IMG/VR virus record: IMGVR_UViG_3300026292_000838
Coordinates: 1-35,774 of that record
DNA: 35,774 bases
Strand: one strand, 5' to 3'
Source: a virus
Shown here: positions 1-35,774 of the stretch, one piece after another
Position numbering within the stretch: the first letter of the stretch is position 1
Layout: every line of letters begins with the position of its first letter
Made by a program: the position numbers and the translations under genes
The notes under the pieces: model-generated
What the model was told of the DNA's origin: nothing
Seen by the model: the letters and a program-made list of their open reading frames with translations, nothing else
Databases searched by the model: none

Positions 1-608
1 GATTCTTTTTCAAAACTCAAAGAATGAGTCCATTCGTCTCTTTTAAACGGAATACATTGTACTAAAGGTTGTCCAGGCTTAATATCTACTTCTGACTTTC
101 TGATGTAACAAGGAAAATTTACATTGCTATGATCGTATTCGTCTGTATCAACAATAGACGGCATTATAACTAAGTCAGTATTAAATTGGTAGAACGGTTG
201 CATTAAAAGTGTGCTATAACCTTTTGGTGTTTCTATTCTCCAAGGTAATTTTATTTTATAATATCCTTTTTTCGATCCATGAATGTCAACGGGACATTGG
301 TCGTGTGTATGAAAGAAGTCTGGATTAACTATATGATTAAGGAATGTATAAAATTCTCCAGCCTTTTCGACTGGGTAAACAACTTCGGGCATTTCGATAC
401 CATTGTCCATAGAAACGCCAACGCCTTGTTCATAGGCATTAGGTATAATATAACCAGCAGTTATTATATCTCTTACTGGCATACACTTTGAAATGTTAGG
501 TTCGTTAGCTTTAAGTTTAGAGTACCATTCCGGCAAACATTTCTTTGCCGGAACAATCGGAAAATTTTTCAAAACGTGTTTATCACTACAGATAAATTTT
601 ACGTTCAT
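1..608 (-). CDS. Conserved phage-type protein of unknown function (3' end cut by window)
   Basis: An open frame starts at the ATG at 608-606 and stays open to the window edge, giving 202 codons without a stop. The start overlaps the ligase stop codon as TAATG, so translation is probably coupled to the ligase gene. The protein begins MNVKFICSDKHVL and contains PIVPAKKCLPEWY near residue 18, then KCMPVRDIITAGYIIP near residue 42. It has several histidines and cysteines but no signal peptide or membrane segment. The style resembles conserved T4-like marine phage proteins of unknown function, but I cannot name a family. The C-terminus lies outside the window. Confidence 0.8.
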   Translation of the reverse strand, partial: MNVKFICSDKHVLKNFPIVPAKKCLPEWYSKLKANEPNISKCMPVRDIITAGYIIPNAYEQGVGVSMDNGIEMPEVVYPVEKAGEFYTFLNHIVNPDFFHTHDQCPVDIHGSKKGYYKIKLPWRIETPKGYSTLLMQPFYQFNTDLVIMPSIVDTDEYDHSNVNFPCYIRKSEVDIKPGQPLVQCIPFKRDEWTHSLSFEKE

Positions 609-1945
609 TATATTTTCTCTTCTGGATTGAATCCTCTAAATGTTTTAAATCTAGGAAAACGTAAACTATACGTTTCCGAGTCTTGTGATTTAGTTCGAGC
701 ATCTGCTCTTACTTCAATTAAGTTACCAATGAGACTATCACGTTCAGCCCAGAACTCATCACGTTGAGAATCAGTGAAGCCGCTCCCACAGTTAAGTTTA
801 TAATTGTATCCATCGTCTTCTCCTTCTATTATTACGGCACCTAATCTTCCTTCATTACGTCCTGTGCCTTCTTCGACCGCAACTACTTTTAGTGTCACTT
901 CTATAAATGGTTTAGCTTTTAACCAACTATGTGTTCTTTTACATTCGTATTTTGCATCAGGGTCTTTTATCATAACCCCTTCATATCCACCGTCTACAGC
1001 CGCTTTATTAAGCTCTACAAAGCGATCTTGACCTTCTTGGGTATCTAAGTCCACATCTTCCCAATCGAGTGTTTCAACGTGTTTTAAGACGTCTTTATTT
1101 TCATCTACCCAAGCCTTAACTGCTTGACTTCTAAAAGATTGTGTTCTGTCCCAACCGCCTTTTTGAAATTCTGATAATGGACACATATCAAATAAATGTA
1201 ATACTGCATCTTTAGATTGCTTACCATCTTTTCTGTGTACTTGTTTCATTAAGTCTTGAAAGTTAGCACTCATAACTTCACCATCTAATACTAAATCATA
1301 TGGTGGTTGCTTTTCTTTTATAACTTCTTCAATCTCTGCAATAATATGTCCAAAGTTATGAAACTGTTTTCCGTTACGACTAAACATTTCAACTTTGTTA
1401 AACTTGCCGTGACTAGTATCACCTTGTATAATTGTAATAACCCTTACCCCGTCTAGCTTAACTTCAACTTGTTTCTTACCAACCATCTTCTTTTCATGAT
1501 TGGCAGAGTCGTGTGCAAGTGGACATGTAAAAACTGGTATTGAATATTGAGGAAACTTCTTTGCTACTTTATTAACAGTTTTCTCCGAAACACCACAACG
1601 TAAATCTTTAATAAGAATCCTTCTATAAAACATATTCCATTGATCCATTGTAGCAATATCTCTTGTTAAGATAATTGCATCACGAGCATCATGTCCTGTT
1701 AATTCTCTATTGTGTAATTTTTCAGCAAGTGTTTTAAAAACGTCCCATTTTAGTCCTTGTCCGTCAATTTTTGAATCCGGTACTTGCTTTACACCAAAAG
1801 TATATAATGGATCAAGAGCCATTTTAACTCCTTCAAAGAACTCGTCAAGTCCTTCTTCCATAGCTTCAAGTATAACTTGCTCTTTTGCAAGTCTAGAATT
1901 GTCAGCTTCAAGTTTAAATATAATCTCTTGTGGTTGTGTTCTCAT
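608..1945 (-). CDS. ATP-dependent DNA ligase (T4 gp30 type)
   Basis: This 445-residue protein seals nicks in duplex DNA using ATP, in phage replication and repair. Motif I is EVKLDGVR, with the adenylated lysine at about residue 163. Motif III is LVLDGEVM, motif IV is YEGVMIK, and motif V is WLKAKP near residue 340, all in the expected order for nucleotidyltransferase ligases. An N-terminal helical domain of about 140 residues and a C-terminal OB-like part fit T4 gp30 (487 residues), though this one is a little shorter. A near-consensus sigma70 promoter lies about 30 bases upstream, and the short leader carries GAGGGA before the ATG. The downstream gene starts inside the stop codon. Confidence 0.93.
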   Translation of the reverse strand: MRTQPQEIIFKLEADNSRLAKEQVILEAMEEGLDEFFEGVKMALDPLYTFGVKQVPDSKIDGQGLKWDVFKTLAEKLHNRELTGHDARDAIILTRDIATMDQWNMFYRRILIKDLRCGVSEKTVNKVAKKFPQYSIPVFTCPLAHDSANHEKKMVGKKQVEVKLDGVRVITIIQGDTSHGKFNKVEMFSRNGKQFHNFGHIIAEIEEVIKEKQPPYDLVLDGEVMSANFQDLMKQVHRKDGKQSKDAVLHLFDMCPLSEFQKGGWDRTQSFRSQAVKAWVDENKDVLKHVETLDWEDVDLDTQEGQDRFVELNKAAVDGGYEGVMIKDPDAKYECKRTHSWLKAKPFIEVTLKVVAVEEGTGRNEGRLGAVIIEGEDDGYNYKLNCGSGFTDSQRDEFWAERDSLIGNLIEVRADARTKSQDSETYSLRFPRFKTFRGFNPEEKI

Positions 1946-1981
1946 TTTAATGTCCCTCTGTTGTGCCTGTTTATTATAATT

Positions 1982-2010
1982 ATATTAACACCAAACATTG
2001 CATTTGTCAA
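1982..2010 (-). promoter_or_regulatory. Sigma70 promoter for DNA ligase
   Basis: On the minus strand, -35 TTGACA (2010-2005) is followed after exactly 17 bases by -10 TAATAT (1987-1982). The start of transcription would be near 1975, about 30 bases before the ligase ATG. This is one of a family of near-consensus promoters in the window. Confidence 0.75.
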
Positions 2011-2013
2011 CCT

Positions 2014-2844
2014 TTAATTTTGATTTGGGCCAATATCTTCTAAATTATGGCTAACCTTGACAGCATCATAATATAAAATTTGTGTAGGAAAAGCAGTTTT
2101 ATTACTTCTTTTGGAAATACGTGATTGGTAGATACCTAAATCCATACGTATTGTTCCATCTCCCCTTTTCAATGATGAAAGAGTTCTACCGTTATATTCT
2201 CCAATCTTTTTATTGTTTATGTAGAGCACATAAAACCCGTCATTGTTTCTAGAGTATTTTGCATGAATTTTTATATCTGTCCACTTGCCTTTAAATTGAT
2301 TTAATTCGCCAACATAAATTCTATGTACAGTATCACCATTAGGCATAATATCAAAATTTATTCCTTCGTTGGATCCTTTTTCTCTCAATATAGCATACGA
2401 ATGGGCATTTGTTTGATGCAGTTGTACCCAATTACTGCTTGGGGACTTCTTTCCTGGAAATCCATTTCCGAGAGATTTGTAACTGTGTGGTACGTAGATT
2501 GAAACAGAATACCAAAATGGTTTAGATGTTATTCTTGAATAATTTTTTTGCATTATTTCAGAACGTTGTCGGTCAGTAGCACAATCGCTGTGTTTGTAGT
2601 CACTTGTACACCAACCATTTTGTAATGTAAACTTCCAAGACTTGTTGCCGTCCCTAACAATCTCATTTTCTATCTGCCATTGTTGTTTTTTATACTTCAT
2701 CATTTTTTCTGACCAACTTATGTTTGATATATCGTTTACAGAATAATTAGTATTAACACCAGACATAGATGTTGAACAGCCAGTTGTACACATTAAAGTT
2801 AACAAACCTAATGTCGCAACTTTTTTAGTAATGTTTGTTTTCAT
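2014..2844 (-). CDS. Exported lipoprotein with polysaccharide-lyase-like fold
   Basis: The 276-residue protein starts at the ATG at 2844, which has TAGGAA just upstream; an earlier ATG at 2862 lacks a good site. It opens with a signal peptide (MKTNITKKVATLGLL) ending at a cysteine near residue 23 in a slightly off-consensus lipobox (TTGC). The rest resembles the heparin-lyase-like polysaccharide lyase family (Pfam PF14099 as I remember it): a WKFTLQNG strand, DRQRSEI, FWYSVSIYVP, WVQLHQT, KWTDIKIHAKYS and a final DLGIYQSR strand. Family members cleave acidic polysaccharides. A phage gene for a lipid-anchored form suggests action at the host envelope or on surface glycans. The fold call is moderate and catalytic activity is not shown. 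Confidence 0.65.
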   Translation of the reverse strand: MKTNITKKVATLGLLTLMCTTGCSTSMSGVNTNYSVNDISNISWSEKMMKYKKQQWQIENEIVRDGNKSWKFTLQNGWCTSDYKHSDCATDRQRSEIMQKNYSRITSKPFWYSVSIYVPHSYKSLGNGFPGKKSPSSNWVQLHQTNAHSYAILREKGSNEGINFDIMPNGDTVHRIYVGELNQFKGKWTDIKIHAKYSRNNDGFYVLYINNKKIGEYNGRTLSSLKRGDGTIRMDLGIYQSRISKRSNKTAFPTQILYYDAVKVSHNLEDIGPNQN

Positions 2845-2852
2845 CTTTTTTC

Positions 2853-3260
2853 CTAATGACATAATTCAAAGTTTTGCAAAATAGCTTGTAATTTAAGATC
2901 GTCTTTTTCACCAAATATGTACCCGCAAGTATCTAGTGGAATAGAATGTGTAGTGTCTCCGTCTTGTAATGGATATGTAGGATCATGTACAATACCACAA
3001 GGAAACTTATCTACTCCAAAACTTCCAGCAACTTCAACTGCGGTTCTCATTTGAGCTTCAGTAACACCAAGTACCAACACAGTACCAAAACCTTGTGTTG
3101 TTGATTGTTGCCAAGCATTGAATAGTTCTTCGTCTACATTGTATCCAGGTTCTGCATTATGTACAAATGCATTGCTGGCATGACTAGCTTGTGCCATTGC
3201 TTTACCAGGATTCATACTATCCAAATCAGTTCTCATTAATATATAAAGTACAGGTGTCAT
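2853..3260 (-). CDS. Peptidyl-tRNA hydrolase 2 (Pth2) family protein
   Basis: The 135-residue protein begins with YILMRTDLDSMNPGKAMAQ, matching the Pth2 signature of an R-T-D-L strand followed by K/G, A-Q and S-H-A (here AQASHASNAF). A later VLVLGV strand and GIVHDPTYP segment also fit the family. Pth2 releases peptides from peptidyl-tRNA that drops off ribosomes, recycling tRNA. Pth2 is typical of archaea and eukaryotes; most bacteria rely on unrelated Pth, so a viral copy is notable. It has its own sigma70 promoter and the ribosome site GAGGATACC before the ATG. Its stop lies beside the downstream lipoprotein start. It could also be a degenerate relative with another RNA role. Confidence 0.8.
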   Translation of the reverse strand: MTPVLYILMRTDLDSMNPGKAMAQASHASNAFVHNAEPGYNVDEELFNAWQQSTTQGFGTVLVLGVTEAQMRTAVEVAGSFGVDKFPCGIVHDPTYPLQDGDTTHSIPLDTCGYIFGEKDDLKLQAILQNFELCH

Positions 3261-3287
3261 GGTATCCTCTTATTAATTAATATATGT

Positions 3288-3316
3288 ATTATAACACCAA
3301 TAATGCCAATAGTCAA
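3288..3316 (-). promoter_or_regulatory. Sigma70 promoter for pth2
   Basis: Minus strand -35 TTGACT (3316-3311), 17-base spacer ending GGTGT, -10 TATAAT (3293-3288). The same GGTGT-TATAAT/TAATAT junction is seen in the ligase promoter, suggesting a shared ancestry or a shared -10 context. Confidence 0.75.
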
Positions 3317-3353
3317 CCTAGTTTTATACATGGTTTACCAATAGTTGCACGAG

Positions 3354-3361
3354 ATTAAATA
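3354..3361 (+). promoter_or_regulatory. Possible late promoter ahead of the 3412 gene
   Basis: Plus strand ATTAAATA sits about 50 bases before the 3412 start codon. It matches the T4-type late core (TATAAATA) in six of eight positions. No sigma70 promoter is seen on this strand here. Confidence 0.3.
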
Positions 3362-3411
3362 CAATTGATTCCAGTTCATGGAAGATAAGAGTATGGAAGA
3401 GGGCAACAAAG

Positions 3412-3894
3412 TTGGTAGATCCGATCACAGCAGTCGCGACAGCGACCGCGGCATTCAATGCAATAAAAAAAGGTTTCGAAGTTGGACGTGACGTAGAAGG
3501 CATGGCCGGAGACCTTGGTCGTTGGATGGGTGCAGTTAGTGATATTAAAAAGGCTGAAGAATATTCCAAGAAACCTCCATTATTTAAAAAATTATTTGCG
3601 GCAGGTTCTGTTGAAGAAGAAGCTATGCAATCATTTATGGCTAAAAAGAAAGCAGAAGATATGCGAGAAGAACTTCGTAATATCATTAGCTTTACTAGAG
3701 GTCCTAATGCATGGCAAGAACTTTTAAAGACAGAAGCAGACATAAGAAAAAAGCGCCAAGAAATGATTTATGCACAAGAAGAACGTAGAAGAAAACTCAT
3801 GGAAGTAATTATGATAATACTTGCAGTTCTATTGTGCTTTGGAGTTGTAGGTGGTATTGTTTGGCTTATAGGTCTGGATAGAGGATTGTGGTAG
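3412..3894 (+). CDS. Membrane-anchored protein of unknown function, TTG start
   Basis: The 160-residue protein probably starts at TTG 3412, because GAGGG lies nine bases upstream and the nearby ATG at 3394 is in another frame. It begins MVDPITAVATATAAFNAIKK, has a charged helical middle part with likely coiled coil (residues about 55-135), and ends with one membrane helix (about 131-155; MEVIMIILAVLLCFGVVGG). The N-terminal helix with GRDVEGMAGDLGRWMG is amphipathic. I associate this layout with conserved T4-like marine phage proteins of unknown role. It forms a plus-strand pair with the next gene, which starts directly after its stop codon, in an otherwise minus-strand region. Confidence 0.75.
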   Translation: MVDPITAVATATAAFNAIKKGFEVGRDVEGMAGDLGRWMGAVSDIKKAEEYSKKPPLFKKLFAAGSVEEEAMQSFMAKKKAEDMREELRNIISFTRGPNAWQELLKTEADIRKKRQEMIYAQEERRRKLMEVIMIILAVLLCFGVVGGIVWLIGLDRGLW

Positions 3895-4125
3895 ATGGTT
3901 CATGCCTTTATGCTAGTCGTCATTATGGGGACTGGGGAATTTAGGAAAGAACTACCGAACCCAATGATCTTTAGAGACATTAACGTTTGTTTATATTATG
4001 CAAAACGTCTTCCAAGACAATATGGCAATTATTCCTATTCAAGTTTAGTAGATGCTAAAGATCGAATAACAACGTACTGTAAACCAGTACAGGTTCAAAG
4101 TAATACGTTGTTATACGACCATTAA
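3895..4125 (+). CDS. Small exported two-cysteine protein (family A)
   Basis: This 76-residue protein starts at an ATG directly after the upstream TAG, with GAGGA about ten bases upstream. It has a short hydrophobic leader (MVHAFMLVVIMGTGEF), then a charged stretch and two cysteines: INVCLYYAKRL and ITTYCKPV. The same pattern, with a leader, an aromatic segment, C-x(2-3)-aromatic and a late cysteine, is shared with the minus-strand proteins at 4122, 25055 and 25519. A disulphide-bonded periplasmic protein is likely. The function is unknown. Its stop overlaps the convergent gene at 4122 by four bases. Confidence 0.65.
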   Translation: MVHAFMLVVIMGTGEFRKELPNPMIFRDINVCLYYAKRLPRQYGNYSYSSLVDAKDRITTYCKPVQVQSNTLLYDH

Positions 4126-4319
4126 GTAGAGGCTTCGCGTTCTTCGCAAACTGCTTTTTTGATCGCTGTCTTGACTTCTTTACCTTTTATTGTTGTTGTA
4201 GGAGTTCGTTCTACCATCTTTTTTAGAGCGAAGTTACAATATGTACTTCTCGTAAAAGGAAACTCCATTTTAATATCAGGTGTACCCGAAATCGTTAAAA
4301 CAACTACCAACCAATACAT
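4122..4319 (-). CDS. Small exported two-cysteine protein (family A)
   Basis: The 65-residue protein begins with the hydrophobic leader MYWLVVVLTISGTPDIKM, followed by FPFTRSTYCNFALKKM and ends with AVCEEREAST. The two cysteines and the F/P-rich segment before the first cysteine match the proteins at 3895, 25055 and 25519. The sequence AGAGG lies upstream of the ATG. It sits just downstream of tRNA-Thr and converges on 3895 with a four-base overlap. An exported, disulphide-containing protein is inferred; no function is recognised. Confidence 0.6.
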   Translation of the reverse strand: MYWLVVVLTISGTPDIKMEFPFTRSTYCNFALKKMVERTPTTTIKGKEVKTAIKKAVCEEREAST

Positions 4320-4338
4320 TTTTTTACCTCTTTAAATT

Positions 4339-4414
4339 TGGAGCCACTAACAGGATTCGAACCCGTGACCTATTGATTACAAATCAATTGCTCTACCAAC
4401 TGAGCTATAGTGGC
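4339..4414 (-). tRNA. tRNA-Thr (anticodon TGT), CCA encoded
   Basis: Read on the minus strand, the cloverleaf starts GCCACTATAGCTCAG and closes with a matching TAGTGGC strand. The anticodon stem is ATTGA/TCAAT with loop TTTGTAA, giving anticodon TGT for ACA codons. The T-loop is GGTTCGAATCC. The discriminator base is T and CCA is encoded at 4341-4339. Confidence 0.95.
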
Positions 4415-4419
4415 GGTTG

Positions 4420-4620
4420 CTATTTTGTCAACTTGTGACATACTAATTCTTTCCCATCAGGCGTTTCAAGAGCAATGTATGGAACTGATTTGTTGGGTTC
4501 TCTGCACTCTATCGATTCCCATGTAAATCCATTCTCTAATTGCTGATTTGCAGTCTTAATAAACTCTTGATTGTCCCAAGACCATAATGCTAAAATTGTC
4601 GCTACTCCTAATCCAAACAT
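4420..4620 (-). CDS. Small exported two-cysteine protein of unknown function
   Basis: The 66-residue protein starts MFGLGVATILALWSW, a short hydrophobic leader, and has two cysteines, in WESIECREPN and KELVCHKLTK. GGAGAGAAAC precedes the ATG. It may be a distant relative of the small exported family at 3895 and 4122, but the spacing between the cysteines is shorter. It lies in a minus-strand run between the FkbM-type methyltransferase and tRNA-Thr. No function is recognised. Confidence 0.6.
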   Translation of the reverse strand: MFGLGVATILALWSWDNQEFIKTANQQLENGFTWESIECREPNKSVPYIALETPDGKELVCHKLTK

Positions 4621-4631
4621 GTTTCTCTCCT

Positions 4632-5276
4632 TTAACTAAACAGTTGTTTGATGAACCGATCTTCGTTCATATTCGTCGAGTCGACTGTTACATATTGGTT
4701 ATTCTTCATAATCTCAAAGCCCTTTTTTCGATTATTATCGTTATTAAACTCAATGCTAAAATTTCTTACGTGGTACTTGCTAAAATCAAAACCCTCTAAA
4801 GCATCAATTTCACTTCCTTCAATGTCTATACTAATGTAATCTATTTCTTTTGGTGCTTTATAGAGATCCAAAAGATCTGTTAAAGTAATAGTAAAGACTT
4901 TGTGATTATCAAAATTGACCGATGTATCATCGACGTTACTACTTATCCCTGATCTAAAGTTCCACCCAAAAAACTCATTTCTATTTTGAGCAAGATATTT
5001 AAAGTCTACAACTTTTCCTGATTCTTTTGATACTGCTAAATCACTTATAAGTACATCTCTTGATCCACATAAACTTTTTAAGAAAGTTGGATTTGGGTCA
5101 ACACATAATCCGTTCCACTTATAAAATTTTTCTAAAATAAAAGTGTTGCTACCAGTTATTCCATCACCTGCACCTAAGTCAACAAAGTACCCATTGTTTT
5201 TATAACTGCTATTGTCTAAAGCCCAGAAATCGTTTCCGTTTTCTGATAATTTTAACATACTACCTTCAGGACCCAT
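4632..5276 (-). CDS. FkbM-family SAM-dependent methyltransferase
   Basis: The 214-residue protein has the SAM-binding glycine motif FVDLGAGDG at residues 31-39 and GLCVDPNP as the second Rossmann strand. The FkbM hallmark is IDYISIDIEGSE followed by ALEGFDF near residue 155. FkbM enzymes O-methylate sugars or other small groups, often on glycans or polyketides. In a phage the target might be a surface sugar, DNA or protein; the sequence does not tell. It follows a small gene with an 11-base overlap and belongs to the minus-strand run that contains tRNA-Arg and clpP. Confidence 0.85.
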   Translation of the reverse strand: MGPEGSMLKLSENGNDFWALDNSSYKNNGYFVDLGAGDGITGSNTFILEKFYKWNGLCVDPNPTFLKSLCGSRDVLISDLAVSKESGKVVDFKYLAQNRNEFFGWNFRSGISSNVDDTSVNFDNHKVFTITLTDLLDLYKAPKEIDYISIDIEGSEIDALEGFDFSKYHVRNFSIEFNNDNNRKKGFEIMKNNQYVTVDSTNMNEDRFIKQLFS

Positions 5277-5445
5277 TGTCTTTACCTTTTAATTCTTCTA
5301 TTCTATGTTCCATCCAACTTATTGCAGTATGAATATGCCCTGTATCGTGCGGCATTAAACAAGTTTTGGCATGTTCTATTTCTTTTTCAAGCATAGCTAT
5401 TTTTATTAAGTTTCCACTAAAGTCTTTTCGTTCTTGTTCAGTCAT
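5266..5445 (-). CDS. Small helical protein, starts at the tRNA-Arg 3' end
   Basis: A 59-residue protein (MTEQERKDFSGNLIKIAML...) starts at the ATG at 5445, immediately after the encoded CCA of tRNA-Arg. A longer frame upstream only reads through the tRNA and is not credible. The best ribosome site, GAGAAGG, is the 3' acceptor strand of the tRNA itself. The protein is predicted helical with EKEIEHAKTC and a C-terminal HRIEELKGK, probably a short coiled coil. Its end overlaps the methyltransferase start. No function is recognised. Confidence 0.6.
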   Translation of the reverse strand: MTEQERKDFSGNLIKIAMLEKEIEHAKTCLMPHDTGHIHTAISWMEHRIEELKGKDNGS

Positions 5446-5522
5446 TGGCCTTCTCGGCAGGATTCGAACCTGCGACCTCCAGTTCCGCAAACTGGCGTTC
5501 TATCCAACTGAACTACGAGAAG
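5446..5522 (-). tRNA. tRNA-Arg (anticodon GCG), CCA encoded
   Basis: On the minus strand the acceptor strands are CTTCTCG and CGAGAAG, with discriminator G and encoded CCA (5448-5446). The anticodon stem is CCAGT/ACTGG with loop TTGCGGA, so the anticodon reads GCG (Arg, CGC and CGU codons). Bacteria normally read these codons with ACG (inosine). C35 and an A in the D-loop, the usual arginine identity bases, are present. Confidence 0.9.
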
Positions 5523-5523
5523 T

Positions 5524-5826
5524 CTATTGGACATGATTTTCAACCTTTGTTACACGGTCATAACGAAAACTTCTCCATCCGTTTGCAGTCATATCCCATA
5601 CTGTTACTGTACCTTCTTTAGGTTTCTTATCAGTCTTAGGTCTGCTCTCTTCTGGTATTAGCTTTGTCATTTTTGTACATGTCATAATTCTCTCGTCGCC
5701 GTCAAGTTTGTTAAAAGTTACTTTCATAGTATTTTCTTGTAACATTTTAACTAGTTCTTCTTCAGTTGGAATACCTTTTAAGTTTGCAACTGCATCTTTT
5801 ACTTTATCATTCATTCTTGGAGTCAT
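5524..5826 (-). CDS. DUF2693 / WYL_2-like SH3-fold protein
   Basis: The 100-residue protein has a helical N-terminus (KVKDAVANLKGIPTEEELVKML) and a small beta-barrel: MKVTFNKLDGDERIMTCTKM, then KEGTVTVWDM and GWRSFRYDRV. This matches the DUF2693 (WYL_2) domain common in T4-like phages, an Sm/SH3-like fold of unknown function. Its start overlaps the upstream methyltransferase stop. It lies just ahead of tRNA-Arg in the same transcription direction. Confidence 0.75.
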   Translation of the reverse strand: MTPRMNDKVKDAVANLKGIPTEEELVKMLQENTMKVTFNKLDGDERIMTCTKMTKLIPEESRPKTDKKPKEGTVTVWDMTANGWRSFRYDRVTKVENHVQ

Positions 5827-6374
5827 TTTATTTTATACCATATTTTTTGTTTTTTTGCTATTTGCCAGGAACCCATTCCTAACTTTTCATTTACAGCTCG
5901 TCTTACTTGAGCTTGATTAATATCGTGTCCCATAATATGGCCACCAATTTTTACTTTAGGTAACCAACATTCAATATCTTCTAATACATCTTCGTATTCA
6001 TGACCTGCATCAATGAACACAAAGTCTAAAGAATTATTATCTATAAACTTGTGGGCATAATTTGTAAAATGTCTGTAAAGAACAACACGTGGATGATGCT
6101 GATTAGCAAAATCGATCATGTCTTTATAAAACTCAGTATTGATGTTTTCAGCTTGATGCTTTAAATCTTCACTATGTGTTCCGTCCCATCTTACAGATTT
6201 GTCAGCCCAAATGTCAACGCCAATTAAATGTAAGTTTGGAAGGTTGTTAATAAGATACTTAAAGTTATCGCCTTTTTGTACACCAAGTTCGGCTCCGTGT
6301 GTATAGTTGTGCTTGTTAATAAACTCAACTAGCCATTGCTCTTTATTTCGTTGTACACGTTTCTTTGCGGGCAT
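5823..6374 (-). CDS. Class I SAM methyltransferase (Methyltransf_24-like)
   Basis: The 183-residue protein has a glycine motif GAELGVQKGDN near residue 28, a second strand HLIGVDIWADKS, and the distinctive FVFIDAGHEYEDVLEDI near residue 118, followed by KIGGHIMGHD. This pattern is typical of the Methyltransf_24 group, which is often associated with small-molecule or sugar methylation. The substrate is unknown. It is the second methyltransferase in this run, after clpP (five bases apart). Confidence 0.8.
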   Translation of the reverse strand: MPAKKRVQRNKEQWLVEFINKHNYTHGAELGVQKGDNFKYLINNLPNLHLIGVDIWADKSVRWDGTHSEDLKHQAENINTEFYKDMIDFANQHHPRVVLYRHFTNYAHKFIDNNSLDFVFIDAGHEYEDVLEDIECWLPKVKIGGHIMGHDINQAQVRRAVNEKLGMGSWQIAKKQKIWYKIK

Positions 6375-6378
6375 CTTA

Positions 6379-6966
6379 CTACGCCTTTTTTGATGCTATA
6401 CTATCTGCTAAACCGTACTTGACGGATTCTTCTGCACTCATATAAAAGTCTCTGTCCATATCGTTAGCAATTTTATTTTTATCTTGTCCTGTGTGTTTTA
6501 CATATAAGTCAGTTAGTGTTTCTTTCCAATATTGCAATTCTTTATATTGTATTTCGACATCACTTGCCATGCCTTGTGTTCCGCCACTTGGTTGATGTAT
6601 CATGTGTCTTGCATGAGGAAGAACTACTCTTTTACCTTTTGTGCCAGCCATTGCTAAGAAGCTACCCATACTTGCCGCAATTCCCATAACTGTTGTATGT
6701 ATAGGAGAGTGAATAAACTGCATAGTATCGTAAATGCTCATACCTGCCGTTACACTTCCGCCTGGACTATTAATATAAAAATTAATCGGCTTTCCTCTAG
6801 ACGTTGATTCTAAGAATAACATTTGTGCAACAATTAAACTTGCACTTGTGCTATTCACGTCAGTGTCTAACATTATAATTCTATCTTTAAGAAGCCTACT
6901 ATAAATGTCGTAGCTTCTTTCACCACGTGATTCTTTTTCTATAACTACTGGTACTAAATTAGGCAT
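6379..6966 (-). CDS. clpP: ATP-dependent Clp protease proteolytic subunit
   Basis: The 195-residue protein is full length for ClpP, the barrel-forming serine protease that degrades proteins fed by ClpA or ClpX. The catalytic triad is visible: Ser99 in GIAASMGSF, His124 in HMIHQPSGG and an Asp near 173 in DRDFYMSAEE. The FYINSPGGSVTAG oxyanion region is conserved. There is no ClpA or ClpX here, so it must use host unfoldases or one encoded elsewhere. A viral clpS (16017) and a tmRNA whose tag ends ALAA are in the same window, giving it likely partners. It overlaps the upstream gene by eight bases. Confidence 0.95.
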   Translation of the reverse strand: MPNLVPVVIEKESRGERSYDIYSRLLKDRIIMLDTDVNSTSASLIVAQMLFLESTSRGKPINFYINSPGGSVTAGMSIYDTMQFIHSPIHTTVMGIAASMGSFLAMAGTKGKRVVLPHARHMIHQPSGGTQGMASDVEIQYKELQYWKETLTDLYVKHTGQDKNKIANDMDRDFYMSAEESVKYGLADSIASKKA

Positions 6967-7195
6967 GTCCTCTCCCTTGCATTTTTACAATCTCTTCTGG
7001 ACCTTTAGAAGTAAATTCCATACCTATTGCATTACCAACATAAACACTTCTACCATTCCATTTAAGTCCAACTTTACTTTCGCCAAGTAATACTGTAAGC
7101 ATCTGTCTATGCCTATAACTCATTACATCGGCTGTAACCGTTTTATCATTGTCTGTGCAGGTTACTTGGCACTTGTCATTAAATTGTTGCCTCAT
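6959..7195 (-). CDS. Small beta-rich protein of unknown function
   Basis: The 78-residue protein (MRQQFNDKCQVTCTDNDKTVTA...) has two cysteines three residues apart near the start and alternating hydrophobic strands such as MLTVLLGESKVGLKWNGRSV. It looks like a small beta-barrel and lacks a signal peptide. It is coupled at both ends: its ATG overlaps the stop of the upstream gene, and its stop lies inside clpP. No family is recognised. Confidence 0.65.
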   Translation of the reverse strand: MRQQFNDKCQVTCTDNDKTVTADVMSYRHRQMLTVLLGESKVGLKWNGRSVYVGNAIGMEFTSKGPEEIVKMQGRGHA

Positions 7196-7908
7196 GATTT
7201 TAATTTCCTTAAATAATTAATTCTTGTTTCAGTAACATCAAAAAACCTATTTTTACCATGAGCTTTAACTTTTGCTTTAAAGTTAATTCTTTGATCAATA
7301 TTAAAAGGAATCTTATTCATAAAACTGACTAAGTTTCCCATATAGTCTCCAACATAATTGTATGACTCCCAATTACTGCTCCAATGCTTGTCTATAATTT
7401 TTAAGTTACCGTTAATATGATCGCCTGGACTTCCTACAGGATCACTATTCCTGTATTCTGTTCTAAGCAACTTCTTTAATTTAGCTTCTTTTATTTCTCT
7501 GCGAACTAGTTCCGGAACATAAGCAACCAACCCTAGCTTATTAAAAGAAACCGTTTTTCTAATGACTGTATTAAAAACATCTTTTTGAAAGTCAGATAAG
7601 TTAGGACCAAGTATTTCTAACGAGTATCTACGAAAGTGTTTGACAGCCAAGTCTACGTTTTCGTAATCATCATTAGTTGGTACTACTTCTATAAAGTCTG
7701 TTGGAACAAATGATCCATCCTGGGCTATTTGGGAAAAAGAAAACTTTACTATTTCTTTGTTTGCAAAAATAGTTGGAACATCCTCAGAGAATCGTCTAGT
7801 TTCTTTAACATAACCTTTATTGATTCTATCCGCCGCAAAAGCATAAGCTAATGCTACTTGAATTGGATGTTCTTTTTGGCCTGTGCATTCTTTAACTGTA
7901 GCCTTCAT
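7192..7908 (-). CDS. Protein of unknown function
   Basis: A 238-residue protein. I place the start at 7908 (MKATVKECTGQ) because AGAGG lies eight bases upstream, while the earlier ATGs at 7935-7930 lie at the predicted transcription start. The N-terminal half has ALAYAFAADRINKGYV and strands such as EIVKFSFSQI; the C-terminal part is basic (INFKAKVKAHGKNRFFDVTETRINYLRKL) and could contact nucleic acid. GSPGDHINGNLKIIDKHW near residue 165 is a distinctive stretch. It heads the minus-strand run 7192-4420 and has its own promoter. No family is recognised. Confidence 0.7.
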   Translation of the reverse strand: MKATVKECTGQKEHPIQVALAYAFAADRINKGYVKETRRFSEDVPTIFANKEIVKFSFSQIAQDGSFVPTDFIEVVPTNDDYENVDLAVKHFRRYSLEILGPNLSDFQKDVFNTVIRKTVSFNKLGLVAYVPELVRREIKEAKLKKLLRTEYRNSDPVGSPGDHINGNLKIIDKHWSSNWESYNYVGDYMGNLVSFMNKIPFNIDQRINFKAKVKAHGKNRFFDVTETRINYLRKLKS

Positions 7909-7941
7909 ATTATTTGCCTCTATTAAGTTCATCATAGTAGT

Positions 7942-7970
7942 ATAATACAGTCTTAATCGGGTAATGTCAA
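7942..7970 (-). promoter_or_regulatory. Sigma70 promoter for the 7908-4420 run
   Basis: Minus strand -35 TTGACA (7970-7965), 17-base spacer, -10 TATTAT (7947-7942). Transcription would start near 7935, which rules out the first two ATGs of the downstream gene. The -35 box contains the TGA stop of the upstream 30-codon frame. Confidence 0.75.
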
Positions 7971-8059
7971 GTAATTTTTTCGTTATTCCAGGAAATAAGT
8001 AACCAAATTATAAATCCATAGGTTACTGCGATAAAAAAGAGTATTAGGAGTATTTCCAT
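7967..8059 (-). CDS. 30-residue single-pass membrane microprotein
   Basis: The ATG at 8059 overlaps the stop of the SprT-like gene as TAATG, implying translational coupling. The product begins MEILLILFFIAVTYGFIIW, continues with LLISWNNEKIT, and is nearly all one membrane helix with a short charged tail. The TGA stop forms part of the -35 box of the next promoter. Such hydrophobic phage microproteins can be lysis or exclusion factors, but no family can be named. The frame could be chance; the coupling and amino-acid pattern support it. Confidence 0.5.
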   Translation of the reverse strand: MEILLILFFIAVTYGFIIWLLISWNNEKIT

Positions 8060-8532
8060 TAAGGAATTTGTGTCCAACTTCGTTTAGCTAATTTATTTTT
8101 TTGAGCCCATCGAATAAACAAACCAATTTCTCTTCCGTGTGCTTCAATTTCCCACGGTTCATCCCAATAATCTAACTTATCAGAATAGAATTGGCCTTGG
8201 TAACGATGGCCTTTCTTTTGTGTATATTCATGTAATTCGTCTTTGGCGTATTGTTTTACATGAACCATTTCGTGTGCAATAGTTTCAAGAACACGTCTCA
8301 TAGGTTGCGATGAATCTGCTCTAATAGTAAATTCTTTTGGATATCGTTCTTCATCTTCCCAGATGGCATCTCCGTATACTTTTTGATTTTTCAATAAGTC
8401 TTTTACTAGCTTAATTCTAAGTTCAATCTTTGGATAAAGCCTATTTCCTAAAAGTCTTTCCCCGCAAAAATGTGCCATACTTATTGCATACTTTTTCTGC
8501 CTAGCTGACCCACCTCTGATAGTAACGTGCAT
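8059..8532 (-). CDS. SprT-like zinc metalloprotease
   Basis: The 157-residue protein contains the zincin motif TIAHEMVHVKQY (HExxH) near residue 87, followed about 25 residues later by PWEIEAHGRE, which may supply the third ligand (E or H). The N-terminus has MHVTIRGGSARQKKYA. The layout fits SprT-like or phage-type zinc peptidases, whose cellular relatives cut DNA-protein crosslinks. I place the start at 8532 because GGAGA lies seven bases upstream; upstream ATGs fall in or before the promoter -10. The stop overlaps the microprotein start. Substrate unknown. Confidence 0.8.
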   Translation of the reverse strand: MHVTIRGGSARQKKYAISMAHFCGERLLGNRLYPKIELRIKLVKDLLKNQKVYGDAIWEDEERYPKEFTIRADSSQPMRRVLETIAHEMVHVKQYAKDELHEYTQKKGHRYQGQFYSDKLDYWDEPWEIEAHGREIGLFIRWAQKNKLAKRSWTQIP

Positions 8533-8562
8533 TTTGGTCTCCATTTTTTGCAACATAAGTAA

Positions 8563-8591
8563 ATTATACACGTATTTAACCTCAAAGTCAA
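8563..8591 (-). promoter_or_regulatory. Sigma70 promoter for the SprT-like gene
   Basis: Minus strand -35 TTGACT (8591-8586), 17-base spacer, -10 TATAAT (8568-8563). The predicted start near 8556 excludes translation from the upstream ATG at 8571 and supports 8532. A 17-base hairpin (TGCCAT/ATGGCA) lies just upstream near 8622-8638, after the acetyltransferase stop. Confidence 0.75.
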
Positions 8592-8639
8592 GTGTTTTGA
8601 TGTGGTACTATATAGTGTGGTTTGCCATGATTTATGGCA

Positions 8640-9125
8640 CTATATTTTGTATTCAAAATTCTGCGTATCTGGGTTATGTTTGATAAGTTTCGCACCATTT
8701 CTGATGTGAAAATGTGTAGCCATGGGTGTTAAAGGTGATAGTGTAACGACTTTCTCTATTGCACTATTCTTCTTAACATGTTCTAAAAGTTTATGAATTA
8801 TTTCTTTTCCTGCTCCTCGTTTCCTTGACCAAACAGTATATGCAACGGCAGTATTAGCATCGTCTTTCATATTTGCATTTTCACTCATTAGTTGTAATTC
8901 TCTTACACTCTGTGGTATGTCATTTGTGTATGCAACACAAACAATACCTTCAATGTTGTCTTCGTACTTCAAACCAAATATTTGTCTGCCATATTGCTTA
9001 CGCCATTCTAAGTCGAGTTCAGGTCGAACAGGATCTTCAGAAACATCTATGTCTTCTAGTATAACTAGTTCAGTTCCTTTGACCCATTTATAAAAATCAG
9101 CAATCTTCTCTTTAAAAATTTGCAT
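8640..9125 (-). CDS. GNAT-type acetyltransferase
   Basis: A 161-residue protein starting at the ATG at 9125 (MQIFKEKIADFYKW); the longer open frame upstream reads through tRNA-Pro and is not used. The GNAT core is recognisable: a beta strand FGLKYEDNIEGIVCVAY, then the acetyl-CoA loop region TVWSRKRGAGKEIIHKLLEH near residue 103, a beta strand VVTLSPLTP and the closing HFHIRNGAKLI. GNAT enzymes move an acetyl group onto amines or proteins. The substrate cannot be read from the sequence. The start lies 20 bases after tRNA-Pro, so the two are probably co-transcribed. Confidence 0.75.
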   Translation of the reverse strand: MQIFKEKIADFYKWVKGTELVILEDIDVSEDPVRPELDLEWRKQYGRQIFGLKYEDNIEGIVCVAYTNDIPQSVRELQLMSENANMKDDANTAVAYTVWSRKRGAGKEIIHKLLEHVKKNSAIEKVVTLSPLTPMATHFHIRNGAKLIKHNPDTQNFEYKI

Positions 9126-9145
9126 ACTGTATTTAATTCTGTGTA

Positions 9146-9222
9146 TGGTCAGGGTAGTAAGATTCGAACTTACGATCTTCTGCTCCCAAAGCAGACGCTT
9201 TACCAAACTAAGCTATACCCTG
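9146..9222 (-). tRNA. tRNA-Pro (anticodon TGG), CCA encoded
   Basis: Minus strand acceptor CAGGGTA pairs with TACCCTG, discriminator A, then CCA (9148-9146). The anticodon stem TCTGC/GCAGA holds loop TTTGGGA, giving TGG (CCA codons). The T-loop is AGTTCGAATCT. Confidence 0.95.
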
Positions 9223-9223
9223 T

Positions 9224-9309
9224 TGGTGGGCGAGGTAGGATTCGAACCTACTCATCTGTACGAGCCGGATTTACAGTCCGGTGCGACTCCCCATCTTCGC
9301 CGCTCGCCC
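9224..9309 (-). tRNA. tRNA-Tyr (anticodon GTA), CCA encoded
   Basis: Minus strand acceptor GGGCGAG pairs with CTCGCCC, discriminator A, CCA at 9226-9224. The anticodon arm CCGGA/TCCGG holds CTGTAAA, giving GTA. A long variable arm (about GCTCGTACAGATGAG) fits a class II tRNA-Tyr. Confidence 0.95.
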
Positions 9310-9310
9310 T

Positions 9311-9385
9311 TGGCATAGGTAGGAGGATTTGAACCCCCACTTTCGGTTTTGGAGACCGACGTGCTACCATTGACACTATACCCAT
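9311..9385 (-). tRNA. tRNA-Trp (anticodon CCA), CCA encoded
   Basis: Minus strand acceptor ATGGGTA pairs with TACCTAT (one G-U), discriminator G as expected for Trp, CCA at 9313-9311. The anticodon stem TCGGT/ACCGA holds loop CTCCAAA, giving CCA. The T-stem contains one G-U pair. Its 5' end touches the T-tract of the upstream terminator. Confidence 0.93.
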
Positions 9386-9421
9386 AAAAAAAGCCCCTAA
9401 ACAATTTCTTGCTAGGGGCTT
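9385..9421 (-). terminator. Rho-independent terminator
   Basis: On the minus strand a nine-base stem (AAGCCCCTA with TAGGGGCTT) and a 13-base loop is followed by a run of T (9390-9386). It would stop transcripts started at the 9537-9565 promoter just before the tRNA-Trp gene. There is no T-run on the plus side. Confidence 0.8.
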
Positions 9422-9450
9422 ATCTTAGAACTTTAAATTTACAATTCAAG

Positions 9451-9513
9451 TCAAGACATAACCCCCCTGTTCGGTGGATACCAATAAAATGTATTTGAAG
9501 TTGTCTTGTTCAT
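9451..9513 (-). CDS. Possible 20-residue microprotein or small RNA body
   Basis: A short frame (MNKTTSNTFYWYPPNRGVMS) starts at 9513 with AAGGAA six to seven bases upstream. It lies on a transcript of about 145 bases bounded by a near-consensus promoter (9537-9565) and a strong terminator (9385-9421). The unit may express a microprotein, act as a small RNA, or both. The frame is too short to score reliably. Confidence 0.35.
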   Translation of the reverse strand: MNKTTSNTFYWYPPNRGVMS

Positions 9514-9536
9514 AGTAAATTCCTTATTGTTTGTAC

Positions 9537-9565
9537 AATATAACACAAATATTTATACGTGTCAA
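9537..9565 (-). promoter_or_regulatory. Sigma70 promoter for a short transcript
   Basis: Minus strand -35 TTGACA (9565-9560), exact 17-base spacer, -10 TATATT (9542-9537). The predicted start is near 9530. No gene longer than 20 codons lies between it and the terminator at 9385-9421. Confidence 0.75.
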
Positions 9566-9596
9566 CCTAAAAATTTATTTTTTTCGATTTTCTTCT

Positions 9597-9604
9597 GCTA
9601 AATA
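9597..9604 (+). promoter_or_regulatory. Possible T4-type late promoter
   Basis: Plus strand GCTAAATA lies directly before the 9610 gene. With T4 spacing, transcription would start at or next to the ATG, leaving no room for a ribosome site. Confidence 0.35.
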
Positions 9605-9609
9605 TTTTT

Positions 9610-10020
9610 ATGAACGATGCTTACGTGTCAGCCTTTTACGAAGTTGTAAAAGAAACGCAATACACATCGGGATACGAGCTTCCGTTGGAAATCGAATCCT
9701 ACGTCGTAATGCTCTTGGCTTCGTTTATGAAAAAGCCAAACTTCCTTCCACAAGAAACTTTTGCTCAGTGTTATCTTAAACTAGAACATCATGACAAGTA
9801 TTCAAGTAAAGAACTTGGCGACACTTGTCTTTTCGTACGTGGGGTATTTCCTAATAGAGGAAGGCGATTTGGTTTGACTAAAAACTATTATACTAAAATA
9901 GGAAGAAGCTGTTATGAAAACGCCGGTTCGGTTTTACATCCCGAACTTTTCGGCAAGTTAGCATTGCACTTTGATTTTTTAGGTGACTTTATTGAGCTAA
10001 CAGTCAACCCTGAACATTAG
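9610..10020 (+). CDS. Phage protein of unknown function
   Basis: The 136-residue plus-strand protein (MNDAYVSAFYEVVKETQ...) has no signal peptide or membrane helix. It shows a helical N-terminal half (LPLEIESYVVMLLASFMKK) and a C-terminal part with LTKNYYTKIGRSCYENAG and GKLALHFDFLGDFIELTV. It has three cysteines. It lies between minus-strand genes, and its stop overlaps the convergent lipoprotein gene by four bases. No Shine-Dalgarno site is visible before the ATG. I do not recognise the family. Confidence 0.65.
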   Translation: MNDAYVSAFYEVVKETQYTSGYELPLEIESYVVMLLASFMKKPNFLPQETFAQCYLKLEHHDKYSSKELGDTCLFVRGVFPNRGRRFGLTKNYYTKIGRSCYENAGSVLHPELFGKLALHFDFLGDFIELTVNPEH

Positions 10021-10220
10021 TTGTTAGAGGTTTGATCTGATATTACTGTTGCACCAGCACCAACTGCGGCACCTTTTGCACATTCACCAAATAAAATTTC
10101 ACCAGCCACACAGCCTATTGCACTATTTCCTAAAAGTCTTTCACCTTTAGGTGTAATATAATTGGTCTGACAGCCAGCTAATACACCGGCGGCTATTAAT
10201 GCTAATACTAATCTACTCAT
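10017..10220 (-). CDS. Small lipoprotein
   Basis: A 67-residue protein with a short signal (MSRLVLALIAAGVL) and a good lipobox, LAGC, cysteine at residue 16. The mature part contains TPKGERLLGNSAIGCVAG and the glycine-rich AKGAAVGAGATVI, which resembles a small glycine-zipper segment. AGGGAGAACTG precedes the ATG. Small phage lipoproteins can serve in superinfection exclusion or lysis, but nothing specific can be claimed. It follows peroxiredoxin in the same direction. Confidence 0.75.
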   Translation of the reverse strand: MSRLVLALIAAGVLAGCQTNYITPKGERLLGNSAIGCVAGEILFGECAKGAAVGAGATVISDQTSNN

Positions 10221-10239
10221 ACAGTTCTCCCTATAATTT

Positions 10240-10764
10240 TTAGTGTGTATCCAGAAACTTTAAACAGTTTTCTGGTGTAGTTTCAACATACGGATCATCG
10301 TCCGTACCATCGTTATTAATTCCAGGTTCTTGCCACCATTTTTCAACAACGCCATCGTTAACGATAGCCATGTATCTCCAGCTTCTATTGCCAAAGCCTA
10401 AATGATTTTTGCCAATTAACATACCCATAAAGCGAGTTAAATTAGCCGAACCATCTGGAATCATTTTTACGTTTTTAATGCCTTGCTCTTTTGCCCAAGC
10501 ATTCATTACAAACGCATCATTTACACTACAACAATACACATCGTCAATATCCATGTTTCGAATATTATCATAGTTTTCTTCAAAACCTGGTAATTGATAT
10601 GTAGAGCAAGTAGGTGTAAATGCTCCGGGTAAACTAAAAAGTACTACCCGTTTCCCTTTAAAGAAGTCGTCAGTTGTTTTATCTTTCCAAACAGACTCCA
10701 TTTTTGTCTCGTCAAATTCACGGGTTCTGAATGTGACTTTTGGTATTTTAAACCCTTCGATCAT
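10240..10764 (-). CDS. Peroxiredoxin (Prx5-like)
   Basis: The 174-residue protein reduces peroxides through a cysteine. The active-site motif is PGAFTPTCS with the peroxidatic cysteine at residue 53, and NRSWRYMAIVNDG near residue 125 supplies the usual arginine. VVLFSLPGAFTP and VYCCSVNDAFVMNAWA are typical of Prx5-type enzymes. Its length is normal. AAAGGAAAC precedes the start, and a T4-type late promoter (CATAAATA) lies about 42 bases upstream, suggesting late expression to protect the infected cell or new particles from oxidative damage. Confidence 0.9.
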   Translation of the reverse strand: MIEGFKIPKVTFRTREFDETKMESVWKDKTTDDFFKGKRVVLFSLPGAFTPTCSTYQLPGFEENYDNIRNMDIDDVYCCSVNDAFVMNAWAKEQGIKNVKMIPDGSANLTRFMGMLIGKNHLGFGNRSWRYMAIVNDGVVEKWWQEPGINNDGTDDDPYVETTPENCLKFLDTH

Positions 10765-10805
10765 AAGTTTCCTTTCAGGATTGCTCCGGTTGATCTTACT
10801 ACTTC

Positions 10806-10813
10806 TATTTATG
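10806..10813 (-). promoter_or_regulatory. T4-type late promoter for peroxiredoxin
   Basis: Minus strand CATAAATA, one mismatch to TATAAATA, 42 bases before the peroxiredoxin ATG. Confidence 0.5.
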
Positions 10814-10878
10814 GTGCCTGAATTAAGAGCCCTAAAAATGTGGTTTAGGACTAAATATTTGTAGAGCGTGAGGGCTTC

Positions 10879-11175
10879 TTACGCCACGAACAGATCCAAT
10901 AACTGATACTTCTTTAATTTAGCAATCAAGCATGTTCTACCTATTCCTAATTCCGAAGCAGTCTTAGTTCTATTTCCTTCGTGATTTTCTAATGCTTTTA
11001 TGATACGGCTTTGTTCCAGCTTCTCTACTTCTACTGGCAATGGTTCAAAATACTTTGAACAATTATCACTTGGCCACATATCATTAAACAATTCCCATAT
11101 ATAATCCTGCTCTGCATTACCTGATTTATTGTCGCTACCCTGTTGCATAGCTTTATTTAGTACTCTGTTAACCAT
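10879..11175 (-). CDS. Fis-like helix-turn-helix regulator
   Basis: The 98-residue protein has a C-terminal HTH_8 (Fis-type) domain: LEQSRIIKALENHEGNRTKTASELGIGRTCLIAKLKKY. The N-terminal half is acidic and has two tryptophans. Fis-type HTH modules are found in Fis and at the end of NtrC-type activators. A standalone 98-residue protein resembles Fis itself (98 residues in E. coli), although the N-terminal half does not look like Fis. It is divergent from the late plus-strand block at 11290, and perfect and imperfect palindromes lie between them, making autoregulation likely. Downstream, 10806-10860 holds a possible long-loop terminator (AGCCCT/AGGGCT). Confidence 0.8.
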   Translation of the reverse strand: MVNRVLNKAMQQGSDNKSGNAEQDYIWELFNDMWPSDNCSKYFEPLPVEVEKLEQSRIIKALENHEGNRTKTASELGIGRTCLIAKLKKYQLLDLFVA

Positions 11176-11186
11176 ACATTAGTAAT

Positions 11187-11215
11187 ATTATAATACTAGT
11201 GTAAAAATTTTTACA
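11187..11215 (-). promoter_or_regulatory. Candidate promoter of the Fis-like gene
   Basis: Minus strand -10 TATAAT (11192-11187) with a poor -35 TGTAAA (11215-11210) at 17 bases. The -35 box lies within the 18-base palindrome, so a dimeric repressor there would block it. Confidence 0.4.
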
Positions 11216-11216
11216 C
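11199..11216. promoter_or_regulatory. Perfect 18-bp palindrome, operator candidate
   Basis: GTGTAAAAATTTTTACAC is a perfect inverted repeat in the divergent intergenic region. An imperfect copy of the same pattern (GTGTA...TTTTTACA) follows at 11232-11250. The two copies flank the late promoter at 11222-11229. Confidence 0.55.
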
Positions 11217-11221
11217 CTAGG

Positions 11222-11229
11222 CATAAATA
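11222..11229 (+). promoter_or_regulatory. T4-type late promoter for the 11290 block
   Basis: Plus strand CATAAATA, 61 bases before the GTG start at 11290. It sits between two related palindromes. Confidence 0.5.
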
Positions 11230-11231
11230 TT

Positions 11232-11250
11232 GTGTAGAAAGATTTTTACA
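11232..11250. promoter_or_regulatory. Imperfect second operator copy
   Basis: GTGTAGAAAGATTTTTACA repeats the outer arms of the palindrome at 11199-11216 (GTGTA and TTTTTACA) with a one-base longer centre. Likely bound by the same factor if the first site is real. Confidence 0.4.
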
Positions 11251-11289
11251 AGTATTAGTAAAGTAAAAAGTATTAGAGGGCAAAAATTA

Positions 11290-11832
11290 GTGAACAAATT
11301 TTATATCGTATTAATGTTACTCGCATTGTTCTGGGCAACAACTGCAAGTGCAGAAACAAATACTGTGACTTCTACAGTTACAGGAACAACAACAGTAGAT
11401 AAGACACCACCAACAGCATCAGCACCAAATGTCATGATAAACAATCAAGACGTATGTTCTACAGGAACAAGTGCGGCAGTCCAAACTCAGGTTTTAGGTA
11501 TTGCAGGTGGAACTACTATTAGAGACTTAAATTGTGAACGCTTAAAACTATCCAGAGCATTATATGGTATGGGTATGAAGGTTGCCGCAGTTAGTCTATT
11601 ATGCCAAGATGCAAGGGTTTTTGAGTCTATGGAAATGGCAGGCACACCATGTCCTTACAAAGGTAAGATAGGTATAGAAGCGGCGAAAGCCTGGGCTGAA
11701 AATCCAGAGAAGCGTCCTGACTATGAGAAATGGTTAAAAGAAAATGATCTTGAAGCATATGAAAGAGAATGGCAAAATAAAGCAACTACTTGGGGCGTTG
11801 GTCTTGGCGCTATTTTGTTGCTTTTATTGTAG
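11290..11832 (+). CDS. Exported cysteine-rich protein with C-terminal membrane anchor
   Basis: The 180-residue protein is best started at GTG 11290, with GAGGG nine bases upstream, because this puts a signal peptide exactly at the N-terminus (residues about 1-21, cleavage after TTASA). The mature part is Thr/Ser-rich, then has several cysteines (NQDVCSTG, RDLNCERL, SLLCQDAR, GTPCPYKG) and a final hydrophobic helix (GVGLGAILLLLL). It is the first gene of a plus-strand late block. Its last 74 bases overlap the signal-peptide region of the next gene in another frame. No family is recognised; a periplasmic, membrane-tethered role is inferred. Confidence 0.75.
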   Translation: MNKFYIVLMLLALFWATTASAETNTVTSTVTGTTTVDKTPPTASAPNVMINNQDVCSTGTSAAVQTQVLGIAGGTTIRDLNCERLKLSRALYGMGMKVAAVSLLCQDARVFESMEMAGTPCPYKGKIGIEAAKAWAENPEKRPDYEKWLKENDLEAYEREWQNKATTWGVGLGAILLLLL

Positions 11833-13918
11833 TCCTTTAGAAGCATACACACAACAGTATAACGTAGGTGATACAGGACCTAACGGTGGTACTGTAACCT
11901 CCAGCACAGTTACATCTGTTGTAACAAACACAGAGGTAACACTCAATGGTGGTTTCGAAGACACAACAACTACGACTCAATGGACTGAAACAGTAATTGA
12001 AGAGATTCGTACATCTCAAACTACTACACAACAAACATCACAAATAACAGCCACAACAACTTCAAACTTCGTACCAACTATTAATTCAAGTGATTGGTCA
12101 ACAACAGGTAGAATAAAGTTACAAGGTGCAACACAATGTAGAACAGGTGGAGCAAATGCAACTGTTGGTGCAGGTCAAGCCTGTACAGGTTACCAAAACA
12201 ACGTTAATAACAGTCTTATCCAAGATGCTAATAATTATAACTTCACAGCATTGGGTGGTGGACAAATAACTTCAGAAAAATTTGAAATGGCTCCAGACTT
12301 GACTATTGCGGAGATACAATCAGGCATGACATTAAACTATGGTGTTGATGTACAATCCCATAAGTCAAACCTAACTGTGCCTTTATGTGCCAGCACAGGA
12401 GGAGATTGTAAAGATGTATTTAGAATCACTACAAGACTTTATAGGTGTGCTGATTGTTATGGTGGGGGTAAGTTCGCTGAATATTCAAATACTGTAACAC
12501 TAACTTACAACGGCACACAAACACATTCATTCACGCAGGATCTTTCATCAACTATGTTAACTAATAATAATGTAACAGAAGTATGGGGGCAGATGGAACT
12601 GTGGGGAGTTGACGCAGGATACCACACAGGTTATTATGGTCCTACGTTTAGCAATCCTTTCATGACACTAACATATGATGCAATCACAATGATTACTGAA
12701 ACAATCACAAACATAGTTTTAAGCAATCAAACAACAGTTTATAATTCCAGCGAAGATGTATTAACAAGTGTGTTCATAGGTGACCCTACAACAGATACAA
12801 CAGTAATAGACGTAGACTATACAGAAGTAGATTCATTTGAGATAGTAATAGCAAACGAAGACACAGGCGGCGGTATTGAAATGGAGTTTAGTGTTGACGT
12901 AGACGAAACTACTAATGTGGCAACTGTTGATATGTCTTCAACTAATTTAGATACTGGTATTGTACAAGTAGAAACAATAGCAGAAATTAACTTAAACTTT
13001 GACATGGACACAGGTGCAACAGAATTACCAGAGATTACTGTAGCAGAAATAGAAGCTGACATAGGCAGTCAAATAGATTCAGCAGTAGCTGATGCTGTAG
13101 GCGAAATTGATGTAAATGTTGACACTATGCCCGATGTTAACATAGAAGTTGCTGACGCTTCGCCTACTTTAGAAGTTGAAATAGAAACCTCTACTGAAGC
13201 TACTACCGAAGTAAATACAAGTACAGATGCGGGAGAAGCAAGTGAGACGGGGCAATCACAGGAAGTTTCCGAAACAGAAGGCGAAAGCAATACAACCTCC
13301 ACTTCATCAACAGAAGAAGTACAAGAGTCCGATAGTAATGCTGAACAGTCAGTGGAAGAAAATAACAGTGAAAATACATCAGAAGATAACGGAGATGCTG
13401 ATTCTGGAGAAGATACCAGTGGGTCAGAAACCGATTCCGAGACCGACAATAGCGGAACAGATGAGTCAAGTGAAACACAAGAAGATGGAGCTGATGCCAG
13501 GGGAGAAAAGTCTGGAGGAGAAAAGGAAGATTCTAAAGGAAGCAAAGGAGATAAAAAATCTAACTCCAAGCCAACAAAAAAATCACTTTCGAAAGAAAGA
13601 ATTAAGTCAGAAATAGCTAAAGCTAAACAGAAAATAGCAAATAGAATATTAAGTGCTATGGCAGATACTTATAGTGCTATTAACGAAACAACAAAGATTG
13701 CACTTATGCAATCATTATCTGATACAGAAAACTTTAAAAAATATGTACAAAAGCAAAACCAAACAGCAATGGATTGGTATAGCGATACACAAATTTATAA
13801 CGATCAAATAATGCTAGGAGATCCATATGGTGCTTTATTTGGTTCAGCACAAGATAACTTAATGAACGACATGATTAACGAACAATACAAGTTAGGGTAT
13901 GGACTTGGTTTACAATAA
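11759..13918 (+). CDS. Large exported protein with acidic low-complexity linker
   Basis: I choose the ATG at 11759 (MKENGKIKQLLGALVL) because it begins a normal signal peptide ending near SPLEA; the exact start is uncertain as no strong ribosome site is visible. The 719-residue protein has a Thr/Val-rich beta region, paired cysteines (TQCRTG/QACTGY; LCASTGGDCKD; RCADCYGG), then beta strands rich in acidic residues, and a long Ser/Glu/Asp/Thr linker (roughly residues 470-590). A Lys-rich helical segment and a C-terminal domain ending YKLGYGLGLQ follow. It looks like a secreted or envelope-spanning protein. No known family is recognised. Confidence 0.75.
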   Translation: MKENGKIKQLLGALVLALFCCFYCSPLEAYTQQYNVGDTGPNGGTVTSSTVTSVVTNTEVTLNGGFEDTTTTTQWTETVIEEIRTSQTTTQQTSQITATTTSNFVPTINSSDWSTTGRIKLQGATQCRTGGANATVGAGQACTGYQNNVNNSLIQDANNYNFTALGGGQITSEKFEMAPDLTIAEIQSGMTLNYGVDVQSHKSNLTVPLCASTGGDCKDVFRITTRLYRCADCYGGGKFAEYSNTVTLTYNGTQTHSFTQDLSSTMLTNNNVTEVWGQMELWGVDAGYHTGYYGPTFSNPFMTLTYDAITMITETITNIVLSNQTTVYNSSEDVLTSVFIGDPTTDTTVIDVDYTEVDSFEIVIANEDTGGGIEMEFSVDVDETTNVATVDMSSTNLDTGIVQVETIAEINLNFDMDTGATELPEITVAEIEADIGSQIDSAVADAVGEIDVNVDTMPDVNIEVADASPTLEVEIETSTEATTEVNTSTDAGEASETGQSQEVSETEGESNTTSTSSTEEVQESDSNAEQSVEENNSENTSEDNGDADSGEDTSGSETDSETDNSGTDESSETQEDGADARGEKSGGEKEDSKGSKGDKKSNSKPTKKSLSKERIKSEIAKAKQKIANRILSAMADTYSAINETTKIALMQSLSDTENFKKYVQKQNQTAMDWYSDTQIYNDQIMLGDPYGALFGSAQDNLMNDMINEQYKLGYGLGLQ

Positions 13919-13921
13919 ATA
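13914..13921 (+). promoter_or_regulatory. T4-type late promoter for the 13938 gene
   Basis: Plus strand AATAAATA spans the stop codon of the preceding gene and lies 17 bases before the 13938 ATG, which has its own TAGGAG site. Confidence 0.45.
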
Positions 13922-13937
13922 ACTATAGGAGAATAAT

Positions 13938-14450
13938 ATGGCAGAAATAGAATATGGTGGAATTAAAATAGGTGGTAGCAAGATGCTACTTATTATTCCA
14001 TTAATTGGTACAATTATAGGTGGACTTTGGGGAGGCTTTGAGCTTTTCAATAGATACCAAATGATGGAAGAAAAGATTAATACCTATGTTGCGCCTGATA
14101 TGAGTGAGTTTGATAAGAACTTAGCAATTCTCAAAGAAGACTATATTTTAATGAAAGAAGAAATAGGTCTTTTCAAAGAATCTTTGGGTGATGTTAAAAG
14201 CGATGTTCATGACATTAAGATCGAACTTAAAGATGATGTAGGAGATTTACATGATAGCATGGACAAACAAGATGAAAGAAACAGGTCTAACGTTGACACA
14301 GTTAGAGGTGTTATCAATACCTTCGAATTACGAATGGATAATAAACTTGATAGACTTGATAAAAAGATTGATGAACTCGAAGAACAGTTAGATCTAAAAA
14401 TCCAGAGAGCTTTAGACAATCCTTTAAACAATCCGGTTAAGTCGAACTAG
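13938..14450 (+). CDS. Membrane-anchored coiled-coil protein
   Basis: The 170-residue protein has one membrane helix near residues 16-38 (MLLIIPLIGTIIGGLWGG) and then about 125 residues of heptad-like coiled coil (IKIELKDDVGDLHDSMDKQ, LDRLDKKIDELEEQLDLKI), ending in an Asn/Pro tail. TAGGAGAATAAT precedes the start. It is the third gene of the late plus-strand block and may act with the two exported proteins upstream. The layout also recalls an inner-membrane spanin, but no lipoprotein partner is adjacent. Confidence 0.75.
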   Translation: MAEIEYGGIKIGGSKMLLIIPLIGTIIGGLWGGFELFNRYQMMEEKINTYVAPDMSEFDKNLAILKEDYILMKEEIGLFKESLGDVKSDVHDIKIELKDDVGDLHDSMDKQDERNRSNVDTVRGVINTFELRMDNKLDRLDKKIDELEEQLDLKIQRALDNPLNNPVKSN

Positions 14451-14451
14451 T

Positions 14452-14706
14452 TTATAACATATAGATTATTTTATCTACTTCTTCGCTAAAAACTTGAGTG
14501 TAAAATATATCACCGACGATATAAGCATAAGATAAAAAGAACATCCCGATTATAGTATAAAATATTCGGGATTTTCTTTTATGTATTTGCTCGTAAAATC
14601 TAGGATCGTCACTAACTACATACTGGACTGGACGTCCATGAATTATTTTCACACCTTGGTAGATATTTTTGCTCGTGGGAGCAGTCTTCTTTTTTGGTCT
14701 TCCCAT
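14452..14706 (-). CDS. Small single-pass membrane protein
   Basis: The 84-residue protein has a basic N-terminus (MGRPKKKTAPTSKNIYQGVK) and one membrane helix near residues 48-68 (FYTIIGMFFLSYAYIVGDIF). It converges on the 13938 gene, one base between the stops. It is coupled to the bilin reductase: its ATG overlaps the reductase stop. No function is recognised, though its position suggests co-expression with the bilin genes. Confidence 0.65.
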   Translation of the reverse strand: MGRPKKKTAPTSKNIYQGVKIIHGRPVQYVVSDDPRFYEQIHKRKSRIFYTIIGMFFLSYAYIVGDIFYTQVFSEEVDKIIYML

Positions 14707-15392
14707 TACTTAATTTTTGGAAATAACATATCCGTACAGAACCTATCTACGTCTGCTTCATTTAAACCCAAAGACTTCATTACCCTTGGAGTATGCGGAT
14801 TTTGTTGCTGATTATGACAATAGTAATTTTGACTTGCTAGTGTTATATCTCTATTACCTTGTCCAGTATATTCGCCAATAGTATCAAGATATTCGTAAAG
14901 ATTATCCAGAGCAATTTGAATGATAACTCCAGCTTCGTCTTCTTTCACATTACTTGCGGCGATCATACTTGGAGTGAAAATGTTAGTTGCCCATTCGGGC
15001 AGTTCTCTTACTTTTTCTGGAATAAAATCTTTAACGGTATCCTGATACCATTGAACCATTGGGTGTTCTTCTCCACCCGAACTTGCTGAAAAGTCATGAA
15101 ATGCACCTGTCATTTTATGCTTACCAGCAATAACATCAAAACCGTAAATAGGACCATTGTTAAATAGATCTGGAAATATGCAAACATGCATCATCCACAA
15201 TCCTTTAGTGTCCCTTGCGTCAACAACATCAATATGAGCTCTTCTAATGTCGTCATTCATCCAGACTCGATTTATCCAACTTCCGTCTGGCTGATTAAAA
15301 TGAGCCATCCCTGGCTCTTCTATTTCAGTTCCATGATGCTCAAACATCTGGATTATCTGGTCTTGGCACTTCACCAGTTGATCCCAAATCAT
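14706..15392 (-). CDS. pcyX: Ferredoxin-dependent bilin reductase (PcyX-like)
   Basis: The 228-residue protein matches the ferredoxin-dependent bilin reductase family (PcyA, PebA, PebS, PcyX), which reduces biliverdin to coloured bilins. Visible family features are RAHIDVVDAR (His53 and Asp55, aligning with the PcyA His-x-Glu pair), HVCIFPD, IYGFDVIAGKHKMTGAFHD with the catalytic-type aspartate near residue 100, and the C-terminal YYCHNQQQNPHTPRVM followed by DRFCTDMLFP. It lies 11 bases after a heme oxygenase. From the literature as I recall it, PcyX enzymes from oceanic phages sit beside a heme oxygenase and make phycoerythrobilin. The subfamily and product are inferred from this context. 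Confidence 0.85.
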   Translation of the reverse strand: MIWDQLVKCQDQIIQMFEHHGTEIEEPGMAHFNQPDGSWINRVWMNDDIRRAHIDVVDARDTKGLWMMHVCIFPDLFNNGPIYGFDVIAGKHKMTGAFHDFSASSGGEEHPMVQWYQDTVKDFIPEKVRELPEWATNIFTPSMIAASNVKEDEAGVIIQIALDNLYEYLDTIGEYTGQGNRDITLASQNYYCHNQQQNPHTPRVMKSLGLNEADVDRFCTDMLFPKIK

Positions 15393-15403
15393 GGCTGTAC
15401 CTA

Positions 15404-15976
15404 TTAAGCGTTCAGTTGTTCGTAAATTTTCTGTCTGTATCCATAAGCGATGTTAGCTTCGATTTCATCTGATTCACTAACACGTTTATCAAGCAGAGCT
15501 TTCATTTCTTCAACAGATCTTTCCATTTCGCCGAATTCCCACATCTTTCCAGAACCTGGAACTTTGCCTTTGTACTTCTGCTCAAGATCACCCATATGGT
15601 TTGCCCAAACATGAGTCATTAGCTTTTGCTTATCATGTTGGATTTTTGTAACAATATGCGATCTGTATTCTTCTACTGCTGGAACCATTGCTGGTGGATT
15701 TGCATCGTCGCCACCTAGCTCTTTAAAATCTGCTAAAATTTCGTCAGCTTGTATTAAACCATCTAGTGGAAAGTCATCGCCTGGCATTTGTGGATCTACT
15801 GGTCCAAAACAACCCATGCTCATTGCAACGTCTTCCATCACATCGTATAGCATATACATATTCCAAAGAAAATTCTTATACTTTTCTTCGCTTATTTTGC
15901 CCGCACCCATATCGACTGCAAATGTTGATCTATCTGCATTCTGCTTGTGTGCAGAAGTTAAACTTTGTAGACTCAT
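15404..15976 (-). CDS. hemO: Heme oxygenase
   Basis: The 190-residue protein fits the heme oxygenase fold: the N-terminal helix LTSAHKQNADRSTF carries the proximal histidine (residue 10), then ISEEKYKNFLWNMYMLYDVMED, and the distal-helix-like THVWANHMGDLEQKY near residue 125. Heme oxygenases open heme to biliverdin, iron and CO using reduced ferredoxin. AAGGAG precedes the ATG and a late promoter (CATAAATA) lies about 33 bases upstream. It is directly followed by the bilin reductase, so biliverdin is likely passed on. Which biliverdin isomer is formed cannot be seen. Confidence 0.85.
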   Translation of the reverse strand: MSLQSLTSAHKQNADRSTFAVDMGAGKISEEKYKNFLWNMYMLYDVMEDVAMSMGCFGPVDPQMPGDDFPLDGLIQADEILADFKELGGDDANPPAMVPAVEEYRSHIVTKIQHDKQKLMTHVWANHMGDLEQKYKGKVPGSGKMWEFGEMERSVEEMKALLDKRVSESDEIEANIAYGYRQKIYEQLNA

Positions 15977-16008
15977 TGTGTACTCCTTAAGTTATCATTC
16001 ATATACAT

Positions 16009-16016
16009 TATTTATG
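16009..16016 (-). promoter_or_regulatory. T4-type late promoter for the bilin operon
   Basis: Minus strand CATAAATA lies at the end of clpS, 33 bases before the heme oxygenase ATG. It would drive heme oxygenase, bilin reductase and the small membrane protein. Confidence 0.5.
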
Positions 16017-16334
16017 CTATTCTTTTTCAATTGCTATCTGTAAAGGAAAGCCATTTGTCCTAGCTAACTTAGTCGCTTCAAGCGATCTTTGTTCTGCTAT
16101 TTCAAATGTGTATAATCCTACGATAGCTTGTCCGTCATTGTGTATTTTCATAGTAAGTTCTTGTGCAGTCTTTTCAGAATGTTTAAAGACTTGGACTAGA
16201 ATTTCAACAACAAAATCCATTGGAGTAGAGTTGTCATTCATGAAAATAACCTTATATTTCCCTGGATCTTTAGCAATTTCTTTAATTGCTTCTTTTACGC
16301 CAATTTCTTTTTCAAGTTCAATTGATACTGTCAT
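16017..16334 (-). CDS. clpS: ClpS adaptor protein
   Basis: The 105-residue protein has the full ClpS core: YKVIFMNDNSTPMDFVVEIL (the N-degron pocket region), a KTAQELTMKIHNDGQAIVG segment, and the closing FEIAEQR...GFPLQI. ClpS brings N-degron proteins to ClpA-ClpP and reduces ClpA handling of SsrA-tagged proteins. The 30-residue N-terminal extension that contacts ClpA is present but differs from E. coli. Together with viral clpP and tmRNA it suggests that the phage retunes host protein turnover. It follows hsp20, with a hairpin between them. Confidence 0.92.
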   Translation of the reverse strand: MTVSIELEKEIGVKEAIKEIAKDPGKYKVIFMNDNSTPMDFVVEILVQVFKHSEKTAQELTMKIHNDGQAIVGLYTFEIAEQRSLEATKLARTNGFPLQIAIEKE

Positions 16335-16351
16335 ATTAACTCCTGGTGGTC

Positions 16352-16371
16352 TAGGGGGATTTCTCCCCCTA
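16352..16371 (-). other. Strong hairpin between hsp20 and clpS
   Basis: TAGGGGG and CCCCCTA arms enclose a six-base loop. There is no T-run, so it is probably an mRNA-processing or stability element ahead of clpS rather than a terminator. Confidence 0.5.
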
Positions 16372-16381
16372 AACTGTACCC

Positions 16382-16831
16382 TTACTTATCGTTATCGCCA
16401 TTCACAATATTGATAGTTTGTGGTTTAAGTTCCTCTGGAACTTCTCTAACTAGATGAACATTTAACATGCCGTTTTCTAGTTTTGCTTCTTTTACATCAA
16501 CATGTTCTGCAAGTGTAAACTCTCTTACAAAGTTACGTCCTGCAACGCCTCTGTGTAGGTAGTCTACATCGTCAACACCTTCTGGTGATTTACCTTCGAT
16601 TTTAAGGATATTTTGATCCTTTTCAATCTTAAGGTTATCCATACCAAAACCAGCAACTGCTACTGATATCATGAATGCATCTTCATTAATCTTAGCAATG
16701 TTGTATGGCGGATATCCCGTGTGTCCATTAGAACTGTTTTCGAACAATCTGTCCATCGTCTCGAACATATGGTCGAATCCAATCATTGATTTGTAAAATG
16801 TGGGTAGGTTTAGAGTAGTTATTCTTGTCAT
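16382..16831 (-). CDS. hsp20: Small heat-shock protein (Hsp20/IbpA type)
   Basis: The 149-residue protein has the alpha-crystallin domain: YNIAKINEDAFMISVAVAGF, LKIEGKSPEG, YLHRGVAGRNFVREFTL and the closing ENGMLNVHLVREVPEELKP (G-x-L motif). The C-terminal I-x-I-like INI segment may bind neighbouring subunits. Hsp20 holds unfolded proteins and is frequent in T4-like marine phages. The leader carries a late promoter (GATAAATA) and a long imperfect hairpin (near 16890-16917). AAGGAGAAAAC precedes the start. Confidence 0.93.
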   Translation of the reverse strand: MTRITTLNLPTFYKSMIGFDHMFETMDRLFENSSNGHTGYPPYNIAKINEDAFMISVAVAGFGMDNLKIEKDQNILKIEGKSPEGVDDVDYLHRGVAGRNFVREFTLAEHVDVKEAKLENGMLNVHLVREVPEELKPQTINIVNGDNDK

Positions 16832-16919
16832 TGTTTTCTCCTTATATTAAGCAAGTTAACGTTATTTGGGCTACATGCCCTGTTGAAAACACCCAACCCT
16901 GGCGTATCTTCAACAATAC

Positions 16920-16927
16920 TATTTATC
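16920..16927 (-). promoter_or_regulatory. T4-type late promoter for hsp20-clpS
   Basis: Minus strand GATAAATA, 89 bases before the hsp20 ATG. It probably drives hsp20 and clpS together. The rest of the 16832-16975 gap holds only the structured leader. Confidence 0.5.
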
Positions 16928-16975
16928 ATAGTAATAGTAATACTAGCATTAAATGGCGAAAAGTAAACCGATTTT

Positions 16976-18136
16976 TTAACCATTATTTGCGTAGATATCA
17001 TTAAATTGTTGTGTTACTCGTACAAAAGTAGTACATCTGCTTAGATGCTTTAGTCTAAGTGCTCCTGCATACGTACAAGTGCTTCTAAGACCGCCTAAGA
17101 GGTCTTGTAACGTCACTTTAACGTCTCCTTTGTACTTGACTAGTACAGTTCTGCCTTCACTGCTTCGATAATCTTTTAAGCCACCAAAATGCTTGTCATT
17201 TGCAGTATCTGAACTCATACCATAAAATTGGATATACTTTTGTTCTCTTACTGCTCTTGTAGTGTGTTCACCTTTACCAAATAAACCGCTCTTATACTTT
17301 TCTTCATCTAGCTCACTAGTAATAAAGTGTTTGGTAATAATCTCTCCTCCACCTTGATCATGTCCTGCTAACATTCCGCCTAGCATTACATAGTCAGCAC
17401 CTCCGGAAAATGCTTTTGCTACGTCTCCAGGGCAAACACAACCGCCATCAGCAATAACATGCCCACCCAAGCCATGGGCGGCATCTGCACATTCAATAAC
17501 TGCTGATAACTGTGGATATCCAACTCCGGTTTGAATTCTTGTTGTACAAACTGAGCCAGGCCCAATCCCAACTTTAACGATATCTGCTCCACTTAGTATT
17601 AACTCCTCTGTCATTTCTCCAGTTACTACATTACCTGCAATTATTACTACATTAGGGTAGTTGACTCTAAATTCTTTTACAAATGTTGCAAATCTTTCTG
17701 AATAACCGTTTGCTACATCAATACAAACATATTTTAATTTCTCACCTACTTGTTCGTATACAGTACGAAACTTGTCGTGATCTTTATCAGTAATACCAAT
17801 ACTCATTGCTACAAATTCTGTTCTAGTACTACTTCCAATTGAAGTTGAGTCAAAGTAGTTAACTAGTTCTTTTACTGTATATGTTTTAACTAAACAAGTC
17901 ATTATTTGTTGTTCAGCAAGTGTATCGGCCATTTCAAAAGTACCCACGCCATCCATATTACTTGCCATAATAGGAACACCTCGATAGTGTCTTTGCTTGT
18001 CTACTAGTGGGCCTTTATAATTGCGAAAAGTAAATCCACGTTTAAGATCAACTCCTTTACGACTTCCTAGTGTAGAACGTTTAGGTCTAATAAGAACGTC
18101 TTTGTAATCTAATTTTATTTCATCTTCTATTCGCAT
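16976..18136 (-). CDS. guaC: GMP reductase
   Basis: The 386-residue protein converts GMP to IMP with NADPH, in purine salvage. IMPDH/GMPR family features are clear: [17 protein letters not shown], the active-site loop [12 protein letters not shown] with catalytic Cys197 and Thr199, [19 protein letters not shown] and the GMPR-type [19 protein letters not shown] and [13 protein letters not shown]. It lacks the CBS domains of IMPDH, supporting guaC. It is slightly longer than E. coli GuaC (347). The role in a phage is probably to redirect host purines toward ATP or dATP pools beside ribonucleotide reductase. It follows the 18138 gene closely. Confidence 0.92.
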
Positions 18137-18137
18137 T

Positions 18138-18383
18138 TTACTTTACCTCTATATCTAGAAATCGACCTTGCTCGGCTTGGGCTCGTTCAAGTTGACTTTG
18201 TTTATTGTATAAACTAAATCTATCTAAATTGTCCCAATAGGCCTTTAACATCAATTCAGTTATTTGAATCTTTTTGTTTTGATGCTTTGTAATTTGTTTT
18301 TGTTGTTCGTAATGTTCTCGTTGTCTTTCAACTAAATCTAGTTTAGCATGTATCGCCTTTGTAACTTCTTGTATTTGCGTCAT
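18138..18383 (-). CDS. Small coiled-coil protein
   Basis: The 81-residue protein is Gln/Lys-rich and nearly all helix ([33 protein letters not shown]). No signal peptide or motif is present. Its start overlaps the 2OG oxygenase stop by four bases and its stop nearly touches the guaC start, so it is co-translated with both. No function is recognised. Confidence 0.65.
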
Positions 18384-18955
18384 TGCTTTAATCCAAAGTT
18401 AAACGATATACTAAGTCTATCGTCTTTAGTAAGATTTGGTTGTACACTATGCTTTAACCAACCCGGGAAAACATAAATTGCTCCAGTCATTGCTTTATAA
18501 GTTGTTGCAGTACTTGTAAAGTAATTTGCTTTTTCCATTGGAGGTAGAAAATATTCAGCATTGTCTCCTCGTTCGAACATTATATTTCCTTGACTAGGAT
18601 CACTCTTTATATAATATACTCCGCTTAATATTGCTCCGGCGTGATTGTGTAACGTATTGTATGCTCCAGGAGTGTTAATGTTAAGCCAAATGTTCTGTAT
18701 TTGTAAAGGAGGAAGTTCAGCTTGTGCGGCACAGCCATCTACTTGTTCTGTAACTGCACTTACTAATTGATCAAATTCTTCGTTGTCGCCATGCCTAATA
18801 GAGTTACTTTGCCAACCAATATAGTTAGACACCTCTACACCCTTATCTAGGTTCTTTCTGTCATATGCAAAAGTTTCGATTAAATCGTTATCTACTCCGG
18901 ATAAAAGTCCAGACCAAATTACACTCGGAAACCATTGCTCGGCATTAAGCGCCAT
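18380..18955 (-). CDS. 2OG-Fe(II) oxygenase
   Basis: The 191-residue protein has the jelly-roll pattern of a phage 2-oxoglutarate/iron oxygenase: IWLNINTPGAYNTLHNHAGAILSGVYYI, with HNH supplying the first metal ligand, GNIMFERGD, and the closing YVFPGWLKHSVQPN with the second histidine, then DRLSISFNF with the 2OG-binding arginine. These enzymes hydroxylate diverse targets and are common in T4-like cyanophages. The substrate is unknown. It sits between the bS21 gene and guaC. Confidence 0.85.
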   Translation of the reverse strand: MALNAEQWFPSVIWSGLLSGVDNDLIETFAYDRKNLDKGVEVSNYIGWQSNSIRHGDNEEFDQLVSAVTEQVDGCAAQAELPPLQIQNIWLNINTPGAYNTLHNHAGAILSGVYYIKSDPSQGNIMFERGDNAEYFLPPMEKANYFTSTATTYKAMTGAIYVFPGWLKHSVQPNLTKDDRLSISFNFGLKQ

Positions 18956-18959
18956 TGAT

Positions 18960-19241
18960 TTAATATCCTCTACTTAACTGAGATTCTTTTTGCTTCTTTA
19001 GCCAACGTTTTTTGCCAGCCGCTTTAGCTTTTCTTCTTTTTTCACTTGGTTTGACGTAATGTTGTCTCTCTTTGTATTCTTGAAGAATACCTTCGTTTTG
19101 TACTTTTTTCTTAAAAAGTCTCAAAGCCTTATTAACATCGTTATTACGGACTTCAACCATAATACCTTGTCCAAGACCTTCATTATGTCGAGGTTTCCTA
19201 GTATTCCACCTCTTATTACTGTTATTGTTATTGTATCTCAA
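18960..19241 (-). CDS. rpsU: bS21-like ribosomal protein with N-terminal extension
   Basis: The C-terminal part (from IMVEVRNNDVNKALRLFKKK through KAKAAGKKRWLKK) is a full bS21, which lies near the mRNA exit and Shine-Dalgarno site of the small subunit. The 93-residue form starts at TTG 19241, with GGAAGGAG about ten bases upstream, adding a 27-residue Asn/Arg-rich N-terminus (MRYNNNNSNKRWNTRKP). A shorter form could start at the internal ATG (about 19160, AAGG upstream). It has a dedicated sigma70 promoter inside the upstream gene. Phage bS21 may bias host ribosomes toward viral mRNAs. Confidence 0.88.
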   Translation of the reverse strand: MRYNNNNSNKRWNTRKPRHNEGLGQGIMVEVRNNDVNKALRLFKKKVQNEGILQEYKERQHYVKPSEKRRKAKAAGKKRWLKKQKESQLSRGY

Positions 19242-19617
19242 AATATTTTACTCCTTCCATGAACTGTTTGAGTTCATAAATACGATTAACATTTATTACA
19301 TTATACAACATATCCGGCTTAGTTGTCAAGTAAAAAGTTTTTCCAAAACTTAAAATGTAGCCAATTATCCAATTTTCGATAACAGTATTATCAATATCTA
19401 GAATAATATAGTCTACAGCCGAAATTACTTCTAATAGCCAACCAATTTCTTCTTGTGTATTTTCGAATAGATATAAGTTTAGTGGTTGTTTAATATCTTT
19501 TGCATGATAATTAAATTGTTCTTTAATTTGATCACTAGGATTAACTAACAATACACTAGGGTTATTGTTTAACAACTTATCTGGGTGTGTTATTAAATTT
19601 AATATAGGATCTGACAT
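19228..19617 (-). CDS. Protein of unknown function
   Basis: The 129-residue protein is started at ATG 19617 (MSDPILNLITHPDKL); a longer TTG frame to 19656 has no good ribosome site and overlaps the upstream gene. It has alternating strands and helices (SVLLVNPSDQ; LNLYLFENTQ; VDYIILDIDNTVIENW; GKTFYLTTKPDML), which suggests a small alpha/beta domain. DIDNT recalls a HAD motif but the other HAD motifs are absent. Its last 14 bases overlap the bS21 start. Role unknown. Confidence 0.6.
   Translation of the reverse strand: MSDPILNLITHPDKLLNNNPSVLLVNPSDQIKEQFNYHAKDIKQPLNLYLFENTQEEIGWLLEVISAVDYIILDIDNTVIENWIIGYILSFGKTFYLTTKPDMLYNVINVNRIYELKQFMEGVKYFEIQ
19300..19329 (-). promoter_or_regulatory. Internal sigma70 promoter for bS21
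   Basis: Minus strand -35 TTGACA (19329-19324), 18-base spacer, -10 TATAAT (19305-19300), inside the 3' part of the 19228 gene. It would start a transcript near 19293, about 50 bases before the bS21 TTG. Confidence 0.65.
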
Positions 19618-19625
19618 CCTAATAT

Positions 19626-21488
19626 TTACTTGTCTTTGTCGTGTATCTTGTTCCAAACTGAATCTTTACTTTGTTCTTCATTTTGTTTATAACTTTCTGG
19701 TTCAATTACTTCTGTAAGATCTGGTTTAAGTCTACCAAGTTCTTCTTCTAGTACTTCTTTATCTTTAACAAATTGTGCCCACGGAAGTTCTGATACTCTT
19801 CCTGTTAAGTATGCGTCTTTCCAATCTTTTATATTTTGATCTGGATTGTCTTCTTTCCATAATCTTTTTGCTTTAGTCCACTCATTGTCATCTTCGTATT
19901 GTTCTAAAAGTTCTGCTCTTTCTTTAATTTCTTCTGGAGTTATCTTTTCTGCTTCTGCTTCTGCATTTGCCGCTTCAACCCATTCGTTCCAGTTATCAAG
20001 ATCGCTTTTTGATTCTTCCGATGATTCTATATCTTTTTTTTCGACCTCATCTTCGTTAACTTCAATTGCTTCTATTTTTTCTTTAACTTCTTCTAATTCT
20101 TTAGCTACTTCTACAGGTGCTTCTTCATCTTTAAACTCTTTGTCTAACGTTTCTTGGTCGACGTCTTCGAACTTAATTTCTTCTTCTTTTTCTTCTTCAG
20201 GTTCTGGCTCTGGCTCTGGCTCGTCTTTTGAGGGCGGAGAGTTTTCCATAATTTTTTTAGCTCTTGCTTGTTCATATTCACGCCAGGCTAACCCCCTGTT
20301 GTCAGCAAACTGGAAGGTGTATTGACTAGCAATTAAAAGTAATACTGCTAGTGGATCAAAAACAAATATTATAAGAATAATAACCCAACGAACTGCTTCT
20401 TCAAGTAGATCTCTAGTAACTTCTTCTCCATATATTAATTCTGCAATATACTTAATTGGTCCTACTTCTGCTTCTAGTTTTCTGTACTCAGCCTCTATAT
20501 CATATTTTTGTTCTGTTAGTGTATCTATAACTGCATTAGCTTCTTTAATTTTAAGCAGTTCTGCATTAACTATGTCAGTATTATTGTCAGGTGTTACACT
20601 TCCTATTTCACTTCTAAGTTTATTAATTACTTTGTTTGAGTCAGCTATTTCCTGTTCAGCAATACCACGAAGTCTTTTAATTTCTACGTTAGCCGCCTCA
20701 ACAATAGGAGAGTCTTTTGCTTCTATAGTAGCAATAGTTTGTAAAATACTTTCACGTTTTGCAAGTAAACCTTCTCTATAACTTTCTACTTGCTTGGCAG
20801 TTTTAGTACCATATGTTCCATCTACTCTTGTTCCTATAATACTTTGTAAACGTCTTATACTTTCCTTGTCACGTCTGTTAAGTAAGTCTGATAATGTTTG
20901 TAAGTCTGCATCTATATTAGATATTTGAGCAAGGTATGGTTCTGTCTTCTTGTCTTTACGTTCAATATCCTGTTGTATTATTTTATTTTGTTCTTCTACA
21001 AGAGGCTGTATTCTGTCATATGCCGTATCGATTCTTTTTTGTTCTCTATCGATTTGGTCTTGGATTGTATCGTTTTTATTAGCACCAGCATTTTCTACTT
21101 TGCTAATCTTTTCTTCAGACCTTGTTATAACTGATTCGTATCTAGTTATTTCAGTTTCTATACGTACTAATTGTTCTGCTGATTCTAAACTTGCACTTGT
21201 TTGTTCTATATGTGCTTTAGATAGATATCCAAAGATACCCATTGATGTAATAAACATTAAGACAACAACGGCAATGCTCAGATATGACTTCAGCCACCAT
21301 GTTGCCTTAGACCAATATTTGTGTAACCAAACTGCGGTTACAAGTTTTCCTATTTCTAATACAGTTCCCATTACCATAATGGGTATAGCGGCCGCGGCAA
21401 ATATTGCTACGAGACCGGCTATACTGTAATAAATTGCGACTGCTGAAATACTTAAAGCAGATAATAATACTAAAATACCTAATGCCAT
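19626..21488 (-). CDS. Large multi-pass membrane protein with coiled coil and PG-binding-like motif
   Basis: The 620-residue protein has three N-terminal membrane segments (about 1-22, 23-45 and 66-90), a long coiled coil (about 100-350), a fourth membrane segment near 367-390 (WVIILIIFVFDPLAVLLLI), and an acidic C-terminal tail with an EPEPEPEP run. Within the coiled coil, residues 208-238 (RLQSIIGTRVDGTYGTKTA) look like one peptidoglycan-binding type 1 repeat. The layout suggests a protein in the host inner membrane with a large periplasmic or cytoplasmic loop. A late promoter precedes it. Similar large proteins occur in T4-like marine phages; no function is known to me. Confidence 0.75.
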   Translation of the reverse strand: MALGILVLLSALSISAVAIYYSIAGLVAIFAAAAIPIMVMGTVLEIGKLVTAVWLHKYWSKATWWLKSYLSIAVVVLMFITSMGIFGYLSKAHIEQTSASLESAEQLVRIETEITRYESVITRSEEKISKVENAGANKNDTIQDQIDREQKRIDTAYDRIQPLVEEQNKIIQQDIERKDKKTEPYLAQISNIDADLQTLSDLLNRRDKESIRRLQSIIGTRVDGTYGTKTAKQVESYREGLLAKRESILQTIATIEAKDSPIVEAANVEIKRLRGIAEQEIADSNKVINKLRSEIGSVTPDNNTDIVNAELLKIKEANAVIDTLTEQKYDIEAEYRKLEAEVGPIKYIAELIYGEEVTRDLLEEAVRWVIILIIFVFDPLAVLLLIASQYTFQFADNRGLAWREYEQARAKKIMENSPPSKDEPEPEPEPEEEKEEEIKFEDVDQETLDKEFKDEEAPVEVAKELEEVKEKIEAIEVNEDEVEKKDIESSEESKSDLDNWNEWVEAANAEAEAEKITPEEIKERAELLEQYEDDNEWTKAKRLWKEDNPDQNIKDWKDAYLTGRVSELPWAQFVKDKEVLEEELGRLKPDLTEVIEPESYKQNEEQSKDSVWNKIHDKDK

Positions 21489-21509
21489 TGTTGTCCTTAT
21501 TAAGTTATG

Positions 21510-21517
21510 TATTTATC
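21510..21517 (-). promoter_or_regulatory. T4-type late promoter for the large membrane protein
   Basis: Minus strand GATAAATA, 21 bases before the ATG at 21488; it overlaps the end of the lipoprotein gene. Confidence 0.5.
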
Positions 21518-21953
21518 GGACAAACTGCCAGGTGTTATCAGTACTGTTAATACAAGCTGTCTCGGAAAAGTCTCTTGTTCTGTTATTATAAACAATTTGA
21601 CTCATTAAAACCCTACAGTAGCCACTTCCTTGTGGATACGTCATAGACACTTTAACTGCTCCTCTTGCACCTGTATTACCATTATACCATCTGGTTACTT
21701 CGCCTGTCTTTAAGTTATTTAATGCAAAGAAAACTGCATTTTCTTGTTGCTTTCTATCATAGTCGTTCATCATAGATGCATTCCATTTAATAGCATTCAT
21801 AGCAACTGTTATAGTACTATTCCCTGGGTGATAGTACTTTTCCGTACTTGCTATTGTACTATGACTCGTATGATGAAATTGTGTACCTGTTTGACAGGCT
21901 GTTAAAAATAATATGCTAGTTATAAGGATGGCTAACGATTTCCCATTCGCCAT
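21513..21953 (-). CDS. Lipoprotein with Rickettsia 17 kDa-type surface antigen domain
   Basis: The 146-residue protein is started at ATG 21953 because MANGKSLAILITSILFLTAC is a proper lipoprotein signal with lipobox LTAC (cysteine near residue 20). The mature part has WNASMMNDYDRKQQENAVFF, then TGEVTRWYNGNTGARGAVKV, YCRVLMSQIV and ETACINSTDNTW, matching the C-terminal domain of 17 kDa surface antigens found in Rickettsiales and other alphaproteobacteria. It overlaps the previous lipoprotein gene by 38 bases. The role may be to remodel or mimic the host surface. Confidence 0.75.
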   Translation of the reverse strand: MANGKSLAILITSILFLTACQTGTQFHHTSHSTIASTEKYYHPGNSTITVAMNAIKWNASMMNDYDRKQQENAVFFALNNLKTGEVTRWYNGNTGARGAVKVSMTYPQGSGYCRVLMSQIVYNNRTRDFSETACINSTDNTWQFVR

Positions 21954-22251
21954 TAAGTTTTTGACAAACGTAGCCACGTTGTTTAACTGCTTTTCCATTA
22001 AGCCAAATATCATACCAGTACTCCCTGCAATCTTTAGCAATATCACTATATGCTAAGAAATGTTTATTTTTCGGATTATCCGTACACTCAGTTACACCTT
22101 TACTATTAACACTATTACCATTTTGTGTATTAATGGTTGTAGTTTGATAACAATACTGTGGTTTAAACTGAGCCATTGTTGGATGGTTGTTGTGAGAGGA
22201 GCAAGCCGATAGTGTGGCGATTGCTCCTGCCATTAAGATTAAATTCCGCAT
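21916..22251 (-). CDS. Lipoprotein of unknown function
   Basis: The 111-residue protein has a short signal (MRNLILMAGAIATLSACSS) with lipobox LSAC, cysteine near residue 17. The mature part contains four further cysteines (QYCYQ, TECTDN, KDCREY, YVCQKL), suggesting two disulphides in the periplasm. It is the second of three tandem lipoprotein genes; the start is one base after the upstream stop, and its end overlaps the next gene. No family is recognised. Confidence 0.75.
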   Translation of the reverse strand: MRNLILMAGAIATLSACSSHNNHPTMAQFKPQYCYQTTTINTQNGNSVNSKGVTECTDNPKNKHFLAYSDIAKDCREYWYDIWLNGKAVKQRGYVCQKLNGEWEIVSHPYN

Positions 22252-22252
22252 C

Positions 22253-22768
22253 TTAGTTCGCCAGTTTAATTGCGTCAGTGGATTTTGCTTCTGCTATTAA
22301 GGCATCGAAGATTTCTTTTTCCATGCTTAACTTAACAAAAGTATAAGTTTTACCTTGGTACTTGTATGTACCAGTTTCTTTAGCAACGTGCTCTCGAATT
22401 TTAGTGTCAGCAACTTTATAACTTATAAAAGTCGTAGTGTTTTTAGTTTCAGCACCTGACTTATTTTTAAAGTTAATTTTAGTTTCACTGTTTACTGTAC
22501 TATTAATTCTTTTTGCAAAGTTATTCATTGCAATAGCATACATCTGCTCTTCAGCGGCCTGTTCAAAAATACTTACACCTGCTCCACAAGAGAATACATA
22601 ATCTTGTTTCCACCAAAACCAGCCTTTTGATCCAGTTTCGGCACATTTTGCATACCATTTAGGTTGTGCATAAGTATCACGTTCTGCAATAGTTGTATAA
22701 GATGAACATGCATTTAGCATACCCATTACCCCAATTATTGCTCCTAGTCTTAAAATGCCTTTATACAT
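22253..22768 (-). CDS. LPP20-like lipoprotein
   Basis: The 171-residue protein has a signal peptide and lipobox LNAC (cysteine near residue 21). The mature part carries AEEQMYAIAMNNFAKRINSTVNSE, which resembles the LPP20-type fold of small outer-membrane lipoproteins, and PKWYAKCAETGSKGW near the start. It is first of three lipoprotein genes and follows a near-consensus sigma70 promoter, so early expression is likely. The precise role is unknown. Confidence 0.75.
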   Translation of the reverse strand: MYKGILRLGAIIGVMGMLNACSSYTTIAERDTYAQPKWYAKCAETGSKGWFWWKQDYVFSCGAGVSIFEQAAEEQMYAIAMNNFAKRINSTVNSETKINFKNKSGAETKNTTTFISYKVADTKIREHVAKETGTYKYQGKTYTFVKLSMEKEIFDALIAEAKSTDAIKLAN

Positions 22769-22824
22769 TATATTGCCTTTCTGTGTGCATTAGTTATTAA
22801 AATGATTTCTATCATTATGTTTAC

Positions 22825-22853
22825 ATTATACTGTCATTGACTGGGAATGTCAA
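22825..22853 (-). promoter_or_regulatory. Sigma70 promoter for the lipoprotein operon
   Basis: Minus strand -35 TTGACA (22853-22848), 17-base spacer, -10 TATAAT (22830-22825). A small inverted repeat (TTGAC/GTCAA) overlaps the -35 box. Confidence 0.75.
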
Positions 22854-22868
22854 GAACTTTTGGTTAAC

Positions 22869-23540
22869 CTAGTTGCTCAAAAGTTCTTGTATTTGATTAA
22901 CCTTTGATATTACTAGTCTTGTGTATCTTGGATTGGTGCTCCAAGGACTTAAATGATTAATCATTTCTCCAAGGTTTGGAGTTCCTGTTGCTAATTGATT
23001 TGCTCTTTCTTCTCGAAACTTTTTATATACATCAAGTTCGTTAATGATTCTTATCATATCTTTAACGGACTTACATTTAGTAATGTATACTTTAACTCCC
23101 CATTTAGCATCTGGATTGCCCTTTGGTTTTAGTTGTGGTGCCTTTTCGTCCCACGTTCTAATACCAAATAAGTTGTTACCTTCTTTAGCAAACCTACTAT
23201 TACCATAACCAGTTTCTAAGATAGCCATAGCAATAATAATATGTGCATGGACTCTTTCATCTGGTGGTGTAGATAAGTTAACATAACTGATACATTTATT
23301 AACGGCTGTAACGAACTGTTCGTTTGTGTCGTATATCATCTCTGGCTCGTACAATCCGTAATCTAAATATTCAGATTGAACTTGAGCAAATGCATCTTTT
23401 GTAATTTTGTTTAATACCAGGTAGTTCGGTTGAAAAGTTCCTGAACCATAAGATATGACTATGGATAAAATCCAAAACAATAAGAAGTAAAATGTTCGTC
23501 GTATCTTAACCGGTATCTTTTTCCAAAGTTTTATGGCCAT
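22869..23540 (-). CDS. Bax-like N-acetylglucosaminidase, membrane anchored
   Basis: The 223-residue protein has a basic start and one N-terminal membrane or signal-anchor helix (about 14-32). The glucosaminidase-type core shows AHIIIAMAILETGYGNSRFA near residue 100, NNLFGIRTW and a later LSPWSTNPRYT motif. The family cleaves the peptidoglycan glycan backbone, and the glutamate in ILETGYG is the expected catalytic residue. It overlaps the SleB-like gene by ten bases and forms a probable lysis pair with it. A signal-anchor-release endolysin is one possible mode. Confidence 0.82.
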   Translation of the reverse strand: MAIKLWKKIPVKIRRTFYFLLFWILSIVISYGSGTFQPNYLVLNKITKDAFAQVQSEYLDYGLYEPEMIYDTNEQFVTAVNKCISYVNLSTPPDERVHAHIIIAMAILETGYGNSRFAKEGNNLFGIRTWDEKAPQLKPKGNPDAKWGVKVYITKCKSVKDMIRIINELDVYKKFREERANQLATGTPNLGEMINHLSPWSTNPRYTRLVISKVNQIQELLSN

Positions 23541-24151
23541 CTATAAAATATATGTGTTCCTATTCTACCGACTAAGTCAAGTTGAGGTGCCCACCTTGGA
23601 CTTACATAAGTAGCATGGTAGTGAGTTGCTCCTTCTGTAATCCCTCTAAACTTGTTTTCGTTTACAATTCTATAAGCAATTTCTTGTGCTTTACGCCAAG
23701 CATCGTTATCTCTAATTGTATCTGACTTGCCATCACAGTACCAAGAAAATTGACACTTGTTTCTTATTGGATTGAAGACTCTCTTGTCTTCGGGCAAATC
23801 TTTGTGTTGCTTTGTTTTCCAAGATTCACGAGTTGGTCCGTCCAATACTACTTCACATATTGTATTGGGGTACCGAGCATCGTTTACTCTATTTAAAACA
23901 ACGTCGGATACGGCAAACTGTCCAGCTACTGGTTCCGACTTGGCTTCAAAATAAATGTTTGCCGCCAAACAGTATAATTCTGGATGAGTTTCCGATGTGT
24001 ATAGTTCTCCTTCAACTGCGCCTTGTAAAGTTACTGCACCCGCATACGTCATCGGGACCATAAACAATATACAAAACAATGTCGAAGCTAACTTAAACAT
24101 TAACCTCATATAATATTTAAGCTCTGCCATTAAAATGTAAAATGCTAACAT
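23531..24151 (-). CDS. SleB/CwlJ-type cell-wall hydrolase
   Basis: The 206-residue protein starts at ATG 24151, with AGGAGG seven bases upstream. A leader (MLAFYILMAELKYYMRLMF then KLASTLFCILFMVPMTYA) exports it. The catalytic domain is clearly SleB: CLAANIYFEAKSEPVAGQFA, VVLNRVNDARYPNTICEVV, CQFSWYCDG and a final GATHYHATYVSP. SleB-type enzymes hydrolyse peptidoglycan in spores and in alphaproteobacterial phages. It is followed by a second hydrolase, and its start overlaps the upstream stop as TAATG. Confidence 0.88.
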   Translation of the reverse strand: MLAFYILMAELKYYMRLMFKLASTLFCILFMVPMTYAGAVTLQGAVEGELYTSETHPELYCLAANIYFEAKSEPVAGQFAVSDVVLNRVNDARYPNTICEVVLDGPTRESWKTKQHKDLPEDKRVFNPIRNKCQFSWYCDGKSDTIRDNDAWRKAQEIAYRIVNENKFRGITEGATHYHATYVSPRWAPQLDLVGRIGTHIFYRWP

Positions 24152-24603
24152 TAGTTCCTCCTCATTTGTGCTATGTCTGTTGCCTGTTTACTGCCTGTTT
24201 TATCATCGTCATCCGCAAAAATAGGAACCATATTTGACTTATGCATGGTGGCTATCCCCACTAGTCGTCTGGTTCCAGTATATTGAAGTGAATCTTTCTT
24301 TAATGCGGGTGCAAATTGATCCAAGTTTTTAGTCTCGACAATTCTATCAGTACCTTGCTGTGGACGAGTATAAATTGGCTCGGTTCTGTTTATTGAAGTT
24401 GCCCTTGGTTTGAGTTCTCCTCTGATATATGCAATGAACGTGTCCAAATCCATTTGCAAATCGTGACAACCTAATCGACGCATATCTTTATTGTGCATCT
24501 TTAGTTGCTTACTGTACTTATCAATTTGAGCCAATGATAATTTCTTCTTTTTTGGCTTACGAGTATTGAGAGTTGTTAGCCCTCTTTCTAAATGCATAGT
24601 CAT
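24151..24603 (-). CDS. Conserved phage-type basic protein of unknown function
   Basis: The 150-residue protein has a basic N-terminus (LNTRKPKKKKLSLAQIDKY), a helical part, and near the end TGTRRLVGIATMHKSNMVPIF, then DIAQMRRN. No membrane segment is seen. I have seen comparable ends in proteins of T4-like marine phages but cannot name a function. GCAGGAG precedes the start; a promoter and a composite hairpin lie just upstream. Confidence 0.65.
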   Translation of the reverse strand: MTMHLERGLTTLNTRKPKKKKLSLAQIDKYSKQLKMHNKDMRRLGCHDLQMDLDTFIAYIRGELKPRATSINRTEPIYTRPQQGTDRIVETKNLDQFAPALKKDSLQYTGTRRLVGIATMHKSNMVPIFADDDDKTGSKQATDIAQMRRN

Positions 24604-24665
24604 AAAAAAACTCCTGCTATTGAAAGTTAATAACTCATTATAACAGGAGTTGATTTATTTGTCAA
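24604..24665 (-). promoter_or_regulatory. Composite promoter and terminator ahead of 24603
   Basis: Minus strand -35 TTGACA (24665-24660), 17-base spacer, -10 TATAAT (24642-24637). An inverted repeat AACTCCTG (24651-24644) and CAGGAGTT (24616-24609) followed by a seven-T run (24610-24604) forms a terminator-like hairpin. Only transcripts reading in from upstream contain both arms, because the left arm is inside the promoter spacer. Confidence 0.6.
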
Positions 24666-24674
24666 GAGTTTTGA

Positions 24675-24935
24675 TTAAGCAAATACTCTTCTTCTTGAGA
24701 TTGAGTATTCGTTAGCAGGTCTTCCTACTTCGCCAGTGTAAATTGGTTTTGATTTAACATTAAAACCAGCTTCTCTGATCTCCCATACTCTTGCGCCAGG
24801 TGACATAGCATCCAATTTATCTGTTAGACCTTCTAATGTAAAAGTCTTACCAGTACCCCAGTATTTCGCTAGGATTTGTTGCTTCTGAGAACCTACTCTA
24901 AAGTAAGTAGAGCCTTTGTTATTATTGATTGGCAT
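24675..24935 (-). CDS. Small winged-helix-like protein
   Basis: The 86-residue protein starts at ATG 24935, with AAAGGAGG seven bases upstream; the in-frame extension to 25007 crosses a terminator hairpin. The body (SQKQQILAKYWGTGKTFTLEGLTDKLDAM, then GARVWEIREAGFNV) has helix-helix-wing character and a basic end (EYSISRRRVFA), which suggests nucleic-acid binding. The conserved GRPANEYSI looks like a DNA-contacting wing. Its own promoter and leader hairpin imply control by attenuation. No family assigned with certainty. Confidence 0.65.
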   Translation of the reverse strand: MPINNNKGSTYFRVGSQKQQILAKYWGTGKTFTLEGLTDKLDAMSPGARVWEIREAGFNVKSKPIYTGEVGRPANEYSISRRRVFA

Positions 24936-24955
24936 ATTGCCTCCTTTATTAAAAA

Positions 24956-24975
24956 AAGAGCTCGAAAGAGCTCTT
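24956..24975 (-). terminator. Attenuator hairpin in the leader of 24935
   Basis: AAGAGCTC and GAGCTCTT arms with a TTTC loop are followed on the minus strand by seven T (24957-24951). It lies between the promoter at 25017-25045 and the ribosome site of the gene, so it can act as a leader terminator. Confidence 0.75.
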
Positions 24976-25016
24976 ATACTTGTTACTAGTCTATCTTTTA
25001 TAAACATAATAGTATT

Positions 25017-25045
25017 AATATATTACAAGTTGTGGAGGACGTCAA
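25017..25045 (-). promoter_or_regulatory. Sigma70 promoter upstream of the attenuator
   Basis: Minus strand -35 TTGACG (25045-25040), 17-base spacer, -10 TATATT (25022-25017). The predicted start is near 25010, so the hairpin at 24956-24975 lies about 35-55 bases into the transcript. Confidence 0.7.
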
Positions 25046-25054
25046 GTGTTTTGG

Positions 25055-25324
25055 CTAGATATTCAGTTCTTTTTGGGCAGGCTTAGACTTTTCTAATATC
25101 TTTTCCATTTCGTTTTCGGGCACACAGTAAACATTTTGCATTGTTTGTAATGGAAATTCATTTTTAAGTTTCCAAGCAATCATTTGTCCATTTTCTGGTT
25201 GCTTTACAAATTCAATACATTGTTCTGATGATGTAAAAGATGGGTCAGTAAAAATATATAAATTAGTTGTTTGTTGAGTATAAGACATACTCATAACTGC
25301 TACTAAAAACCAATTAACAATCAT
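25055..25324 (-). CDS. Small exported two-cysteine protein (family A)
   Basis: The 89-residue protein begins with a hydrophobic leader (MIVNWFLVAVMSMSYTQQ), then YIFTDPSFTSSEQCIEF and MQNVYCVPENE, the same two-cysteine layout as the proteins at 3895, 4122 and 25519. The C-terminus is charged (EKILEKSKPAQKELNI). Its start overlaps the stop of the 25321 gene. It probably acts in the periplasm; the function is unknown. Confidence 0.65.
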   Translation of the reverse strand: MIVNWFLVAVMSMSYTQQTTNLYIFTDPSFTSSEQCIEFVKQPENGQMIAWKLKNEFPLQTMQNVYCVPENEMEKILEKSKPAQKELNI

Positions 25325-25518
25325 TTCATCCTCTTATCTATCCATTTTTTACCTATGTATAGTAATGCTACAACAAGTACAATACCTGAAAGAACTATAG
25401 CTTCAGTTACTATATTTCCTGTACTTGAATCTATTTCTATACCTTCTTGACTTACTACTATACGGCAAGTTTCACAATCTGATTTGTTTGCTTTCGCTAC
25501 ACCAGTTCCCCAAAACAT
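25321..25518 (-). CDS. Small single-pass membrane protein
   Basis: The 65-residue protein has a CETC motif near residue 15 (KSDCETCRIV), a short beta part and one membrane helix near residues 38-57 (IVTEAIVLSGIVLVVALLY), with a basic tail (GKKWIDKRMK). The CxxC faces outward if the helix is the only anchor. It is wedged between two members of the two-cysteine family (four-base overlap), so a shared envelope role is plausible. No family is recognised. Confidence 0.6.
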   Translation of the reverse strand: MFWGTGVAKANKSDCETCRIVVSQEGIEIDSSTGNIVTEAIVLSGIVLVVALLYIGKKWIDKRMK

Positions 25519-25812
25519 TTAGTTTACTCGTTTATACATTTCTTTTTGTCCTATTACTTTAGGATTGCTGTTTTTTTGAAAATCCATTTCAACCATTCCA
25601 CACGCCAAATAATCTATTTCCATAACTGCATTGTATTTTTCTCTACCATGATCAAGTAAGCCGTTTAATATCTCTGCTTGATACTTATTGTAGAACTCAG
25701 TGCATTTGTCGTAAGAATGAAATTGTAACTGCCAACTATATAAGTTTTCAGTTTTACTCGGATCGTTAGTGTATATAAGAGTAGCAAGAAAAATAATTGC
25801 TATAGATTTCAT
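25519..25812 (-). CDS. Small exported two-cysteine protein (family A)
   Basis: The 97-residue protein starts with a short signal (MKSIAIIFLATLIYTNDP), then an aromatic segment YSWQLQFHSYDKCTEFYNK and a late cysteine in IDYLACGMVEMD. It is the longest member of the family that includes 3895, 4122 and 25055. Its start is adjacent to the stop of the thermonuclease gene. Periplasmic location and a disulphide are inferred. Confidence 0.65.
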   Translation of the reverse strand: MKSIAIIFLATLIYTNDPSKTENLYSWQLQFHSYDKCTEFYNKYQAEILNGLLDHGREKYNAVMEIDYLACGMVEMDFQKNSNPKVIGQKEMYKRVN

Positions 25813-26259
25813 TTAGCTAACAATGCCTTCTTTAAGAAGCCTTTCTCTATTAGCCAAGTGTTTCTCTTGTATATCATCTTTTGATTGACCATGGTATTCT
25901 ACTCCATGTCCTTCTTTAATAAGAATCTTAGTACAGCCAAGTTGCCTATCTTCTGGGCCATAGTATACGTGGAAATCCCCTAGTATTCTACCAAACTTGC
26001 CTTTCTTGTCTTCTCCAGATTTATCAATTTCTGTTTTAAGAATTTGTATTGAACCAGTTGGTAAAAGTTCTTTAAGTCTTGCTTTACTTGCCAATCCAAA
26101 TTTCTTCTCTACTTTATCTCTTGTTCTAGACTCAGGAGTATCAATGCCCATCATTCTTACACGTTCTTTGTGCATCCAAACACCAAATCCTAAATCAATG
26201 TCAACATCAACAGTATCTCCGTCAACAACTCTTAATATTTTTGATTTATATTCATACAT
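25813..26259 (-). CDS. Thermonuclease-like (SNase) nuclease
   Basis: The 148-residue protein starts at ATG 26259, because GGAG lies six to seven bases upstream. It has the SNase core: KILRVVDGDTVDVDIDLGFG, VRMMGIDTPESRT and KFGRILGDFHV, with the arginines and acidic residues expected at the calcium site. SNase enzymes cut DNA or RNA with calcium. No signal peptide is seen, so it may act inside the cell on host nucleic acid or as a non-catalytic SNase fold. It belongs to a run of small membrane and exported genes. Confidence 0.85.
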   Translation of the reverse strand: MYEYKSKILRVVDGDTVDVDIDLGFGVWMHKERVRMMGIDTPESRTRDKVEKKFGLASKARLKELLPTGSIQILKTEIDKSGEDKKGKFGRILGDFHVYYGPEDRQLGCTKILIKEGHGVEYHGQSKDDIQEKHLANRERLLKEGIVS

Positions 26260-26260
26260 G

Positions 26261-26455
26261 CTATTCTCCAAACATATTCATTAGCTCAGGTCCAAAGACA
26301 CTTGCCGCCCAACCCAATGCACAAATGGTTACTACTCCAAGTACTAGCCATTTCATTTTAAAATCGTCTACGGTCATTTTTAAAGCTATTAATTCGTTAC
26401 CTAATACTCGTACAGCTACTTCTAGCTTACCTTGATCATCTGCTTGTCCCGCCAT
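26261..26455 (-). CDS. Small single-pass membrane protein
   Basis: The 64-residue protein has a charged N-terminal helix (ADDQGKLEVAVRVLGNEL) and one membrane helix near residues 36-53 (WLVLGVVTICALGWAASVF). Its stop lies one base from the thermonuclease start. AAGGAGAA precedes the ATG, and a late-type CTAAATA lies upstream at 26485-26491. No family is recognised. Confidence 0.65.
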   Translation of the reverse strand: MAGQADDQGKLEVAVRVLGNELIALKMTVDDFKMKWLVLGVVTICALGWAASVFGPELMNMFGE

Positions 26456-26484
26456 ACATTTCTCCTTATCATTAACTACTAATA

Positions 26485-26491
26485 TATTTAG
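26485..26491 (-). promoter_or_regulatory. Possible late promoter for the 26455-25055 run
   Basis: Minus strand CTAAATA in the divergent gap 26456-26525, about 30 bases before the ATG at 26455. A plus-strand GTAAATA at about 26500 faces the opposite gene, so late expression may be divergent. Confidence 0.35.
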
Positions 26492-26525
26492 CTAAAATGG
26501 TAAATAACCGAAAAGGATCAAGCGA

Positions 26526-26714
26526 ATGGCTATAAAACATAGTAAAGGTGTAAAGACAGTTCATCATAAAAAGATGAGGGATGGTGTTGAAGTTAAGCCT
26601 TGTAAGTACTACAGACAAACTGGTGGTGCTCTCATGGGCGGTACTATTAACGGCGAACCTATAATGGATCAAGATGGAAATCCTATTCCATGGAGACAGA
26701 TAGGATATCAGTGA
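26526..26714 (+). CDS. Small basic protein of unknown function
   Basis: The 62-residue plus-strand protein (MAIKHSKGVKTVHHKKMRDG) is basic at the N-terminus and ends GNPIPWRQIGYQ. It has no signal or membrane helix. AAAAGGATC lies upstream. Its stop codon overlaps the GTG start of the next gene (GTGA). No function is recognised. Confidence 0.6.
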   Translation: MAIKHSKGVKTVHHKKMRDGVEVKPCKYYRQTGGALMGGTINGEPIMDQDGNPIPWRQIGYQ

Positions 26715-26860
26715 GCTTAGGTGTAAGAAAAATAATTGTACGTTTAAGAATGTGGTATGCTGATTTCAGAGGACATCATGGACACAGATGGGATTACGAA
26801 CCTGGTGAACACTATCTAGGCATGCGAAAAAGTAAGTACTGGCAAAAGAAATCAAGATAA
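26711..26860 (+). CDS. 49-residue basic protein, GTG start
   Basis: A short frame begins at GTG 26711, overlapping the previous TGA, and ends at TAA 26858-26860. The product (VSLGVRKIIVRLRMWYADF, then GHHGHRWDYEPGEHY) is basic and rich in Trp, Tyr and His. AGGATATCA provides a weak ribosome site. Its end overlaps hemE by nine bases in the opposite direction. Translational coupling supports it, but the function is unknown. Confidence 0.5.
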   Translation: MSLGVRKIIVRLRMWYADFRGHHGHRWDYEPGEHYLGMRKSKYWQKKSR

Positions 26861-27826
26861 ACGATTTCTTACTGTTTCTATAAACAAGTGAACATGTTCT
26901 TCTGGAGTTTCTTTATTAATGCCGTGTCCTAAACCACATACCCAACCAGTAGTATCATTTCTAGACATTTCGTCACAATACTTTTCTATCTGATACATAA
27001 ACTTATGTTTAGGTAGTAACATCATTTCTTCGTCAAAGTTACCTTGAACAAACCCTTTCTTAAAAGTTTTTAATGCATGAGTTATATCAACTTTACTATC
27101 AATGCCAATGCCACCCCAGTCCCCTTGTACTACTTTGTCAATGCATTTCCTGGGTAAGTTCTTACTATAGTAAGCTGTCTGTGGCATGGCTAAAGACATT
27201 AACAAAGGAGAATACTTTTTATTAAAAAAAGACGAAGACATATTCTTTAATCCGCTATCGAATACCATTACCTTTTCTGCACCAGCATCAAGTTGTAATG
27301 TTATATTACGAACTAGTAAAGGTATAAGAATAGACTTCATATAGTCTAGTTTAAATTCATCAGTTACTCTCGAATCGCCAACGGCGTAATTCATTAGTGT
27401 CCATGGACCTCCCACAAAGCCTATTAAACTTTTATGTTTGGGTAGCATAGCTCTTGTTGTTATTATTGCATCTCTTTGGAATGACATAAACCTTAATGCT
27501 TCAGGAATGTTACTATGTTCGTCTGCATTTTCTAATGTTAAGTTATGTGCAAATTTAGGACCTGGATCAAACTTTAAAGGAATTCCTAAGCCTTCTAAAG
27601 GAAATAGTATATCAGAAAAAAGTATTGCAACGTCATAATCAAATTCATCGATTGGACCTAGTGCAACTTCTCCAGCTAACTCTGGAGTCTTACATAATTC
27701 TTCAAATGTGTATTTTAATTTTAAATCACGATAGTGTTGATGATATCTTCCAGCTTGACGCATAAACCATATAGGTGGCGTTTTTTGTGATATCCGTTTA
27801 CAAGCATTTTTAAATTTTATATTCAT
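26852..27826 (-). CDS. hemE: Uroporphyrinogen III decarboxylase
   Basis: The 324-residue protein removes four carboxyl groups from uroporphyrinogen III to give coproporphyrinogen III, committing tetrapyrroles to heme. Family signatures are present: PPIWFMRQAGRYHQHY near residue 17, ILFSDILFPLEGLG with the catalytic-type Asp, GFVGGPWTLMNYA, and GLGHGINKETPEEHVH near the end. The enzyme is slightly shorter than cellular forms (about 345-355). The start overlaps the hemC stop as ATGA, giving coupled translation. It lies in one transcription unit with the tmRNA and hemC. Confidence 0.95.
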   Translation of the reverse strand: MNIKFKNACKRISQKTPPIWFMRQAGRYHQHYRDLKLKYTFEELCKTPELAGEVALGPIDEFDYDVAILFSDILFPLEGLGIPLKFDPGPKFAHNLTLENADEHSNIPEALRFMSFQRDAIITTRAMLPKHKSLIGFVGGPWTLMNYAVGDSRVTDEFKLDYMKSILIPLLVRNITLQLDAGAEKVMVFDSGLKNMSSSFFNKKYSPLLMSLAMPQTAYYSKNLPRKCIDKVVQGDWGGIGIDSKVDITHALKTFKKGFVQGNFDEEMMLLPKHKFMYQIEKYCDEMSRNDTTGWVCGLGHGINKETPEEHVHLFIETVRNRLS

Positions 27827-28659
27827 TTTATATTATTACCAACTTCCTCACCAATTTGTATATAGTCCATTAGCTTTCCTGTTGCTTCATATTGTTTATT
27901 ATTAGTATAATTTATCGATTTTAGCATCAAACAGTCTCCTACAATACTCGATATTGCTCCAACGGCTGTATGACAGTCGCCATCTATAACTTGTAGCATT
28001 TTACGTTCGCTCATTACTGAATAGTACGTATTCCAATGATTTAGTATCTTTTGCAAAGATCTAAGGTCAGGATGGTCTTTACGCATTTGTATTGCTATAA
28101 CTCCTTGTCCAACACACGGTAACATCTTATCTAAAGGAAATCTTTTAGTAATCCTGTTTTCTAATCCTAATGCTTCTAACCCTGCTACTGCAAGTATAAT
28201 TGCATCGTACATTCCTTCGTCTAATTTACGTAGTCGTGTATCAATGTTTCCTCTAATAGGTCGTACATTAAAAGGAACATTAAAGTTTTCTGTTAGTTCT
28301 GCTATTCTTCTAGGCGAGCCTGTTCCAACTTTTGCATTAGGAAATAGTACACCTATATAACAATCTCTAGGATCTTGTCTTTCAAGTACAGCAACTATTT
28401 CAAGACGTTCGTCCATCTGTGCAGGTAAGTCTTTAAACGAATGTATTGCTAAGTCTATTTTTTTGTCTATTAATTGTTTTTCTATAGCAGAAACAAATAC
28501 ACCTTTACCACCCATTTCGTGTATAGGTTGGTCAGCTTTAATATCGCCTTGTGTTTTTATTTCGGTTATTTTTATTTCGGGCCATGCCTGCGGAAGTAGT
28601 GCAACGACTTTATCGGCGTATGCTAGAGCTAGTTTACTTCCTCTTACACCAATCTTCAT
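27823..28659 (-). CDS. hemC: Porphobilinogen deaminase (hydroxymethylbilane synthase)
   Basis: The 278-residue protein links four porphobilinogens into hydroxymethylbilane. I start it at ATG 28659, with GGAGG five bases upstream; longer reading runs into the tmRNA. Visible signatures are MKIGVRGSKLALAYA, DLAIHSFKDLP (catalytic Asp), VGTGSPRRIAEL, RPIRGNIDTRL, and DGDCHTAVGA with the cysteine that holds the dipyrromethane cofactor. It is a little shorter than cellular enzymes (about 310). It follows the tmRNA coding piece by about 30 bases and is coupled to hemE. Confidence 0.95.
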   Translation of the reverse strand: MKIGVRGSKLALAYADKVVALLPQAWPEIKITEIKTQGDIKADQPIHEMGGKGVFVSAIEKQLIDKKIDLAIHSFKDLPAQMDERLEIVAVLERQDPRDCYIGVLFPNAKVGTGSPRRIAELTENFNVPFNVRPIRGNIDTRLRKLDEGMYDAIILAVAGLEALGLENRITKRFPLDKMLPCVGQGVIAIQMRKDHPDLRSLQKILNHWNTYYSVMSERKMLQVIDGDCHTAVGAISSIVGDCLMLKSINYTNNKQYEATGKLMDYIQIGEEVGNNIK

Positions 28660-28689
28660 GTTACCTCCAATTTTAAAGTGCAACTTTTC

Positions 28690-28897
28690 TGTTGCTAGGT
28701 AAGTTGCCAACCCCGAGCAATTACGCCGCTAAGGCGTAATCCTCATTTACGTAGTTCTTAAGTGAACCGAAGTCTACGAAAGAAAATACGTTTGATACAT
28801 TATCGTTTGCATCTGTAACGTGTCTTCGCGTTAACCGAGCTTAGATCCGGACAACTCCACTTTCCTATTACCTGCCTGTCGATCCTATTTCACCCCC
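28690..28897 (-). ncRNA. ssrA: Permuted tmRNA, coding (5') piece
   Basis: The minus strand begins GGGGGTGAAATAGGATCGAC at 28897, the classic tmRNA 5' end. GGGGGTG pairs with CACCTCC before the CCA of the acceptor piece at 29080, with a G3-U70 pair, the alanine identity mark. The resume codon is GCA at 28810-28808. The tag has 29 codons before TAA (28723-28721): it begins ANDNVSNVF and ends DYALAA. A hairpin (ATTACGCC/GGCGTAAT) encloses the stop. The 3' limit near 28690 is approximate. The tag is longer than usual alphaproteobacterial tags (about 12-15). Confidence 0.9.
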
Positions 28898-28898
28898 A

Positions 28899-29066
28899 TC
28901 ATAAAGACACTAAACTATTCCGACTAACTTTAAACTGCTCTTTTCGACGTCTATCTGAAAATCTAAATCTTTCCTTAGTATTCCCCATCCAGCGATAGGT
29001 AGTACAAAGTGTACATCTTACTGTACGTTTACTAGCTTTTCTTCCTTTACGTCTATACTTTGCCAT
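28899..29066 (-). CDS. 55-residue basic protein in the tmRNA intervening segment
   Basis: The frame starts at ATG 29066, with AAGGA eight bases upstream, only 13 bases after the acceptor CCA, and ends at TGA 28901-28899, one base before the coding-piece 5' end. It fills nearly the entire segment removed when a permuted tmRNA matures. The product (MAKYRRKGRKASKRTVRCTL, then CTTYRWMGNTKERFRFSDRR) is strongly basic, with a single CxxC and several aromatic residues, and looks like an RNA- or DNA-binding peptide. No family is recognised. A longer frame upstream to 29135 reads through the acceptor RNA and is not used. Confidence 0.75.
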   Translation of the reverse strand: MAKYRRKGRKASKRTVRCTLCTTYRWMGNTKERFRFSDRRRKEQFKVSRNSLVSL

Positions 29067-29079
29067 CGTAGTGTCCTTA

Positions 29080-29142
29080 TGGTGGAGGTGTCGGGTATCG
29101 CACCCGAGTCCAGTACAGCGTTCGAATTGCTTCAACGTTGCA
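29080..29142 (-). ncRNA. ssrA: Permuted tmRNA, acceptor (3') piece
   Basis: The transcript starting near 29142 carries GCAACGTTGAAGC, then ACTCGGGTGCGATACCCGA (T-arm) and CACCTCC, ending ACCA at 29083-29080. It is the tRNA-like half of a circularly permuted tmRNA, placed upstream of the coding half, the order seen in alphaproteobacteria, some betaproteobacteria and cyanobacteria. The T-loop reads TGCGATA rather than the usual TTCRAxx, an odd change at position 55. Confidence 0.85.
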
Positions 29143-29148
29143 AGTATA

Positions 29149-29177
29149 TTTATAACATACTTTAACTACAATGTCAA
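29149..29177 (-). promoter_or_regulatory. Sigma70 promoter for tmRNA-hemC-hemE
   Basis: Minus strand -35 TTGACA (29177-29172), exact 17-base spacer, -10 TATAAA (29154-29149). Transcription would start near 29142, just at the acceptor piece. It overlaps the end of the DUF3307 gene. Confidence 0.75.
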
Positions 29178-29558
29178 GTAAAGAGTGTAGGCCATGTAGC
29201 AAGAATAATGAGCCATTTGGTCAATTCCTTGAATAATCCAAAATGGTTTGGTATCTTGTTTGATATCATTCGTACGTACATAACGAGTTTTGGTGTAATC
29301 TATGGTGAAGTGTAAAATAGTATCAACTATTCCAATAATGATTGCTAATTTGTAGTCGATAAAGAAAAGACAACTAATAAATGTTAAGACCCCGTGATCG
29401 AGTGCATGATAATATCCTTTTGGTGTCTTTAAGTCTATCTTGTCGCCGTGTGCAGGAGAATATCTACTCTGTAGAATTAAATCTGCTAGTGCGTGTTTTA
29501 TCAGTAGTGCGAAAAGAAGCCAGTCTGGATGCAATATCTCTAACGGGTTTAGGCTCAC
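29166..29558 (-). CDS. DUF3307 membrane protein
   Basis: The 130-residue protein starts at GTG 29558 with GGAGG nine bases upstream. It has several membrane segments and the DUF3307 pattern: LLIKHALADLILQSRYSPAH, YYHALDHGVLTF, DTILHFTIDYTKTRY and GIDQMAHYSCYMAYTLYL. DUF3307 proteins are inner-membrane proteins of unknown function seen in bacteria and marine phages. It overlaps the upstream 29464-29685 frame by 95 bases, and its end overlaps the tmRNA promoter. Confidence 0.8.
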   Translation of the reverse strand: MSLNPLEILHPDWLLFALLIKHALADLILQSRYSPAHGDKIDLKTPKGYYHALDHGVLTFISCLFFIDYKLAIIIGIVDTILHFTIDYTKTRYVRTNDIKQDTKPFWIIQGIDQMAHYSCYMAYTLYLTL

Positions 29559-29685
29559 TCGGCGGGTCCTCCTTTATAATTACTTCCGGAAAAAGTTCTG
29601 GATACTTTGTCTTGAATAACGACATCCTTAGTTTTAAATTGCTGACTCTCTCCTCAGAAGACATTTCTGTTAAGTCATCCGTCAT
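29464..29685 (-). CDS. Small protein overlapping the DUF3307 gene
   Basis: A 73-residue frame begins just after a GATAAATA late promoter (29691-29698) and overlaps DUF3307 by 95 bases in another frame. The product (MTDDLTEMSSEERVSNLKLR) is charged, with EVIIKEDPPSEPKPV in the middle and a Thr/Arg/Ser-rich end. No ribosome site is seen at the first ATG, so an internal start (ATG at codon 8 or 21) is possible. It resembles small phage proteins of unknown role. Confidence 0.5.
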   Translation of the reverse strand: MTDDLTEMSSEERVSNLKLRMSLFKTKYPELFPEVIIKEDPPSEPKPVRDIASRLASFRTTDKTRTSRFNSTE

Positions 29686-29690
29686 AAAAC

Positions 29691-29698
29691 TATTTATC
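29691..29698 (-). promoter_or_regulatory. T4-type late promoter
   Basis: Minus strand GATAAATA between the cold-shock gene and the 29685 gene. T4 spacing would put the transcript start at the first ATG. Confidence 0.5.
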
Positions 29699-29700
29699 GT

Positions 29701-29922
29701 CTAATTTTCTGGAACGTGAATTATTAGAATATCGGTAGCGACAGGTTTGTCGGCGTGATCGGTAATGGTATATTCAATGTGCATACCTTCAACAATCTTT
29801 TTAATTCCTGCTTTTCTGAATTCTGATACGTGAACGAACAAATCCTTTTGTCCATCGTCACGAGAAATAAAGCCGTAGCCTTTCACGTGATTGTACCATT
29901 TAAGTTTACCTTGTTGTGCCAT
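29701..29922 (-). CDS. csp: Cold-shock (CSD) protein
   Basis: The 73-residue protein is a single cold-shock domain: GKLKWYNHVKGYGFISRDD (RNP1, KGYGFI) and KDLFVHVSEF (RNP2), ending DILIIHVPEN. Such proteins bind single-stranded RNA or DNA and can open mRNA structure. A late promoter (AATAAATA) and an 11-base perfect hairpin lie in the leader, so structure-controlled expression is possible. AGAAAGAAAC precedes the start. Confidence 0.92.
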   Translation of the reverse strand: MAQQGKLKWYNHVKGYGFISRDDGQKDLFVHVSEFRKAGIKKIVEGMHIEYTITDHADKPVATDILIIHVPEN

Positions 29923-29946
29923 GTTTCTTTCTAGCCCTTGTGTTAT

Positions 29947-29981
29947 TAGTTATGGCGAAACAACAGGTCCCGCCATAACTA
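29947..29981 (-). promoter_or_regulatory. Perfect 11-bp hairpin in the csp leader
   Basis: Arms TAGTTATGGCG and CGCCATAACTA with a 13-base loop. There is no T-run, so it is not a simple terminator. It could be a structured leader or an operator next to the late promoter. Confidence 0.5.
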
Positions 29982-29989
29982 TATTTATT
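29982..29989 (-). promoter_or_regulatory. Late promoter for csp
   Basis: Minus strand AATAAATA, about 60 bases before the csp ATG; it overlaps the end of the 29988-30167 gene and abuts the hairpin. Confidence 0.45.
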
Positions 29990-30167
29990 ACATATTGTTC
30001 TTTTTATCTTGGATCTCAGCTCTTCTTGCTTTTGCTAATTTCCCCATCTCCCCTAGAGCTTTTCTTGCTCTTGCGGCAGATGCTTTTACACCTTTAGTAT
30101 CAAACGACTCGGCTTCCTTTAAGTAAGCCTCATATTGTGATTTGATCTGTTCATGTATGTCTGACAT
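29988..30167 (-). CDS. Histone H1-like (Hc1-type) small basic protein
   Basis: A 59-residue frame starts at ATG 30167 with AAGGAG nine bases upstream. The product (MSDIHEQIKSQYEAYLKEAE, then KGVKASAARARKALGEMGKL) is helical, with Lys/Arg/Ala repeats, and ends AKARRAEIQDKKNNM. This resembles the AAARARKALGE-type motif of small Hc1/H1-like proteins that bind DNA or RNA. It may compact DNA or act as a general binding protein. The family match is by eye. Confidence 0.65.
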   Translation of the reverse strand: MSDIHEQIKSQYEAYLKEAESFDTKGVKASAARARKALGEMGKLAKARRAEIQDKKNNM

Positions 30168-30185
30168 AATTTATCTCCTTCTACT

Positions 30186-30485
30186 TTAATTGACAGCTAG
30201 TTTAAGCCCTGTTGTTGATTCTATATACTGCTTAGCCGTTTTATCTGCTGTCTTCGCAATAAAAACAACGTTACTAAGGTTAATTAGCATTTCAGTATCC
30301 ATGCTGACTGTTAAAGAGAATGGAACCATTCCAATTCCGTCTTTCAACATAGTTAAAGCCATTGGCTTCTTGACTTTAATAGAATCTTTGTTTATCTGTG
30401 TTACACGGCACACAACTTCTTCCCCAGCTTGGGTTTTAAAAGTTATTGTATCGTTTACTTTGTAATCTGGATTTTCTACTAACAT
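30186..30485 (-). CDS. Small beta-rich protein of unknown function
   Basis: The 99-residue protein (MLVENPDYKVNDTITFKTQA) has strands such as EEVVCRVTQI and a central KKPMALTMLKDGIGMVPFSL, which could form a small barrel. It ends in a helix with TAKQYIESTTGLKL. No signal or membrane segment is present. It lies downstream of glutaredoxin in the same direction, with a short gap. I recognise the style as common in T4-like marine phages, but no function is known. Confidence 0.65.
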   Translation of the reverse strand: MLVENPDYKVNDTITFKTQAGEEVVCRVTQINKDSIKVKKPMALTMLKDGIGMVPFSLTVSMDTEMLINLSNVVFIAKTADKTAKQYIESTTGLKLAVN

Positions 30486-30494
30486 ATTTTTATT

Positions 30495-30776
30495 TTATCC
30501 TACTGAGTAACCGGAGCCGTTGAACCCTGTGTTTTCAATATATTCACAAAGTTGTTCCCAGCCTCCTATATAAGTATCACCTATAAAGATTTGCGGGGCT
30601 GTTCTTGGCTGTGGTAGTCCTTTTTCTTCGAAAAGAGCGAACAATTCGCCTGGTTGAATATCTGTTCCAAGCAAATGTTCTGTATAAGGAACGTTTAGTT
30701 TATCAAATTGTGCTTTTGCTTTAAGACAACTAGGGCAATGTGTCTTAGAGTAAATTGTAACTTCTTGTTTATTCAT
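30495..30776 (-). CDS. grx: Glutaredoxin
   Basis: The 93-residue protein has the glutaredoxin fold: VTIYSKTHCPSCLKAKAQF with CPSC at residues 14-17, PRTAPQIFIGDTYIGGWEQL with the cis-proline (TAP) and GG glutathione site. It can reduce the C-terminal cysteines of NrdA, and its position just after nrdB supports that. The start overlaps nrdB closely. Length is normal. Confidence 0.93.
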   Translation of the reverse strand: MNKQEVTIYSKTHCPSCLKAKAQFDKLNVPYTEHLLGTDIQPGELFALFEEKGLPQPRTAPQIFIGDTYIGGWEQLCEYIENTGFNGSGYSVG

Positions 30777-30777
30777 T

Positions 30778-31881
30778 CTAAAGAGTGAATCCTTTCAAAA
30801 CATCTTCGTCTACGTCTTGTTTAATACCACCAATTATGTAACTTTCAACTTCAGTTTCTTGTGGTGCAACTTGTAATCCTGCACTCGAAAGCCAATGTTG
30901 TGTCCACGGTAGTGGGTTATTGTTTAAAGATCTGTTATAGATAGTTTTTAAACCAAGTGCTTTCAATCTCTTGTTAGCAATGAATTCAACATAGTGATGT
31001 AATAGTTCTTCATTCAATCCTATAATTGCTCCATCCTTGAACAAATGATTTGCCCAAGCCTTTTCTTCATCTACACATTCTCTCCACATATTATAAACTT
31101 CTTCTTCGCACTCCTTTGCTATCTTTGCCATTTCTGGATCATCTAATCCTTTTTGCCAATTCTTCAAAACGTGTGTAGTTAAGTTTAAATGTGTAGCTTC
31201 ATCTCTTGCAACTAGTGATACAATCTTTGCTGAACCTTCCATGTTTTTAGATTCTGCAAAAGAAAAGGTACAAGCGAATGAAACATAAAAACGTAAACCT
31301 TCAAGTATATTTACATTCATCATAGCCAAGTAGAGCTTCTTTTTGACTTCACGCATTGATCCTTGCTTACGTTGAAACCAATCTTCTGCCGCTAATGTAA
31401 ATGCATCATAGTTTTTGGTTACAGATTGAGCTCTTTTTAGAATTTCTTTATCGTCCAAAATAGTATCAAATACTTCAGATGGATCTGGATAAACATTTTT
31501 AATAATGTGTGTATAAGAACGTGAATGAATTGTTTCAAAAAAGTCCCATGTAACAATACAGCCTTCTAGTTCTGGAATTGAAACGTATGGTAGAAATGCT
31601 AAACTAGGACCTCTGCCTTGAACACTATCTAACAATGTTTGGTATTTTAGGTTAGCAGTAAAAATATGTTTTTGCTCTGGTCGAAAGTTAGCATAATCTG
31701 CTCTGTCTTTTTGCAAACTAACTTCTTCAGGTCTCCAAAAGTAACCTAGCATAGTTTGGTTAAGTTTTTCGAACTCCGGAAACTTGAATACATCATATCT
31801 TTGTGTATTTTGATCAGGGCCAAAAAACATTGTGCTCTTTGTAAAATCAATCTTATCTTTATTGAATACGGTCTTCGCCAT
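30778..31881 (-). CDS. nrdB: Ribonucleotide reductase class Ia, beta subunit
   Basis: The 367-residue protein makes the tyrosyl radical for ribonucleotide reduction. Iron and radical residues are clear: ITWDFFETIHSRSYTHI-like segment with Glu, His and the radical Tyr in the E-T-I-H-S-R-S-Y pattern, then EGLRFYVSFACTFSFAES and ARDEATHLNLT with the second Glu and His ligands. It sits two bases upstream of glutaredoxin and 12 bases after nrdA. The C-terminus (DVDEDVLKGFTL) should bind the alpha subunit. Confidence 0.95.
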   Translation of the reverse strand: MAKTVFNKDKIDFTKSTMFFGPDQNTQRYDVFKFPEFEKLNQTMLGYFWRPEEVSLQKDRADYANFRPEQKHIFTANLKYQTLLDSVQGRGPSLAFLPYVSIPELEGCIVTWDFFETIHSRSYTHIIKNVYPDPSEVFDTILDDKEILKRAQSVTKNYDAFTLAAEDWFQRKQGSMREVKKKLYLAMMNVNILEGLRFYVSFACTFSFAESKNMEGSAKIVSLVARDEATHLNLTTHVLKNWQKGLDDPEMAKIAKECEEEVYNMWRECVDEEKAWANHLFKDGAIIGLNEELLHHYVEFIANKRLKALGLKTIYNRSLNNNPLPWTQHWLSSAGLQVAPQETEVESYIIGGIKQDVDEDVLKGFTL

Positions 31882-31893
31882 TAAACTTCCTTC

Positions 31894-34203
31894 CTATATT
31901 GTACAAGCTTCACATTCTTCTTCTTCGTTGTCCACACGTAATTCGTTTTCTTGTGGCTCAACTATCTTCTCGGCTGGCTCATCCACCTCGCCATCTGTTT
32001 TATAGTCATATGTATTTTGGTAGTATGATGTTTTCCAACCATACTTGTATGTGTTTAACAGATCTTTCATCATTATACTCATAGGTACTTCGTTATTGTC
32101 AAAGTGGGTTGGATTATAACTCCAGTTACCACTAATAGCTTGATCAAAGAACTTTTGCATTACAGACACTATATTAATATAGCCATCATTGCTAGGCATA
32201 TCCCAAAGTAGTGTGTAATGATTTTTTAAAGTCGTATACTGCGGAACAATTTGCTTAAGAGGCCCTTTTTTACTTTTCTTAACGGACAAGAATCCTCTAG
32301 GAGGCTCAATACCGTTTGTGGCATTCGACACAACGGAACTGCTCTCCGAAGGCATTTGTGCGGACAATGTTGAGTGCCTAAGACCGTGTTGTCCAATAGC
32401 CTCGCGAAGATAATCCCAGTCATATTTTAATGTTATTGAACATACTTCGTCCAACTCCTTCTTATAAGTGTCAATTGGCAGTATACCATCACTGTATTTA
32501 GTGCGATCAAAGTAGTCACATTTTCCTTTTTCTTGTGCAAGTTTATTACTTGCTTTCAAAAGATAAAACTGAAATGCTTCTGTTAGTTCGTGTACTTTTG
32601 TTAATGCTTTCTTATCTGAGTACTTACAACCATGCTTTGCTAGATAATGTGCAAGACCAATGTATCCTATTCCTAGTGAACGTCTAGCTTTTGTGCTTAT
32701 CTCAGCCGCCTTAATAGGATAGTTTTGATAATCAATAATCTCGTCTAATGCTCTTACAGCTAATTCAGCTAGTTCTTCTAGGTCATCTAATTCTTTTAGA
32801 GTTCCTACATTAATTGCACTAAGAATACATAAAGCAATTTCTCCATCTGGATCATCAATATGTTGTAGTGGCTTAGTAGGTAACGTAATCTCTTGACATA
32901 AGTTACTCATGTATACAGGATCTTTAAAAGAACTATGTGTATTACAATGATCAACATTCATTATATAGATACGTCCTGTTTCTGCTCTTTCTTTAATTAG
33001 TGCAGAAAAGAGTTGCATTGCAGACATAACTTTCTTTTTAACTTTATTATCTTTTTCATACTTTTCGTATAGTTCCTTAAACTTTTCTTGATCGTTAAAG
33101 TAGGCTTCATATAAGCCTGGAACATCTTTAGGTGAAAAAAGAGTTATATCGCCTTGGGTTAATAATCGTTCGTACATTGTTTTATTAAGTTGAATGGAAT
33201 AATCCAATTTACGAACACGGTTGTCTTCAGTGCCTTTATTATTTTTTAAGACAAGTATGTCTTCAATTTCTTGATGCCAAAAAGGAAAATGAACTGTAGC
33301 ACTACCGCCTCTTACTCCATTTTGTGTGCAACATCTAACAGTTGCTTCGAATTTTTTAAGAAACGGAATTACACCTGTGTGTGCAACTTCTCCACCTCTT
33401 ATTTTCGAATTGATTCCTCTGATACGTCCTGAGTTGATTCCGATCCCTGCTCTTTGGGCTGTGTATCTACCAATCGACATATCACTTGCGAAGATACTAT
33501 CAAGGGTATCGTCACTGTCAACAAGGACACACGAAGCAAACTGTCGAATAGGTGTGCGGACACCGGCCATGACTGGCGTTGGGATATTAATTTTAAAAAG
33601 TGAGGTCGCATCGTAGTATCTCCTTACATAATACATTCTATCTTCTTTAGGATAGTTAGCGAATAGTGTAGCCGCAATCATCATGTACATGTGTTGTGGC
33701 GACTCGAATACTTCACTAGTACTTCTATCTTGGCACAAGTACTTGTCAACTATTTGCCTTAGTCCTGCATAGGTAAAATTTTCATCTCTATTATGTTTGA
33801 GATACTTTTCCATCTGCTCAAACTCATCTTCAGTATACTTCTCTAATATATCTGCATCGTATACTGAACGGTTAATATTTCTTTTGACCATTTCTAGTAA
33901 TGGTACTTTTTCAAATCCACCAAATACGTCTTTATAAATTCCGTAAAGCAATAATCTTGCCGCAACGTATTGATAGTTGGGTTGGTCTAACGAAATTAAA
34001 TCGTTAGCTGATCTAATTAATAAGTCTTGTATCTCTCTTGACGACATTTTATCTGCAAACTGTATGCCTGCATTCATTTGCACCAAACTGCTAGAAACTC
34101 CAGTTAAGTTTTCACAAGCATAGTTTACTACTTTGTGAATCTTTTGAATATCTAATGGTGCAGTTTTGCCGTTTCTTTTGATGATGCTGAGGTCTGTGTT
34201 CAT
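31894..34203 (-). CDS. nrdA: Ribonucleotide reductase class Ia, alpha subunit
   Basis: The 769-residue protein is started at ATG 34203 (MNTDLSIIKRNGKTAPLD), with AAAGGGAAAG upstream; longer reading is not supported. It has an N-terminal ATP cone, the FASCVLVDSDD and CILSAIN cysteines, the NLCQEI active-site N-x-C-x-E, SNATNGIEPPRGFL, and a C-terminal EECEACTI redox pair. It reduces ribonucleoside diphosphates for viral DNA synthesis. The order nrdA-nrdB-grx matches T4-like phages. A weak possible sigma70 promoter lies inside the upstream beta-helix gene near 34711-34739. Confidence 0.95.
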   Translation of the reverse strand: MNTDLSIIKRNGKTAPLDIQKIHKVVNYACENLTGVSSSLVQMNAGIQFADKMSSREIQDLLIRSANDLISLDQPNYQYVAARLLLYGIYKDVFGGFEKVPLLEMVKRNINRSVYDADILEKYTEDEFEQMEKYLKHNRDENFTYAGLRQIVDKYLCQDRSTSEVFESPQHMYMMIAATLFANYPKEDRMYYVRRYYDATSLFKINIPTPVMAGVRTPIRQFASCVLVDSDDTLDSIFASDMSIGRYTAQRAGIGINSGRIRGINSKIRGGEVAHTGVIPFLKKFEATVRCCTQNGVRGGSATVHFPFWHQEIEDILVLKNNKGTEDNRVRKLDYSIQLNKTMYERLLTQGDITLFSPKDVPGLYEAYFNDQEKFKELYEKYEKDNKVKKKVMSAMQLFSALIKERAETGRIYIMNVDHCNTHSSFKDPVYMSNLCQEITLPTKPLQHIDDPDGEIALCILSAINVGTLKELDDLEELAELAVRALDEIIDYQNYPIKAAEISTKARRSLGIGYIGLAHYLAKHGCKYSDKKALTKVHELTEAFQFYLLKASNKLAQEKGKCDYFDRTKYSDGILPIDTYKKELDEVCSITLKYDWDYLREAIGQHGLRHSTLSAQMPSESSSVVSNATNGIEPPRGFLSVKKSKKGPLKQIVPQYTTLKNHYTLLWDMPSNDGYINIVSVMQKFFDQAISGNWSYNPTHFDNNEVPMSIMMKDLLNTYKYGWKTSYYQNTYDYKTDGEVDEPAEKIVEPQENELRVDNEEEECEACTI

Positions 34204-34228
34204 ACTTCTTTCCCTTTGTGTGTAATAC

Positions 34229-34657
34229 TTAGTGTATAGGTGGCATACTGTAAATCTTTTGTGGTATAACATTTGCGGGAAGTTCCTCAACTGTTGTTAC
34301 TTCGTTGTTATACCCGATTACAATAAAGTTATCCACATACACTAGATATAATAATTTACTTTTCTTGTTCTCTTTACTGATATATATCTCGATTTGAGCT
34401 TCGCTAAACCTATCGGTTAACTGTAAAGTATATGCCGTAAGTTGTGCAATTTCATACTCAGTAAATTCGGTTTTCTCAATGAGATGCCAAGGTTCTATTT
34501 TAGCCTTAGGATCCCATGCATTTGTTTTTTTCTTAGCTGATAATGGTAGTTTTCTAACAAATTGTAAGACCGCGTCGAATGGTCTTGGGTGTAATTCTAA
34601 TGTTTCCCGTAAGTTTTTCCAGACTTTTACTTTATCTTCAAATTTTAATTCGAGCAT
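34229..34657 (-). CDS. Conserved phage protein of unknown function
   Basis: The 142-residue protein (MLELKFEDKVKVWKNLRETL) contains RPFDAVLQFVRKLPLSAKKK and WDPKAKIEPWHLIEKTEFTE, ending with beta strands and MPPIH. It has no signal. Its start overlaps the stop of the beta-helix gene, and its stop lies 26 bases before nrdA. It resembles T4-like phage proteins next to nrdA of unknown role. Confidence 0.65.
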   Translation of the reverse strand: MLELKFEDKVKVWKNLRETLELHPRPFDAVLQFVRKLPLSAKKKTNAWDPKAKIEPWHLIEKTEFTEYEIAQLTAYTLQLTDRFSEAQIEIYISKENKKSKLLYLVYVDNFIVIGYNNEVTTVEELPANVIPQKIYSMPPIH

Positions 34658-35774
34658 TACCCTAAAACTTTAATTTTATAGTTGAAACTTCCTGTATCAT
34701 TTGTAGTAGAGTTTAACATAGAAACTATGATTGTGTCAACCCCTACTTGTCCATTTGTGTTTACCATAGCGGCTGTAAACTGGAGTGCCGTCTCATAATT
34801 AGCATCTCCTTGGTATTCGTGATCGTCAATAAAATTTAGTGTATTATTACCAGTATCTAACTGAAACGTCATCTTACCACTTCGTTGTGCGTTAACTAAG
34901 CCACTATTATAATAGTATTCAACTTCATAAGTTTTAGAAACATCGCCTGGTAGTCTAAAAAAGTAAGTTGGTGATGATTGCTCTGTCACGTTAAGCGACA
35001 TGAATCCACCTATTCTTGCATTAACTTTGCCTTTAATTTCTGATATGTATGGAAAAGATGTTAAGTAAGTTTGGTTGTTAGATAAATCGTTTGTTCTTGA
35101 AAAAATGTCTTCAACTGAATTATTTTGTGTTACATAATCAATTACAGGATATTGGGCATTGCCTTCGTTTCCGCCAACATTACCAACTCCAGTAAATTTA
35201 TTATGTGAACTAATATTGTCTACGCCTTTGATTATATTAATAGCCTCTTTGTCAATGTCTTCAAATTTACATTGACTAAATGTGTTTCTACTTGGACCTG
35301 TTGCTTGTCCTTGTGAACCTATAGATGTATTTTCTCCAAAGTATACACCACGTCCACAAGATGCAACAAATGAATTATTAAAGTTATTGTCGTATGCATC
35401 GTCGTCACTTCCAATTCCTGTACTAAATCCATTTATAGATATGTGATCAAATTTATTTTTGTGTGTTCCTACTAGAGTACTTAAAGATCCCATTTTAATT
35501 GCGGCATTAGTTGCAGTAATAGCTGTACCTGTTGTCCAAGGACCTGTAATTTTAATATCACTAAAGTTTCCTTCTTTACAACTCTGTAAAACTATAGCTG
35601 GATTTGTAGTAGATATAGTAGCGATTGTAAATCCTGAAAAATGTATTCCTGATGCTTGGTTAAGAGTTGTACTAGAACTATCATCAGCATAACTTCCTGG
35701 AGTACTGCTACTGTTAACAGTTTGAAATGCTGAAGCACTATTGGTCATATTAAATTTTGTTTTGTCCCAACCTT
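34657..35774 (-). CDS. Beta-helix tail-fibre-like protein (5' end cut by window)
   Basis: The reading frame is open through the window edge, upstream of an internal ATG at 35748, so the start lies outside. About 370 residues show repeated Asn/Gly/Ser-rich turns (SGFTIATI, NFSDIKIT, NKFDHISING, NTFSQCKFED, NKFTGVG) typical of a right-handed beta-helix, then a C-terminal beta domain with FFRLPGDVSKTYEVEYYY and a final SFNYKIKVLG. Such proteins are often tail fibres or tailspikes that bind or cut surface polysaccharide. Enzyme activity cannot be judged. Confidence 0.75.
   Translation of the reverse strand, partial: GWDKTKFNMTNSASAFQTVNSSSTPGSYADDSSSTTLNQASGIHFSGFTIATISTTNPAIVLQSCKEGNFSDIKITGPWTTGTAITATNAAIKMGSLSTLVGTHKNKFDHISINGFSTGIGSDDDAYDNNFNNSFVASCGRGVYFGENTSIGSQGQATGPSRNTFSQCKFEDIDKEAINIIKGVDNISSHNKFTGVGNVGGNEGNAQYPVIDYVTQNNSVEDIFSRTNDLSNNQTYLTSFPYISEIKGKVNARIGGFMSLNVTEQSSPTYFFRLPGDVSKTYEVEYYYNSGLVNAQRSGKMTFQLDTGNNTLNFIDDHEYQGDANYETALQFTAAMVNTNGQVGVDTIIVSMLNSTTNDTGSFNYKIKVLG

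Follow-up and report, generated by a model that had tools for sequence, protein, structure and literature searches.

A three-gene cassette of marine phages predicted to form a late envelope complex, with a possible role in envelope opening at lysis

What could three exported or membrane proteins, encoded one after another on one strand amid genes of the opposite strand, be doing for a phage? This question is raised by a stretch of 35,774 nucleotides, the whole of which is referred to here as the window (positions 1 to 35,774 of IMG/VR virus record IMGVR_UViG_3300026292_000838, a 35.8-kb record that is probably a fragment). At positions 11290-14450 it contains three co-directional plus-strand open reading frames, A, B and C, with minus-strand genes on both sides (Table 1). 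A previous reading made from the letters alone (the sequence-only reading) had described them as a block of three exported or membrane proteins with two signal peptides, paired cysteines, a 719-residue acidic protein carrying a Ser/Glu/Asp linker, and a coiled-coil membrane protein. All of these elements were recovered: the reading frames lie where described, both A and B carry a Sec-type signal sequence at the N-terminus, A contains exactly four cysteines that are conserved in its relatives, B has a net charge of -79 with 16% Ser, 19% Glu and 11% Asp in residues 441-600, and C has one hydrophobic segment (residues 16-34), the rest being charged and helical. The start of B lies within the 3′ end of A, giving an overlap of 74 nt; an alternative ATG at 11744 would yield a B of 724 aa.

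Table 1. Positions of the cassette, its parts and other genes in the window.
Feature	Positions	Strand	Description
Candidate regulator gene	10879..11175	-	Divergent Fis-family HTH gene; PF02954, E 3.5e-13
Candidate operator	11199..11216	+	Perfect palindrome GTGTAAAAATTTTTACAC; single window match, 0.12 expected
Late promoter-like box (T4 type) of the cassette	11222..11229	+	CATAAATA; ATAAATA box recurs before A in relatives
Gene A	11290..11832	+	GTG start; 180 aa, exported, four-cysteine core, hydrophobic C-terminal tail
Signal peptide of A	11290..11352	+	ATTASA^ET; from sequence
Gene B	11759..13918	+	ATG 11759; exported acidic 719-aa protein
B head	12095..12703	+	Beta-sandwich like the sugar-binding domain of F-box proteins; limits approximate, from model
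B linker	13079..13558	+	Acidic, disordered, Ser/Glu/Asp-rich; from composition and pLDDT
B C-terminal segment	13571..13915	+	Helical; common to most B types
Gene C	13938..14450	+	170 aa; inner-membrane-anchored coiled-coil protein
Transmembrane segment of C	13983..14039	+	Residues 16-34; hydropathy 1.96 over 19 residues
NPL motif of C	14418..14426	+	C-terminal; conserved
Polysaccharide lyase-like gene	2014..2862	-	PF14099
Bilin reductase gene	14706..15392	-	Ferredoxin-dependent; PF05996
Heme oxygenase gene	15404..15976	-	PF01126
IMP dehydrogenase/GMP reductase-like gene	16976..18136	-	
Endolysin-like gene 1	22869..23540	-	Overlaps endolysin-like gene 2
Endolysin-like gene 2	23531..24151	-	Overlaps endolysin-like gene 1

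Searches of A, B and C against Pfam, NCBIfam and the anti-phage defence collection PADLOC yielded no match above cut-off. The earlier statement that no known structural or lysis family is visible stands. Among the PHROGs, the sole match was that of A to phrog_20531 (E 7e-15; 4e-16 for a long A), a family of unknown function that holds the cysteine core of A but covers A alone, with no function or partner genes on record. Within the literature that could be searched, no named family or paper describing the A-B-C cassette was found, and when 10 kb of the window were compared with phages by megablast, there was no match. Nevertheless, A, B and C are members of a large, undescribed phage family. 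The window also encodes a DNA ligase, a Clp protease, a ribonucleotide reductase and an IMP dehydrogenase/GMP reductase-like protein, and the polysaccharide lyase-like gene adjoins those of the DNA ligase and of a PTH2-type peptidyl-tRNA hydrolase. The adjoining bilin reductase and heme oxygenase genes form a pair for pigment synthesis of a kind already known in marine phages, and in close relatives clusters at their position recur beside the cassette.

Relatives of A were found in 11 named, otherwise dissimilar phages: six are Pelagibacter phages, the T4-like Mosig among them, two are Roseobacter phages, one is a T7-like Votkovvirus, and two are spring-water contigs. At least 597 relatives were confirmed in IMG/VR. 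The cassette is thus shared by SAR11 and Roseobacter phages of unrelated kinds, T4-like, T7-like and others. A was also present on 24 contigs from bacterial or archaeal assemblies, whose named hosts are not to be trusted since several of these look like phage contigs; phage-like contigs bearing the cassette (L098, L099, L100, L104, L113, L117 and others) were binned as Flavobacteriales, Porticoccaceae, Marinimicrobia and archaea, which is probably an artefact. In HTVC115P (L001, 12270-12719), a toxin-activating lysine-acyltransferase, unusual in a phage, is annotated a few genes past the cassette.

Throughout this range the three genes stay together. A co-directional B follows A in 93 of 98 fetched loci, mostly with an A/B overlap of about 50-95 nt, and C lies within five genes after A in 72 of 74. 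Over 72 loci, the pairwise distances for each of A, B and C were correlated with one another (Mantel r 0.50-0.68), with none of 500 permutations reaching values as high. Among the 13 of them with a GH24 lysozyme gene in addition, r was 0.82 between A and C and about 0.06 between A and the lysozyme. A, B and C therefore diverge in step and are inherited as a unit, whereas the lysozyme is exchanged. Of all the observations, this joint travel speaks most strongly for cooperation of the three products.

Export of A and B appears to be a constant property. By a simple rule, applied alike to A, B and 1088 other proteins of the same loci, a Sec-like signal was scored in 110 of 113 A relatives and in 93 of 94 B relatives, compared to 268 (25%) of the other proteins. 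Within the core of the A family, Cys56 and Cys82 are invariant and Cys105 and Cys121 nearly so. The structure of A gave no fold match (best E 0.88) and a PDB profile search with A found nothing; the remote-homology comparison proposed in the sequence-only reading was informative for the head of B. This head resembles the sugar-binding FBA domain of the F-box protein Fbs1/FBXO2 by profile (E 7.5e-4), and its AlphaFold model (pLDDT mostly 75-97) does so by Foldseek (1umh and 2e33, probability 1.00, E about 1e-3), a match at fold level only, with about 10% identity and a target-normalised TM-score of about 0.5. The alignments used for structure modelling excluded rows taken from annotated records. 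The head thus has a carbohydrate-binding-like (FBA/galactose-binding-like) fold and may bind a glycan. The likeness is limited to this one domain, FBA proteins themselves being eukaryotic ubiquitin-ligase adaptors.

The acidic linker and the C-terminus of B were modelled with low confidence, with a pLDDT below 50 for residues 446-608 and low-confidence helices at 607-710. The acidic middle is present in B relatives as well. B proteins form several clusters that differ in the head, while most keep the common C-terminal pattern FY..IY..G.S...H..M...QY; in some Roseobacter phages an unrelated exported protein takes the place of B. A tblastn search for B in the named phages gave no match, probably due to the fast divergence of this protein. 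Some B proteins seemed to have a nidogen-like head, which Pfam did not confirm. Among the features examined, nothing indicated that B crosses the outer membrane; display on the cell surface, which the sequence-only reading had offered as an option, may be considered. For C, an N-terminal transmembrane-like segment was found in 91 of 100 relatives and an NPL motif within the last 15 residues in 84 of 100, N161 and P162 being nearly invariant. Public annotations of Roseobacter phages call C a 'lysozyme' and A 'OmpA family' (L009 3292-3873, L010 7192-7614, L010 5806-6561); the PHROGs and NCBIfam searches gave no support for the former label.

The region upstream of A points to late expression. 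CATAAATA itself occurs in the window at chance level (4 found, 3.96 expected), but each of the 12 inspected relatives carries ATAAATA ahead of A, as GATAAATA or CATAAATA in the ten closest and as TATAAATA in L016 and L017, and this recurrence supports one real promoter for A. Of the late promoters proposed earlier, the box before A is thus retained, while that before C found no support. The palindrome, which lies between A and the divergent Fis-type gene, is conserved in L012, L093, L094, L098 and L099, and several relatives have a palindrome of the form GGTGTAAAAA..TTTACACC followed by the ATAAATA box. The Fis-family gene is kept upstream of A in 12 loci, copies included. A simple reading would be that the Fis-type regulator controls the cassette, or itself, at the palindrome.

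Four lysis clusters were clear: GH24 lysozyme, GTA-type holin, i-spanin and o-spanin. Their genes numbered 31 in the 248 kb that lie up to 2 kb upstream of A or directly behind B, compared to 9 in 559 kb farther off. This density about eight times higher beside the cassette is an enrichment and not a calibrated test, since the loci are related to each other. In the T7-like Votkovvirus the cassette lies between the gene of a GTA-holin-like transmembrane protein and the large terminase. In the gene order of T7, the position between holin and terminase is that of Rz/Rz1. Against a role in lysis, one of the four clusters was seen at only 27 of 114 loci, a figure so low in part because contigs are short, and in many loci the cassette adjoins capsid or tail genes, in some following the capsid genes. 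Furthermore, the two endolysin-like genes of the window, apparently the wall-degrading enzymes of this phage, lie about 8 kb from the cassette on the other strand, and five IMG/VR loci carry both true spanin subunits (Rz/Rz1) alongside the cassette, so that the outer-membrane step is separately supplied there.

Taken together, the export signals, the membrane segment of C, the co-inheritance, the ATAAATA box and the proximity of lysis genes make the late envelope-spanning complex suggested in the sequence-only reading well supported. Its role in lysis is what we infer, as we do the contact of A, B and C and the ligand of the B head; the topology of C is read from the sequence itself. Our preferred explanation, tentative and somewhat short of probable, is that A, B and C form one functional unit, a late envelope complex that most likely prepares or helps the opening of the envelope at lysis. 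C would be anchored in the inner membrane through its N-terminal segment with its coiled coil reaching into the periplasm, and A and B would be secreted through Sec. A and the C-terminal segment of B would lie in the periplasm. This segment, which most B types share, probably docks on the A/C assembly, and the head on its long acidic tether could reach a glycan. Such a complex would span from the inner membrane to the peptidoglycan or the outer membrane and act together with holin, endolysin and, where present, spanins. Lysis is preferred because it fits the neighbourhood and the lateness of the cassette.

Next best ranks phage exclusion by glycan masking, an unlikely explanation but one to be weighed. 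Here, the exported B head would cover surface or periplasmic glycans needed by later phages, with A and C providing an anchor and assembly platform, for which superinfection exclusion or receptor masking would be the outcome. A sugar-binding-like head that varies on a constant C-terminal part would suit a binding module on which diversifying selection acts, and the cassette is optional and found in unrelated phages. However, expression from a late promoter would be late for exclusion, the neighbourhood leans to lysis and structural genes, and there is neither an outer-membrane anchor nor a lipobox.

It appears improbable that A, B and C are a spanin substitute, taking over the disruption of the outer membrane from Rz/Rz1. 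Similar to an i-spanin, C would be an N-in inner-membrane protein with a periplasmic coiled coil, and the overlapping genes, the location at lysis modules and the Rz/Rz1 position in the T7-like phage also recall two-component spanins (PHROGs 739 and 812). The o-spanin, however, is an outer-membrane lipoprotein with a lipobox (PMC6139136), whereas lipobox-like matches were found in only 3 of 113 A and 7 of 94 B proteins (24 of 1088 in the background), and none of A, B or C matched a spanin family, for which reasons the set is not classed as a spanin. The cassette also differs by its third, large glycan-binding-like protein, and its coexistence with true Rz/Rz1 in the five loci argues that it is not simply a spanin replacement. 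The o-spanin family phrog_812 was detected in none of the 11 carrier genomes, and HTVC008M and Melnitz, which are without A, have adjacent Rz-like spanin matches (KC465899.1 117049-117779 and MZ577095.1 22930-23614; in HTVC008M some matching frames hold stops, which may mean small overlapping genes). Mutual exclusion was nevertheless rejected as evidence, since most SAR11 phages without A equally lack detectable spanins and the absence in carriers is thus uninformative. An Rz-like match in the window at 21012-21275, in a frame of about 620 aa, was taken as coiled-coil noise because the same profile matches in all 14 control genomes.

A virion or adsorption component, in which B would be tail-associated and bind the receptor, with A and C as assembly partners, is distinctly improbable. 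Tail proteins often have jelly-roll heads, the weak Foldseek matches included phage tail and structural proteins, and the cassette adjoins capsid genes in several loci. Yet A and B have no structural family match, and the cleavable-looking Sec signals of nearly all their relatives would take them out of the cytoplasm, where virions are assembled. The phage CsgF/CsgG curli pore operon (HTVC008M, Melnitz) likewise encodes exported envelope proteins of marine T4-like phages and was proposed to act at lysis (PMC9004378). A curli-like surface fibre or aggregation factor, in which A with an Asn/Thr-rich N-terminus would form an extracellular polymer, is hardly credible: a long Asn/Thr repeat does precede the core in part of the A family and other pelagimyophages carry curli pore genes (PMC7029224, PMC9004378), but the window's own A has merely a short Thr-rich stretch, the CsgG domain (PF03783) matched in HTVC008M and Melnitz, which are without A, and neither in the window nor in its relatives nor in the A-bearing Mosig, and the cassette occupies a different genomic position, so that the link was rejected.

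With the late envelope complex as the preferred reading, the cassette might, as we propose with reserve, represent an undescribed three-protein, periplasm-spanning machine, combining an inner-membrane coiled coil with a tethered glycan-binding protein, that is a transferable unit of many unrelated marine phages and acts on the envelope late, separately from holin, endolysin and spanin. It would give a name to a set of proteins that annotations currently list as hypothetical, 'OmpA family' or 'lysozyme', and isolates such as HTVC033P, HTVC023P, Baldr and Mosig bear it. In many of the phages under study no spanin could be detected; the presence of the cassette in unrelated phages offers a direct handle on that question.

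Follow-up and report, generated by a model that had tools for sequence, protein, structure and literature searches.

Does the viral DNA analysed here encode an unbroken line from heme synthesis to reduced bilins, or do its tetrapyrrole genes serve the infected cell in another way? The stretch in question (the window; 35,774 nt, IMG/VR virus record IMGVR_UViG_3300026292_000838) holds four such genes, all on the minus strand, and Pfam profile matches confirmed them as real, with the coordinates and families given by the initial annotation: a bilin reductase (PF05996), a heme oxygenase (HO) homologue (PF01126), hemE (PF01208) and hemC (PF01379). Building on what was observed of gene identity, gene order, co-occurrence, active-site states, selection and promoter motifs, we favour with moderate confidence the explanation that a large marine phage reshapes the tetrapyrrole metabolism of its host with active HemC, HemE and PcyX-type reductase and a non-catalytic HO-fold protein. 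The gene set probably feeds the pigment chemistry of the infected cell rather than an unbroken heme-to-bilin line.

Gene arrangement and relatives

The window is collinear with three other contigs (G018, G019 and G020; 43, 48 and 44 matching ORFs), so its gene arrangement is not due to chance; these four contigs constitute the lineage with an altered HO. Stretches of at least 99.9% identity in three other records cover window positions 20209-35774, 22511-35774 and 26911-35727, all three holding hemC as well as hemE, the latter cut short in one, and the HO region of the window is represented by one assembly only. The co-occurrence in related genomes that had been predicted was found: the three collinear phages carry the set, and hemC and/or hemE were present in 9 of 34 FDBR (ferredoxin-dependent bilin reductase) records, nearly all of which are fragments. 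A wider tetrapyrrole route was seen in G047 and G043, with alaS, hemB and hemF as the steps that relatives add to the window's set, and one 107-kb contig encodes AlaS, HemB, HemC, HemE, HemF, HO and PcyX, i.e., seven enzymes of the route on a single phage contig. Viral hem operons occur in the orders hemC-hemE, hemE-hemF-hemC and hemF-hemC-hemE-hemB. The hemD and ferrochelatase families were each found in 0 of 50 records, in line with the earlier statement that hemD and the last heme steps are missing.

Next to HO and FDBR lie genes for ClpS (16017-16334, minus strand; PF02617, 1e-27), Hsp20 (16382-16831, minus strand; PF00011, 1.2e-15) and GMP reductase (16976-18136, minus strand; NF003470, 510.6 bits, cut-off 397), which are best matches in 69, 72 and 47 of 80 FDBR loci, respectively. 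This guaC, hsp20 and clpS cluster stays together around HO-FDBR, whereas hemC and hemE are placed differently in different phages. Such variable positions would fit two unrelated modules, with hemC/hemE supplying respiratory heme during infection and HO-PcyX being an older cassette of other use whose HO part is decaying; the altered HO itself and the 42 of 68 virus types showing just one of the two hem genes, hemC or hemE (within the sequence stretch examined), point the same way. We nevertheless regard this as very unlikely, given that purifying selection acts on HO as well as on FDBR in the altered lineage and given the co-occurrence in the FDBR records described above, fragments though nearly all of these are.

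The window yielded no recognisable capsid gene. A further contig, G026, is collinear with it but lacks hemC/hemE, and its gp23 is closest to jumbo phages among the matches listed (71.5% to Sinorhizobium phage Phosso, others 66-68%). Weak hints at an alphaproteobacterial host come from the hemE tree and from the two-piece tmRNA; a SAR11-like two-piece tmRNA is also reported for an OM43 phage (PMC9004378).

HemC, HemE and the bilin reductase

The hemE gene for uroporphyrinogen decarboxylase (26852-27826, minus strand) matches URO-D (PF01208, 6e-59), has 3cyv as its best solved relative (E 2e-34) and stays below the NCBIfam equivalog cut-off (TIGR01464, 206 bits vs. 303). Its start is overlapped by 4 nt by hemC, encoding hydroxymethylbilane synthase (27823-28659, minus strand; Porphobil_deam PF01379, 5e-65; TIGR00212, 270 bits, cut-off 164), the C-terminal domain of which falls just under its cut-off (PF03900, 25.5 vs. 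26). The likelier hemC start is the ATG at 28659, which is preceded by GGAGG at a distance of a few bases; the longer ORF, to 28710, would run into the tmRNA gene. Across 16 distinct viral HemC proteins, residues D77, C229, R6, S8, R117, R118 and R142 do not vary; they include what we take to be the Cys that holds the cofactor, the catalytic Asp and the substrate Arg residues. R23, R27, D72, Y147, S191 and H301, invariant in 20 distinct viral HemE proteins, presumably form the active site. As these catalytic residues are intact and both genes are under purifying selection (dN/dS against G018-G020 of 0.13-0.16 for hemE and 0.15-0.19 for hemC), HemC and HemE are predicted to be active enzymes. 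Their steps lead to coproporphyrinogen III, textbook knowledge on which the initial annotation was right. Both viral hemE (50 rows, SH-aLRT 95) and viral hemC (45 rows, SH-aLRT 100) were monophyletic in the trees.

The reductase gene (14706-15392, minus strand; Fe_bilin_red PF05996, 9e-15, 55.4 bits, cut-off 31) belongs to the FDBR family and is PcyX-like, as had been proposed: in a PDB search, PcyX (5owg; E 7e-78, 264.8 bits) scored far above PcyA (4e-14, 56.3 bits). Residues D55, H69 and D86 occur in all 63 distinct phage sequences aligned (64 rows, with the window counted twice), and the D55 column holds Asp in 5owg and Glu in PcyA. Ledermann and co-workers reportedly described in 2018 the role of the Asp-His pair in PcyX, in which the Glu of PcyA is replaced by Asp. 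The dN/dS of FDBR (0.05-0.08) indicates tighter conservation of PcyX than of HO, and we infer that the reductase of the window is an active enzyme.

An altered heme oxygenase homologue

The HO homologue (15404-15976, minus strand; PF01126, 1.4e-8) has kept its fold, with an AlphaFold pLDDT of 94.2 and with HmuO as all of the best ten Foldseek matches (prob 1.00, TMq 0.76-0.79). Its active site is altered. The proximal motif H-x-x-A-[ED] is present in 58 of 61 distinct phage HOs, but in the window the canonical His position is K11, with a His at position 10 (...SAHKQNADR), and G018 and G019 have no His in the proximal region at all (...SASQ[SA]NAES), so that the canonical His is lost in three of the four phages of the lineage; G020 retains it and has lost SGG alone. 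In the distal helix, GDLSGG is found in 32 of 36 aligned HOs, and the remaining four are the window lineage, which lacks SGG throughout (4/4; GDLEQK in the window instead of GDxSGG). One HO outside this alignment, that of L026, has GDMYGG. The initial annotation had described the family motifs of all four proteins as intact, which holds for the catalytic residues of HemC, HemE and FDBR but not for HO.

The HO homologue of the altered lineage is under purifying selection: dN/dS was 0.08-0.25 (median 0.17; five of six pairs, one being dropped for saturated dS) as compared to 0.09-0.26 (median 0.12; 21 pairs) among close relatives whose HO is canonical, rough values in both cases, as dS (about 1 to 1.8) approaches saturation. 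Taken together, lost active-site residues, a kept fold and purifying selection lead us to interpret it as a tetrapyrrole-binding protein without catalytic function, which most likely no longer cleaves heme and probably binds a porphyrin, heme or biliverdin. A structure of human HO-1 H25R with biliverdin bound is available (PDB 5btq).

Speaking against a non-catalytic HO are the His of the window being just one residue off, the retention of D130, the Asp that follows the distal Gly, and the canonical His of G020. The neighbouring His could conceivably act as a shifted heme ligand in the window protein.

The claim that the phage turns heme into bilin depends, in the window, on an HO without canonical proximal His and SGG, and we do not uphold it. 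An intact pathway, in which host enzymes and phage HemC/HemE boost heme, HO yields biliverdin and PcyX converts this by reduction into phycoerythrobilin or another phycobilin, agrees with the presence of all four families in adjacent pairs, with six other records that combine a canonical HO and FDBR with hemC and/or hemE (G016, G021, G023, G032, G043 and G047) and with the reported activity of marine phage PcyX and of the CB_2 HO and PcyA (PMC11480375). The state of the window HO, together with the two collinear phages devoid of any His at this site, makes it unlikely here.

Even less probable is iron recycling, whereby an intact HO would free heme iron for ribonucleotide reductase and 2OG-Fe(II) oxygenases and bilin reduction would just clear the product. 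The window does encode nrdB and a 2OG-Fe(II) oxygenase, HO-FDBR of Pelagibacter phage Mosig adjoins annotated 2OG-Fe(II) oxygenases, and a role of iron has been raised (PMC11480375). However, phage hemC/hemE would then invest in heme that is subsequently broken down, HO is altered in this hemC-hemE lineage, and PcyX is under stricter conservation than HO.

Promoters and a two-piece tmRNA

Directly upstream of hemC lies a two-piece (permuted) tmRNA gene (28677-29181, minus strand; RF01849 alpha_tmRNA, 96.9 bits, gathering 50; RF04321, 94.1 bits, gathering 47) with the predicted tag ANDNVSNVFSFVDFGSLKNYVNEDYALAA; such a gene is also present in G018, G019, G020 and G043, and an ARAGORN scan of the window did not report a tmRNA. 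A 78-aa ORF without Pfam match (28899-29135, minus strand) lies mostly in its intervening segment. The tmRNA-hemC-hemE unit is preceded by a combined promoter-like element, TTGACA-17-TATAAATA (29147-29177, minus strand), in the same arrangement in all four collinear phages, each of which thereby has a sigma70-type promoter (TTGACA-17-TATAAA). A late-promoter-like ATAAATA (16009-16015, minus strand) precedes the HO start by 33 nt, and by 33-37 nt across the four collinear phages. Of the 11 ATAAATA sites in the window, eight precede an ORF start by no more than 100 nt, vs. 16% of composition-matched heptamers, and only that of the hemC-hemE promoter is paired with a -35 box matching at 5/6 or more; among 61 distinct HO genes, only 14 have ATAAATA within 100 nt. 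The proposed split into early sigma70 and late ATAAATA expression is therefore borne out in part: HO-FDBR has ATAAATA and hemC-hemE a sigma70-type promoter, but the latter also holds the full TATAAATA, so the division is not clean and the hemC-hemE promoter looks both early and late in type.

Proposed role in the infected cell

In the explanation we prefer, HemC and HemE would channel more porphobilinogen into coproporphyrinogen, while HemD and the final steps to heme, at the minimum, would come from the host. The PcyX-type reductase would be made late, together with the HO-fold protein, which may hold a tetrapyrrole or hand it on, perhaps to PcyX. All activities, the timing and the binding role in this scheme are inferred from the observations above. 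Biliverdin for PcyX would need a source other than HO, and the strong conservation of PcyX alongside an HO that is not catalytic presents a difficulty for this explanation. Where a relative has a normal HO, a heme-to-bilin line could result from the same genes, and one such phage could feed it with its own AlaS, HemB, HemC, HemE and HemF.

A bolder version, which we put forward tentatively, is that marine giant phages run their own tetrapyrrole supply line and that the HO of the window lineage became a viral pseudo-heme-oxygenase, a non-catalytic carrier of porphyrin or bilin that works with PcyX; if true, it would be the first viral protein of this kind in the literature searched. The altered-HO lineage with its conserved PcyX offers a natural test of the use of PcyX: should PcyX remain necessary where HO is inactive, this use would not be simple heme breakdown. 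The role of bilins in hosts without phycobilins thereby becomes testable with few purified proteins.

Comparison with known systems

Phage tetrapyrrole genes have so far been seen singly or as hemO-pcyX-alaS cassette; relatives of the cassette phages are now found to encode the central steps of heme synthesis in operons, in virus-only clades. The alaS-hemO-pcyA/X cassettes of Wegner et al. (2024; PMC11480375) share with our contigs the marine myovirus-type background, hemO beside a PcyX-type FDBR, alaS in some cases and the theme of virocell tetrapyrrole metabolism, whereas the window differs by hemC-hemE and the altered HO; no alaS was noticed among the window's ORFs. That study reports active PcyX of marine phage and active HO and PcyA of the freshwater phage CB_2, calls the phage hemO and FDBR genes enigmatic and uses gp13 to place related cassettes in pelagiphages. 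Its main text gives no match for hemC or hemB, and the parts covered none for hemE, a gene name that a text search cannot separate from the word heme.

The deep-ocean pelagimyophage PMP-MAVG-4 is described as carrying GMP reductase, coproporphyrinogen oxidase and porphobilinogen deaminase (Zaragoza-Solas et al., 2020; PMC7029224), resembling by description the window, with GMP reductase and hemC, and its relatives, with hemF; the main text has no match for "bilin" and names no bilin gene for this phage. Marine and estuarine viral surveys count heme-biosynthesis genes such as ahbD and alaS, one lagoon study among them tying such genes to low oxygen (PMC9301287, PMC13390420, PMC13184970); the parts covered make no link to hemO/pcyX, nor does PMC9301287 there match hemC or hemF.

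In phage Mosig (EXVC030M, MT647606), FDBR and HO are adjacent in the same order and 54% and 30% identical to those of the window, and its HO has the canonical His, unlike the window's. Only 7 of 60 Mosig ORFs match the window (47 kb compared), and hemC, hemE, hemF and alaS are absent from it. Arabidopsis HO2 has lost the ligand His. This plant pseudo heme oxygenase, an HO homologue without heme conversion (PMC13316938), can be set beside the window HO by description only. In the literature covered, phage hemC (in one clause) and alaS-hemO-pcyX cassettes were already known; new here are the gene combination, the viral hem operons and the altered HO.

A Four-Gene Set Shared Among Phages

All four tetrapyrrole genes that the initial annotation had placed on the window, an IMG/VR virus record of 35,774 bases, were confirmed by Pfam, each on the minus strand. 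The gene for the PcyX-type bilin reductase (FDBR, 14706-15392) is separated by 11 bases from that of the heme oxygenase homologue (HO, 15404-15976), and hemE (26852-27826) overlaps hemC (27823-28659) by 4 bases. The hemC start was set at 28659, because a longer ORF would enter the tmRNA gene at 28677-29181. A chimera or host DNA was ruled out, since the hemC-hemE join is the same in three phage contigs collinear with the window (G018, G019 and G020, with 43, 48 and 44 matching ORFs) and in near-identical stretches of three other records. Among the neighbours of five hemC/hemE loci, 8 of 10 match PHROG families (topoisomerase II, SbcC/SbcD-like, DNA methyltransferase and unknowns), although certain of these families also have cellular members. 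A collection of isolate phages also yielded 10 hemC and 10 hemE records; these were taken for bacterial DNA, given identities of at most 39.1% and the titles or type of the records, several being titled as bacterial strains and others being short or faecal.

Scans of IMG/VR returned 223 FDBR relatives (80 kept) and, when based on alignments, 236 hemC and 124 hemE relatives (80 each kept); for HO, a single-sequence scan found none and an alignment scan 18. Fifty whole records were searched, namely 17 first found via hemC/hemE, 32 FDBR records and Pelagibacter phage Mosig EXVC030M (MT647606). The 32 were picked from the longer of the 80 (at least 39.7 kb), leaving out L072, L075, L077, L081 and L082 (at least 40 kb). 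These 50 records hold hemC in 19 cases, hemE in 23, hemF in two, hemB in one and alaS in nine above the cut-off (ten at E 0.001). The expectation that hemD and the last heme step are not phage-encoded was borne out, as hemD and ferrochelatase (PF00762) were each found in 0 of the 50. In Mosig, a gene annotated as “putative ferrochelatase” (43207-43977) has no PF00762 match, and the name may be wrong.

Co-occurrence in related genomes, proposed earlier as a check, was found: hemC and/or hemE are present in 9 of 34 FDBR-holding records (the 32, G016 and Mosig), a floor since nearly all records are fragments, in a sample that was not blind, as G018-G020 and G016 came up in the hemE scan too. From the other side, FDBR was found in 4 of 20 records (the 17 found via hemC/hemE plus G018-G020). 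When 169 hemC/hemE loci were clustered at 95%, 68 virus types resulted; in the stretch available for each, hemE stands alone in 25 and hemC in 17, followed by hemC-hemE (9), hemE-hemF-hemC (6), hemE-hemC (5), hemF-hemC-hemE-hemB (2), hemF-hemC-hemE (1) and hemF-hemC (1), with two more listed under alaS. In the 107-kb record G047, hemF-hemC-hemE-hemB is contiguous; alaS follows after about 8 kb, and HO-FDBR lies at a distance of about 30 kb. A phage operon of this layout is located at L157:4655-8184 (IMGVR_UViG_3300000101_000007, 84655-88184; alaS 95840-97045). The four genes and their association are real, and broader than the initial annotation saw.

Conserved Enzymes and an Altered Heme Oxygenase

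Family motifs had been described as intact in all four proteins, which holds for HemC, HemE and FDBR but not for HO. In 16 distinct viral HemC sequences C229, D77 and the substrate Arg residues are invariant, which we take to be the cofactor Cys, the catalytic Asp and substrate-binding residues, respectively. Likewise, the active-site residues R23, R27, D72, Y147, S191 and H301 are invariant in 20 distinct viral HemE proteins. Against the NCBI equivalog cut-offs, HemC scores over (270 vs. 164 bits) and HemE under (206 vs. 303 bits). The reductase is PcyX-like as proposed: among solved structures it is closest to PcyX (5owg, E 7e-78), whereas PcyA matches far more weakly (4e-14). The PcyA Glu column holds Asp in 5owg and in 63 of 63 distinct aligned phage FDBRs, with the His and Asp also kept, and FDBR dN/dS is 0.05-0.08.

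The fold of HO is retained, with a predicted structure at pLDDT 94.2 whose best 10 Foldseek matches are all HmuO (prob 1.00, TMq 0.76-0.79). At the start of helix 1, H-x-x-A-[ED] occurs in 58 of 61 distinct phage HOs, the exceptions being the window, where the His stands one residue early with Lys at the canonical place of the proximal His, and G018 and G019, which have no His at this site. GDLSGG, present in 32 of 36 aligned HOs, is lost in the entire window lineage (the four collinear phages), reading GDLEQ in the window, GDLEG in G018/G019 and ADLTD in G020, which still has its His. Canonical motifs are found in the six remaining records that carry FDBR with hemC and/or hemE (G016, G021, G023, G032, G043 and G047) and in the collinear contig G026. 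The median dN/dS of 0.17 in the altered lineage (5 of 6 pairs, one dropped as saturated) vs. 0.12 among canonical HOs (21 pairs) indicates continuing selection, and therefore a maintained protein and not a wrecked one. The simple line from heme to bilin proposed earlier is nevertheless doubtful in this phage, because the HO active site is altered. The best reading is that the window phage would supply porphyrin precursors and retain PcyX, and that its HO homologue, still folded as an HO, probably binds rather than cuts.

Promoters and Timing

The element ATAAATA, which matches the T4 late consensus and is taken to be late-type, is not enriched in the window by raw count (11 vs. 19 expected). 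Only its position stands out, as 8 of 11 sites fall in the 100 nt that precede an ORF start vs. 16% of other same-letter heptamers, and upstream placement is likewise seen in seven other contigs. Each of the four collinear phages has such a site 33-37 nt ahead of HO, whereas across phages it is present upstream of just 14 of 61 distinct HO genes. In the same four phages, TTGACA-17-TATAAATA opens the tmRNA-hemC-hemE unit and merges a host-type promoter with a late-type element; the sigma70 promoter claimed for hemC-hemE is present as TTGACA-17-TATAAA. A sigma70 scan whose -10 box had to end in T, which excludes this TATAAA, gave no excess of sites (58 vs. 59.4 expected). The -35/ATAAATA combination recurs at other places in G016, G020, G032 and G047. 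The proposed early/late split is blurred: judged by promoter motifs, HO-FDBR looks late and hemC-hemE looks both early and late.

Origin, Lineage and Host

In quick IQ-TREE runs with SH-aLRT support only, viral hemE forms a single clade (95; 50 rows including the window, against 77 cellular rows among the matches listed), whose sister group (90) consists of 24 AG-/AH- isolates of uncultured Alphaproteobacteria, presumably single-cell marine genomes. The hemE donor is uncertain, because the cellular set was drawn by two peptide patterns among the matches listed. Viral hemC is also a single clade (100; 45 rows), apart from 71 cellular rows, with long branches flagged. For these cellular HemC rows (485-569 aa) a HemC-HemD fusion was suspected; Pfam found no HemD in the one checked.

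The 261,806-bp contig G026 (IMGVR_UViG_3300026097_000876; L017, L184-L197) has 32 ORFs matching the window, most of them ordered within 2.5-37.5 kb, and an FDBR 79% identical to that of the window. A whole-record search found no hemC or hemE in it, and its alaS match has one stop within the matched stretch. Its gp23 capsid protein is nearest to those of jumbo phages (71.5% to Sinorhizobium phage Phosso; nearest phages about 284-469 kb), and in view of this jumbo-type capsid the window was not assigned to the pelagiphages.

The minus-strand gene at 28677-29181, upstream of hemC, encodes a two-piece tmRNA (RF01849, 96.9 bits, gathering 50) with a 29-aa tag. The segment between the two pieces contains an ORF of 78 aa in the window; in G018 the ORF found there is another one, of 64 aa, and in G019/G020 the segment is short. 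With PTH2 peptidyl-tRNA hydrolase (2853-3260), ClpP (6379-6966), ClpS (16017-16334) and Hsp20 (16382-16831), the tmRNA makes up a group of genes for rescuing ribosomes and degrading tagged proteins. Together with the hemE tree, this tmRNA gives a hint of an alphaproteobacterial host. Two-piece tmRNAs are already known from marine phages, and alone they are unsafe as host markers, because an OM43 phage has a SAR11-like one (PMC9004378).

Further window genes include a plus-strand trio at 11230-14450, amid a mostly minus-strand region and matched throughout in G018-G020. Its products are a small protein that looks exported, one of 724 aa that is rich in Ser/Thr/Glu, and one of 170 aa. A minus-strand gene at 19626-21488 encodes 620 aa with N-terminal membrane segments followed by a coiled-coil-like part; its only NCBIfam match is weak and SMC-like, and it is the best match in 66 of 80 FDBR loci. 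Another at 8640-9206 (minus) matches the malonyl-CoA decarboxylase C-terminal domain (PF05292, 3.3e-6).

Comparison With Known Systems

In the open-access main texts searched, no phage is described that combines hemC/hemE with hemO/pcyX; the same texts, in searches not worded for it, gave no mention of a phage HO without ligand His. Parts of the set have been described: a single clause on a deep pelagimyophage names hemC and coproporphyrinogen oxidase (PMC7029224), hemO-pcyX-alaS cassettes are reported in phages (PMC11480375), and viral surveys list heme-biosynthesis genes, ahbD and alaS (PMC9301287; PMC13390420; PMC13184970). For HOs without ligand His or without heme turnover, precedents exist in Arabidopsis HO2 (PMC13316938) and human HO-1 H25R, the latter solved with biliverdin (PDB 5btq).
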